Assembly (NCBI GenBank): GCA_009924135.1
Contig: RFSE01000026.1
Coordinates: 1-45,908 of the forward strand
DNA: 45,908 nt
Direction of reading: 5' to 3'
Source of the DNA: Pseudomonadota bacterium
GTDB taxonomy: Bacteria > Verrucomicrobiota > Verrucomicrobiia > Limisphaerales > SXTU01
Of this stretch, positions 1 through 45,908 are shown piece after piece. Each line of letters opens with the position of its first letter. Positions within the stretch are counted from its first letter, which is position 1. The notes beneath the pieces were generated by a model. That model did no database searches, had not been told where the DNA came from, and worked only from the letters and a program-made list of their open reading frames with translations. A program made the position numbers and the translations under genes.

Positions 1-119
1 TCTTTGGCGATGACTGGTCGTGGGACGGAGTGCGCATCGCGGTCGAGCGGTTTGCGCGCGAGCAAAACCTGCGCGTCAGCTTCAGCGCAGACAAATGGCT
101 GTTGCGCAAAGCGGCATGA
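1..119 (+). CDS. C-terminal fragment of a class I SAM-dependent methyltransferase-like protein
   Basis: The third frame is open from the left edge and ends with TGA at 117-119. It reads FGDDWSWDGVRIAVERF followed by about 20 more residues. The 'GDD(Y/W)xWxGVxxAVxxF' pattern resembles the end of TylF/Methyltransf_24-type methyltransferases, where the conserved Asp pair sits near the active site. Only about 38 residues are present and the start lies outside the window, so the substrate cannot be told. A longer reading frame overlaps it in frame 1 (from 4), but that frame has low-complexity Ser/Cys/Arg content and looks like a shadow. The family call is moderate; that this is the coding frame is fairly likely. 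Confidence 0.5.
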   Translation, partial: FGDDWSWDGVRIAVERFAREQNLRVSFSADKWLLRKAA

Positions 120-194
120 TGGCACCGCGTGCTTCGCGCTTTCCACGCACGCCGCCGGATGTATCCTGACCGTCCTCAACCTGGACTCGCCGCT

Positions 195-1073
195 ATGACT
201 CGCAAACTTGCCCTTCTTCTTCTCCTCGCCGCCCTGCCTTTGGCCGGATGCGGCAAGATGAAGGAAAACATTCCCTTCCTGAAATCGAAGCCCGCCGCGA
301 CTCCGGCCCCGGCCCCGGTCGCGTCCCCGGCCTTGAATCCCGAGGTGGCCTATTTCCATCAGGAACTCAGCCCGCACGGCCGCTGGTTCCTCGTCGAGGA
401 TAACCAGTGGTGCTGGCAGCCCAGTGTTGCCGTTGGCAACGTCGAGTGGCGACCGTACTGGGATCGCGGCCATTGGGTTTACACGGACCAAGGCTGGTAT
501 TGGGCATCGGATTACCCTTGGGGCTGGGCGGCCTTTCACTACGGACGCTGGAACCTGCACCCGCGCCATGGCTGGATCTGGTATCCGGGTCGCGAGTGGT
601 CTTCGGCCTGGGTGGTCTGGCGGAATGGTGGCGAGTACTGCGGCTGGGCTCCCCTGCCCCACGGCGCGCATTATGATCAGGTCAACGCCCGGTTCATGTT
701 TAATGGCGTGGCGGTGGGGTTGAACTTCGATTTCGGCCTGGGCTGGCAGCACTTTAACTTCACGTACCTCCGCGAGATGGGCGAGTCAAACCGGCGGCGT
801 TTCGGAAGGGAATTTGAAGCGCGGAACGTGTTTGCCCAGACCACCATCGTAAACAACTACTCGGTCTCCCGCGTGACCGTGAACAACGTCCCGCAGACCC
901 ATGTCATCAACCATGGCATCAACCCGTCCTCCATTCATCCCACCAAGGGCTGGAGCACCGAACCAGTGAGGGTGCAGGAAATGCAAGCGCCGCCACCGAA
1001 TCGCGCCCACGAGAGCTACAACCGGGACAGCCGCACGCTGGATGTCTATCGCCCGCGCTGGGGCGGACGCTGA
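195..1073 (+). CDS. Trp-rich DUF6600-type lipoprotein
   Basis: This is a predicted lipoprotein of 292 residues. The start at ATG 195 gives a clean signal peptide, a basic MTRK then a Leu-rich core ending in the lipobox LAGC at about residues 15-18. An upstream in-frame ATG at 129 would put 22 residues before this signal and is rejected. After a Pro/Ala linker comes a block at about residues 50-170 packed with Trp, Gly and Tyr (GWYW, YPWGWAAFHYGRW, GWIWYPG, CGWAPLP). This matches the W-rich repeats of DUF6600 proteins, common in Verrucomicrobia and of unknown function. The C-terminal part is polar with an Asn/Val-rich segment. It is probably anchored at the cell envelope. No operon partner is visible; the next gene is convergent. 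Confidence 0.75.
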   Translation: MTRKLALLLLLAALPLAGCGKMKENIPFLKSKPAATPAPAPVASPALNPEVAYFHQELSPHGRWFLVEDNQWCWQPSVAVGNVEWRPYWDRGHWVYTDQGWYWASDYPWGWAAFHYGRWNLHPRHGWIWYPGREWSSAWVVWRNGGEYCGWAPLPHGAHYDQVNARFMFNGVAVGLNFDFGLGWQHFNFTYLREMGESNRRRFGREFEARNVFAQTTIVNNYSVSRVTVNNVPQTHVINHGINPSSIHPTKGWSTEPVRVQEMQAPPPNRAHESYNRDSRTLDVYRPRWGGR

Positions 1074-1186
1074 GTGCGCGGCGTCGAAATCCGGTTGGCG
1101 AGGAGCGCCCTTCACGCCAATTCAACGGGATATGTGCTCCGGGCGATGACGCCGCTTAAACGCCGCGCCACTGCCAGCTGCACTCG

Positions 1187-3280
1187 CTATTTGTTCTCCA
1201 TCTTCCACACGCCCTTCCAGCCGTCGTGCGGATAGGCGATGAGTTCATCGCAGCGATGGACCATGAGCTTGCTGGGGCCGTCGTTGAACTTTTCGGCCAA
1301 GCGGGTGAAGGTGGGCTTGGCCTCGGCAAATTTCCCGTCGGTGTAGAGGGCGAACGCGGTGTCCCAGTCGCGCACGAGGTCCGGGTAATTCGGTGGCGTG
1401 CGCGGGTTTTGGAGTTCCAGCAGTTCGACGGGTGTGCTCTTGCCTTTGACGATGACGCGGTCGAGCAGCCGGTGCGGTCCGGGACTCGTGAGCAGATTAA
1501 AAATTTCGCGCGAGACGAGCAGCGTGACGCCGTAATATTTGGTGAGCGCCTCGATGCGCGCCGCCTCGTTGATAGTGTCGCCGACAAGACCGAAGTCCAG
1601 GCGCTTGGCGGAACCCTTGTTGCCAAAGAGCACCGAGCCGCGATGCAGTGCGACGCCATAGCCGAAGAGGGCCTTGACCTCGGGGTTTTGCATGGCCTTG
1701 ACCTTCTCCATGCCGTCGATGAGTTCCATCGCGGCGCGGAGGGCTTGATCCGGTCCTTCGGGCTGGGGCTGCGGTGCCCCCCAGTAAGTAAGGAACTGGT
1801 CGCCGAGAAAGTGTTCGAGCGAGCCGTCCTGGCCCATGACGGCGTTGGTCTCGACCTCGAAAACCTGATTGAGCAATTTGAACATGCCGCCGGGGCCGAG
1901 CTTCTCGGCGAGCGGGGTCGAGTTGCGCAGGTCGGTAAGGAGAAGCGTGACTTCAGCGGCACGGGCTTCCATGGAGCCGGGGTTCGCGAGCACATACGCG
2001 CTTACTTTCGGGGAGAAGTACAGGTCCATGGTCTTGCGCAGCTCCTCCTTGGCCTTGCGTTCGACGACAAAATCGTAGAGCACGGTGCCAACCGCACAAA
2101 GGAGGAATACGATCAAAGGAATGCCCAGCGTTACAACCAGCCCGTGCTGACTGAACAAATAGAGCGCCAGGAGTGCATAGAGCAGTCCTAAACCTATCTG
2201 GGTGAGGAAACGCACCCAGGCATTGCGCATGACCCAGCAAAGGCCGGCCGCAAGGAAACCGGCGAGCACTATGCAAGCGCGGGCGGCGAAATTCGTCATG
2301 GGCCGGAGGAATTCGCCATGGAGGGCGGCATTGACGATGTTCAAGTGGACTTCAGGACCGGGCATCAGTTCCCTGGCCATGGGCGTGCGATGGTAATCTT
2401 TAAGCAGTTCCACAATGGGTCCGACGAGTACAAACTTGTCCTTGAAGAAGGCCCCATTTTGATAACGAGTCTGCCAGAATCGTTCGCTGAAGATTTCGTT
2501 GAGCTTGTGGTAGGGAAACCCCCTCTGAGGTCCTTCAGTATAACGGAAATACTGGCCGAATTCCTTGGGCGGAAGTGCATCAGCTCGTCCCAAGATTTGA
2601 AGTGCCCGGGCAGCAATCGAATATTGGAAACGATCATTGGGATGCTCCTTCTGAGGCAGATCCAGCTTGAGCATGGCGCTCGTCTCAGAAACGCGAAACC
2701 TCGCTTCACGCACCACTTTATCGTCACCGGGCCAGATGGTTGCGTAAGCAATCCGGTCGTCGTAAAACAAGTCGCCTTCAGGCACCGGTATGAGCGTGTT
2801 GTTCGGTGCCTCATAAACCAGGCCGACGCCGGATTCCTTTTCCGAGTCTCCGTAAATGAAGCTGATCGCCACCTTGCCACGATACTTGCGCAGAACTTCC
2901 GCCAGACGCTCGTCGTTCTCCATCTGTTTTTTGAACACGATATCGAACACGATTCCCTTGGCCCCGGATTGCATGAGCCGCTCAACCAGCAGCGCCCACA
3001 TCTCGCGAGACCAGGGGTAGTCATCGCGTAGCAGCTCCAGCGCTTTCGATTTGGCATCCACCGCACCGTAGGCGTCCTCGGAAAAACCATCCGTGTAACT
3101 GAGCCGTTCGAAGCCGATCAAAACGAGGTTGGTGTTGGCCGGGGTCAGGCGGCCATTTTTGTAGAGAGCTTCCTGAGCGTAGGTCTCAGCATCACGCAAC
3201 GCCTTTTGCAACCAGAGGAAGTTGTAGTCGTTGATGAGCCAAACCACCAAGGTAAGGCAGGCGCAGATACCAGCCAGCAC
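1187..3280 (-). CDS. CHASE2-domain class III adenylate/guanylate cyclase
   Basis: This membrane sensor cyclase is 697 residues long. A first hydrophobic helix at residues 1-18 is followed by an extracytoplasmic CHASE2 domain to about residue 320, with typical TxxNLVLIGF and KGIVFDIVF segments. Three transmembrane helices at about 325-405 lead into a short coiled linker (ERKAKEELRKTMDLYF) and a class III cyclase domain at about 435-620. The metal-binding Asp residues are visible in LLLTDLRN and FLGDQFL, and the transition-state Asn/Arg pair in DTINEAAR. The usual purine-reading Lys before FIGD is His here (EHFLGD), so ATP versus GTP preference is open. The start is GTG at 3280; an in-frame TAA at 3293-3295 separates it from an in-frame ATG at 3316. 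It is divergent from the FecR-adhesin gene across about 77 bp, so the two probably share control. Confidence 0.88.
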   Translation of the reverse strand: MLAGICACLTLVVWLINDYNFLWLQKALRDAETYAQEALYKNGRLTPANTNLVLIGFERLSYTDGFSEDAYGAVDAKSKALELLRDDYPWSREMWALLVERLMQSGAKGIVFDIVFKKQMENDERLAEVLRKYRGKVAISFIYGDSEKESGVGLVYEAPNNTLIPVPEGDLFYDDRIAYATIWPGDDKVVREARFRVSETSAMLKLDLPQKEHPNDRFQYSIAARALQILGRADALPPKEFGQYFRYTEGPQRGFPYHKLNEIFSERFWQTRYQNGAFFKDKFVLVGPIVELLKDYHRTPMARELMPGPEVHLNIVNAALHGEFLRPMTNFAARACIVLAGFLAAGLCWVMRNAWVRFLTQIGLGLLYALLALYLFSQHGLVVTLGIPLIVFLLCAVGTVLYDFVVERKAKEELRKTMDLYFSPKVSAYVLANPGSMEARAAEVTLLLTDLRNSTPLAEKLGPGGMFKLLNQVFEVETNAVMGQDGSLEHFLGDQFLTYWGAPQPQPEGPDQALRAAMELIDGMEKVKAMQNPEVKALFGYGVALHRGSVLFGNKGSAKRLDFGLVGDTINEAARIEALTKYYGVTLLVSREIFNLLTSPGPHRLLDRVIVKGKSTPVELLELQNPRTPPNYPDLVRDWDTAFALYTDGKFAEAKPTFTRLAEKFNDGPSKLMVHRCDELIAYPHDGWKGVWKMENK

Positions 3281-3357
3281 CCACTGCCGAGATTAACTTT
3301 TTGATGTGCCGAGCATTATCGTTGCCTCCACTTTAGGCGCGGACCAAGCTCTTGACC

Positions 3358-6168
3358 ATGAAGTTTTTATCCTTCCTTTCGCTCGGGTTGATGGGCGTGT
3401 CCCAGCTATGGGGCGCGGACCTGTCCCAGTCAACTTTTTCGCAGGTGGTGAAGGACGTGAAGGTGGTGTCGCGGGCTAACGAGACCACTTCCACCGCCAA
3501 GGTGAATGACTTGTTCAAATCACCTGATTTGATCCGTACCGGTGCGGATTCACTGGCTGAGCTGATTGCCGATGACAAAACCATCACCCGCGTGGGGGCC
3601 AACACGGTATTCTCCTTCGAGAAGGCTGGCCGGGCCATCAACCTCGAACAAGGGAGCGTGCTTTTCCATTCTCCCAAGGGCAAAGGGGGTGGCACCATCC
3701 GCAGCAAGGGCGCTTCCGCCGCCGTACTGGGCACGACCATCGTTGTGACTGCGACCGAAGGCGGCGGCTTCAAAGCCATCCTGCTCGAAGGCAAGGGCCA
3801 GATCACCCTGCCCAATGGCGATTTCCGAGTGCTTACCGCCGGCCAGGTGACCTTCGTTCTTCCCGGCTCCCGCACGTTTGGCCCGACGTTGAACATCAAC
3901 CTCGGCAAGCTGGTGGAAAGCTCGCGTCTGGTGCAGGGCTTTGAGAAGGAGCTGCCCTCCAAGCCAATCATCCAGGTGGAAATCGAACGGCAAAACACCC
4001 TCATCACCACCGGCCAAGCACAAGATACCAAGCTGCTGGTCGGCAACAAGGCCACCAAGGACGAAGTCACCGTGGTGGACCAGTCGCTGGTGAACATTGC
4101 CGTGTCACAAAAATCACGCGAACAGTTGATCACCGAAGCCAAGCAACGTGATGTCGTCATCGACCAGCCACAGCCGCCGGCGGACAATGTCTTCCCCGCC
4201 CCCGCGTTTGCCTTTGATATTCGCGCCCTGGGCAACGTGCCGCGCAGCGGCCTCGTCGCCAATAACATCACCATCACGACGCCTGCCATAAACCTTTCCC
4301 CGTATCTCGCGGAGACGGATTTCACGTTCGGCGCGCAGGATTCCATCAATATTCTCGGCACCGCACTGGAGATTTTTGGCACGAATTCGCCGGGCACTTC
4401 CCCGAACCTGCGCAAGGTCATCCTCGCCGCTCGGAACGGCATTACCATAGCCCCCGGCACCTCGATCAGCGCGCGCGGCGTAGGCGACCTGCAACTGCTC
4501 ACGGACGCCGGCATGGATTACCACGGTGTCACCTTCTATAATCCCGATGGCACGGTCACGTTGCAGGCGGCCGGGCAGGTGGTCTTGAATGGGGGTGGCG
4601 TTCCGACCATGGGAGAAAGCCCGCTGACGCAGGGTTTCTCGGTTCAAGGCAGTGGGGTGACCGTGTTGGACGCGCTGTTCTGCGTCTCCGGTGCAGGGTA
4701 CCTCACCGCCACCAACGGGGCGGTGGTGCTCAGCGGAAGCCGCGTTTTCGCGGACACCATTGATCTCGCGGCGCAAACCAGCTTGATCGTCAGTGGTGCC
4801 ACCGTCAGCGCAAATACAAAAATCTCCGGCATCGCCCGGCAGGATCTAAATGCCACCGGTGGCTCCTTCTCCGTGAATCAGTCCAGCGGCACGGTGGAAC
4901 TCGGCGCTTACGGAGCCGGCAGTGTCGATGGGACCAGCTTCACCGGGCACCGCATTACGCTGGCTATCGGCACGACGTTGAGCCTGAAGAATGCCACCGT
5001 GAGCGGCACGGATAACTTCGCCGCCAGTTCCGGACAGGACATGACGCTGCAGGGTGGCAGCTACGCCAGCAAGACCGACGGCAGCGTTTCGTTCACCTCC
5101 GGTGGCTCCATCGCCGCCAGCGGCACGACCGTCAATTCCGCGCTGCCCATCTTCAACGCGACCGATGATCTTACACTGGCCCCCGTCACCGCCAACGGGT
5201 TCAAAGCACTCGCAGCGAGTGCCGGCCGGGACGTCTCCGTCACGGGCGGCAGTTATACGGCCGCCACCTCACCCACGCCAACCGCGGCAGCCTTTGACGC
5301 CGGGCGGGATCTGAGTGCCGCGAACACCTCGGTCAGCGCCGATGGCATCACCTTCTCCGCCACCCAGGGTGCGGTCTCGCTGAACAATGTCACTGCCAAC
5401 GCCGCCACTTCCTTCAGTGCGGTCAGTGGCACTGACCTCACCCTCAATGGTGGTGCCACCACCGTCTCGGGCACCCCAGGCACGGCGCAAATCACAGCCG
5501 GCCGCGACCTCACGGCCACCAGCACGACCGTCACTGCTGGCACCGTGGGGCTTACCGCCACCGCCGGTTCTGCCACGCTCAATGCGCTCACCGCCACGGC
5601 CGCTTCCGCTGTGAACGTCAGTGCGCAAACCGACGCCACGCTGACGAGCAGCACGGTGAGCGCCTCGGGTACCGACGGCACCGCCACCCTGACTGCCGGT
5701 GGCAGCGCGACCCTGACGGACACCAGTCTCTCCGCCAAGACCGTCACGCTGGCTGCGACCACCGGGTCGCTCACTTGCAACAACCCGACCGTCAGCAAAT
5801 TTACGACCTTGAATGTCAATGCCAGTCAGAATCTCACGGTCGCAAATGGCACCCTTGCAGGTTTGGCCATCGCCCAAAACAACTCCGCCAATTTTTCCGC
5901 CGGCGATACGCTCTCGGTCAGCGGCACCACGCTCTCCGGGGTCGGGAACATTTCGTGGAGCGCCCGGACTTTGAATCTCCAGAACATCAATTTCCCCGGC
6001 GGCAGCACCGTCAATCTTTACTCACAGCTTGGCCAGCTCGCTCCCAACGCGAACACCGGGGCCGCGTCTGTGCCGGGATTTGTAAACTTCATCCTCAACG
6101 TGAATTACAACGGCAACCCGGCCCAGCTTTACGTGGGCAGCACGGTCAATATTGCCACCCGCCGTTAA
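3358..6168 (+). CDS. FecR-domain secreted protein with long beta-helix repeat region
   Basis: This is an exported protein of 936 residues. ATG 3358 gives the signal peptide MKFLSFLSLGLMGVSQLWGA; a TTG two codons earlier is less likely. Residues 30-165 form a FecR domain (iron-siderophore sensor-type fold, seen as GADSLAELIADDKTITRVG, then GSVLFHSPKG and VLGTTIVV). A linker to about 290 precedes some 640 residues of short Thr/Ser/Ala/Gly-rich strands (ATLTSSTVSASG, AGRDLTATSTTVTAGT) that repeat roughly every 25-30 residues, as in right-handed beta-helices of filamentous-haemagglutinin-type adhesins. It ends NIATRR with no sorting tail. The next gene starts 15 bp downstream and is a likely partner. 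An adhesin or matrix role is inference; FecR here is probably a structural or ligand domain, not a sigma regulator, since no sigma factor is nearby. Confidence 0.8.
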   Translation: MKFLSFLSLGLMGVSQLWGADLSQSTFSQVVKDVKVVSRANETTSTAKVNDLFKSPDLIRTGADSLAELIADDKTITRVGANTVFSFEKAGRAINLEQGSVLFHSPKGKGGGTIRSKGASAAVLGTTIVVTATEGGGFKAILLEGKGQITLPNGDFRVLTAGQVTFVLPGSRTFGPTLNINLGKLVESSRLVQGFEKELPSKPIIQVEIERQNTLITTGQAQDTKLLVGNKATKDEVTVVDQSLVNIAVSQKSREQLITEAKQRDVVIDQPQPPADNVFPAPAFAFDIRALGNVPRSGLVANNITITTPAINLSPYLAETDFTFGAQDSINILGTALEIFGTNSPGTSPNLRKVILAARNGITIAPGTSISARGVGDLQLLTDAGMDYHGVTFYNPDGTVTLQAAGQVVLNGGGVPTMGESPLTQGFSVQGSGVTVLDALFCVSGAGYLTATNGAVVLSGSRVFADTIDLAAQTSLIVSGATVSANTKISGIARQDLNATGGSFSVNQSSGTVELGAYGAGSVDGTSFTGHRITLAIGTTLSLKNATVSGTDNFAASSGQDMTLQGGSYASKTDGSVSFTSGGSIAASGTTVNSALPIFNATDDLTLAPVTANGFKALAASAGRDVSVTGGSYTAATSPTPTAAAFDAGRDLSAANTSVSADGITFSATQGAVSLNNVTANAATSFSAVSGTDLTLNGGATTVSGTPGTAQITAGRDLTATSTTVTAGTVGLTATAGSATLNALTATAASAVNVSAQTDATLTSSTVSASGTDGTATLTAGGSATLTDTSLSAKTVTLAATTGSLTCNNPTVSKFTTLNVNASQNLTVANGTLAGLAIAQNNSANFSAGDTLSVSGTTLSGVGNISWSARTLNLQNINFPGGSTVNLYSQLGQLAPNANTGAASVPGFVNFILNVNYNGNPAQLYVGSTVNIATRR

Positions 6169-6183
6169 CGAACCTTTTTTCGC

Positions 6184-7218
6184 ATGATGCGCCCCTCCCT
6201 GCCCCTGCTTGCCGGTGCCGTTTGTCTGGCCGCTGGTTCCCTTGCCCACGCTCAAAATGCGCCCCGCGTGGACCAGGCTGATGCCTTCAAACGCCAGCAG
6301 GAGCTGGATCAAAAGCTGCGTGAAGCCACCACTCCCGGCGGCGCGACCGTGGACGCGCCTGAGCTGTTCCAAGGCGAACTCAAGGATGTCGGCCCGCAAT
6401 CCATCCTCAAGATGAAGCAGCAACGCCAGCTCTTCGAGGTGACGTTGGACAGCCAGTACGTTTATACGTCCAACCAAAACCTCTCCGAGCAGGCCCATGG
6501 CACGACGCTCTTCGTCAATACCGCCCAAGTAGCTCTCACGCCGCTTCCTTACCAGACAAGCCATGGGGTCATGGCTCCGCGTCTGGGCTATCGTCACCAG
6601 TGGTTCAACTATGGACTCGGTGACACGCCTGGCTCCAAGGGCGATTTCGACTTTGCAATGCAGGCGGTCTTTGGCGATGTGCGGTGGGCCTTCCGGCAGG
6701 ACTGGGTGGCGGAAGCCGGGGTCGAGTGGTCCCGCCTGCTGAATGAGGTTGAAGGCCCTCCGAAGCTGGACCGCCATCAGTTCTACAGCGAATGGTTGCC
6801 CCGGTTCGGCGTTACGCGCACCCTGGCCCTGAGCGAGACCAAGACTTTCACCTTCGCCTGGCAGATCAATTACCACTTATCCGATACGCCTTCGGTGGTG
6901 CCCACGGCCGTTTCAGGCATCCCGCGCAGCACCAACGACCGGATGGACAACTCGTTCATCGCGGCTTACACGCATGTCTTTGGCCCGAACCTCTCGGTCC
7001 AGCCCTATTACCGGCTCTTGCTTACGCGTTACGGGGGGCAGGATGCGCGCTTTGACTACCTTCACAGCTTCGGCCTGTCGGCTTATGTCCCGGTGGCCAA
7101 GAACGTCAGCCTGCGAACTTTCCTCTCCTACGAAATCAAGGACTCCGACGCGCCGCTCGTGCCCGACTACCGCAAGTTCGACATCGGTGGCGGATTGAAT
7201 CTCACTGTGCGGTTCTGA
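6184..7218 (+). CDS. Outer-membrane beta-barrel-like protein, partner of the FecR protein
   Basis: The product is 344 residues with a signal peptide (MMRPSLPLLAGAVCLAAGSLAHA). A charged helical stretch with many Gln/Glu/Lys follows at about 35-80. The rest alternates aromatic and polar residues as in an outer-membrane barrel (FEVTLDSQYVYTSN, TFAWQINYHLSD, SVQPYYRLLLTRYGG) and ends LNLTVRF, a terminal aromatic residue typical of barrel proteins recognised by Bam. No POTRA domain is evident, so it is not a classical two-partner TpsB transporter. It begins 15 bp after the FecR/beta-helix gene and is almost certainly co-transcribed with it. A role in anchoring or exporting that protein is inference. 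ATG 6187 is an equally possible start. Confidence 0.65.
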   Translation: MMRPSLPLLAGAVCLAAGSLAHAQNAPRVDQADAFKRQQELDQKLREATTPGGATVDAPELFQGELKDVGPQSILKMKQQRQLFEVTLDSQYVYTSNQNLSEQAHGTTLFVNTAQVALTPLPYQTSHGVMAPRLGYRHQWFNYGLGDTPGSKGDFDFAMQAVFGDVRWAFRQDWVAEAGVEWSRLLNEVEGPPKLDRHQFYSEWLPRFGVTRTLALSETKTFTFAWQINYHLSDTPSVVPTAVSGIPRSTNDRMDNSFIAAYTHVFGPNLSVQPYYRLLLTRYGGQDARFDYLHSFGLSAYVPVAKNVSLRTFLSYEIKDSDAPLVPDYRKFDIGGGLNLTVRF

Positions 7219-7241
7219 TTTTGCCGCAAAGCCCGACTGCG

Positions 7242-8534
7242 TCAGGCCGGCGGAACTTTGGCCTGCCAGTCGTTCAGCACGCGCTCCCCGGCGGTTGCAT
7301 CCACGCCCAGTTGCTCCAGTGCTTCGCCGATCAGGTAGAGTGATCCGGCGATGACGACCAACGGCGCGTCCGCCAGTCCTGCCATCGCCCCGGCAACTGA
7401 CTCGTGTGCAGTGACCCGGGCTGCCGGGTTGGCCTTCTGGCAAAGTTCCGCGAGCACCGCCGGAGCCAGTGACCGGTTGCTGCTCACCCGCACCGCCCCG
7501 ATGCGGTCCGTCAGCGGAGCCAGCGATTGGCACATGAGTTCACAGTCCTTGTCCGCGAGCATGCCGAGCACGAGAGCGAACGGCTTGGCGGCTAAGTCTG
7601 ATTGCAGCGACGCCACCAGCGCCTGCATGCCGTCCAGGTTGTGCGCTCCATCGAGAAGGAATTCCCTGTCGCCCGCCTTCACGGTTTGCAGCCGCCCAGC
7701 CCAGCGCACCATCTGCAACCCACGCTGCAACGCGGTCTCGCTAACGGGTAATTGCGCCTGCAAGGCTTTGACCACGGCCGCCGCCAAGGCCGCATTCCGT
7801 AACTGATGTGCCCCGCGCAATGCCACCGGTGCGGCGGTCTCCGGCCCGGCAACCAGCGGGGCGTTGACAACGGTAAGCTCCGCCTCCAGCCGGTCGGCGG
7901 TCGCCCGTATCACCTCGATCGCCGCCGGCGCATCCGCCGCCGTGAGAGCTGGCACGCCGGGCTTGATGATGCCGGCCTTCTCCGCCGCGATCTTAGCCAG
8001 CGTGTCACCCAGCCACTGCTGGTGATCCAGCGCGATGTTCGTGATGACGCTGGCCAGCGGCGTCACAATGTTCGTCGCATCCAACCGCCCGCCCAGGCCC
8101 GTTTCCCAGATCACCAAATCGCACCGCTGCTCCGCGAAGTATTTCAGCGCCATCACCGTGACGAACTCAAAGAAAGTGACCGGCGAAGCCTCAGCTTCCC
8201 CGCTGAAAACTGAAAACTGAAAACTGAAAACTTCTTCCACCAACCGCGCCACCTCCGCCTCCGAAATCAGCACCCGGTTCACCTGCATCCGTTCGCGAAA
8301 CGACACCAGATGCGGCGACGTGAACAGCCCCACACGCAACCCCGCTGCCCGGTAGATGCTTTCGAGCATCGCACACGTCGAGCCTTTGCCATTGGTGCCC
8401 GCGATGTGGATGAAGCGGAGTTGGTCCTGCGGATTACCCAGCGCCGCGGCCAGCCGCCGCGTGGGTTCCAACCCGAAACGCGCGCCGAAGACGGCGAGTC
8501 CGTGCAAGTGGGCCAGGGCTTCCGCGTAAGTCAT
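7242..8534 (-). CDS. folC: Folylpolyglutamate synthase / dihydrofolate synthase
   Basis: This cytoplasmic ATP-dependent Mur-ligase-family enzyme adds glutamate to dihydropteroate and folates. Its 430 residues match the family length. The P-loop HIAGTNGKGSTCAMLES lies at about 43-59, followed by GLFTSPHLVSFRERMQ, ETGLGGRLDATN and the ITNIALDHQQWLGDT segment. The C-terminal half carries LLDGAHNLDGM and VLGMLADKD. The start is ATG 8534, 21 bp downstream of the tlyA stop on the same strand, so both are likely in one transcript. At about residues 102-110 the frame reads FSFQFSVFS, encoded by four perfect 7-bp units (8203-8230). This is an in-frame insertion in a variable loop before the PVTFFEF motif. 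It is convergent with the barrel gene, 23 bp apart. Confidence 0.95.
   Translation of the reverse strand: MTYAEALAHLHGLAVFGARFGLEPTRRLAAALGNPQDQLRFIHIAGTNGKGSTCAMLESIYRAAGLRVGLFTSPHLVSFRERMQVNRVLISEAEVARLVEEVFSFQFSVFSGEAEASPVTFFEFVTVMALKYFAEQRCDLVIWETGLGGRLDATNIVTPLASVITNIALDHQQWLGDTLAKIAAEKAGIIKPGVPALTAADAPAAIEVIRATADRLEAELTVVNAPLVAGPETAAPVALRGAHQLRNAALAAAVVKALQAQLPVSETALQRGLQMVRWAGRLQTVKAGDREFLLDGAHNLDGMQALVASLQSDLAAKPFALVLGMLADKDCELMCQSLAPLTDRIGAVRVSSNRSLAPAVLAELCQKANPAARVTAHESVAGAMAGLADAPLVVIAGSLYLIGEALEQLGVDATAGERVLNDWQAKVPPA
8203..8230. repeat. Heptanucleotide tandem repeat inside folC
   Basis: Four perfect head-to-tail copies of CTGAAAA (plus strand) lie within the folC frame and encode the FSFQFSVFS stretch on the minus strand. 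Twenty-eight bases is not a multiple of three, so gain or loss of one unit would shift the frame of folC. Confidence 0.9.
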
Positions 8535-8555
8535 CGCCAGGGAAACGTGCCTTGA

Positions 8556-9365
8556 TCAGCCACGGGTCAGCAACACCAGAAACTCCTTGTTCCCCGCCGG
8601 TCCGAGCAACGGCGACTCCGTCACCCCGCGCCATGTGAGTGCTGAAAGCTCCGCCTTCACGAATGCTTCCAACTCGGCGAGCACACGTGCGTGGACCGCT
8701 GGGTCCGTGATGACGCCCTCGCCCTTGTCCGCTTCTTCCTTGCCCGCCTCGAACTGCGGTTTCACCAGCGCAACGATCTTACCGCCAGCAGCCAGTAGTC
8801 GCTCCGCTGCCGGCAGAATCTTCCGCAGCGAAATGAACGAACAGTCTATGACGATGAACGGCACAGAAAATGATTCTGACTCCTGACTCCTGACCCCTGA
8901 CTCCGCTGCTCTCATTCGCTCGGCGCTTAGCTCCCGCGCATTCGTTTTCTCCAGCACCACCACGCGCGGGTCGTTGCGCAACTTCCAGGCCAACTGCCCC
9001 TGCCCTACGTCCACGGCGAACACCCGAGCTGCCCCCCGTTGCAGCAGGCAGTCCGTGAATCCGCCGGTGGAAGCGCCCAGATCGATGGCCGTCAGCCCGC
9101 GTACCTCCACCGCGAAATGCTCCAGCGCGTGCTCCAGCTTGTGACCGCCCCGGCTCACGAACTTTTCCGTGGCGTCGAGCGTGACTGCATCGTCTTCGTG
9201 CACCACGTCACTGGCTTTGCGCGCGACCTGACCGTTTACGCGCACGAGGCCGGCCATCACGGCGCGTTTGGCCTTCTCGCGGCTGTCGCACAGCCCGCGC
9301 GCGACAAGCGCCTGGTCCAAACGCGCGTTCACGGGCAAGGAGGTTGGGCTGGATTCTTTGGCCAC
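8556..9365 (-). CDS. tlyA: TlyA-family rRNA 2'-O-ribose methyltransferase
   Basis: This is an S4-domain plus FtsJ-type methyltransferase. TlyA proteins methylate 2'-hydroxyls in 16S/23S rRNA. The S4 domain is at about residues 14-75 (RLDQALVARGLCDSREKA, VMAGLVRVNG). The SAM-binding loop AIDLGASTGGFTDCLLQRGA follows at about 94-113, then VFAVDVGQGQLAWKL and IVIDCSFISLRKILPA. It has 269 residues, as expected. The start GTG at 9365 lies inside the inverted-repeat element at 9358-9531; a second GTG at 9332, directly before NARLDQ, fits family starts better and may be the true one. A Ser/Glu-rich loop (ESGVRSQESESFSVP) is encoded by a heptamer repeat at 8876-8903. It is upstream of folC by 21 bp. 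Confidence 0.9.
   Translation of the reverse strand: MAKESSPTSLPVNARLDQALVARGLCDSREKAKRAVMAGLVRVNGQVARKASDVVHEDDAVTLDATEKFVSRGGHKLEHALEHFAVEVRGLTAIDLGASTGGFTDCLLQRGAARVFAVDVGQGQLAWKLRNDPRVVVLEKTNARELSAERMRAAESGVRSQESESFSVPFIVIDCSFISLRKILPAAERLLAAGGKIVALVKPQFEAGKEEADKGEGVITDPAVHARVLAELEAFVKAELSALTWRGVTESPLLGPAGNKEFLVLLTRG
8876..8903. repeat. Heptanucleotide tandem repeat inside tlyA
   Basis: Four copies of CTGACTC (third copy CTGACCC) lie in tandem within the tlyA frame and encode GVRSQESES on the minus strand. The unit begins with CTGA like the folC array 650 bp away but has a different remainder. It lies where related TlyA proteins have a short loop before the IDxSFISL motif. Confidence 0.85.
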
Positions 9366-9531
9366 AGATGAAACACAGATGGAACACAGATAACCGACAT
9401 GATCAGTGAAGCAGGCGGGCCCGAAAGCCCGGCCAACTGATCATCAGCCTTACCTTTTCCTGCCTTCCTGCTTTCCTGATTCATCCCGTTTCCCCATCTG
9501 TGCTTAATCTGTGTTTCATCTGTGGCCAAAA
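9358..9531. repeat. Composite inverted-repeat element, 11-bp-unit arms (copy 1)
   Basis: This element of about 174 bp fills the space between cobA-hemD and tlyA. The left arm (9358-9393) begins TTGGCCACAGATG and carries three tandem units of about 11 bp of the form ACAGATGRAAC. The right arm (9495-9531) is its imperfect reverse complement, ending CATCTGTGGCCAAAA. Between them lie a nested stem (ATGATCAGT with ACTGATCAT, enclosing CGGGC/GCCCG) and a run of 8-bp CCTGCTTT-like units at about 9456-9477. No ORF is present. A second member is at 32545-32700. It may act as a transcript hairpin or be a mobile palindromic unit; the function is unknown. Confidence 0.85.
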
Positions 9532-9536
9532 GCACC

Positions 9537-11051
9537 TCACCCCCGCAGCGCCGCGACGAGGCCGGGGATGTTGTGCTGCTTGGCCTCGATTGTCGGCTTT
9601 AGCCCGAGGGTGGTGAATGCCTTGGTCGTCTCCGGACCGATGCTCGCAGTCTTGAGTCCGGGGAACTTCTTCAGCAGCTCCGGCAGCGGGAAGCGCGCGT
9701 GAAAATTCTCCACCGCCGAACTGCTCGCAAACGTCAGCCAGTCCGCGCCTTCCTCGCGCAGCCGCGCGGCGGTTCCAGAAGCGTCGTCGGTTTCCGGCAC
9801 GGTCATGTACACGGCCACGTCATCCACGATGGCCCCCTGCTCTTCCAGCAACTGCGGCAGTTCGGGAGTCGCCACCTCGGCGCGCAGCAGCAGCACCCGG
9901 AGATTCTCCAGATCATCCTTTGCGGCAATCGCCTTGGCGATGTCCTTGGCCACGTACTTCTCCGGCATGGCGTCCACCGAGAGGTGCAGCTCTTTCAGTT
10001 TCGCCGCCGTGGCCGGACCAACGGCGGCGATGCGCAGGCAGCCCAGACCGCGAATGTCATCGAACGCCTTGAAGAAGTAATCGAAGAAGCACATGACGCC
10101 GTTCGGACTCGTGAAGACAATCCACTGATACGACCCAAGGCTGCCCATCGCCTCAGCCAGCACTTCGCGCTGCGTCGGAGCGGCGATCTTGATCGTCGGG
10201 ATCTCCAGCACGTCCGCACCGAGTTCGATCAATTGCCGGGACAGATCGCTCGCCTGTTCGCGCGTGCGCGTCACCACCACGCGTTTGCCGAAAAGCGGGC
10301 GTTGTTCAAACCAGTTCAGCTTCTTTCGCAGCTTGACCACGCCGCCGATGATCGTCACGGCCGGCGCGGTGAATTTCGCCTTCTCCACGACATCGGCGAT
10401 GGTCGCCAGCGTGCCCTCGATGCTCTGCTGCCGGCCCGTCGTGCCCCAGCGCACGAGCGCCACCGGCGTGTCCGCCGCCATGCCGTGCGCGATGAGCTGC
10501 TCGCCGATACGCCGGATGCGCTCGACGCCCATGAGCACGATCTTTGTGCCCGTGGACTTCGCCAGTTGCTCCCAGTCGATGCTGCTCTCGTCCTTCGTCG
10601 GGTCCTCGTGACCGGTGAGTACGGTGAAGCTGGAGCAGTGATCGCGGTGCGTGACGGGAATGCCCGCGTAGTTGGGCCCCGCATAGAATGACGACACGCC
10701 GGGCACCACCTCGAAGGGCACCTTAGCCGCCGCGAGTTCCTCGGCTTCCTCGCCGCCGCGCCCGAAAATGTAGGGATCGCCGCCCTTGAGCCGCACCACG
10801 GTTTGGCCGGCCTTGGCCTTGGTGACCAGGAGCTGGTTGAGTTCCTCCTGCGGGATGGCGTGCGCGGCGGCGCGCTTGCCGCCGTAGATGAACTCGGCGG
10901 ACTTCGGCGCCAGCCGCAACAGGTCAGGATTGACCAGTGCGTCATAAACCACCACGTCTGCGCGCGCCAGCAGTTCCGCCCCGCGCCGCGTGAGCAAACC
11001 CGCGTCGCCCGGCCCTGCCCCGACCAAATAAACTGTGCCCTTCTGCTTCAT
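9537..11051 (-). CDS. cobA-hemD: Uroporphyrinogen-III C-methyltransferase / uroporphyrinogen-III synthase fusion
   Basis: This is a bifunctional tetrapyrrole enzyme of 504 residues. Residues 1-245 are a SUMT domain: VYLVGAGPGDAGLLTRRG, the SAM-site loop RLKGGDPYIFGRGGEE, the VPGVSSFYAGPNYAGIPVTHR segment and ALVRWGTTGRQ. It would methylate uroporphyrinogen III to precorrin-2 for siroheme or cobalamin. Residues 255-504 form the HemD domain (RVVVTRTREQASDLSRQL, WIVFTSPNGVMCFF, AAVGPATAAKL, LTFASSSAVENF, IGPETTKAF), which closes hydroxymethylbilane to uroporphyrinogen III. Such fusions occur in Firmicutes and Verrucomicrobia. The start ATG 11051 directly precedes the SUMT core. Its product precursor comes from HemC at 31.5 kb, so the pathway is split in this window. 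The stop lies 6 bp from the repeat element at 9358-9531. Confidence 0.95.
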   Translation of the reverse strand: MKQKGTVYLVGAGPGDAGLLTRRGAELLARADVVVYDALVNPDLLRLAPKSAEFIYGGKRAAAHAIPQEELNQLLVTKAKAGQTVVRLKGGDPYIFGRGGEEAEELAAAKVPFEVVPGVSSFYAGPNYAGIPVTHRDHCSSFTVLTGHEDPTKDESSIDWEQLAKSTGTKIVLMGVERIRRIGEQLIAHGMAADTPVALVRWGTTGRQQSIEGTLATIADVVEKAKFTAPAVTIIGGVVKLRKKLNWFEQRPLFGKRVVVTRTREQASDLSRQLIELGADVLEIPTIKIAAPTQREVLAEAMGSLGSYQWIVFTSPNGVMCFFDYFFKAFDDIRGLGCLRIAAVGPATAAKLKELHLSVDAMPEKYVAKDIAKAIAAKDDLENLRVLLLRAEVATPELPQLLEEQGAIVDDVAVYMTVPETDDASGTAARLREEGADWLTFASSSAVENFHARFPLPELLKKFPGLKTASIGPETTKAFTTLGLKPTIEAKQHNIPGLVAALRG

Positions 11052-11111
11052 GTGCGCGCGACTGTAGAAGCGCGGCTAAAAAGCTCAAAGGCCAAAAGTG
11101 GCAGAACCATC

Positions 11112-11157
11112 CCGCGCTCCGGGGCCTCCGGACTCGCGCCAGCGTCCTGGAGTGCGG
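11112..11157. repeat. Imperfect hairpin between SDR gene and cobA-hemD
   Basis: CCGCGCTCC (11112-11120) pairs with GGAGTGCGG (11149-11157), 8 of 9 positions, around a GC-rich loop containing CTCGCGCCAGCGTCC. It occupies the 143-bp gap between two minus-strand genes. Sequences of this 'CGCCAGCGTCC...GGAGTGCGGCGG' type look like a dispersed repeat, but only one copy is seen here. It could also serve as a terminator-like stem, though the T-run is offset. Confidence 0.4.
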
Positions 11158-11194
11158 CGGTCCCCCGCCTCTTTTTCGATCACCCGACGACAAA

Positions 11195-11977
11195 CTACTT
11201 GATCCCGTGCGTGACACGGGGACCGATGGTGTGGCCGCCGTCCACGACGAGGGTCTGGCCGGTCACGAGGTCGGCGGAGATGAGGGCGAGGATGCCGTCG
11301 GCGATGTCCTCGGGCTGGCAGACCTTGCCGAGGACGGCGTGCCGGGCCTTGGCGTCCTTGGCGGCCTCGAAGTCTTCGCCGAGACCTTTGCGCAGCCATT
11401 CGCCGTCGATGAAGCCAGGGGCCACGGCGTTGACGCGGATGCTTGGCCCGAGGGTGCGGGCAAGGGCGAGGGTAAGGTTGATGACGGCGGCCTTCGAGGC
11501 GCAATAGGGAATGCTGCTGCCCGCGCCGGTGAGGCCGGCGACACTGGCGACATTGATGATGACCCCGTCACCGTTCGCAGCGAGGTGCGGGCGCGCGGCG
11601 CGGGCGCATTGAAACGGCCCTTTGAGATTCACCCCCATGATCCGATCCCAGTCGCCGTCGGTGACGGCATCAAGGTCGGGGAAGTTGATGAAGCGGGTGG
11701 TGCCGGCGTTGTTCACGAGCACGTCGAGACGGCCGAACTCACGGATGGCCATGGCCACCATGGCGCGGCATACGGTGTCGTCGGCCACACTGCCGGCGAA
11801 GCAGACGGCCTTGCCGCCCAGCGCGCGAACATCGGCTGCGGTACGCTCGGCCTCCTCGCGCGAAGAACTGTAATTGATGAGCACCCGACACCCACGCCGG
11901 GCGAGCGCGAGCGCAGTGGCGCGGCCCACGCCGCGAGAGGAACCGGTGACGATGGCAGCTTTGCCTGAGAGGTCCAT
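11195..11977 (-). CDS. SDR-family oxidoreductase, FabG-like
   Basis: This short-chain dehydrogenase/reductase of 260 residues has a complete classical set of motifs. The cofactor loop TGSSRGVGRA is at about 11-20, NNAG at about 88-91, the active Ser in INVASVAG, the catalytic Tyr-x3-Lys as YCASK at about 153-157, and the NAVAPGFIDGEW segment. The end ADLVTGQTLVVDGGHTI matches 3-oxoacyl-ACP reductase-like SDRs. The Arg pattern after the glycine loop and NYSSSREEAE suggest NADP(H). The true substrate cannot be told from sequence and no fatty-acid genes are adjacent. It is divergent from zwf across 231 bp. Confidence 0.88.
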   Translation of the reverse strand: MDLSGKAAIVTGSSRGVGRATALALARRGCRVLINYSSSREEAERTAADVRALGGKAVCFAGSVADDTVCRAMVAMAIREFGRLDVLVNNAGTTRFINFPDLDAVTDGDWDRIMGVNLKGPFQCARAARPHLAANGDGVIINVASVAGLTGAGSSIPYCASKAAVINLTLALARTLGPSIRVNAVAPGFIDGEWLRKGLGEDFEAAKDAKARHAVLGKVCQPEDIADGILALISADLVTGQTLVVDGGHTIGPRVTHGIK

Positions 11978-12075
11978 GGGCGAAGGGTTGCGGAGAGAAG
12001 GCCCGTTGAAAAGCTCGAATGAAGGCGGTCGATCCGCAAGATGACGCTTGCCACAGCGGTAGGACCAGGAAGGTA

Positions 12076-12087
12076 TTGCGATCGCAA
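12076..12087. promoter_or_regulatory. 12-bp perfect palindrome upstream of zwf
   Basis: TTGCGATCGCAA is a perfect palindrome in the divergent 231-bp region between the SDR gene and zwf, 121 bp before the zwf start. A TATATT hexamer follows about 20 bp downstream (12112 region) and could be a -10 box. An operator role for either gene is inference. The core GCGATCGC is also a common restriction or repeat octamer, so chance cannot be excluded. Confidence 0.3.
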
Positions 12088-12208
12088 GACCGTCACTGTG
12101 CTATATTTGATCGCCCCGCGCCCCCTTAGCCGACTCCGCGTGACGCCTCTCTCGCCGCCGGAGAAGGATTGATCTTTTCCCTCGCAGAGGTCCACCCTCG
12201 CCAACGTT

Positions 12209-13765
12209 ATGGACGACCTCAACCAACTGGATGAACTGATGGCATGCCGCCTGGACGACGGGCGCAAGGCTGTGACCCCCTGCACCATCGTCATCTTCGG
12301 CGCGAGCGGCGATCTCACGATCCGCAAACTCATCCCGGCGCTCTACCATCTCTTCGCGGAAAAGGCCTTGCCCAGTCCCCTGCGCATTGTGGGCTTCGCG
12401 CGGCGCGAGAAGGAAGACGCGGCGTGGCGCGACGAGTTAAAGGCCGGTGTGGCGCAGTTCAGCCGCACGAAGCAGGTGGACGAGGCGGTGTGGGCCGAGT
12501 TCGCAGGCAACGTGTCCTATTGCCAGGGCGATCTCACGGACCCGGCGGCTTACGCGCGGTTGACCGAGAAGCTCAATGCCTTCGGTGTGCCGGAGCTGCG
12601 CAAGAACCTGCTCTTCTATCTCGCCATTTCGCCGAGCCAGTTCGGGGACGTGGTGGAACAGCTTTCCCTGGCGACCCTGCTCAAACGCGAGGAAGTCCCC
12701 GGCGAGTGGCAGCGGGTGGTCGTCGAGAAGCCGTTCGGCACCGACCTGCCCAGTGCGCTGCGGCTCAACAACGAACTAACCAAGTTCGCCCACGAAAAAC
12801 AGATCTTCCGCATCGACCATTATCTCGGCAAGGAGACGGTGCAGAACATCCTGATGTTCCGCTTTTCAAACGCAATCTTCGAGCAGCTCTGGAACCGCAC
12901 CTCGGTGGATCACGTGCAGATCACGGTGTCCGAGAAGGTCGGCGTAGGCGGACGCGGCGGCTATTACGAGGAGTCCGGAGCGATGCGTGACATGGTGCAA
13001 AACCATTTATTGCAGGTGCTTTCGCTGATCGCCATGGAGCCGCCGGTCTCGCTCGAAGCCGAGGCCGTGCGCGACGAGAAGGTGAAGCTGCTCAAGTCCA
13101 TCCGCCCGGTGCGGGATGTGAGCAAGCAGGTGGTGCGGGGTCAGTATTTCGCCGGGATGGTGGACGGCAAGCTGCGTAACGGCTACCGGCAGGAGGAGAA
13201 GGTGAAGACTGATTCCAACACCGAGACCTACCTGGCACTGAAGCTGTTCATCGACAACTGGCGCTGGAGCGGTGTGCCTTTCTTCCTGCGGACCGGCAAA
13301 TCGCTGCCGCACTCGGCCAGCGAAGTACGCATCCAGTTCAAGCCCACCCCGAACGTGCTCTTCGCCGCGAAGTGCGGTCTGAAGCTGGACCCGAACGCAA
13401 TCACGCTGCGCCTCCAGCCAAATGAAGGCATCACCCTGCGCTTCAACGGCAAAGTGCCCGGTGCAAGCCTCCAGGTGCGTCCGGTGCGGATGCACTTCAG
13501 CTACGACGCGGAGTTCGGCGCTTATACCCCGGAGGCATACGAGCGGCTGCTGCTCGAAGCGGTCGCGGGCGATGCGACGCTCTTCATCCGGCGCGATGAA
13601 GTCGAAACGGCGTGGGGCATCGTGGACCCGATCCGAGAGGGCTGGGGTGACAAACCGCTGACCAACCGGGAGTTTTACTCGGCCGGGACGTGGGGCCCCG
13701 TGGCCGCCGAGGATTTGCTCGCCGCCAGTGGCCACGTGTGGCGCGACCCGCAGCCGATGAAGTAA
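12209..13765 (+). CDS. zwf: Glucose-6-phosphate 1-dehydrogenase
   Basis: This enzyme oxidises glucose-6-phosphate to 6-phosphogluconolactone with NADP, the entry to the oxidative pentose phosphate pathway. It has 518 residues. The nucleotide loop FGASGDLTIRKLIPALY is at about 31-47. VVEKPFGTDLPSAL and the active-site signature RIDHYLGKETVQN (His general base) follow. Further on come FSNAIFEQLWNR, the GYYEESGAMRDMVQNHLLQ block and WSGVPFFLRTGKSL. ATG 12209 leaves an N-terminal extension of about 28 residues before the loop, including an acidic MDDLNQLDELM; this is acceptable for the family. It is followed by pgl after 13 bp, forming a two-gene operon. Confidence 0.96.
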   Translation: MDDLNQLDELMACRLDDGRKAVTPCTIVIFGASGDLTIRKLIPALYHLFAEKALPSPLRIVGFARREKEDAAWRDELKAGVAQFSRTKQVDEAVWAEFAGNVSYCQGDLTDPAAYARLTEKLNAFGVPELRKNLLFYLAISPSQFGDVVEQLSLATLLKREEVPGEWQRVVVEKPFGTDLPSALRLNNELTKFAHEKQIFRIDHYLGKETVQNILMFRFSNAIFEQLWNRTSVDHVQITVSEKVGVGGRGGYYEESGAMRDMVQNHLLQVLSLIAMEPPVSLEAEAVRDEKVKLLKSIRPVRDVSKQVVRGQYFAGMVDGKLRNGYRQEEKVKTDSNTETYLALKLFIDNWRWSGVPFFLRTGKSLPHSASEVRIQFKPTPNVLFAAKCGLKLDPNAITLRLQPNEGITLRFNGKVPGASLQVRPVRMHFSYDAEFGAYTPEAYERLLLEAVAGDATLFIRRDEVETAWGIVDPIREGWGDKPLTNREFYSAGTWGPVAAEDLLAASGHVWRDPQPMK

Positions 13766-13778
13766 TTCCCCGCAAGCC

Positions 13779-14489
13779 ATGGCAAACCCGGAATTGAAGT
13801 CCTACCCCAGCGCAACGGCACTGGCCGAAGCCTGCGCGGGCGAGTTCCTGGCGTTCGTCGCGGTCTCAGCCGGGGCCGTCAGCGTGGCCGTTTCCGGCGG
13901 ACGGATTGCGAAGGATTTCTTCAGTGCTGTCGCCCGCCAGGCGAAAGCAAACGGCCAATCGCTAACCGAAGTTCATTTCTTCTGGGCCGATGAACGGTGT
14001 GTGCCGCCGGACGACGCCGAGAGCAACTACCGCAGCGCGGCAGAACTGCTCTTCGCTCCGCTGGGCCTGTCGGCAGGGAATATCCATCGCATTCGGGGCG
14101 AAGACGAACCAGCCGCCGCAGCAAACGCAGCCGAAGCGGAGTTGCGCTCTCTGGTAGCAATCAGCCCCTCCGGCCAACCAGTGCTGGATTTCGTGTTGCT
14201 TGGGATGGGCGAAGATGGGCATGTGGCATCGCTTTTTCCCGGTGAACCGGAGACCGTGATCCGCTCGGCAGCGGTCTATCGCCCGGTGACCGCAAGCAAG
14301 CCGCCGCCTCGTCGCATCTCACTGGGTTATGGAGCCATAGCCGCCGCCCGGGAAGTCTGGGTGCTGGCCTCCGGCGCGGGCAAGGAACTGGCGTTACGCG
14401 AGTCGCTCGCATCCGACGGAAGGAACCCGCTCGCACGTGTACTCCGGGAACGGGAACACACACAGGTGTTCACCGAACTGGTGCGGTGA
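13779..14489 (+). CDS. pgl: 6-phosphogluconolactonase
   Basis: It hydrolyses 6-phosphogluconolactone, the product of the gene just upstream. The 236 residues show the sugar-isomerase-like fold signatures: AVSGGRIAKDFF near residue 38, HFFWADERCVPPDDAESNY, GNIHRIRGED and the strongly conserved LGMGEDGHVASLFPG at about 145-159. The C-terminal VLASGAGKELALRES also matches. The 13-bp spacing to zwf suggests co-transcription. It is convergent with a small minus-strand gene that ends 6 bp downstream. Confidence 0.94.
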   Translation: MANPELKSYPSATALAEACAGEFLAFVAVSAGAVSVAVSGGRIAKDFFSAVARQAKANGQSLTEVHFFWADERCVPPDDAESNYRSAAELLFAPLGLSAGNIHRIRGEDEPAAAANAAEAELRSLVAISPSGQPVLDFVLLGMGEDGHVASLFPGEPETVIRSAAVYRPVTASKPPPRRISLGYGAIAAAREVWVLASGAGKELALRESLASDGRNPLARVLREREHTQVFTELVR

Positions 14490-14495
14490 TTGGCT

Positions 14496-14753
14496 TCAGT
14501 ACTGGACCTTCGCAGCGGGGTGGTCAGAGCGGATCCCCTTGCTGGATGAGATGAAGCCGAGCGTCAAAGCGCACGGCCGGTCTTCCTGCATGGAGTAGAT
14601 CACCACCCGCTCCAGTGTCAGTCCCGGCTGGGGATGAGAACAGATGTGCACCAGCTCTTCCAAGGTTTGAAATGGCAACGGCACCTCCACATACTCCGGG
14701 ACTCCCGTCCGGATAAATATAGCCTGCCCGATGGCATTGGAGGGAAGTGACAT
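14496..14753 (-). CDS. Small conserved-looking hypothetical protein
   Basis: This 85-residue product is not recognised. It starts at ATG 14753 and is rich in hydrophobic and Pro residues (VPEYVEVPLPFQTLEELVHIC, PGLTLERVVIYSM). It has no signal peptide, membrane helix or metal motif beyond two isolated Cys. The composition is balanced, and it lies 60 bp downstream of the large beta-propeller gene on the same strand, so it may be the last gene of that unit. It looks like a real gene because the opposite strand is empty here and the residue use is not low-complexity. No function is proposed. Confidence 0.6.
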   Translation of the reverse strand: MSLPSNAIGQAIFIRTGVPEYVEVPLPFQTLEELVHICSHPQPGLTLERVVIYSMQEDRPCALTLGFISSSKGIRSDHPAAKVQY

Positions 14754-14813
14754 CGCAGTGGCACATTAGGCCAAAACTGCGGGTTGAACAAGCACCAACC
14801 TGATGCGGTCTGG

Positions 14814-17800
14814 CTAAGGTAAAAGCACCAGCCGGTAGAATCGCCTGGTCTGACCAGTCACGCTGGTGTCGGTGAAGGTGGCTCCACCACCGGCCACCGT
14901 GTTGGTGACCACTGGGATCCAACTCACCAGATCACCGGAAACTTCCATGCGATACGACCGGCCGTTATCACCCAGAGCGGTCAATTGGAACAAACTACCC
15001 GGCTTGAAGGTCGAGGAACTGAACGAGAACGGCGAATAAACGGTGAGCGCAGAGTTGCTGCTCAATATCGAACCCAGCGGAGAACTGACGAGACAGGCAT
15101 AAGACCCGGAGTTGGTCAGCTGCAAATTCAGCAGGGTAAGCGTTGGATTGGTCTCCTGGCTCAAAGGTGTTCCATTGAGGCGCCATTGGAAGCTGAACGG
15201 CCCCGAACCCGTAGCGCCCACGGTGAAAACCACGTTCGTGCCGACGGGGAGCACCAGATCCGTGAGCTGTGGGGTGACGGTGAAAGGCGGGACCACGGTG
15301 AGCACGGCGTTGGAGCTGAATACTGAGGCGAGGGGGTTGGCCACAAGCACGTCATAATTGCCGGTGTTCGTGGTCTGCGCTCCAGTGATGCTGTAGCTGG
15401 CGTTGGTTGCGCCGGTGAGCGGTGTGCCGTTAAACCGCCACTGGAAGGTGAAAGGCGGCGCTCCCGCCACGGACACCATGAAAGTAACATTTGACCCGAT
15501 GGTTACCAGCTGACTCTGGGGTTGCGTGGTGACGGACGGAGGTGAGTTCACGAAGAGCGCAGCGTCCGTGCTGAAGTTCGTTCCGAACGGGTTGCTGACG
15601 CGCACGGAATACACGCCTGCGTTGGTCGTTTGCGCCGTGGACAACGTGAGCGTGGGATAAACGGCGGCGTCGATGTCGATGCCATTGAAACGCCACTGAT
15701 AGGCCACCGGCTGGGCAGCTTTCGCGGATATGCCCACATTGAAAGTTACGGTTGAACCCTGGGTCACGGTACGACCGCGGGGATTGGAGGTGATGGTGGG
15801 TTGGGCCAGCACGCCGCCTTGACCGAAGACCTGGTTGATGGCCGAAGGCGCGAGCCAGGCTCCCCGCCCCAGTGTCCCCACTACGAGAACGTCATCCGAC
15901 CGGTTGTATTCCATGGCGTAAACCGGCGCATTGGGCAGATTGCTGCCAACCTTTACCCAGTTGGTGTAGCTGGGAGCAGAAGCCGCGTACACGCCCATGT
16001 CGGTGCCCACGAGCACATAGGAAAGGATGTCCGCCGGGCCATGGCGAATGCAATGAAGCCGGCCTACGCCGGTGAGGGTGCCCGTGACATTGGTCCAAGA
16101 GGCACCCGAATTCGTGCTATAAAAGACGCTGCTCGAATTAATTGCAAAAACACTGGGCCAGTTGGTGGGGACCAAGGTGACGTCAATGGCGGACGTGCCG
16201 GGGATCACCGCCGGTGTTCGCAACAGTGCCCCGCCGCTGATGGTGCGAGCGTAAACACCACTGCGGCTCGCCACATAAAGCACATCGGGATTCGGGATGC
16301 CTTGAGCCGAGCCACCGTAGGCAAAACCGTTGCCACTGGTTTCGGTACCATCACCACCCACGATTCCAAGCCCGATTTCTGCCAGATTGTCGCCCTGATC
16401 AAAGGATTCATAGACGGAATTGGCGCCTGCGATGACGAGCCGTTGAGGTACCAACGAGTTAAGCCTTATCGGGGTTACGAACTGGGGCTGGAACGCGTTG
16501 TTATTCCCCACATTCATACCAACTGTCGCATTGCTCAAGACCACGCCATTGGCATTGTAAGTACGCCGGCTGAACAGGCCCAAGTCATCAAAACTGGAGT
16601 ACACGATGGCAAAACCAGGGGCGCTGGAGTTGTCCACCAGCACGGCCCCACCGTCGCCCGTAGTAATGGCAGTCCAGATGGGGTTGTTTGCGGAGTTCTG
16701 CCGCGGAGTGCCATTGTCCTGCGAACCCGCAATTAAAACGTGGTTGAGGCTGTCGTAGGCGATGCTGTGGAACTCCCCTACTTGCAATGTCCCGTTCAGG
16801 GAAAACCAGTCACCCGTGTTATCCCCGGGGCTGGAGCGGCGATACACACCGCCATCGCAGACATAAAGCAGGGTCCCATTGAGGTCAAAGGTCATGCCCC
16901 GCGAATCCGCGTGTGGGGCAGAATTATTGGCCGTACCACCGCCACTCGCACCCGCAGAGCTGGAATGAGTCAAATGAACCCACTGGTTGCCGGTGGGTTT
17001 CGACGCATCACCGCGGAAAGCCCGCCCGGTGAAATCGTTGGCCCCGATGCCGTTCGGAAAGCCTCCCGAATCGTTGAAGCCTTGAGGCTGCCGGTCACCG
17101 GAGATGTAAACCACACTGGCGTTCAGCGGATCAGCGGCCAAGGCAAAATGGATGGCCCCCTGCCCTCCAGGGTGGATCCCCACCGGCCCGCTGCCGGCCA
17201 AACCGGTTTCCAAAGAGGTGGGCAAATCCATGGCCGTCCAAGTCGCCCCCCCGTCTACCGACTGAAACACTCCGCCCAGCACCCCATTGGTCACAATACC
17301 GACGAAAAGCGAACCGGCGGCGCTCGCGGCGATCTTGATGTTGTCAGGTGAACTGGCGAGCAAACCGTCAATCGTGGCGTCACTGATCTTGGTCCAATTC
17401 GCGCCAGTATTGATGGTGGCAAATATCCCGACGTTTGTGCCGCCACCGTAGATTCCAGTGTAGAGCACGGCGTTATTGGTGGGGTTGGCAGCCAGCGTCC
17501 GGGCGGTACCAATAGGCAGACCACGGGCACCGCCCGAGATGAGCTGGAAGGTCGCGCCAGAATCCGTACTGCGGAAGACACCGCGCACTGTGCCCCCGTC
17601 GGAGGTCACAATAATTTTGTTGGCGCGAGCAGCCACCCCGCTGACGTTGACGCCCGTAAGGGTCCCGTTCCCGTTCAACTCAATCCAAGTGTTCCCCCCG
17701 TCGGTCGAACGCAGGATGCCGGTGCGAGCCCCGCCCGCCGAACCCAAACTGCTGTAGCGGCCAATACCCGCCACCAACGTATTGAGCGTGAAATCAAAGG

Positions 17801-18176
17801 GGTCGAATTCCAAAGAACTGATCGACAAAGAAGTGTTGGTATCCGTGAGCGGCGTCCATGTCGGGCTGCCGCTCGGATCGGTGGCATTCAAGGTGCGCCA
17901 GATGCCGCCGTTGACGGCACCGATAAACAAAATACTTGGATTGCTGGGATGGGCTGCGATGGCTTGAATGCAGCCATTAACCTCTCCATTAAGGATGCCC
18001 TCCACCTGACCGTTGCGCGTGGGGGCGGAACCTTGCGGCACCCAGATGCTGCCGCCGACCGGCGCGGGTGCGGCCGTGAGCAATCGCGAAGACGCGCTGA
18101 TGGCAATCAGCAGCAGGATCAGCCGGGAGCTGACCCACCAACCAAAGTGACTGTTCGTTGTTTTGCCGGCTTGCAT
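14814..18176 (-). CDS. Secreted BNR/sortilin-like beta-propeller protein with three Ig-like domains
   Basis: This exported protein has 1120 residues from ATG 18176. The frame stays open another 94 codons upstream, but that part lies over purQ and is a shadow. The signal region is at about 15-43 ([20 protein letters not shown]). Residues 60-760 hold many BNR/Asp-box-like units ([44 protein letters not shown]), as in sortilin/VPS10-type propellers. Three Ig-like repeats with [14 protein letters not shown] cores and [22 protein letters not shown] ends cover about 780-1055. The last 65 residues ([18 protein letters not shown]) are a tail often found on verrucomicrobial exported proteins. The ligand is unknown; surface binding or matrix function is inferred. 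Confidence 0.85.
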
Positions 18177-18249
18177 TCGGAGTAATGCTAAGACACCGCC
18201 ACCCCGGATGGCAAGCAAGGGAAAGCCTGTACTTGAACTGCCACCGCCT

Positions 18250-18960
18250 TCATGCCGCCACCGCCGCCGGGCGGGCACGCAGCCAATGCAGCATGCTCTC
18301 GAAGATGAGCCGGCCGTCGTCGCTGCCCAGCAGCGGCTCGCAGGCGCGTTCCGGGTGGGGCATGAGGCCGGCCACATTGCGCCGCTCGTTGCAAATTCCG
18401 GCGATGTTCTCCAAGGCCCCGTTGGGGTTGGCGGCATCGGTGACTTCACCCTGCGCATTGCAATACTGCCAGAGAATCTGGCGATTGGCCTTCATCTGGG
18501 TCAGCGTTTCAGCATCCGCAAAATAACAACCTTCGCCGTGAGCGATGGGCACCCGGAGCAGCTTTCCGGCGGGTATCTGCGAGGTGAACGGCGAGTCGTG
18601 CGTCACCGTTTTGAGATAGATGTTTTCGCACCGGAACTGGAGCGAGCGGTTACGAATAAGGGCACCAGGCAACAGGTGCGCTTCACACAATACCTGAAAA
18701 CCGTTGCAGATGCCGATGACCAGCCCGCCGTTGTCGGCAAACTGCTTCACGGCCTGCATCACCGGGCTGAAACGGGCAATGGCCCCGCATCGCAGATAGT
18801 CACCGTAGCTAAAACCGCCCGGCACGATGACCGCATCGACATCGCCCAGCGAGCTGTCCTTGTGCCAGACCAGCCGGGCGGAGTGCCCGAGCAGTTGCAG
18901 GGCGTGGACGGCGTCCTGATCGCAGTTGGAGGCGGGAAATTGAAGGACGGCAAAGTTCAT
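18250..18960 (-). CDS. purQ: Phosphoribosylformylglycinamidine synthase subunit PurQ
   Basis: This is the glutaminase subunit of FGAM synthase in purine biosynthesis and supplies ammonia to PurL. Its 236 residues show a class I glutamine amidotransferase: [14 protein letters not shown] at the N-terminus, [20 protein letters not shown], the nucleophile Cys in GICNGFQVL at about 86, [14 protein letters not shown], and the closing [12 protein letters not shown] with the catalytic His/Glu. It is transcribed with purS, with a cupin gene between them (6-bp gap to the cupin stop). PurL is not in the window, consistent with the small-PurL/PurS/PurQ type of complex. Confidence 0.96.
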
Positions 18961-18966
18961 TGGTGT

Positions 18967-19329
18967 TCAGGTATCGCGATAGACAGTTTGCGGCGAGAAA
19001 GCGGGCAGGCAGACAGCAATGTATTCGGCACCGGCAGGATCGGGCGTGCTGTACTGTACCCATTCGCCCTTGTGGGTGATCACAGCCTGGCCAGCACCCA
19101 CGTCCAGGCTGCCAGTTTTGTGCGTTACCCTCAGAGTTCCCTTCAGGACCAGAGTGTATTCGTCGAACTCCGGCGTCTGGCCGGGTTCCACCCAGCCCCC
19201 CGGGCTGGTCATCCGGGCCAGGCTGAGGGCGGTCGTTTGGGTGTTCACCCGGCCGACGAATTCCTCGATCAGCTTGGGCTTGTTACCCGCCGCCGTGATG
19301 ACGGTCGGTTGGGAAACCAAGGTCGGCAT
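18967..19329 (-). CDS. Cupin-domain protein located between purS and purQ
   Basis: The product has 120 residues from ATG 19329, which has GGAG about 10 bp upstream. The frame extends 16 codons further, but that overlaps purS. The single small beta-barrel is seen as ALSLARMTSPGGWVEPGQ, PEFDEYTLVLKGTLRVTH and DVGAGQAVITHKGEWVQY. The metal-ligand positions of cupin motif 1 are partly changed: Glu and Asp are present but only one His is visible in motif 2. The gap to purQ is 6 bp and to purS 16 bp, so it is in the purine operon. Whether it acts on a purine intermediate is unknown. Confidence 0.85.
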   Translation of the reverse strand: MPTLVSQPTVITAAGNKPKLIEEFVGRVNTQTTALSLARMTSPGGWVEPGQTPEFDEYTLVLKGTLRVTHKTGSLDVGAGQAVITHKGEWVQYSTPDPAGAEYIAVCLPAFSPQTVYRDT

Positions 19330-19345
19330 GGCGCAAAATCTCCGT

Positions 19346-19591
19346 TCAGTCCACGATTTCGAGCCCGTAGTCCTCAATCACCGGATTGCTCAGAAACCGA
19401 TGGCACGCCTCGTTCAAGGCCTGCTCGGCAGCGGCGCGGTCCGTGCCCGGCGCGAGATCAATCTCCACATACTTGCCCACGTGGACGCCAGCCACGCCCT
19501 GGTAACCCATATGCTCCAGTGCGCTTTGCACGGTCTTGCCCTGCGGATCGAGAACGGCCTTCTTCGGCGTGATGATGATTTTGGCTTTCAT
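19346..19591 (-). CDS. purS: Phosphoribosylformylglycinamidine synthase subunit PurS
   Basis: This 81-residue protein is the PurS bridge that holds PurL and PurQ together in FGAM synthase. The typical features are KIIITPKKAVLDPQGKTVQSAL at residues 4-25, followed by GVHVGKYVEIDL and the C-terminal FLSNPVIEDYGLEI. It is the first gene of a minus-strand unit purS-cupin-purQ. Its length and start (ATG 19591) match the family. Confidence 0.95.
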   Translation of the reverse strand: MKAKIIITPKKAVLDPQGKTVQSALEHMGYQGVAGVHVGKYVEIDLAPGTDRAAAEQALNEACHRFLSNPVIEDYGLEIVD

Positions 19592-19734
19592 TCAATGACG
19601 GGAGATTCCCGCGAAACGGAGGGGATGTTGGGCAACCCCGCCGGGCGAGGCGAGTGTTTTCTGCTGCGCCTCAACCGCAGCGGTGGTCTGTAAATGCCGT
19701 CCCATCGGACTTTGGCAACAAATCGGTCGTGGAC

Positions 19735-20463
19735 TCACTTGGTTGTGCCCTGTTTGGCCCGCAACTCGTCAGCAAACTCCGCCCACAGTTCATCCACCGT
19801 TTTGCCCGTCGCTTCCTTGAACAACTCCAGTGAAAACTTCCCTTGCCGTAGGGCCGCGTTCAGCTTGGTTACCAGTTTCGCATCGTGCTGCTTCTCCGCC
19901 CAGGCGAGGAAGACGGCCGTGGTTTTGTAGGCGTCCCGGTAGCTGGCCTTGTCCGGATTGATGCGCGGGCGGGGTGCGTTCGGCTCGAAATGAAACAGGC
20001 GGATGTAGTCGGCGATGCCCTCGACCAGCCATCCCGGCTTGGTGAACTTCTCCTCCGGTTTCGGGTACGCCTGCACGATGTGCGTCAACTCATGGACTAC
20101 CATACCCCAGTCGTTCGTGTGGCCACGCACGTAATCCGCGCCGATGGTGATGCGTCCCTTATCGGCATGGGCCACGCCCTTTAACTTGGGATCAAAGTAC
20201 AACGTCACCGACTTCGGTGGCGTGAAACCCTCGCTCGGCAGCAGCGCGTTGATCTTGGGAAACCATTCCACGCACAGGCCGCCAGCCTCCTTCCCCCAAT
20301 CCGCCAGGTCCGGTGCATCGTTGGTGTCCACGAGGGCCTCGGCCACGACTTCGCCCGAGGCCGATTTCGCGGCCAGCTTCAGCACGGTCCGGGCCTTGGT
20401 TGCGTCTTGCGCGATGCCGGAACAGCAGGTTGCGGCCAAAATGAGAATGGCGATCGATTTCAT
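19735..20463 (-). CDS. Secreted basic-secretory-protein (BSP) family putative metallopeptidase
   Basis: The product has 242 residues from ATG 20463; 13 further upstream codons are unlikely to be used. The signal peptide is MKSIAILILAATCCSGIAQ. The zinc-site motif HELTH lies in MVVHELTHIVQAYP, followed by a downstream Glu in WLVEGIADYIRLFHF, the gluzincin-like arrangement seen in the plant basic secretory protein family (PF04450-type). The KSVTLYFDPKLKGVAHADKG region precedes it and a helical C-terminus follows (TGKTVDELWAEFADEL). It is probably a periplasmic or secreted peptidase; activity is inferred from the motif only. The gene stands alone, 143 bp upstream of purS in the minus direction. 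Confidence 0.82.
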   Translation of the reverse strand: MKSIAILILAATCCSGIAQDATKARTVLKLAAKSASGEVVAEALVDTNDAPDLADWGKEAGGLCVEWFPKINALLPSEGFTPPKSVTLYFDPKLKGVAHADKGRITIGADYVRGHTNDWGMVVHELTHIVQAYPKPEEKFTKPGWLVEGIADYIRLFHFEPNAPRPRINPDKASYRDAYKTTAVFLAWAEKQHDAKLVTKLNAALRQGKFSLELFKEATGKTVDELWAEFADELRAKQGTTK

Positions 20464-20564
20464 GGGCGGCTTCGACAGTAGGGCACCCGGTTCGTTCAGC
20501 AAATCACAATCCCCTGCCCCAGTCGCATTGACGGGCTAACGCTTAAGCCGAAACCAAGCAGCTC

Positions 20565-20753
20565 GTTTGAACCACAAAGACACAAAGGACACAAAGAAGC
20601 GCATAAGAGGGTTGGCGGTTCTAAACGGAGAGGCTGGCTGTGGGCCGCACTCAATAAACCGCCCGCGTGGGTTGGACCACGCCTGCGCCCCAGGTTGATT
20701 TCATTTCGTTTCCTGCCCCTTCTTTGTGTTCTTCGTGCCTTTGTGGTTCAAAC
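20565..20753. repeat. Composite inverted-repeat element, 9-bp-unit arms
   Basis: A 35-bp left arm (20565-20599), GTTTGAACCACAAAGACACA and onward, is built of ACACAAAGG-type 9-bp units. The right arm (20719-20753) is its near-perfect reverse complement, ending TTGTGGTTCAAAC. The interior of about 120 bp contains a small stem GCGTGG/CCACGC. It lies in the 413-bp gap (20464-20876) between the BSP gene and the DUF1501 gene; nothing else is seen there except presumed promoters. An orphan right arm of the same family is at 25767-25797. Confidence 0.85.
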
Positions 20754-20876
20754 CAATCCGTCCTGCTTGCGGAAAAGTCAATGGTCGGGCTGGCTTTGTT
20801 CGTCAATCTTGGCAGAGTACTCGAAACCACTTCTCCGCGTCCTCGGACAACGGGAAGGCCAACACGAACGCTAGCT

Positions 20877-22250
20877 ATGCTGAAAGTCACCGGACCCGGG
20901 TCCATCACCACCTGCGACGGCTTCACACGCCGCGACTTCCTCCAGGTCGGCGCGCTGGGCGCGCTCGGCTTGACAATGGCGGACTACTCCGCCGCGCAGG
21001 CCGCCGGCAAGATCGCCGGAGGGAATGACGAGAAGGCCGTCATCATGATCTTTAATCTCGGCGCGCCCAGCCAGCTCGACCTCTTCGACATGAAGCCGGA
21101 CGTGCCCAGCGAGATTCGCGGCCCGTTCAAGGCGATTTCCACCAAGGGCGATTTCCAGCTCTCTGAGATACTCCCCGGCCATGCGAAGATCGCCGATAAG
21201 TTCTCACTCGTACGCTCGTGCTACCACACGGCGGCGGCGGTGCATGACACCGGCCACCAGATGATGCAGACCGGACGACTCTTCACTGGGGGCAACATCT
21301 CGCCCCACGCCGGCTGTGCGCTGGAGTTCCTCAAAGGCCGGCGCAGCGACCTCCCCGCCCACGTCATCCTTCCCGAGCCCATGGGGCCGACTGGTGGCAA
21401 CATGCCGCACGGCCAGGACGCCGGCTTCCTCGGCAAGGCTTACGACCCCTTCGTTCTGAACGCCGATCCGTCGCAAAAAGAATTCAAAGTGCCCGACCTC
21501 CTGCCGCCCAAGGAAATCGGCGAAGCCCGGCTCGCCCGTCGCCGTGAGCTGCGCCAGGTGGTGGATGACACGATGAAGAAGTTCGAGGCGAGCGAGTCCG
21601 CCAAGCTCATGGACGCGAACTTCGCCGCTGCCTACCGCCTGATGACTAGCGAGCAGGCCCGCGAAGCCTTCGACCTGACGAAGGAGCCGCTCAAAGTCCG
21701 CGAACGCTACGGCATGACCCGTTTCGGCCAATGTTGCCTGCTGGCCCGGCGGCTGGTCGAACGAGGGGTGCGCTTCGTGACCGTGAACACCTTCCTCACC
21801 GTCTTCGGCGAAATCACCTGGGACATCCACGGCTCCAAGCCGTTTACCAGCATCGCCGGCATGAGAGACATCGTCGCGCCGATGTATGATCAGGGCTACA
21901 GCGCGTTGATCGAAGACCTCGCCCAACGTGGCATGTTGGACAACACAATGGTCTGCAACCTCGCTGAGTTCGGCCGCACGCCGCGCATCAACCCCGCCGG
22001 TGGCCGCGACCATTGGCCGAACTGCTGGTCCGTCTATTTCGCCGGTGGTGGCGTGAAAGGCGGCCGCGTGGTGGGCCGCAGCGACGACATCGGTGCGTAC
22101 CCCGCCGAGCGCCCGGTGAACCCCGGCGAAGTCGTCGCCACCATCTACAAGAGCCTCGGCCTGGACCTCGACACCCATCTGCCAGGACCGCAGGGCAGGC
22201 CGTATGCGCTGGTGGATTTCGGCGTGAGAGAGGTGAAGGAGTTGTTTTGA
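20877..22250 (+). CDS. DUF1501 family protein with Tat signal
   Basis: This exported protein has 457 residues. The start ATG 20877 places the twin-arginine motif TRRDFLQVGALGALGL at about residues 15-30; the frame continues upstream through the repeat element and is not used. The body shows the alkaline-phosphatase/sulfatase-like fold of DUF1501: VIMIFNLGAPSQLDLFDMKPD, RSCYHTAAAVHDTGHQMMQTG, GVRFVTVNTF, DNTMVCNLAEFGRTPRINPAGGRDHWP and the C-terminal VVATIYKSLGLDLDTHLPGP. These proteins are very numerous in Planctomycetes and Verrucomicrobia and normally neighbour DUF1549/DUF1553 proteins, as here (23182), but the pair is interrupted by three small genes. The role is unknown; links to complex-polysaccharide use have been suggested. 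Confidence 0.92.
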   Translation: MLKVTGPGSITTCDGFTRRDFLQVGALGALGLTMADYSAAQAAGKIAGGNDEKAVIMIFNLGAPSQLDLFDMKPDVPSEIRGPFKAISTKGDFQLSEILPGHAKIADKFSLVRSCYHTAAAVHDTGHQMMQTGRLFTGGNISPHAGCALEFLKGRRSDLPAHVILPEPMGPTGGNMPHGQDAGFLGKAYDPFVLNADPSQKEFKVPDLLPPKEIGEARLARRRELRQVVDDTMKKFEASESAKLMDANFAAAYRLMTSEQAREAFDLTKEPLKVRERYGMTRFGQCCLLARRLVERGVRFVTVNTFLTVFGEITWDIHGSKPFTSIAGMRDIVAPMYDQGYSALIEDLAQRGMLDNTMVCNLAEFGRTPRINPAGGRDHWPNCWSVYFAGGGVKGGRVVGRSDDIGAYPAERPVNPGEVVATIYKSLGLDLDTHLPGPQGRPYALVDFGVREVKELF

Positions 22251-22251
22251 G

Positions 22252-22635
22252 ATGAGACTATCATCCCTCAAAAGATGTTGTTTGTTAGCCGTTGGAGGAT
22301 CCTTGTGGACAATTCTTGTGTTGCTGTTTCCGGTCGCAAATTGGCAAGCGCGATCGTTCCAATGCACCCGGCTTGATGGACAGAATTTTATCCGCCTAGC
22401 TTACGAGCGCTCCCTACCGGCAAACGGAAGGTTCTGTGGCACCACTGACTTCGCTTATTGGCAGAGCCGCGAGGCAATTAAGCCTCCGGATTGTTGGGTA
22501 GAGCTGTCGATCACACTGCTTGCGCCTGGAGTGGTAGCTGTGTTGGCGGGATTGGTGGGGTCGGTGCTGGGATGTTTCGGTGGTACCTTTGGGACCTCTT
22601 TCCCGCCAAGCAAAGGGTCACATGCGCTTAGATAG
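22252..22635 (+). CDS. Small two-helix membrane protein, unknown
   Basis: This 127-residue product is not recognised. ATG 22252 starts 1 bp after the DUF1501 stop, so it is translationally coupled or co-transcribed. One hydrophobic helix is at about 10-29 (LLAVGGSLWTILVLLFPVA) and another at about 86-112 (ITLLAPGVVAVLAGLVGSVLG). The intervening loop has Cys residues and aromatic residues (GTTDFAYWQSR) and would be extracytoplasmic. The base composition is noticeably less GC-rich than the flanking genes, suggesting recent acquisition together with the adjacent toxin-antitoxin genes. Confidence 0.6.
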   Translation: MRLSSLKRCCLLAVGGSLWTILVLLFPVANWQARSFQCTRLDGQNFIRLAYERSLPANGRFCGTTDFAYWQSREAIKPPDCWVELSITLLAPGVVAVLAGLVGSVLGCFGGTFGTSFPPSKGSHALR

Positions 22636-22659
22636 TCAGCCTGCCAAATTTGCTTTCAG

Positions 22660-22977
22660 TCAAATCCCCAACCGCTCGGCCAGCCGGTCGAGTACGGAAT
22701 CCAGTTCCGCCGCCGTGAGTTCACCCAGTTTGCGCTCCAGCCGGACAGACTCCACCGTGGCCATACGTTGCACGTCGAAGGCTCCCTCTGGGGAGAGGAA
22801 ATGTTTGCGCATGGCCATTTTCCAGCGGTTGCCCCGGATGGCCGTGGGGTGCGCGACTACCGTGAAGACGGCCAATTCGTTAGCCCCAGGCGGTGGAGTC
22901 AGCACCAAGCAGGGCCGTGATTTGGCCGCCATCCCCAAGTCAACTTGCCAGACCTCACCCGGCTTTGCGTTTGGCAT
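22660..22977 (-). CDS. MazF/PemK-type endoribonuclease toxin
   Basis: The product has 105 residues and a PemK/MazF-like fold: KPGEVWQVDLGMAAKSRPCLVLT at about 5-27 matches the conserved GxVxxVDLG...KxRPxLVLS core of these mRNA interferases. VFTVVAHPTAIRGNRWKM and AFDVQRMATVESVRLERKLGEL follow, with the C-terminal helix ELDSVLDRLAERLGI. Its start overlaps the end of the antitoxin gene by 23 bp, standard for such pairs. RNase activity and cut site are inferred from the family. Confidence 0.83.
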   Translation of the reverse strand: MPNAKPGEVWQVDLGMAAKSRPCLVLTPPPGANELAVFTVVAHPTAIRGNRWKMAMRKHFLSPEGAFDVQRMATVESVRLERKLGELTAAELDSVLDRLAERLGI

Positions 22978-23137
22978 AAGCTACCTCCTCCCGGTCAATC
23001 TCCTGGAAAATGCGGACTGCCGCCTCACTCATGAAAGCCATGTCATCGTCCTCCAGCTCATAAATGCGCCGCTCAATAGCCCGACGGTCACTGGAAGTAA
23101 GCTTGGGCAGCTGGTCAATGATTTGCGCTACGCTCAT
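22955..23137 (-). CDS. Antitoxin partner of the MazF-like toxin
   Basis: This 60-residue protein, MSVAQIIDQLPKLTSSDRRA at its start, resembles small helical antitoxins of type II systems. Residues 1-25 have the IxxLPxLSxxERxxIxxRIxEL pattern seen in many addiction-module proteins. The C-terminal part (AVRIFQEIDREEVAYAKRKAG) would contact the toxin. It is first in the pair, overlaps the toxin start by 23 bp, and lies in the 45 bp before the TTG of the DUF1549 gene on the opposite strand. No separate DNA-binding domain is obvious. Confidence 0.78.
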   Translation of the reverse strand: MSVAQIIDQLPKLTSSDRRAIERRIYELEDDDMAFMSEAAVRIFQEIDREEVAYAKRKAG

Positions 23138-23181
23138 GCATCCTACTTAACCGCATCGACGAGCCGTTTTCAACCCGCTAT

Positions 23182-25644
23182 TTGAACGTGCAAAACCTTC
23201 CCCTACTCCTCTTGGTTTGCTCGCTGACCTTTTCAGCGAAGGCCGAGTCCCTCACGCTGCTCCCCGTCAAATTCACCCTCGACGGCCCCGCCGCCGAGCA
23301 GCGACTCGTGCTGGAAATGGCCGACGGCAAGACACTGCTCGGCCAGGTCACGAGCAACGTCACCTTCACCTCCAGCAACCCCAAGGTCGTCCGTATCGAG
23401 GACGGTTTGGCGATCGCCGTGGGCAATGGCACGGCCACGATTTCGGGCAAGGCGGGTCGCAATTCAGCCAAGACCGAGGTGCGGGTGGTAAACATGGAGA
23501 AGCCGTTCGCATGGAACTTCCGCAACCATCTCCAGCCAGTCCTCACGAAGACCGGGTGCAATTCCGGGGCGTGCCACGGCGCGGCGGCCGGACAAGGCGG
23601 CTTCAAGCTCTCCTTGCGTGGTTACGATGACGAGGGCGATCACCGGGCCATCACCCGTTCAGCTTTGGGCCGACGGGTGAGCGTCGCCGAACCGGCGCAC
23701 AGCCTGTTGCTCATCAAGCCAACCATGGCTGTCCCTCACAAGGGCGGCGAAAAACTGACCACCAACTCGCTCGACTACCGGATCGTCTCCGAGTGGATCG
23801 CCAACGGCACCCCTGCCCCGCAACCGGACGACGCGCGCATCGCGAAGATCGAGGTGCTGCCCGAACAGGTCTTCCTCAAGCCCGGCATCCCGCAGCAACT
23901 CCTCGTGCGGGCGACTTTCTCCAATGGCGAGTCCCGGGACGTGACGCGCTACGCCAAGTTCACCAGTGCGAACAACTCCGTCTGCGTCGTCAGTGATGAC
24001 GGCCTTGTCACGGTGATGGGCCGGGGCGAAGGCGCGGTTTCGGCCTGGTTCCTAAGCCGGCTCGCGCTGGCGACCGTCACGGTACCCTTCGACAACAAGC
24101 TGGCTTCATCGGCCTTCAACAAAGCGCCGAAGCGCAACTTCATTGACGAGCTGGTGAACGATAAGCTCAAGTCGCTCAACGTCCCGCCGTCGCCGCGCTG
24201 CTCCGACTCGGAGTTTGTCCGCCGCAGCTTCTTCGACACCATTGGGGTACTGCCCACGGCCCCCGAAGTCCGCGAGTTCCTCGCCAGCACTTCGTCGAGG
24301 AAGCGCGACGAGCTGATCGAGAAACTGCTCACCCGACCGGAGTTCGTCGATTACTGGAGTTACAAGTGGAGCGACCTGTTGCTGGTCAACGGCGCGAAGC
24401 TCCCGCAGCCCGCGATGTGGAGCTACTACCAGTGGATTCGCAGCCAGGTGGAGGCCAACACACCGTGGGACGAATTCGTTCGCCAGCTTGTCACCGCCAA
24501 AGGCAGCACGCTCGAAAACGGCGCGGCGAACTACTTCGTCCTGCACGATGACCCGACGCTCATGGCCGAGACCACAACCGTCGCCTTCATGGGCCTGGCG
24601 ATCAACTGCGCCAAGTGCCACAACCACCCGATGGAGAAGTGGACCAACGACCAGTATTACGAGTTCGCCAATCTGTTCGCCCGCGTCCGCACCAAGAATG
24701 GTTCCGGCGGTGATGGCGACAAAGTCATCTTCGCTGCTGCGACCGGCGATGTGCCAGCGTTGCTCTCCGGCAAGCCCCTGCCCCCGCGTCCGCTGGATGG
24801 CAAGGCCATCGCCATTGACGCGCCCGGTGATCGCCGCGAAGCGCTCGCGGCCTGGCTGACCGCGCGTGAAAACCCTTACTTCACGCGTTCCATCGCGAAC
24901 CGGGTCTGGGCCAACTTCCTCGGTGTGGGCCTGGTGGAAGCGGTGGATGACCTGCGGGTGACCAATCCTTCCAGCAACGAAAAACTCCTCTCCGCTCTCG
25001 CCAAGTATCTTGCCGATCAGCGTTATGATTTGAAGGCACTCATGCGGACCATTCTCCAATCGGAGACCTATCAGCGTGGCAGCGAATCCCTGCCTGGCAA
25101 CGTCACCGACACCCGCTACTACTCACACTACTTTACGCGCCGCCTGATGGCTGAGGCGCTCCTGGACGCGTACTCGCAAGTGACCGGAGTCCCGACCGAG
25201 TTCCGCCGCGATCTGCGGAACGCCAACCGGGGCCTTGGCGACCGTTACCCGGCGAACCTCCGGGCCTTCCAGCTTCCCGACTCAAACATTGCCAACTACT
25301 TCCTCAAAACCTTCGGCCGTGCCGACCGCCTGCAAACCTGCGAATGTGAACGCACCGAGGAGCCCACCATGGCCCAGGCCCTGCACATCGCCAACGGCGA
25401 CACTCTGAATCAGAAACTATCCGCCAAGGAGAACCGCATCGCGCAACTGATGGCCGCAAAGAAATCCAACGAAGAGATCCTCGATGAAGCTTTCCTGGGT
25501 TCCCTGAGCCGCCTGCCCTCAACCAACGAAAAGACCCGGTCCCTGAAGCTGCTGGCCGACGCCGGGGAGGCCGACCGCCGGGCCGCCCTCGAAGACCTGT
25601 TCTGGAGTTTGTTGAGCAGCAAGGAATTCCTGTTCAATCACTGA
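23182..25644 (+). CDS. DUF1549/DUF1553 cytochrome-like protein with BIG2 domains
   Basis: This exported protein has 820 residues. No ATG is near the start; TTG 23182 or GTG 23188 gives the signal NLPLLLLVCSLTFSAKA. A BIG2-like domain lies at about 25-105. Next is a heme-site-like GCNSGACHGAAAGQGG (spacing CX4CH) at about 128-143 and a second BIG2 domain at about 215-305. DUF1549 begins near 325 (RSFFDTIGVLPTAPEVREFL) and contains a true CXXCH, NCAKCHNHPMEKW, at about 475. DUF1553 at about 555-800 has ENPYFTRSIANRVWANFLG, DLKALMRTILQSETYQR and FLLKTFGRADR-like motifs. This is the standard partner of DUF1501. Covalent heme attachment is possible but unproven. Confidence 0.92.
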   Translation: MNVQNLPLLLLVCSLTFSAKAESLTLLPVKFTLDGPAAEQRLVLEMADGKTLLGQVTSNVTFTSSNPKVVRIEDGLAIAVGNGTATISGKAGRNSAKTEVRVVNMEKPFAWNFRNHLQPVLTKTGCNSGACHGAAAGQGGFKLSLRGYDDEGDHRAITRSALGRRVSVAEPAHSLLLIKPTMAVPHKGGEKLTTNSLDYRIVSEWIANGTPAPQPDDARIAKIEVLPEQVFLKPGIPQQLLVRATFSNGESRDVTRYAKFTSANNSVCVVSDDGLVTVMGRGEGAVSAWFLSRLALATVTVPFDNKLASSAFNKAPKRNFIDELVNDKLKSLNVPPSPRCSDSEFVRRSFFDTIGVLPTAPEVREFLASTSSRKRDELIEKLLTRPEFVDYWSYKWSDLLLVNGAKLPQPAMWSYYQWIRSQVEANTPWDEFVRQLVTAKGSTLENGAANYFVLHDDPTLMAETTTVAFMGLAINCAKCHNHPMEKWTNDQYYEFANLFARVRTKNGSGGDGDKVIFAAATGDVPALLSGKPLPPRPLDGKAIAIDAPGDRREALAAWLTARENPYFTRSIANRVWANFLGVGLVEAVDDLRVTNPSSNEKLLSALAKYLADQRYDLKALMRTILQSETYQRGSESLPGNVTDTRYYSHYFTRRLMAEALLDAYSQVTGVPTEFRRDLRNANRGLGDRYPANLRAFQLPDSNIANYFLKTFGRADRLQTCECERTEEPTMAQALHIANGDTLNQKLSAKENRIAQLMAAKKSNEEILDEAFLGSLSRLPSTNEKTRSLKLLADAGEADRRAALEDLFWSLLSSKEFLFNH

Positions 25645-25766
25645 GCGCCGACGCAGGTGGTTCTCAAAGCAGCGAAGGGGACGGCGAGAGAACGCGCTCA
25701 ACTTACCCGGCCACGCCGTTTTGGGTGTCCTCAGCGACCTGCCATAGTCCCAATTTTTCCTTGGCC

Positions 25767-25797
25767 CCTTCGTGCTCTTGGTGCCTTTGTGGTTTCA
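25767..25797. repeat. Orphan right arm of the 9-bp-unit repeat family
   Basis: The sequence CCTTCGTGCTCTTGGTGCCT followed by TTGTGGTTTCA closely matches the right arm at 20719-20753. No matching left arm is seen in the 120 bp upstream (25645-25766), so this is a solo or decayed copy between the DUF1549 gene and the DUF4337 gene. Confidence 0.7.
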
Positions 25798-25803
25798 TCT
25801 GAA

Positions 25804-26403
25804 TTAGGAAAGAATGTTGACCAGCCAATCCGGGTGGAGGTTAAGCCTGAAGAAACCAGCGAGACCCATGATGATGCCAATGGCCCCAAAGACCCAGGCC
25901 AGCACCAGCAGCCAGCGCCGGTTCGCCAGCGAGGCGGTGGCCAATACGCCAAGGGCGACGGAGAGCGCGGCATCCGAAAGGTCGAACTGGTCGTCGCGGT
26001 AGTTGTGTTTGTCATACTCGGCCTCAAAGCCACGGGCCTTGGCCATGAGCTCGCGTTCCTCCTGTTCGTAGCGAATGACCCGCGCCTCGTAGCCTTGCCG
26101 GAGGGCTTTGAACTGCGGGACGGCGTTGGTCGGGGCCACGAGTTGCAGGGCATCAAGCTGGGTGAGGCTGTGCTCGGCGAGGTGGTGCTTGAGCTTCTTG
26201 GCCTGGTATTCGCCCCAGGTGTCCACCGCATTAATCTTGGCCTGCTGCATGGCTTGGACGACGTTGTCGTCCTTTACCTTGGTGATGCCCATGAAGGCGG
26301 CCAGAACGGCCACGGTGATGGCGACGAGGCTGTTCAGCCGTTCTTTGACGGTCTCGTTTCCGGGCGTTTCAGCCCGGGGCGTTTCGGGGGCCGGAGGGTG
26401 CAT
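25804..26403 (-). CDS. DUF4337 membrane protein
   Basis: The product has 199 residues from ATG 26403; the frame is open 12 codons further but without family support. After a Pro-rich cytoplasmic N-terminus comes helix 1 (LNSLVAITVAVLAAFMGITKVKDDNVVQAMQQAK), the hallmark of DUF4337. A long charged coil follows at about 60-130 (GEYQAKKLKHHLAEHSL, YEARVIRYEQEERELMAKA), then two C-terminal transmembrane helices (ALSVALGVLATASLA, WLLVLAWVFGAIGIIMGLAGFF). Function is unknown in the family. It is convergent with the DUF1549 gene. Confidence 0.85.
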   Translation of the reverse strand: MHPPAPETPRAETPGNETVKERLNSLVAITVAVLAAFMGITKVKDDNVVQAMQQAKINAVDTWGEYQAKKLKHHLAEHSLTQLDALQLVAPTNAVPQFKALRQGYEARVIRYEQEERELMAKARGFEAEYDKHNYRDDQFDLSDAALSVALGVLATASLANRRWLLVLAWVFGAIGIIMGLAGFFRLNLHPDWLVNILS

Positions 26404-26844
26404 GGTCTTGATCTGGTGAACCCAGCCTAAGCACGCCAAGGGCGGGCCTCAAGCGCCGTTCTGACCATGGAGAGCAATGCCCCGCACCGCTCTAGCCTCT
26501 GCGGCTTCTCGTCTCTGGGGTTTTCACATACACAAATGAGCACCGCAGAGACGGGACCAGCACCGAGGATAGGAAAAAGACCGTTTCCCCATCGAAATCC
26601 AGCTTCTGGGTCTTGGCCTGGCACTGTGCCGGAAAGCTTGGATCTTAAATCATTCCTGTCGCCCTTTAATCCGCGAATCTTTCTGCCCAAGAATCAGTTT
26701 CTGGAAGGCTCCTGAAAGAGTGGCGGAGTCACATTCGAGCCACCCTTGACGTGGGCACGCCCTAAAACTAGCTTCCGGGGGTCCAACATCTGTTCGTCCC
26801 GCTGCCAAGTATCAGCGGGGAGTGGGTGTCATTGGTTGTTGTGC
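26404..26844. other. 441-bp gene-free region with a degenerate palindromic repeat
   Basis: There is no convincing gene here. At 26497-26554, CTCTGCGG and CGTCTCTG are repeated as their complements CCGCAGAG and CAGAGACG after a spacer of about 25 bp. This indicates a decayed inverted element of the 'GCAGAGACG' kind. The rest, including the AT-richer stretch at 26640-26720 (TTAAATCATTCCTGTCGCCC), has no clear element. The region must contain the promoters of the divergent DUF4337 and CotH genes, but no strong -35/-10 pair stands out. Confidence 0.4.
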
Positions 26845-29800
26845 ATGAAACATCATCCTGAGGGCTGGCTGGCCGGAGTGCGACATTGGCTTGTTGCGCT
26901 GGGGGTGGTCGTGCTCACGCTCTGTGCCCGCGCGGATCAAGTGCTCTTGAGCAAGATCATGTACCACCCGGTCGCGGAGCTGCCGGAATACGTCGAGATC
27001 TACAACAATACTGCCAACGCAGTCGATATTGCCGACTGGCGGCTCAAAGGGAGTGCCGAGTACAAGTTTCCTGCTTTCAACCCGGCGGACCCGATGGCGA
27101 GCTGGATGCGTCCGTTTGAGCGCATCGTGATTTCCATGTCCGATGCGAAAACCACGCGGGATGCCTACAAGATTGCCGCCAACATCCGCGTGCTCGGGCC
27201 CTGGGTGGGGCGGCTCAACAAACAAGGAGACCGGTTAAAACTGTTGAACAAAAACGGCCTGGCCATGTCCTCGGTGAAGTATCTTGACCGTGCGCCCTGG
27301 CCAGCGGCCGCCGATGGCGGCGGCCACGCACTGGTCGTGAAGAATCCGGATCACAAGATCGACGACTGGCGAAATTGGACCGTCAGCAGCAAGCCAGGTG
27401 GAGCACCCGGGACCGAGTCGGGTTCCGCGAACGAGATTCCGGTGGGCAATCCGGAACTGATTACGCAGTCAGGAGAAACGGTGGTGGTGGATTACGATTC
27501 TCAATGGGCGGTCACCACGGGTGTGGAATTGACACAGACGCAGTGGAAGGAACTCCTGTTTCCTGACCGGAACTGGACGCGTGGCCCGGGTCTGTTTGGG
27601 TTTGGTCCCGCCAAATTGCCGCCTCCGGGCATCCGGACACCGGTCCGGGCGGGCTTCATTACCTACTACCTGCGGCATGTGTTCATCTACAATGGGGCAC
27701 CGGGCGCGCAGATCTCGGTGGATGCCATCGTGGATGACGGTGCGGTTTTTTACCTGAACAATCAGGAAGTTGGCCGCGTGGGCATGCCTGGGGGCCCGGT
27801 TAGCGCCAAAACGCCGGCCGGCCGCAACGTCGGCGATGCCATCGAGGAGAAGAATGTCTTTCAAATCAACCCGGCCGTTCTCGTACGGGGCACCAACGTC
27901 CTTGCGGTCGAGGTCCACCAGTTCCCCGGGGGGCAGGCCCCGGACCTGGCGTTTGGCATGAAGCTGAAGGTGAAGGCGGCCGGCGCAGCGCAGGCCCGCT
28001 CACTGCTGATCAACGAGGTGTTTCCCGGTGCCCAAGGCGTCAATTTCATCGAGTTCTTCAATTCCGGAGCCACGGTTGTCAACCTCAAGGGACATTTCTT
28101 GCTGCCCGCCGCACCGTCCGCCCTTCCGCCGCAAGCCAAGCGGTATCAGATTCAACAGGACCTGGTAATCAAACCGAAAAGTTTCGGCATTCTGGACATG
28201 ATCGATGCTGGCGTGTGGCCCAAGCAACCGGTCGTCGCCTATTTGGTGGCCCCGGACGGACAGACGGTTCTGCACGCCATCAGCGCCGTGGTGCCCACCG
28301 ACGGACGCTCGCTCGGACAGCGACCGGACGGGAGCGGCCAGTGGTATTACCTTGCGCAACCCACACCCGATGCAGCCAATTCGAAGCAATCCGGCCTCGT
28401 AGGCACCCTCAAACTCAACGAAGTACATCTGGCGAAAAATGGTACGGTGGACTGGGTGGAAATCTACAATGCCACCACGAATCGTTTGTTGCTCAACGGT
28501 TACTTTCTCTCCGGAAGGTCTGGTTTTGGCGACAAGGTCGGGCTCAGTGGTGAGCTGCCGCCCAAAGGCATCAAATCGTTCGATGTTTCCTTTCCTGCCA
28601 GTGCCGGGGTGCTGAGCGTCTTTCTGGTCTCCCCGGAGAAAATTGTGTCCGATGCGCGTAATTTCCAGATCTCCCGTCACGGGGAGTTCTTCTCCGCGTT
28701 CCCCGACGGAAGCAGCGAATGGTATGTCGGCACCAAGGACACGCGCAATGCGCCCAATGCGCCCGTGCGTAACACCGACGTGGTCATCAACGAGATCATG
28801 TACAAGCCGCCGGTCACCCAGGAAAGCAGCGAGTTTGTCGAGCTGTTCAACCGTGGTGAAAAGATGGTGGACCTCTCTGGCTGGGCGCTGACCGGGGGCA
28901 TTGATTACAGTTTCCCTCCGGGGACCAGGCTCAAAGCCGGGGACTACATCGTCGTGGCCGCCGATGCCGCGCTGTTACGCTCGATCCATGGCAACATCAA
29001 CGTGCTGGGCAACTACGCCGGCAAGTTGAACAACGAAGGGGATTTGCTGCGCTTGCTGGACGCCCAGGGCAATCTGGTCAATGAGGTGGACTACAAGCCG
29101 GGCGGCGACTGGCCGGCGCTCGCGCACGGTGGGGGCAGCAGCATGGAGTTGATAAATCCCTTCATGGACAACCGGTTGGCCTCCGCGTGGCGGGACAGTG
29201 ACGAATCCGCCAAGCCTAAGTTCAAGAGTTACTATGCTTCTGGCGTTTATGAATCGAACGCCCTGCTCACTCCGATTCTACCGACGGACATCAACGAACT
29301 GCACTTTTATCTGGTGAGTGCCGGCCACACGATCCTGGACAACGTACAAATCCGGAAGAATGGCGAGGGCTCCAACCTCATTCTGAACGGAAAGAAAATG
29401 TCCACCAACGGCGTCAGCGAAAGTGGCTGGCTCGCCCAGGGAACGCACTGGGCCACGCACATCAAGGACGGACAGCTCCACATCGTCTCCGACGGACGCG
29501 GGGACAACCGGGCCAACCGGGTGGAAATCGATGCTCCCAACCTGCGCAAAGGAGACAAGTACGAAATCCGGTTCGACGCCAAGTGGGTGTCCGGCACCCC
29601 GCGCCTTATCTGCCATACGTGGGATTACAGCCTGTGCCCGTCCTTCCTGATCGAAGTCCCGCCCAATCTGGGGACTCCCGGCAAGCCCAACTCGCGCCGG
29701 ATTAATTCTCCCGCCGCACAGGTCGACAACCTGGCGCACAGCCCGGCCGTGCCCCGTTCCACGGACACGGTCAAGGTCACGGCCCAGGTGCGCGCGCCCG

Positions 29801-31416
29801 GTGCCGGGGGCGCGACTGTCCAGTTGTTTCACCGGCTGGACAACGAGAACGGCAACGGACAATGGAACAGCAAGCCGATGACGAGCATGGGCGATGGCAC
29901 CTACATGGCCTTGCTGCCGGAATACAAGACCATCGGCGACATCGTGCAATTCTACGTGCGGGCCAGTTCACCAGGTGGAGACAGCATGATCCCACGGGGC
30001 GGAGCCACCCGGCCGGCCATGTTCATCGTGGATGATCAGGTGATTACCCGCGACCTTCGCTTTGAGCGCTTCGTCATTTCTGCCTATGACATCGGAGCAA
30101 TGCTCGGAGGCAACACGAACAAGTACAACTTCAAGTTTCCCCGTCTGAACAACCATTATTTCAACGCCACCTTTATCAACAATGAGCAGGACGTTTACTA
30201 CAATGCCGAACTCCACAACAGCGGCAGCGGTTACACGCGCGGCGGCCTGGATCGTGGAAAATGGAAGTTGCCGCTGGATCGTTTGTTCCGGGAGCATCGG
30301 AAGCTGACTTACGACAACGACCCGGATGGCCAGGCCCGGCACCATAACCGGCTCGTCCGCTACTGGCTGTATCTTCTGGGAGAGCCGGTCAACGAGAACG
30401 AATTCGTGCGGGTCATCCTCAACAAGAACCCTTCCATGCTGCGTGAGGAGACCGAACCGGTTTCCAATGACTATCTCAAGCGCGTCTGGAAGCACGGCAC
30501 GCAGGGCAAACTCTACCGGCCCGAGTTTACGTGGTGGTTCCGGGATGATTGGACGGGAGGCTCTCCCATTGGCCCGACCTTCGAATACAAAGGCAGTGAC
30601 GATCCCCGGCTCTACCGCCATGTGTGGATGAAACGCACCCGTGAGGCCGAGGATGACTACACGGATTTGACGTCGTTTTTCAAGCTGATGTCCGAGAATC
30701 AGTACACGCAAAAGCAGATCGAGGCCGTGCTCGATCCGGAAGCAGTCCTGAAACACGCCGCAGCACGCGGCTACAGTGCGGACTGGGACACCTTCACCAT
30801 GGGCGGCACGCACAACGCCCTGTTCTACCACCGGCTGGACGGGCGGTTTCAATTCATGCACTGGGACAGCGACCAGGGCTTCCAGGCTGCGGGCATACCG
30901 GGACGGTTTTACGGCGGGCCGATTCAGGCGTGGTTGGAGAAACCTTACAACAAACGGCTCTTTTACTATTACCTGGTGGAGCTGTTGGAGAACTACACGC
31001 ACAACTCGCCGCGCATCAACGCGTGGATGAAGGCCGAAGCTGAAGCCAGCACGGCCATCAACGTGGAAACCAAGCTCTACCGCGACTTTTTCGTCGGCCG
31101 GCAGGCAGCCGCGTTGAAGCTCATGGGTGACAACTACAAGCTCGATTACAAAATCACCACCAACGGAGGCCAGCCCATGAATGCGGACACGTTGACGGTA
31201 AATATTGAGGGCCAGTCCCCTTATGGCATCTACAGTGTGGTCATCGACGGCCAGCCTCGGGCCAAAGTGGAATGGCTGGACGACGTGAAATGGCGCATGA
31301 ACAACATCGGCCTCAGCCCCGGCACCAATGACCTGGTGTTGCGCGGCGTCGATCAATGGGGCAACACCAAGCGCGACGCCAAGATTACGGTCATCCGGGC
31401 AGCCAGCGCCAAGTGA
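26845..31416 (+). CDS. Giant lamin-tail / CotH kinase-family exported protein
   Basis: The protein has 1523 residues from ATG 26845; an open extension to 26746 has Cys/Ser/Arg shadow composition. The signal peptide is at about 12-31 (VRHWLVALGVVVLTLCARA). Lamin-tail (LTD) domains recur: LSKIMYHPVAELPEYVEIYN at about 36-55, INEVFPGAQGVNFIEFFNSG, LNEVHLAKNGTVDWVEIYNA, and INEIMYKPPVTQESSEFVEL near 650. A beta-sandwich with AIVDDGAVFYLNNQEVGR lies near 300. The C-terminal CotH region at about 1070-1420 contains RGGLDRGKWKLPLDRLF, RLVRYWLYLLGEPVNENEFV and FQFMHWDSDQGF, the last matching the Asp-containing metal loop of CotH kinases. CotH phosphorylates spore-coat proteins in Bacillus; here the target is unknown and kinase activity is inferred. 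Confidence 0.88.
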   Translation: MKHHPEGWLAGVRHWLVALGVVVLTLCARADQVLLSKIMYHPVAELPEYVEIYNNTANAVDIADWRLKGSAEYKFPAFNPADPMASWMRPFERIVISMSDAKTTRDAYKIAANIRVLGPWVGRLNKQGDRLKLLNKNGLAMSSVKYLDRAPWPAAADGGGHALVVKNPDHKIDDWRNWTVSSKPGGAPGTESGSANEIPVGNPELITQSGETVVVDYDSQWAVTTGVELTQTQWKELLFPDRNWTRGPGLFGFGPAKLPPPGIRTPVRAGFITYYLRHVFIYNGAPGAQISVDAIVDDGAVFYLNNQEVGRVGMPGGPVSAKTPAGRNVGDAIEEKNVFQINPAVLVRGTNVLAVEVHQFPGGQAPDLAFGMKLKVKAAGAAQARSLLINEVFPGAQGVNFIEFFNSGATVVNLKGHFLLPAAPSALPPQAKRYQIQQDLVIKPKSFGILDMIDAGVWPKQPVVAYLVAPDGQTVLHAISAVVPTDGRSLGQRPDGSGQWYYLAQPTPDAANSKQSGLVGTLKLNEVHLAKNGTVDWVEIYNATTNRLLLNGYFLSGRSGFGDKVGLSGELPPKGIKSFDVSFPASAGVLSVFLVSPEKIVSDARNFQISRHGEFFSAFPDGSSEWYVGTKDTRNAPNAPVRNTDVVINEIMYKPPVTQESSEFVELFNRGEKMVDLSGWALTGGIDYSFPPGTRLKAGDYIVVAADAALLRSIHGNINVLGNYAGKLNNEGDLLRLLDAQGNLVNEVDYKPGGDWPALAHGGGSSMELINPFMDNRLASAWRDSDESAKPKFKSYYASGVYESNALLTPILPTDINELHFYLVSAGHTILDNVQIRKNGEGSNLILNGKKMSTNGVSESGWLAQGTHWATHIKDGQLHIVSDGRGDNRANRVEIDAPNLRKGDKYEIRFDAKWVSGTPRLICHTWDYSLCPSFLIEVPPNLGTPGKPNSRRINSPAAQVDNLAHSPAVPRSTDTVKVTAQVRAPGAGGATVQLFHRLDNENGNGQWNSKPMTSMGDGTYMALLPEYKTIGDIVQFYVRASSPGGDSMIPRGGATRPAMFIVDDQVITRDLRFERFVISAYDIGAMLGGNTNKYNFKFPRLNNHYFNATFINNEQDVYYNAELHNSGSGYTRGGLDRGKWKLPLDRLFREHRKLTYDNDPDGQARHHNRLVRYWLYLLGEPVNENEFVRVILNKNPSMLREETEPVSNDYLKRVWKHGTQGKLYRPEFTWWFRDDWTGGSPIGPTFEYKGSDDPRLYRHVWMKRTREAEDDYTDLTSFFKLMSENQYTQKQIEAVLDPEAVLKHAAARGYSADWDTFTMGGTHNALFYHRLDGRFQFMHWDSDQGFQAAGIPGRFYGGPIQAWLEKPYNKRLFYYYLVELLENYTHNSPRINAWMKAEAEASTAINVETKLYRDFFVGRQAAALKLMGDNYKLDYKITTNGGQPMNADTLTVNIEGQSPYGIYSVVIDGQPRAKVEWLDDVKWRMNNIGLSPGTNDLVLRGVDQWGNTKRDAKITVIRAASAK

Positions 31417-31510
31417 TGCCTGGAGAGCGGTTTTCGCTCCGCTTCACCGTCGGTCGGGCCGGTACCGCTGAGAGGGCATATACCGCACCAGGTTCCGGTC
31501 GCGGGCTGGA

Positions 31511-32539
31511 TCAGCCCTTCCGCAGTTCCGCTGCCACCTGCTCACCCAGTTGTTCCGGCTCCTGGGATTTCCGCCGGGCTTCGGCATGCTTGGCCGAGCC
31601 GTCCAGAAAGGAGATCACGCGCAACCGGAGCTGGTGGCCGAGCACCTCCGCGTAGGCCGCGACCGGACTCGCGCAGCCGCCGCCCATCGCCCGGAGAAAG
31701 GCCCGCTCGGCCCGCACGCACAGGTGCGTGTTCCCATGGTTCAGTTTGTCCAGCACCGGGGTGATCCGGTCATCGCCGGCACGCACTTCGATGCCCACGG
31801 CGGCCTGGCCCACGGCGGGGAGCATTTCCTCGGGTTCCAACCGAATGGCGAGCAGGCCTGCCGGCACGCCTTCCCCACTGAGCGAGCCGTTGGTGAGGAT
31901 GGCGAACTTCAGCCGTTGCAATCCGGCTGCCGCAAGCAAGGTGGCATCGAAATCGTTTTGCTCGGCGAGTTTACGCAGGCGGGTGGGTACGTTGCCGCGT
32001 ATCTCCACGATCTGGGCGTCCGGCCGGGCGACCAGCATTTGAGCGCGGCGGCGGGTGCTGCTCGTGGCCACGGTCACCCCATGCGGAAGGTCCTTGAGCT
32101 TAAGGTGGGCCTTGAAGCCCCGGCGTTCCTTTTGCCCGGGGACCCATTCCGTCGTGGTTTGCCGGGCAGCTTCCGCCTGGACAAACTTCGCATCGCGATA
32201 AACCAGCACATCGCGCACATCAGCACGTTTGCCCACCGCCCCGAGCACGAGACCGGCTGGCAGTTCGGTGGGGAGATCCTTGAGGCTGTGAACGGCAAGA
32301 TCGGCTTCACCGTTGAGCAAGGCCACTTCCAGTTCCTTGGTGAACAATCCCTTGGGCAACGAGGCGTCAGGGTTGGACAGTGAAGCGGTCTGCAGCTTGT
32401 CCCCCGTCGTCTTGATGACGTTCAGCTCGAATGTGAGGCGCGGGAACGCGGCGCGGCACTGGGCGAGGACAGCATTGGCCTGCGCCAGAGCGAGGGCACT
32501 GCCACGGGTGGCGATGATGATAGGGCGTGGGGTGGACAT
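31511..32539 (-). CDS. hemC: Hydroxymethylbilane synthase (porphobilinogen deaminase)
   Basis: It polymerises four porphobilinogens to hydroxymethylbilane. The 342-residue product starts at ATG 32539 (MSTPRPIIIATRGSALALAQ). A GTG four codons upstream lies in the repeat element and is not preferred. Visible motifs are IKTTGDK, LFTKELEVALLNGEADLAVHSLKDLPTELP, ATSSTRRRAQML, EIRGNVPTRLRKL and the cofactor loop GGGCASPVAAYAEV with the dipyrromethane-binding Cys. A loop near 130-150 (TEWVPGQKERRGFKAHLKLK) is longer than in enterobacterial HemC. It belongs to the minus-strand unit ccsA-hemA-hemC and supplies HemD at 9.5 kb. Confidence 0.95.
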   Translation of the reverse strand: MSTPRPIIIATRGSALALAQANAVLAQCRAAFPRLTFELNVIKTTGDKLQTASLSNPDASLPKGLFTKELEVALLNGEADLAVHSLKDLPTELPAGLVLGAVGKRADVRDVLVYRDAKFVQAEAARQTTTEWVPGQKERRGFKAHLKLKDLPHGVTVATSSTRRRAQMLVARPDAQIVEIRGNVPTRLRKLAEQNDFDATLLAAAGLQRLKFAILTNGSLSGEGVPAGLLAIRLEPEEMLPAVGQAAVGIEVRAGDDRITPVLDKLNHGNTHLCVRAERAFLRAMGGGCASPVAAYAEVLGHQLRLRVISFLDGSAKHAEARRKSQEPEQLGEQVAAELRKG

Positions 32540-32544
32540 GTTTT

Positions 32545-32700
32545 TAGCCACAGATGGAACACCGATGGAATACAGACATTAGAGAATCAGGAAGGCAGGA
32601 AGGCAGGAAAGGATCCCGATCGCGTTGACGACTCAACGAGCTGCTTTCCTGCTTTCCGAATTCAAATCTGTGTTTCATCTGTGTTCATCTGTGGCCAAAA
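32545..32700. repeat. Composite inverted-repeat element, 11-bp-unit arms (copy 2)
   Basis: This second member of the family at 9358-9531 fills the hemA-hemC gap. The left arm (32545-32578) begins TAGCCACAGATGGAACACCG; the right arm (32664-32700) reads as its inverted partner and ends TCATCTGTGGCCAAAA. Inner arms are 8-bp units: AGGAAGGC-type at 32585-32612 and TGCTTTCC-type at 32641-32657. A central stem CGTTGA-CGAC-TCAACG follows. So there are three nested palindromic layers and no ORF. Its left edge lies 5 bp from the hemC ATG and its right edge 5 bp from the hemA stop. Confidence 0.87.
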
Positions 32701-32705
32701 AGCAT

Positions 32706-33764
32706 CTATTCGTGGCCCAGCGCAAACTGCGAGCCCGCCGTCGGCGGCCGGCCGCCACGGCTGGTCAAGAGTGCCCCGGCCTTTTCGCGGATGATGCGCT
32801 CGCACACGACCAGCTCCTCACGCCGGAGCTTCAGGTAATCATCTGCGATGGCCTGAAGGTCGTCCACATTGTAAAGATAAACCCCATCGAGGAAGTTCAC
32901 ATCCGGCTCGATGTCGCGCGGCACCGCAATATCCACGAGCAGCAGCGGCCGGTTGCCGCGCAGCGCCAGCAGGGGTTCGAGCTTCGCCCGGGTGAGGACG
33001 TAGTGCGGCGCACTGGTGCTGCTGATGATGATGTCGATCCGCGCAAACTGGGTGTGCCATTCGTCGAAATGGACGGCCTGCCCTCCCAGCTCAGTGGCCA
33101 GGGCAATGGCGCGGTCATGAGAACGATTGGAGACGATGACGCTATGCGCGCCACGACTCAGCAGGGCACGGGCGGTCTTTTCGCTGGTGTCCCCTGCCCC
33201 GATGACCATCACGGTGCGTTCGCTGAGCGTTTCGAAAATTTTCTGTGCCAGCTCGACGGCGACGGAGGCGACCGAGACGCTGCCCCGTTGGATGTTGGTC
33301 TCGGTCCGGATTTTCTTGGCGACGTTGAAGGCAGCCTGGAAAGCCTTGTTTAGCCGCCGCCCCGTATGCTGGTGCCGCAACGCCCGGTCGTAGGCTTGTT
33401 TAAGCTGCCCGAGAATTTCGGTCTCACCCAGCACCATGGAATCAAGCCCGGCGGCGACCTTGAACAAATGTTCAATGCTGTGTGGCTCGGCCAGTTCGTA
33501 GAGTTCGGTGCCCAGTGGCTCCGTTTGGTTGTGGTGGGCGTGTAAAAAACGGCGCAACTCCGTGAGGGCAGCCTGCGGTTCGGCACTGGTGGCAGCGTAG
33601 ATTTCGACGCGATTACAGGTCGAGAGAATGACCGCCTCCTCAATGACCCCGGTCTCGCGCAGCCGGCGCGTGGTGTCGGCCAGGGTGCCCTCAGCAAAAG
33701 CAAACCGCTCCCGCACCGTGACAGGCGCGGTGTGGTGGCTGAGGCCAAGAGCGACGATGGACAT
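32706..33764 (-). CDS. hemA: Glutamyl-tRNA reductase, lacking the C-terminal dimerisation domain
   Basis: It reduces glutamyl-tRNA to glutamate-1-semialdehyde, the first step of C5 heme synthesis. The catalytic domain has GLSHHTAPVTVRERFAF and the nucleophile Cys in ILSTCNRVEIYAA; the linker GLDSMVLGETEILGQLKQAY follows. The NADPH domain has VMVIGAGDTSEKTARALLSRG and LLLVDIAVPRDIEPDVN. After VDDLQAIADDYLKLRREELV the protein ends within about 40 residues (352 in total, against about 418 in E. coli), so most of the helical dimerisation domain is absent. The stop lies 5 bp from a repeat element. The gene follows ccsA on the minus strand, separated by another repeat element. HemA is usually controlled by heme; nothing in the sequence shows this here. 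Confidence 0.93.
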   Translation of the reverse strand: MSIVALGLSHHTAPVTVRERFAFAEGTLADTTRRLRETGVIEEAVILSTCNRVEIYAATSAEPQAALTELRRFLHAHHNQTEPLGTELYELAEPHSIEHLFKVAAGLDSMVLGETEILGQLKQAYDRALRHQHTGRRLNKAFQAAFNVAKKIRTETNIQRGSVSVASVAVELAQKIFETLSERTVMVIGAGDTSEKTARALLSRGAHSVIVSNRSHDRAIALATELGGQAVHFDEWHTQFARIDIIISSTSAPHYVLTRAKLEPLLALRGNRPLLLVDIAVPRDIEPDVNFLDGVYLYNVDDLQAIADDYLKLRREELVVCERIIREKAGALLTSRGGRPPTAGSQFALGHE

Positions 33765-33773
33765 CGGGGTTTA

Positions 33774-33880
33774 CGAATTGCGAATTGCGAATTTCAAATT
33801 TCGAATTGCGAAGGGAGCGTTCAAAACGCTTCGGCGTACAGCCTCGGCATTCATTATTCGCAATTCGACATTCGTAATAT
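33774..33880. repeat. Inverted heptamer-array element between ccsA and hemA
   Basis: The left array (33774-33812) holds five 7-bp units plus a partial one: CGAATTG, CGAATTG, CGAATTT, CAAATTT, CGAATTG. The right array (33851-33880) carries the complement form (ATTCGCAATTCGACATTCG). The loop contains a perfect small hairpin, AGCGTT-CAA-AACGCT (33816-33830). The AT-rich element fills almost the whole 119-bp gap and stands out from the GC-rich surroundings. Confidence 0.85.
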
Positions 33881-33883
33881 TCC

Positions 33884-34699
33884 TCATGGGTTATGGATGC
33901 CCGACAGCAGGTTGAACCCCCAAAAGGTCAGCAATACAAAGGCGAAGCTGCCGACCGCACCCCACGCAAATTTGCGGCCCACCTGCGAAAAGCGCCAATG
34001 GGCGACCAGCAGCCCGATGTAGAGCATGAGCACAAAAAACGACCACAGCACTTTGGGATCGCCCAGCGGATTGGGGGCTTGTGATTGCTTTAACAGCACG
34101 GGCGAAAGTGACAGGCCCGCCGCCAGCAGCGCCACCCCGCAGATCAGGAACCGTACGATCACCATCTCCAGCGCCTGGATGGACGGCAGCAGGGAGACGA
34201 GGGCGCGGAGCTTGCGAAACTTCAGATCGTGCTCCTGCGAGAGGTACATCACGCCGGCCGCCGAACCAAGGCCGAACGCACCGTAGGCCAGCAGGATCAG
34301 GGCGACGTGCAGGCTCACCAGACCGCCGGAAAAATCCGGCCGGGGACTCTTCATGTCCAAAGCAGGCATCAGCGCGAACACGCCGATTCCAAAGAGAACC
34401 GGCGACACGAAGACCCCAAGAAACCGCAGCCGGGGCAGTGCCCCGAGCAACAGGTAAGTGGCGACAATCGTCCACGCCGTGAACGTGGTGGCCTCGTAGA
34501 GGTTGTTGACGGGGCACCGTTCCAAGCTGAAACCGCGCTTGCCCATCGCCACCGTGTGGAGCCCGGCGGCGAACAAGAGCAGCAGGTACTGCCACCGCGA
34601 ATCCTCCCGGAAGCCGCGCTGCCAGATGAAGATGGACAAGGTCGCGCTGGCTCCATAGAGCAGCACGGCCAGGCCAAAGAATTCGCGGTCAGTCAGCAT
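33884..34699 (-). CDS. CcsA/HemX-like cytochrome c assembly membrane protein
   Basis: This polytopic membrane protein of 271 residues and about eight helices belongs to the CcsA/CcmC/HemX group that handles heme for cytochrome c maturation or GluTR control. Typical segments are RCPVNNLYEATTFTAW at about 61-76, SLHVALILLAYGAFGLGSAAGVMYL at about 128-152, and the C-terminal LGDPKVLWSFFVLMLYIGLLVAHWRF, with His residues suited to heme ligation. The short size and position directly before hemA favour HemX-like assignment over full CcsA. It is first of the ccsA-hemA-hemC unit. Confidence 0.85.
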   Translation of the reverse strand: MLTDREFFGLAVLLYGASATLSIFIWQRGFREDSRWQYLLLLFAAGLHTVAMGKRGFSLERCPVNNLYEATTFTAWTIVATYLLLGALPRLRFLGVFVSPVLFGIGVFALMPALDMKSPRPDFSGGLVSLHVALILLAYGAFGLGSAAGVMYLSQEHDLKFRKLRALVSLLPSIQALEMVIVRFLICGVALLAAGLSLSPVLLKQSQAPNPLGDPKVLWSFFVLMLYIGLLVAHWRFSQVGRKFAWGAVGSFAFVLLTFWGFNLLSGIHNP

Positions 34700-34826
34700 C
34701 GCAGACCGAACTTATGGCGGAACCGGGCCCCGGCAACAAGCTCCAAGCTCCCCGCTCCGGCGCTGCGAAGGAAATACCAACGCTTGGACCTTGGAGTTTA
34801 CGCCTTCGTCGGTTATGCTTTATGCC

Positions 34827-36338
34827 ATGAACCGACGTGCGTTGCTCGCCATGCTGCTCGCGGCCCCGGCGTGGCCGGCGCGGGCGGCGGGAATGGGCTA
34901 TGTCGCCTCCAAGGAAATCCCCCCCGTGGTGCCGCGCGAATTTCGCGGAGCGTGGGTCGCCTCGGTGGGGAACATTGACTGGCCTTCGCAGGCCGGTCTG
35001 AGCACGCAGCAGCAGCAGACCGAACTGCTGGCGTTGCTCGACAAGGCGGTCGCATTGCGGCTCAACGCGATCATCCTCCAGGTCCGCCCCGGCTGCGACG
35101 CACTGTATGCCTCGAAACTCGAGCCGTGGTCCGAGTATCTCACCGGCGTGATGGGGCGCGCACCCGAGCCGTATTACGACCCGCTTTCGTTTGCCGTGAC
35201 CGAAGCGCATCGGCGGGGCTTGGAATTGCATGCGTGGTTCAATCCTTTTCGCGCCCATCATCATTCGGCCAAAGGCCCGATTTCCCGCGATCACATCAGC
35301 AAAACGCGGCCCGAACTGGTCCGCCAGTATGGCAAGCTCCTCTGGCTTGATCCCGGCGAACCGCTGGTGCAGGCGCATTCCCTCCGCGTCATACAGGACG
35401 TGGTGCGCCGGTACGATGTGGATGGCGTGCATCTGGATGATTACTTCTACCCGTATCGCGAAAAGGACGCGGCGAAAAAGCCCATCGAATTCCCCGACGA
35501 ACCGAGCTGGCGGAAATACCAGAAAAGCGGCGGCAAGCTCGTGCGCGACGACTGGCGGCGCGACAATGTGAACCGCTTCGTACAACAGCTTTTTGCCACC
35601 GTAAAGGCCGAGAAGCCGTGGGTGAAGGTCGGCATCAGCCCCTTCGGCATCTGGAAGCCGGGCGTGCCGGCCGGCATCCGGGGGCTGGACGCCACGCAGG
35701 AGTTGTATGCGGATGCCTTGAAGTGGTTCCACTCCGGCTGGGTGGACTACCTCGCACCGCAACTTTACTGGAGCATTGATGCGCCGGAACAAAGCTTTCC
35801 CGTGCTGTTGAAATGGTGGGCCGGTCAGAACCCCGCTTCGCGTCACCTCTGGCCGGGCCTTTCGGCGGCCAACATCGGGCCGGGCCGCCGGGCCGAGGAA
35901 ATCGTGGAGCAGCTCAAACTCATCCGGGCCCAGCCCGGGGCCACCGGCAGCCTGCAGTGGAGCATCAAGCCCTTGCATCAAAACCGTGACGGCGTCGCTG
36001 ATAAGCTGTTGCGCCACGTCAACCAGATGCCCGCGCTGATCCCGGCTTCACCTTGGCTGGACAAAACCATTCCCGAGCGGCCACAAGTCGCCTTTGGTCA
36101 GGACGCCGCCCGCGTCGTGTCCGTCTTTCAGTGGGCCACCCCCAGCGGTACGATGCCGGGTTGGTGGCTCGTGCAGATGCGCACCAACGGCGTGTGGCAG
36201 ACAGAGCTGCTGCCGGGAGCCCAGTTGAACCGCAGCTTCCGCACGCCGACCGGCCCGCTTCCAGAAGTCATTGCCGTGACGGCGGTATCCCGGTGCGGCC
36301 AGACCAGCCAGCCGTTTGTGGCCCAGCGGATTGGGTGA
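34827..36338 (+). CDS. GH10-like (DUF187/GHL10) secreted glycoside hydrolase
   Basis: The product has 503 residues from ATG 34827; the frame opens 12 codons earlier but the signal peptide MNRRALLAMLLAAPAWPARA decides the start. The GHL10 TIM-barrel spans about 35-410: REFRGAWVASVGNIDWPS, NAIILQVRPGCDALYAS, GLELHAWFNPFRAHH, YDVDGVHLDDYFYPY, WVKVGISPFGIWKPG and WVDYLAPQLYWSIDAPEQ, ending with a Trp-rich GSLQWSIKPL. In E. coli the related YngK/DigH is a glycosyl hydrolase acting on denuded peptidoglycan. A C-terminal beta-rich domain of about 80 residues follows. Cell-wall glycan cleavage is the likely role, inferred by family. It is monocistronic and convergent with the next gene. Confidence 0.9.
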   Translation: MNRRALLAMLLAAPAWPARAAGMGYVASKEIPPVVPREFRGAWVASVGNIDWPSQAGLSTQQQQTELLALLDKAVALRLNAIILQVRPGCDALYASKLEPWSEYLTGVMGRAPEPYYDPLSFAVTEAHRRGLELHAWFNPFRAHHHSAKGPISRDHISKTRPELVRQYGKLLWLDPGEPLVQAHSLRVIQDVVRRYDVDGVHLDDYFYPYREKDAAKKPIEFPDEPSWRKYQKSGGKLVRDDWRRDNVNRFVQQLFATVKAEKPWVKVGISPFGIWKPGVPAGIRGLDATQELYADALKWFHSGWVDYLAPQLYWSIDAPEQSFPVLLKWWAGQNPASRHLWPGLSAANIGPGRRAEEIVEQLKLIRAQPGATGSLQWSIKPLHQNRDGVADKLLRHVNQMPALIPASPWLDKTIPERPQVAFGQDAARVVSVFQWATPSGTMPGWWLVQMRTNGVWQTELLPGAQLNRSFRTPTGPLPEVIAVTAVSRCGQTSQPFVAQRIG

Positions 36339-36363
36339 ACGAAGCAGGGCTTGAACGCGACTG

Positions 36364-38565
36364 CTAACTGACCGGTTTGGAATCGACCGGGGAATTCGGT
36401 TGCTGCGCGGCATCCGCTTTGGTCGGTGCGGGTGCTGTGGCTGGCGATTCCGGGGCGGCCTTTTCCAGCGATGAAAAGACCGGGCTGGGACGCCGGGCAT
36501 CCAGCACGCAACGGAAGCCGACAATGTCGATGCGGTGACCGGGGGAATTGAAGAGACGCGCTGAAGAAAGCAGGGTATGCGGCTTGGAACTGTGCCACGA
36601 AGCACCGCGTAGCACCTTGTAATCCTGGGTGTTGTCGTAGGCGTCCTGACACCATTCCCAGACGTTGCCGCCCAAGTCATGGAGCCCGTGACGGTTCGCG
36701 GGGAAACTGCCCACCGGGGAGGTGTAATCGAAATCATCCCGGCGAAGTTCACCATCATAATTGCCGACGTTCTTGGGTGGCGGCCAGTCCTTGCCCCAAG
36801 GATACACATCGCGGATTTTACCGTCGCGCTCTGCCGGCGTCGCCCCGGTCTCCTTGCCCAAGTCAACGGCGGCACTCCATTCCAGATCCGTGGGCAGGCG
36901 ATAACTGTCGCGTTCCCCGATCCGGCCGGCACGGAACTCTTTTTCCGTAAGCCATTTGCAGAAAGCCCGCGCATCGTCCCAACTGACATTGACGGCGGGG
37001 TGGCTGGGCTCCTGCCGGAACTTGGGCTGGATCCACTTCTGTTGGGTGGCCTGCGCGAACGCGGCGTAATCCAGAACGCGGGTGGGCCAGACGCTGAAAA
37101 GGACAGTGGCCCCCGGTACGGGCATGAAACGCATGCCCAGCGTGTTCGTATGCGTATCGCGATTCAGCTTTACGGCGATGACGCCGAGGTTGTTGCTCCG
37201 GCCAAAGTGCACCGTCACGGTACGCGTCAGCGGTTCGAAAAAACTGGTGTCCAGCGTCAGCTTGTAGGTGCCCGGAGCAATGCGGTCGCCCGCTCGGACG
37301 GTCGCACCGTTCAACCGGATGAAACACTTTTCCGGGTCTTCCACCTGCCGTCCATTGGCCTCCAACCGGAAGGTCACGGCCGTTCGCACCAGCAGCCGGC
37401 GGTGAACATTCCGGCCCAGTTTCACCAATGCGAATAAGCCGGCGATGGGGCCGATGACCGGCAACAGCTTGCGTGGGAAAACCGCCGTCAACACCCCCAG
37501 CAACACCAGGCTGCCCAGCTCCAGCAGCGCACGAGTCTGAGCTGCGTCACACCGCTGCCGCAGATCGTCACGCAAAGCATCCAACTGGGCGGTTAATTTT
37601 TTAAACAGCGAATGGCCTTCCCGGGCGAAATCCGAGCTCTTCCACGATTCGAGGCTGCCGTGGAACTTGACGAGGTAATCGTGGAACTGCTGGAGCCGTT
37701 CATCCTCTTCCCGCTGGCGCGGGGGCACCTCCCAGGGCTGGGCAAAGGGAGCTTTCCACGGAGCCTCAATGCGCTCGCGGTGCCGGATGAATTTGGCCTC
37801 GACCTCCTCAAGGTTCTTGCGCCAGCCCTCGATGACGTCGTTGACGTGCTGATAAGGCAGGTCGGCAAATACCAGTTTCAAGCTGGCAATCAATGCCGCC
37901 GCCCGCGCGAAGTCCCCTGCTTCCGCCAGCGCATGGGCTTGCTGAAGGATTTCAGCCTGCGCGGCATGCAACTCGATCAAATCGGCGCAAGCAGCCCGCA
38001 AGGTTTCCAAGTGAGTGACCACCTGGGCGTGCAGGGGGCCCTCGCCGTGGGGAAATTGACACAGCCCCGGACGGTCCGGCTGCATCAGCGTGGATTTTGG
38101 CCGCGCCAGCTTAGCGAAGGTCACCAGATCGGGCGACAGGTCGATGCCTGTGGGTTCGAGGGAGAGGTCCTTGTTCAGGAAGCCTGACGCCAGCCGGTGC
38201 TGGGTCTCGACCAGACCATTGAAGGCGGCGTCGGCGGCGACCTGGCATTCCTGAATCTGCGGCAGTTTCAAGGAGTGCTTCTTGGCCTCGATGATCTCCT
38301 TGCCGAGTTCGAGTTGTTCCTTCACGAACTTGGCAACGGGTTCCAGCAGCCGTTCGAGCCGGTCCAGTTCCTCGCCGACAAACACATCGGGGTCATAAGG
38401 AATGTCCCCGGCGGCGCGGTGCGTGCCAAGATACTCCGCCAGTTCGAACTGGAACTGCCGGTGCGCAAACATGTCCGACGTTTCCGTAAACGAGCGGCTC
38501 GATTCGCGGAGTTCCGCAGCGGTGGCCTGGAGGATGGCCAGTTTTCGGGTGAGGTCCAGGTTCAT
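36364..38565 (-). CDS. Coiled-coil membrane protein with PEGA-like and SUMF1-fold domains
   Basis: The protein has 733 residues. A long helical N-terminal part (1-330) with repeated charged heptads and acidic segments is followed by one or two transmembrane helices at about 345-385 (LLELGSLVLLGVLTAVF, VIGPIAGLFALVKLG). Then comes a small PEGA-like beta domain (FIRLNGATVRAGDRIAPGTYKLTL) and a SUMF1/formylglycine-generating-enzyme-fold domain at about 475-705 (HPAVNVSWDDARAFCKWLTE, YRLPTDLEWSAAVDLG, HGLHDLGGNVWEWCQDAY, VLRGASWHSS, GFRCVLDA). The two active-site Cys of true FGE are missing after RGASW, so it is probably a binding domain. The Pro/Ala tail is disordered. It overlaps the upstream 99-residue protein by 4 bp (ATGA), so they are coupled. 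Confidence 0.82.
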   Translation of the reverse strand: MNLDLTRKLAILQATAAELRESSRSFTETSDMFAHRQFQFELAEYLGTHRAAGDIPYDPDVFVGEELDRLERLLEPVAKFVKEQLELGKEIIEAKKHSLKLPQIQECQVAADAAFNGLVETQHRLASGFLNKDLSLEPTGIDLSPDLVTFAKLARPKSTLMQPDRPGLCQFPHGEGPLHAQVVTHLETLRAACADLIELHAAQAEILQQAHALAEAGDFARAAALIASLKLVFADLPYQHVNDVIEGWRKNLEEVEAKFIRHRERIEAPWKAPFAQPWEVPPRQREEDERLQQFHDYLVKFHGSLESWKSSDFAREGHSLFKKLTAQLDALRDDLRQRCDAAQTRALLELGSLVLLGVLTAVFPRKLLPVIGPIAGLFALVKLGRNVHRRLLVRTAVTFRLEANGRQVEDPEKCFIRLNGATVRAGDRIAPGTYKLTLDTSFFEPLTRTVTVHFGRSNNLGVIAVKLNRDTHTNTLGMRFMPVPGATVLFSVWPTRVLDYAAFAQATQQKWIQPKFRQEPSHPAVNVSWDDARAFCKWLTEKEFRAGRIGERDSYRLPTDLEWSAAVDLGKETGATPAERDGKIRDVYPWGKDWPPPKNVGNYDGELRRDDFDYTSPVGSFPANRHGLHDLGGNVWEWCQDAYDNTQDYKVLRGASWHSSKPHTLLSSARLFNSPGHRIDIVGFRCVLDARRPSPVFSSLEKAAPESPATAPAPTKADAAQQPNSPVDSKPVS

Positions 38566-38861
38566 CCGAATTGGCGTTTAAGCTGATGGAGCAAAGCCGA
38601 AGCCTCGGCCACGCTCTGCCGGGACTCATGCACCTGTTGTTCGCGTTGCAGCCGGGCGGCCAGTTCAGCTTCCTCCATGGCGGCACGGGCCTGTTCCAAG
38701 GCTGCCCGCTGGCGTTCCGTGGCCTGACGTTCCTCTTCCCAGTCTTCCAAGGCGCGCAACTGCCTCTGCTGCACTGACAAAAGCCAGCCGAGCAGAAAGA
38801 GCGCCATGACACCAAGAATGATGACGTACGCGCCCGCGTTGTCGTTGAGATGTTCCAGCAT
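38562..38861 (-). CDS. Small single-pass coiled-coil membrane protein
   Basis: The product has 99 residues from ATG 38861 (a TTG four codons upstream is possible). One helix at about 11-29 (AYVIILGVMALFLLGWLLSV) is followed by a highly charged coiled coil to the end (LEDWEEERQATERQRAALEQ, AARLQREQQVHESRQSVA). The ATGA overlap with the downstream 733-residue gene indicates translational coupling, and both proteins have membrane anchors with coils, suggesting a complex. The family is not recognised. Confidence 0.72.
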   Translation of the reverse strand: MLEHLNDNAGAYVIILGVMALFLLGWLLSVQQRQLRALEDWEEERQATERQRAALEQARAAMEEAELAARLQREQQVHESRQSVAEASALLHQLKRQFG

Positions 38862-38979
38862 GAAGCGGGTCAAGCAATCCTATAGCGCCGCGCGGTGGGG
38901 GGACAACCATCAAATACCGCGCCGTAACGGAAACGGACCACTTCGCTTGCCTGATCATCGCCCGGGATGGATTGCATGC

Positions 38980-38993
38980 GCCAGGATCCTGGC
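38980..38993. repeat. 14-bp perfect palindrome in a gene-free gap
   Basis: GCCAGGATCCTGGC is a perfect palindrome in the 235-bp gap 38862-39096 between two minus-strand genes. It may be a dyad operator for the coiled-coil/SUMF1 pair (119 bp upstream of its start) or chance. No gene is seen in the gap. Confidence 0.3.
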
Positions 38994-39096
38994 CTCCACG
39001 TCGGAGGGCGGGCTGCCTGGCCCGGGTGTTCGTCCGACAGTGCGGGGCAATAGCTCGCGCGGACAGGGCTCCCAGCGCTACGAAACTTCGGCCCGT

Positions 39097-39756
39097 TTAC
39101 TTGGGTGGTTGGATGGTAATACGCCCGGTGCCGTTGGTGCTGGCACTCACGCTGCCGCCACTGCTGCCAGCTGTGCTGCCGCTGGCGGATCCCCGGGCAC
39201 TCCCACCGGCCGTGGCCGAACCGCCGCTGCTGCTCTGGGCGCTGGAGGATTGGCCGGTGGAAACTCCTGGACCGGTGCGGGATTCAAAACCTCGTTTGTG
39301 TTGTTCCATGAGCTTGCGCTGCTCTTCAACTGTTTTTTGATGCTGCTTGAGGAACTGCTGCTGGTCCACCGCGCCGGTCCCGGTTTGCCTGGCCGCCCCC
39401 GGTACGTTCTCCCAAAGCAGCTTGTCCCCGTCAAACGCGGCGGCGTACTCGGTGCCGTTCACGGTGCTGCTGCGGGCCACGGTCTGCCCCTTGACGGGGC
39501 CAGCAAAGACCGGCTGCCCTTTCCAGGTAACCTTGGTCTGGCCATTGGCGGTTTGCACAGTCAGTCCGCCAGCGGACGAGGTGCTGCTGGAATTGGCCGA
39601 ACCACCGGAACCGGTTGCACTTGAGGATGTGGTGGTGCTCGATGAGGTCTTGGTTTCCTTCCGGACGCTGGTGGAGCTTTGGGCGGAGGCCGCACCGGTG
39701 CCGACCAGCACTATGCCAAAGGAAAGGATGCCCAGGAGGAAGAAGTTCTGTTTCAT
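39097..39756 (-). CDS. Secreted Ser/Gly-rich low-complexity protein
   Basis: The 219-residue product has a signal peptide (MKQNFFLLGILSFGIVLVGTGAASA). Ser/Thr/Gly-rich tracts flank the middle: residues 26-65 (KTSSSTTTSSSATGSGG) and 165-210 (SGGSATAGGSARGSASGS). A folded-looking core of about 65-160 contains LTVQTANGQTKVTWKGQPVFA, EYAAAFDGDKLLWENVPGA and a Gln-rich helix (QQQFLKQHQKTVEEQRKLMEQHK). The core resembles no family I can name. It is probably periplasmic or surface-exposed with flexible linkers; the GC-rich Ser codons match neighbouring genes. Confidence 0.68.
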   Translation of the reverse strand: MKQNFFLLGILSFGIVLVGTGAASAQSSTSVRKETKTSSSTTTSSSATGSGGSANSSSTSSAGGLTVQTANGQTKVTWKGQPVFAGPVKGQTVARSSTVNGTEYAAAFDGDKLLWENVPGAARQTGTGAVDQQQFLKQHQKTVEEQRKLMEQHKRGFESRTGPGVSTGQSSSAQSSSGGSATAGGSARGSASGSTAGSSGGSVSASTNGTGRITIQPPK

Positions 39757-40082
39757 AATCGTTCGCCACCTGCTGCTTTTATCCCGCCATGCACAGGAAC
39801 CCCGGGTGACGCCAGGTTGTTGGGGAGGTTTGATTGCGTTTCATGCAATGTGTTCAAAAATCCAGACCAGCCCGGGTTGCGATTGGGTAGAATGTTCTCG
39901 CGCAGCGGGAGATGCCAATGCCAATTACTGGCGCGGCAGTTTGAATGGAGGCGGTGACACTACGTTGCTGGTCACACTCGTTCTTTCCCCTAGACCTGCC
40001 CGCTCCCATGGACACCAAGGCAGACTGCATTCTCACCGCTTTCTGGTTGAGCGAATTCCGCAGCCCGTCTAGCGTTTGCGCC
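39757..40082. other. 326-bp divergent intergenic region
   Basis: It lies between the Ser-rich protein gene (minus) and the TolB-like gene (plus). The frame of the latter is open back to 39945, with another ATG at 40008, so part of this stretch could be coding if that start were used. No repeat, hairpin with T-run or RNA gene was recognised; promoters for both genes must lie here. Confidence 0.4.
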
Positions 40083-41180
40083 ATGCCTTTTTCGTCCTGC
40101 CTGCGCCCTGGGTTGAAAGCTGTTGCCGCCACTTTTCTGGGCCTGTGCCTCGGCACGCTGATGCCCGGCGGCACCGCCATCGCCGCCGACCCGCTCCGGC
40201 AGCAGTTGAGCAAGCTGCCCTTCAAGATCGCCTACGAGACCTACACGAACGACAACTGGGAAATCTTCGCCATGAACGCCGACGGCTCCGGCGTGGTGAA
40301 CCTCACCGCGACGCCCAACGTGCATGAGCATTACCCGCAGGTCTCGCCCGACGGCTCAAAAATCTGCTTCTCCGTGGACGAGGGCGACGGGCGCGACACC
40401 GTGCGCAGTCTTTGGGTGATGGACGCGGACGGTAAGAATCGCAAGAAGCTCGCCGATCACGCACGCGAGCCCTTCTGGGCTCCGGACGGCAAATCGGTCG
40501 GCTTCCTGCCCCAGGAGTTCCCAAAGTTCAACGTGGTGGATTACTACACCAAGGGCATGAGCTTCGTGGACCTCGCGACGGGCAAGATCGAGGAACACCC
40601 GAACAGCGCGAACCTGCATCACCTCTACAACCCCGGCTATTCGCCCAACGGCAAGTGGGTCGTCGCCACGGTCCACGCAGGCATGGGCGTCAGCCACGGC
40701 ATCATGTTGATCGAGCGGCATGGCAACAAGATCATCAATCTGAAGATCCCCGGCTGCCGGCCGTGCTTCAGTCCTGACGGCAAGCAGATCGCGTGGGGAC
40801 CGGGTGATCACGAGATCGCGACCGCGCCGATTGACACCGATGCCGCCGATCCGTCCGTGGGCGAACGCCGCGTGCAGATTAAGGACGACAAGCTCAAGAT
40901 TTACCACGTGGACTGGTCCCCTGACAGCCGGTTCCTCTCCATCAGCCGCGGCCCCAACGGCAAGGGCGACCCGAACAAGCCAGGCACCTTCCTGGCCGCC
41001 TGCGAGATTGTGGGCGTGCATGCAGCGGGCTGGAACCTTATCGCCGTCTCGGCCGAACGCGCCGGCGTGCTGGATCTGAACTCGGCGGACGAATCGCAGT
41101 TCGCCACACTCACTACGAACGGCGCGAGCAACAAGGAATCAGCCTGGTTTAAGGCCGGCCGGAAAGAGGGAGGAAAGTAA
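40083..41180 (+). CDS. TolB-like PD40 beta-propeller exported protein
   Basis: The product has 365 residues from ATG 40083, giving the signal MPFSSCLRPGLKAVAATFLG with cleavage near TAIAADP. In-frame ATG 40008 would add 25 residues and hide the signal. The blades show the WD40-like PD40 pattern of TolB: NWEIFAMNADGSGVVNLT, HYPQVSPDGSKICFSVDE, SLWVMDADGKNRKKLADHA, PFWAPDGKSVGFL, YNPGYSPNGKWVVATV, PCFSPDGKQIAWGPGD and VDWSPDSRFLSISRG. The likely role is a periplasmic binding propeller. It is followed by a SUMF1-fold lipoprotein gene, with a repeat element between them. Confidence 0.83.
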   Translation: MPFSSCLRPGLKAVAATFLGLCLGTLMPGGTAIAADPLRQQLSKLPFKIAYETYTNDNWEIFAMNADGSGVVNLTATPNVHEHYPQVSPDGSKICFSVDEGDGRDTVRSLWVMDADGKNRKKLADHAREPFWAPDGKSVGFLPQEFPKFNVVDYYTKGMSFVDLATGKIEEHPNSANLHHLYNPGYSPNGKWVVATVHAGMGVSHGIMLIERHGNKIINLKIPGCRPCFSPDGKQIAWGPGDHEIATAPIDTDAADPSVGERRVQIKDDKLKIYHVDWSPDSRFLSISRGPNGKGDPNKPGTFLAACEIVGVHAAGWNLIAVSAERAGVLDLNSADESQFATLTTNGASNKESAWFKAGRKEGGK

Positions 41181-41238
41181 GTGACTCTGGTCGCAAGGGA
41201 TAACGGGCGGCAAGCCATCTGCTGGCAACGCATTGCGA

Positions 41239-41435
41239 CTTCTCCCTTCGCGGAGCGAGGGGAAAAGGTGGCCGGAGGCCGGATGAGGGGTGAGGTAAGG
41301 CAAAAGGATAAAGGCAAAAGGCAAAAGTGCCGGTCCACGTCTGCCCCCCTTTTGCCTTTTGCCTTTTGCCTTTTACCTTCTTCCAACCCCTCACCCCGGC
41401 CCTCTCCCCTTGCTCCGCAAAGGGAGAGGGAGAAG
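41239..41435. repeat. Composite inverted-repeat element with heptamer arms
   Basis: This nested palindrome is about 197 bp long. The outer arms are CTTCTCCCTTCGCGGAGCGA (41239 on) and, at 41401-41435, CCCCTTGCTCCGCAAAGGGA and onward. The next layer is GGCCGGATGAGGGGTGAGG against CCCCTCACCCCGGCC. The innermost arms are 7-bp arrays: GGCAAAA-type units at 41297-41327 against CCTTTTG-type units at 41350-41380, four in tandem. The loop is about 22 bp. It lies between the TolB-like and SUMF1-lipoprotein genes, and the frame of the latter runs through it by chance. Confidence 0.88.
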
Positions 41436-41474
41436 CAAACTCTGCGCCTTTCGCCATCATTCGCTCCCCGACTT

Positions 41475-42410
41475 TTGCGGCGTGGCGCTCTTCGGTGCCT
41501 CGGTTTCTGCACAGGTCTGGGGCTGGCGGTTCTTCTCGCTGCTTGCGGGAAGACGGAACCCTCTAAGCCGACCGACGCCAAAAGTTCGCCCAACCCCGCC
41601 GCTGCCGGCCTGCCCGTCGAAGTCATCACCGCCTCCGGCGTCGCGATGGTGGCTTTGCCAGCCGGGGAATTCACCATGGGCAACGAGAAGGGCAATGAGG
41701 ACGAAACTCCGGCGCACAAAGTGAAGGTCAGCGCGTTTCTCATCGACCAGTTCGAGGTCACGCATGAGCTGTTCGCCAAAGCCCAGATGCCGAACCCTTC
41801 GCACTGGCAGGACAATCCCAAGAAACCCGTTGAGCGCGTGCGCTGGCGGGATGCGAAACAGTATTGCAACGAGCGTTCCCTGCTCGAAGGCCTCAAGCCC
41901 TGCTACAACGAAAAGACCGCCGATCTTGACTGCGACTTCACTGCGAACGGCTACCGCCTGCCCACAGAGGCCGAGTGGGAATACGCCTGTCGCGCGGGCG
42001 GCAGCGCCGATTTCGACTTCGGCGGACCGGACAAGCTGCGGCAGTTCGCGTGGTTCGCGGACAACGCGGATTCCAAAACGCACGTCGTGGGCGAGCGAAA
42101 GCCGAACCGCTGGGGCATCCACGATCTCTACGGCAACGTCGCCGAGTGGTGCGAGGACGTGTACGCGCCAACCTATTACAAGGAGAGTCCCGCCATCGAT
42201 CCGCTCGGTCCGCCCAGCCCCGGCAAAGACGTGAAGCGCGTGATGCGCGGCGGCTCTTGGAAGGCCAGCGCCGAGATGTGCCGCGCGTCGTTCCGGCAGG
42301 GCCAGAAGACCGGCGACACGGACGCGTGCTTCTTCACCGACTACTGCGGCTTCCGCTGCGTACGACGGGCCACGCCGGAGGAAGTGGCCAAAATGGTCCG
42401 ACCGAAGTGA
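41475..42410 (+). CDS. SUMF1-fold (formylglycine-generating-enzyme-like) lipoprotein
   Basis: The product has 311 residues if TTG 41475 is used. The open frame reaches back to GTG 41181, but that part translates the repeat element, and only the TTG start gives a normal lipoprotein signal (RRGALRCLGF, hydrophobic core, lipobox LAAC). After a Lys/Pro linker comes the FGE-sulfatase fold: MVALPAGEFTMGNEKGNEDE, HKVKVSAFLIDQFEVTHELF, VERVRWRDAKQYCNERS, NGYRLPTEAEWEYACRAGG, WGIHDLYGNVAEWCEDVY, RVMRGGSWKASAEMCRASFR and DYCGFRCVRR. Only one of the two catalytic Cys of true FGE is in place (MCRASF), so oxidase activity is doubtful. It may pair with the TolB-like protein upstream. Confidence 0.85.
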   Translation: MRRGALRCLGFCTGLGLAVLLAACGKTEPSKPTDAKSSPNPAAAGLPVEVITASGVAMVALPAGEFTMGNEKGNEDETPAHKVKVSAFLIDQFEVTHELFAKAQMPNPSHWQDNPKKPVERVRWRDAKQYCNERSLLEGLKPCYNEKTADLDCDFTANGYRLPTEAEWEYACRAGGSADFDFGGPDKLRQFAWFADNADSKTHVVGERKPNRWGIHDLYGNVAEWCEDVYAPTYYKESPAIDPLGPPSPGKDVKRVMRGGSWKASAEMCRASFRQGQKTGDTDACFFTDYCGFRCVRRATPEEVAKMVRPK

Positions 42411-42435
42411 ACGGTTCAGCAGATCAATCGGAGAC

Positions 42436-42816
42436 ATGAACGGCCCTGCCATAAATGCAAAGATGAGAAGGACAGGTGTTCTCCTGACATGGCTTACCTT
42501 AACCGCGCTGGTTGGCATCCTGTTCAGCGTCGGGCCGTACGTATTGTTGCTGTCGGGAAGGTCAGGGATTCCTCTGGGTCAGTTGACCAAGTGGATCATG
42601 GCTTGGAGTAATCTGAGCTTTCCCGTTTCCGTTTTCGCTTTGGCGGCGGAGGTGCTTGCCATCCTGGTCTTCCTGGCCGGCTTGTTCGTTTGGCGAAACG
42701 CAGTCTGGAGCAATCGCCAGTGGAAACTCTGTGCACGCGGCATCGGCTTCGCGGGCGTGTTGCTCGCATTCATTTGCTGGTTCCTAAATCGGGTTGCCGT
42801 TATGTCTGCCAAATGA
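42436..42816 (+). CDS. Small membrane protein, three predicted helices, unknown
   Basis: This 126-residue product is not recognised. Helices are at about 12-38 (TGVLLTWLTLTALVGILFSVGPYVLLL), 62-84 (FPVSVFALAAEVLAILVFLAGLF) and 97-118 (ARGIGFAGVLLAFICWFL). It starts at ATG 42436, 25 bp after the SUMF1-fold gene, so probably the same transcript. Its base composition is lower in GC than its neighbours, like the small gene at 22252. A 96-bp gap follows before the acyltransferase gene. Confidence 0.62.
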   Translation: MNGPAINAKMRRTGVLLTWLTLTALVGILFSVGPYVLLLSGRSGIPLGQLTKWIMAWSNLSFPVSVFALAAEVLAILVFLAGLFVWRNAVWSNRQWKLCARGIGFAGVLLAFICWFLNRVAVMSAK

Positions 42817-42912
42817 TGCCGTATTCACCTTCACTTTCACCAACGACCGGACGGCAAAACCGCTTGGTTACGAAGCCGCTGAAATTGATGCCACAGAGCT
42901 GAACGCACCGCC

Positions 42913-44514
42913 ATGCTCTTCCACACTTGGACCTTTTTCGTCTTCCTGTTCGTCGTGGTGCCGGGCTTTTTGCTGCTGCGCAAGACCCGGTTGTGGATTC
43001 CCTGGCTGCTGCTGGCCTCCTATGTCTTCTACGGCTGGTGGAACCCCTACTACCTCATCCTCGTCGCCTACTCGACCGCGCTGGACTTCATCCTCGTCGC
43101 GTTGATGGACCACTGCCCGCGCGACCGGCCCGCAATTCCCCTGCGCGAGCGAGTCGCCCACCCGCGCTTCGATGACACCGTGCTGAAGGTGGCCTTCATC
43201 GTGTCGGCCGTCGGCACACTGGGCTTCCTCGGCATGGCTGTGGCGGGCCTGCCCACGCTGCGCCCGACGATGGCCGTGCTCACGCTCATCTTCGGGCTCA
43301 TGGCCGTGGGCGCGTTCTTCGCCAGCCGCGCAGTGTGGCTCGGCGTCAGCATCGTCAATAACCTCGCGATCCTCCTCTTCTTTAAATACGCCCAGTTCCT
43401 CGTGGAAAACGGCAACGCCCTGCTCGCCCGCCTCCACGTCCACGCCACCCTGCCCGACCCCGCGTCGCTCATGCCCTTCGGCGCAGCCTACGTGCTGCCG
43501 GTGGGCATCTCGTTCTTCACGTTTCAGTCGATGAGCTACAGCATCGACTTCTACCGGGGCCGCGTGCACCGCGAGCGGGACTTCATCCGTTTCGCCGCGT
43601 TCGTAAGCTTCTTCCCCCAGCTCATGGCCGGCCCCATCGAACGCGCGTCGCACCTCCTCCCGCAGTTCTACGAGTTCCCGAAGATTACATCGCGCGATGT
43701 CACGGACGGCCTGTCGCTCTTCCTCGTGGGCCTCTTCAAGAAGCTCGCCCTCGCCAACTACCTCTCCTACTACGTCGAGCGCGTCTATGACAACCCCAAG
43801 GCCTACGGCGCACCCGCGCTGATCCTTGGCACCGTGGCCTTCGCCTGGCAGATCTTCTTCGACTTCAGCGGGTACACGGACATGGCGCGCGGCATCGCGA
43901 AACTCATGGGCTTCAACCTCATGCTGAACTTCAACAACCCCTACCTCGCCACCGGCCTGGGCGAGTTCTGGAGCCGCTGGCACATCAGCCTCTCCACGTG
44001 GTTCCGCGACTACCTCTACATCCCGCTCGGCGGCAACAAGGAGGGCACGTTCAAGATGTACCGGAACCTCTTCATTACCTTCTTCGTGTCCGGCATCTGG
44101 CACGGCGCGAACTGGACGTTCGTCATCTGGGGCCTGTTGCACGCCTTTGGGGTGATGGTCACGCGCGAACTCGAACACTCAGCCTTCTACCGCGACCGCG
44201 TACCGCGTTTGTTGAAACAGCTCGGGGTCTTCGCCTTCGTGTGCTTCGCGTGGATCTTCTTCCGCGCCGGCTCGATGGCCGATGCGTTGCTCATCATCCA
44301 GCGCATCTTCACCGCCGGCTGGACGGACCCGCAGATGCCCCTGCTCATGCTGGCCATCATCGCAGTCATCTGGCTGTACCAGATGGCCTACGAATCCACG
44401 CTGCGGCCCGTTCTCCAGACCGGCTACGTCCGCGTGGGCTTGGGCGTGCTGATGATTCTCTACATGTTCCTGTGCTCCTCCGGCGGCGGGGCGTTCATCT
44501 ACTTCCAATTCTGA
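42913..44514 (+). CDS. MBOAT-family O-acyltransferase (AlgI-like)
   Basis: This polytopic membrane protein of 533 residues transfers acyl groups, in AlgI to alginate and in related proteins to other polysaccharides or wall polymers. MBOAT landmarks are GISFFTFQSMSYSIDFYRG at about 197-215, FFPQLMAGPIERASHLLPQF, FDFSGYTDMARGIAKLMGF, FWSRWHISLSTWFRDYLYIP and the catalytic His in SGIWHGANWTFVIWGLLH at about 395-412. About 11 helices alternate with these. Start ATG 42913 precedes the first helix directly. The SGNH gene begins 1 bp after its stop, forming the usual AlgI/AlgJ-like acyltransferase pair. The acceptor is unknown. Confidence 0.92.
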   Translation: MLFHTWTFFVFLFVVVPGFLLLRKTRLWIPWLLLASYVFYGWWNPYYLILVAYSTALDFILVALMDHCPRDRPAIPLRERVAHPRFDDTVLKVAFIVSAVGTLGFLGMAVAGLPTLRPTMAVLTLIFGLMAVGAFFASRAVWLGVSIVNNLAILLFFKYAQFLVENGNALLARLHVHATLPDPASLMPFGAAYVLPVGISFFTFQSMSYSIDFYRGRVHRERDFIRFAAFVSFFPQLMAGPIERASHLLPQFYEFPKITSRDVTDGLSLFLVGLFKKLALANYLSYYVERVYDNPKAYGAPALILGTVAFAWQIFFDFSGYTDMARGIAKLMGFNLMLNFNNPYLATGLGEFWSRWHISLSTWFRDYLYIPLGGNKEGTFKMYRNLFITFFVSGIWHGANWTFVIWGLLHAFGVMVTRELEHSAFYRDRVPRLLKQLGVFAFVCFAWIFFRAGSMADALLIIQRIFTAGWTDPQMPLLMLAIIAVIWLYQMAYESTLRPVLQTGYVRVGLGVLMILYMFLCSSGGGAFIYFQF

Positions 44515-44515
44515 G

Positions 44516-45673
44516 ATGAACCCACCCCAAAAATCACCCGTGACCGACACCCCGTTCGTCAACGAGATGCGGCTCAACGCCCGGCAATGGCGGCTCGTCG
44601 CGGGCATCGTCGTCGTCCTCCTCGGCTTCACGCCCTGGGTGTGGAAAAAAGTCGAGCGCTTCGACACCGGGCCGGACTACCGCATCCCCTACTCGCTTAG
44701 CAAGGACTACTGGCTCTACGAACGCCGCCTGCAGGAACTCCCCGCGACCAACGCCGTGCTCATCGGCGACTCCGTCATCTGGGGCGAGTACGTCCTGCCC
44801 GACGGCACGCTCTCGCACTTCCTGAACCAGGAAGCCGGCCGGCCCGACGTCTTCGTAAACGCCGGCGTAAACGGCCTCTTTCCCCTCGCGCTGGAAGGAC
44901 TCGTCGAGCACTACGGCGGCGCGTTGCATCATCGGAAAATCATCCTGAACTGCAACCTCCTCTGGCTTAGCAGCCCCAAGGCCGACCTCTCGACTCAAAA
45001 GGAGGAGCGCTTCAACCACTCCCGCCTCGTCCCCCAATTCACCCCGCGCATCCCCTGCTACCGCGCCGACGCCAGCGAGCGCCTCAGCGCCCTGATGGAA
45101 CGAAATCTCCCCGTCCTCTCCTGGGTGAACCACCTGCAAAACACCGCGTTCAACCAGCGGAGCATCCCCGACTGGACCCTCGAACAAGGCACCGGCGAAC
45201 CACCCGCCCATCCGAACGCCTACAAAAACCCGCTCGCTCAAATCAACCTCCAGGTACCCACCGCCCCCGCCCAGGACTCCGAGCGCGGCCCTGCCAGCGC
45301 ACGACACAAGCCCTGGGCCACCACCGGCGAAGGCACCACCCGCTTCGAGTGGGTCCCGCTCGACGCTTCGTTGCAATGGGCGGCCTTCCAACGACTCGCG
45401 CAACTCCTGCGCGCGCGCGGTAACACGGTGCTGGTGATCGTCGGCCCGTTCAACGAGCACATGATGGCGCCCGAAAACCGCACCACCTACCGCCTGCTCC
45501 GCGACGGCGTCGCCGCCTGGCTCAAGGACAATCAGATCGCCTATGTCGTGCCCGAACCGCTCCCCAGCCCCCTCTACGCCGACGCGAGCCACCCCCTGAC
45601 CGAAGGCTACCGGGAACTCGCCCAACGTCTGCGGAAAGAATCGGCTTTTACGAATTGGCTGTCCACCCCATGA
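44516..45673 (+). CDS. Membrane-anchored SGNH-fold protein, partner of the MBOAT acyltransferase
   Basis: The product has 385 residues. One helix at about 27-43 (WRLVAGIVVVLLGFTPW) anchors an extracytoplasmic SGNH/GDSL-like domain. The block I Ser is in AVLIGDSVIWGEYVLP at about 80-95, the Gly block in FVNAGVNGLFPLALEG, the Asn region in IILNCNLLWLS, and the catalytic Asp/His pair in YADASHPLTEGYREL near the C-terminus. It would take the acyl group delivered by the MBOAT protein and pass it to a polymer, like AlgJ/AlgX or PatB, or act as an esterase. The 1-bp gap to the MBOAT stop shows operon linkage. Confidence 0.82.
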   Translation: MNPPQKSPVTDTPFVNEMRLNARQWRLVAGIVVVLLGFTPWVWKKVERFDTGPDYRIPYSLSKDYWLYERRLQELPATNAVLIGDSVIWGEYVLPDGTLSHFLNQEAGRPDVFVNAGVNGLFPLALEGLVEHYGGALHHRKIILNCNLLWLSSPKADLSTQKEERFNHSRLVPQFTPRIPCYRADASERLSALMERNLPVLSWVNHLQNTAFNQRSIPDWTLEQGTGEPPAHPNAYKNPLAQINLQVPTAPAQDSERGPASARHKPWATTGEGTTRFEWVPLDASLQWAAFQRLAQLLRARGNTVLVIVGPFNEHMMAPENRTTYRLLRDGVAAWLKDNQIAYVVPEPLPSPLYADASHPLTEGYRELAQRLRKESAFTNWLSTP

Positions 45674-45713
45674 GGGACAAGCTCTCACTTCCGCTGTTGA
45701 AAGAGCCGAACTA

Positions 45714-45746
45714 CGGATAAACACCGATGACCACTGATGGAAACCC
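45714..45746. repeat. Half copy of an 11-bp-unit repeat
   Basis: CGGATAAACACCGATGACCACT and onward resembles the left arm at 32545-32578 (GATGGAACACCGATGGAATAC), with GAT-x8 spacing, directly after the SGNH stop. No inverted arm is seen before the window ends. Confidence 0.5.
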
Positions 45747-45809
45747 GTGACGGTCCTCGCACCTCAGGGAAGATCGGGCAAGGGTTCGTCACCGGCTTCG
45801 TTATGCAGA

Positions 45810-45908
45810 TTAACCTAAAAACGGCAGTAGCAGGCACGCTCCGCCGACGGTGTGGCAGTTAGTCACGCCGGAGGCATAGCATTTGTCGAGTTCTTCGGCC
45901 TTGGGGCA
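45810..45908 (-). CDS. C-terminal tail of an unidentified Cys-containing protein
   Basis: On the minus strand the frame is open from the right edge to TAA at 45810-45812. It reads CPKAEELDKCYASGVTNCHT and 12 more residues, ending PFLG. Four Cys and a His within 32 residues suggest a metal site or disulfides. GC-rich third positions in the first part support coding. The family cannot be identified from so little. Confidence 0.4.
   Translation of the reverse strand, partial: CPKAEELDKCYASGVTNCHTVGGACLLLPFLG

Follow-up and report, generated by a model that had tools for sequence, protein, structure and literature searches.

The question raised by the window (the whole 45,908-nucleotide stretch of contig RFSE01000026.1 that was analysed) is what kind of element fills two of its intergenic junctions, and how it came to be there. 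An earlier note, made from the letters of the sequence, had described two layered palindromes that could be a non-autonomous mobile palindrome or a large RNA hairpin, and had proposed looking for further copies, co-varying arms, and target-site duplications. The relevant features are as follows.

9357..9530, no strand: element 1, whole palindrome, between cobA-hemD and tlyA
9357..9391, plus strand: left outer arm of element 1, three CACAGAT cores, spacing 11, 11
9400..9443, no strand: central hairpin of element 1, TGATCAGT...ACTGATCA
9456..9482, minus strand: inner 8-bp word array of element 1 (CAGGAA cores), left partner decayed
9496..9530, minus strand: right outer arm of element 1, three cores
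ends about 9332-9365, minus strand: tlyA, flanks element 1
9537-11051, minus strand: cobA-hemD, flanks element 1
20565..20753, no strand: related palindrome, same plan but built of CACAAAG words, flanked by divergent genes
31511-32551, minus strand: hemC, flanks element 2
32541..32701, no strand: element 2, whole palindrome, fills the hemA/hemC spacer
32541..32578, plus strand: left outer arm of element 2
32584..32610, plus strand: inner left CAGGAAGG array of element 2
32641..32657, minus strand: inner right array of element 2 (CTGCTTTCCTGCTTTCC)
32665..32701, minus strand: right outer arm of element 2
32706-33764, minus strand: hemA, flanks element 2

The earlier description was confirmed: two elements sharing one plan are present at 9357-9530 and 32541-32701; each outer arm consists of three CACAGAT cores, 10-11 bp apart; neither element has an ORF of its own (the longest tlyA and hemC frames enter the element ends, to 9365 and 32551, respectively); and both lie between co-directional tetrapyrrole or RNA-modification genes, named hemA, hemC, cobA-hemD, and tlyA by NCBIfam. 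The inner 8-bp units and central hairpin stood overall, with the correction that in element 1 just one side shows a clear 8-bp layer (9456-9482). The 35-nt outer arms of element 1 are 91% complementary, with 104 nt between them. In the window, CACAGATGRAACACAGATG (at most three mismatches) occurs six times and AGGCAGGAAGGCAGGAA four times, all inside elements 1 and 2, where shuffles expect 0.01 and 0.20 occurrences, respectively. A gathering-score search of the window against Rfam gave no match to known structured RNA, and element 1 matched nothing in the plasmid and phage collections; together with the Y1_Tnp searches described below, these results agree with the view that the elements are not a known IS or REP. 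The central hairpin of element 1 has no second occurrence in genome G000 (searched with the whole element). Rho-independent terminators were ruled out, because the stems run into A, not T, on both strands.

Elements 1 and 2 belong to one dispersed intergenic palindrome family of the genus: the G000 DNA examined contains 56 distinct copies with two arms, and family word matches occur in 10 of the 11 genomes of the genus. The CACAGAT family is one among many palindrome families in G000 (84 palindromes of all kinds in 795 kb, none in an order-1 Markov control). Unit spacing matches between the two arms of a copy: comparing arm with arm, the combinations 10/10, 10/11, 11/10, and 11/11 were counted 23, 8, 7, and 17 times for the first unit gap (Fisher p 0.0012), and 8, 3, 0, and 34 times for the second (p 8e-7). 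Neither of the two conditions named in the earlier note as pointing to chance similarity, a lack of further copies or arms that do not co-vary, applies, although descent of whole subfamilies would explain the spacing agreement as well as a pairing constraint. Helical phasing as the cause of the 10-11 bp spacing was rejected, because other word classes are spaced 7-9 bp. The loops of most copies are mutually unrelated, which is not predicted by simple transposition of whole copies; the CACGGAT subfamily, with at least six loci, has a common loop (84-92% over 23-83 bp).

Comparison with congeners revealed both occupied and empty junctions. In G004 the tlyA junction is only 3 bp long and lacks element 1 (a 200-bp interval is absent), and the palindrome at 20565-20753 is missing as well; the hemA-hemC junction has no element in four of 10 congeners (22-28 bp) and contains a palindrome or remnant in five others; and presence/absence was also seen at L059 and other junctions. 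Among 115 orthologous junctions (G000 loci enriched for elements), six are occupied in both genomes, 22 in G000 only, none in G004 only, and 87 in neither. Nine of 27 tandem-word palindromes, once removed, leave a spacer of at most 30 bp, a class that holds 1.5% of spacer bases (p 1e-10). The compared empty and occupied sites showed no consistent target-site duplication; overlaps at the tlyA, L059, and L050 sites measure 0-2 bp, and L059 additionally shows what may be a GAGCCA repeat, L050 a remnant of an end.

These junctions also bear on a different explanation, that the palindromes are intercistronic RNA hairpins under selection, e.g., putative RNase III sites that separate or stabilize messages, with mobility being incidental. 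Very stable folds of elements 1 and 2 inside co-directional gene pairs (each compared with 200 shuffles, z -10.6 and -9.9) speak for it, as do the six co-occupied junctions and the removal of hairpin intervening sequences from 23S rRNA by RNase III (excerpt of PMC4990558). The genes around 27 periodic palindromes are co-directional in 23 cases, convergent in four, and divergent in none, but the filter behind this count missed the palindrome at 20565-20753, which lies between divergent genes, and promoter avoidance alone yields the same orientation bias. Considering also the four congeners that have no element at hemA-hemC, we regard selected RNA hairpins as a quite unlikely explanation.

The layered unit sizes had been taken for one built-in design, a reading that we do not retain: nesting of separate elements explains the layers better. 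Palindromes made of the 8-bp CAGGAAGG words are also found alone (L186:5097-5177, L193, and L203), and the layers are therefore likely one insertion nested inside another. Inner words occur on at least one side in 25 of the 56 family copies, and on both sides in 17; one intermediate is L189, which has three nested layers, the innermost of them absent from G004.

The new part of the finding is a partner gene for the palindromes, encoding a predicted GxxExxY nuclease (PF13366). The genus has 27 PF13366 genes, of which 13 were examined for arms; inverted word arms enclose 12 of these 13 loci, each scoring above the maximum of 50 shuffles (L391 and L394 are one orthologous site), compared to two of 165 control genes (Fisher p 8e-16). 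The arm words are CACAGAT in L044 and L393, CACGGAT in L386, L391, and L394, CACAGAG in L385, and CAGGAAAG in L388; at L166, just one side has words. Thus CACAGAT or CACGGAT arms are common to the gene-less palindromes and five examined nuclease-bearing units. The protein of L044 is a PDDEXK_3 according to Pfam (E 1e-37), and L044 and L393, which come from two species and have different flanks, match at 77% over 456 bp, from arm to arm, with the match stopping at the arms. Outside the genus, CACAGAG arms surround a GxxExxY gene in Bernardetia (another phylum), CACAAAG/CACGAAG words surround one in a viral contig (L401, judged by eye), but only two of six plasmid PF13366 loci scored above control. 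Since the same repeat words bound nuclease-carrying elements, elements 1 and 2 are likely gene-less relatives of them; we consider it probable that they are gene-less copies of nuclease-carrying small mobile elements, with the nuclease as the predicted mover. The idea of a non-autonomous mobile palindrome thus gained support from the many copies, the presence/absence among congeners, and a nuclease gene elsewhere that is enclosed by arms of the same kind, and the interpretation of the earlier note as a whole is partly supported. Several results speak against the nuclease as mover: the loops of 55 of the 56 copies contain no GxxExxY remnant, the 56th copy being L044 itself; the number of PF13366 genes is uncorrelated with that of CACAGAT words across the 11 genomes (Spearman 0.17, p 0.62); and G004 and G009 (draft genomes, 92% and 80% complete) have word matches but no PF13366 match. 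As a warning for annotation, the predicted proteins of L044, L393, and L385 begin with residues translated from the repeat arm (MNTDGTQMG, MNHRDTENTE).

REP sequences are linked to RAYT, and the short, dispersed, intergenic palindromes might accordingly represent REP/BIME-type repeats mobilized by a RAYT (Y1) transposase. Y1_Tnp matches were found in eight of the 11 genomes, but word matches do not co-occur with them: G001, G004, and G009 lack Y1_Tnp matches yet contain 7, 22, and 37 word matches, and G003 and G005 have full-length Y1_Tnp matches but only 1 and 4. The unit structure is also unlike that of REP; RAYT was rejected as the mover, and we consider this origin highly improbable.

A second gene family sits in the same architecture. 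PF05635 (four-helix-bundle) genes lie between inverted arrays of mostly 7-bp words at 21 of 25 loci in the genus (L299, L300, L302, and L190b scored below control), 16 of 19 on plasmids, and 32 of 38 on viral contigs, counts that include orthologues and near-duplicates (e.g., L299/L316, L185/L308/L313, L309/L312, and L324/L325); in Nostoc, Calothrix, and others, PF05635 genes sit between word arrays. Three control genes scored at least 14 in one arm-scoring run: L219, a gene between two CACAGAT elements; L190:4878-5298, a GxxExxY gene; and L186:7077-7449, an ORF in TAATTAGT arms with no Pfam hit. PF05635 genes were rejected as direct partners of CACAGAT, the best-scoring arms listed for the 25, 19, and 38 loci containing no CACAGAT words; they form a parallel class. 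Because the same architecture also holds this unrelated protein, the encoded protein may be cargo.

A rival reading is that the palindrome itself spreads or regrows (by hairpin-primed copying, slippage, and template switching), with nuclease and four-helix-bundle genes as interchangeable cargo. The two unrelated proteins and the mostly unique loops would fit, as would words that vary among copies, yet agree between the arms of one copy, and orthologous junctions whose words differ between G000 and G004 (e.g., L177, CACAGAT vs. CACAGAG). Mean identity is 0.85 between a copy's own arms (15 copies) and 0.77 between orthologous arms (26 comparisons, hand-picked arms), but the two ranges overlap, own-arm values going down to 0.62. 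In addition, the CACGGAT subfamily and L044/L393 spread whole, with loop or gene, and at L135/L303, one site in two species, the four-helix-bundle genes are distant from each other, suggesting replacement rather than change in place. We find palindrome-driven spread fairly unlikely.

If the nuclease is the mover, it may recognize the repeated cores, or the hairpin formed by them, and cut, and repair would then insert a copy of the unit elsewhere. Gene-less copies would have lost the gene and be moved in trans. New copies would survive where neither neighbouring reading frame is damaged, and many would therefore fill the space between the stop of one gene and the start of the next co-directional gene, and would be transcribed there as long hairpins. 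The loop of an old hairpin could take a second insertion and so produce layers; in the window, a CAGGAAGG-word element would lie inside a CACAGATG-word element.

We compared the palindromes with known systems. Cyanobacterial STRRs are short intergenic word arrays. Going by excerpts of the published accounts, the same is true of cyanobacterial heptamer repeats and of the GGGAATC repeats of Xanthomonas and Nostoc, which in Xanthomonas form 70 and 75 convergent (inverted) pairs (PMC4692102); the excerpt describes no protein-gene link for them (the terms 'four helix' and 'S23' are absent from its text), whereas here PF05635 genes lie between such arrays. Xanthomonas campestris, whose genome has inverted GGGAATC pairs, is also the source of the solved four-helix-bundle protein 2GSC (XCC0516). 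The TAACTGA repeats of Beggiatoaceae form heptamer arrays between genes, close to gene starts and with a patchy distribution across phyla, but they are mostly direct, not inverted, and have no gene partner in the excerpted account (PMC4679880). REP sequences are likewise dispersed and intergenic, but are described as palindromes of 20-40 bp with one hairpin (excerpt of PMC3733652). MITEs, as excerpted in PMC10969869, are short, gene-less, and multi-copy, with inverted ends shared with gene-bearing elements; so are the palindromes, which have no coding capacity and share their ends with L044 and L393 (CACAGAT) and L386, L391, and L394 (CACGGAT), but whose ends consist of arrayed words of 7-11 bp that vary between copies, whose partner is not a known transposase, and for which no consistent target-site duplication was seen. 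The intervening sequences of 23S rRNA are small, sporadic, hairpin-bounded elements with a PF05635 ORF (S23p/IVP) in the loop (excerpt of PMC4990558), as in the parallel class, but they sit in rRNA genes rather than between protein genes, and here the arms are tandem words and the window class carries PF13366 instead. PF05635 is likened to Avd of diversity-generating retroelements (excerpt of PMC10053308), and the PF05635 protein of this class matches bAvd and DivGenRetAVD weakly, below cut-off. No link of word arms to PF13366 or PF05635 genes is described in the titles and abstract beginnings among the open-licence matches listed, and the exact word strings had no match in the open-licence literature searched.

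Many bacterial genomes contain short intergenic word repeats of no known source, and the numerous annotated GxxExxY nucleases and orphan four-helix-bundle proteins lack an assigned function. Tentatively, and with somewhat more doubt than confidence, we propose a hitherto unrecognized class of minimal mobile elements that spans phyla. A structure (inverted, copy-specific arrays of 6-11 bp words), not a fixed sequence, would define their ends, and their loop would hold either a GxxExxY PD-(D/E)XK nuclease or a four-helix-bundle protein of the IVP/Avd-like kind; gene-less palindromes such as elements 1 and 2 would also belong to the class. If true, such a class would assign a role to two large families of orphan proteins and account for the short word repeats of cyanobacteria, Xanthomonas, and many uncultured bacteria. 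The countable association of genes with arms in several phyla ties odd spacers and orphan genes into one testable mobile-element hypothesis.

The window corresponds to contig C169 of the 6.68-Mb draft genome G000, and two of its intergenic spacers are occupied by the palindromes studied here:

9357-9530, cobA-hemD/tlyA spacer: element 1, a long near-palindrome
32541-32701, hemA/hemC spacer: element 2, a long near-palindrome

Each outer arm consists of three CACAGAT cores with 3-4 mostly purine linker bases, and since the cores are joined via 3-4 bases, the arm period is 10 or 11 bp; the interior holds CAGGAA cores, spaced at 8 bp by 2-base linkers, together with a short unique hairpin. Each of the elements folds far better than shuffled sequences. 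By analogy with 23S rRNA intervening sequences, which are excised by RNase III (PMC4990558), the palindromes may have a role as RNA.

The earlier note raised the prospect of further copies in the source genome, and these were found. With element 1 as query, G000 gave at least 85 matches (E ≤0.001, from the 40 scored among 134 candidates), a 19-base pattern that allowed at most two mismatches gave 73 (reversed control, 0), and 56 distinct two-armed copies were parsed among the G000 loci read. As to the co-variation of arms that the same note proposed to test, unit spacing agrees between the arms of one copy across these 56. Their loops are mostly dissimilar, except for CAGGAA-type words, found on both loop sides in 17 of 56 copies and on at least one side in 25. 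At least six CACGGAT-armed loci have a common loop (84-92% identity over 23-83 bp), and therefore this subfamily spread whole.

The CACAGAT-word pattern matches 10 of the 11 genus genomes (1 to 93 matches each), 3 of 19 other genomes of the order, and 2 of 288 genomes in a phylum sample, G000 itself being one of the two; the related word CACAGAG was found in 10 of 146 genomes of the order, and the control gave 0 throughout. L062, L064 and L066 carry the titles Klebsiella pneumoniae, Akkermansia muciniphila and Proteobacteria, which look wrong, since identical match counts or coordinates identify these genomes as the congeners G010, G009 and G004. There are also 45 matches in a 10.1-Mb record titled Planctomycetaceae bacterium RYN_440, where 14 of 20 stretches read have both arms; 11 of the 14 have arm starts 187-199 bp apart and are visibly alike. 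The arms here enclose a uniform element. This planctomycete element lies within larger inverted sequences of GTTAACGGCGTAG type (L278-L297), as if nested in another repeat.

Comparison with G004, the closest congener with large overlap (1.18 Mb read), revealed that the cobA-hemD/tlyA junction is only 3 bp there, versus element 1 in G000; the window CACAAAG palindrome (20565-20753) is also without a counterpart. Among 10 genomes comparable at hemA-hemC, a palindrome is present in G000, G008 and G009 (CACAGAT words) and in G007 and G010 (CACGGAT words), a decayed one in G004, and a spacer of only 22-28 bp in G002, G003, G005 and G006. Across 115 orthologous adjacent gene pairs, from G000 loci enriched for elements, palindromes scoring at least 14 occurred in both genomes at 6, in G000 alone at 22, in G004 alone at 0 and in neither at 87; in five of the six shared cases the words differ. 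Either gain or loss may underlie these differences; at L050, G004 retains a remnant of one arm end, which looks like loss of the element. The four-helix-bundle genes that the two genomes have at one junction (L135 in G004, L303 in G000) are distant relatives and differ in arm words (AAAGGCA and GTGAAAA, respectively), which suggests that one site was re-used.

Many other words form such palindromes: the largest G000 contigs, 795 kb in all, contain 84 merged palindromes (Markov control, 0), and there are 107 (control, 1), 89 of them intergenic, with the window included and a looser threshold. After removal of three CCCTC-type cases, we kept 27 with clearly periodic arms, of which 23 lie in co-directional spacers, 4 in convergent and none in divergent ones; the periodicity filter overlooked the CACAAAG element at 20565-20753, whose spacer is divergent. 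Among element-free spacers, 17% are divergent (P 0.007), and these account for 23% of the bases (P 0.0008). The residual spacer is ≤30 bp in 9 of the 27, although only 1.5% of spacer bases lie in spacers that short. A lone arm of CACAAAG/CACCAAG/CACGAAG type (25768-25794) lies beside a convergent gene pair, with no obvious partner arm. Separate from these is a 135-210 bp repeat with CCGGAGCGCGGCTGTGTC arms (L186:8423-8633, L180, L181, L203, L205, L208, L210), for which the empty site of the L186 copy in G004 points to a duplicated stretch of roughly 9 bp (TCAAAGCTG).

The layers of the two elements can be compared with palindromes found inside one another. L189 has three layers: an outer palindrome of CACAGAG type, CAGGAA words within it and a further palindrome within those; in G004 the outer parts are present and the innermost layer is missing. 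CAGGAAGG palindromes occur alone (L186:5097-5177, L193, L203), and one flanks a nuclease gene at L388. Element 2 is best read as a nested insertion, as at L189, and element 1 as a nested case that has partly decayed. Repeats of roughly 136 bp whose arms are TTCTCCCTCACCCCGGCCCTCTCCC (L192, L206, L208, L211, L218, L189) form another family, seen on their own and also innermost in a nested palindrome.

Some arms enclose a gene. At L044, a CACAGAT arm pair 388 bp apart has in its loop an ORF of 134 aa that takes its first residues (MNTDGTQMG) from arm sequence; it belongs to PF13366, a PD-(D/E)XK nuclease family (E 1e-37), and similar genes are annotated "GxxExxY protein". PF13366 has 27 matches in 9 of 11 genus genomes, and 12 of the 13 loci examined are enclosed by inverted word arms with a higher score than any of 50 shuffles, versus 2 of 165 other genes of 300-750 nt at that score (p 8e-16).

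Arm words at PF13366 loci
CACAGAT: L044, L393
CACGGAT: L386, L391, L394
CACAGAG: L385
CAGGAAAG: L388
further types: CAGGATTAA, ACGCGGATG, CGCGAAGGC, CACTAACCGG, CACAAAA

Thus, outer and inner words of the finding both flank nuclease genes. At the thirteenth locus, L166, CAGGAAGG words are single-sided, and the entire interval is missing from G004. L044 (G000) and L393 (G008) are 77% identical from one arm to the other (456 bp), with unmatched flanks; L391 and L394 share 85% over 662 bp including flanks, and are therefore a single inherited site. On plasmids from outside the genus, arms of GxxExxY loci exceeded control in two of six cases (Bernardetia with CACAGAG words, Sphingomonas with CGCGAAG words), a Treponema plasmid locus has ACACGGATTCG on both sides but scores below control, and CACAAAG/CACGAAG words lie, by eye, either side of the gene on viral contig L401.

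A parallel class involves four-helix-bundle genes (PF05635; protein matches to PDB 2GSC and TIGR02436), with 69 matches in 10 of 11 genus genomes. Mostly 7-bp-word palindromes, whose words vary from copy to copy, enclose these genes: arms exceeded control at 21 of 25 examined in the genus, versus 3 of 196 other genes (p 2e-22), at 16 of 19 on plasmids from Cyanobacteriota, Gemmatimonadota and Alphaproteobacteria (covering 19 of the 29 matching records), and at 32 of 38 distinct loci on IMG/VR contigs. In cyanobacterial plasmids, word-armed genes of this family (L320, L329, L333, L318) interrupt the cas6/cas4 pair (Pseudanabaena, Anabaena), the cas10/cmr3 pair (Picosynechococcus) and a pair of ribonucleotide reductase subunit genes (Nostoc). 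Two window palindromes with 7-bp words (33771-33877, GAATTGC type; 41297-41379, AAAAGGC type) have words that resemble, by eye, those around the PF05635 genes at L305 and L135. A possible third cargo type, at L186:7077-7449, is a 123-aa ORF with no Pfam match whose enclosing palindrome has TAATTAGT words; the G004 version of this palindrome is short and gene-less.

Palindromes that lack a gene and have a gene-bearing partner are of a kind already known; for copy-specific word arms and PF13366/PF05635 partners we found no description in the literature searched, which takes in few subscription papers. That the palindrome itself is the replicator seems unlikely to us, although it accounts better than a nuclease for the mostly unique loops, for words changing in step across both arms and for two unrelated proteins in one architecture; copy number and nuclease number, moreover, are uncorrelated (Spearman 0.17), which counts against the nuclease. 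The palindromes are dispersed, are present or absent at orthologous junctions and have arms in common with nuclease-bearing units, one of which stands at two places, and we favor gene-less mobile palindromes spread by the nuclease. The nuclease would recognize the word cores or the hairpin and cut, and repair would then copy the unit; gene-less copies would be moved in trans, surviving insertions would occupy stop-start junctions, and loops would receive further insertions.
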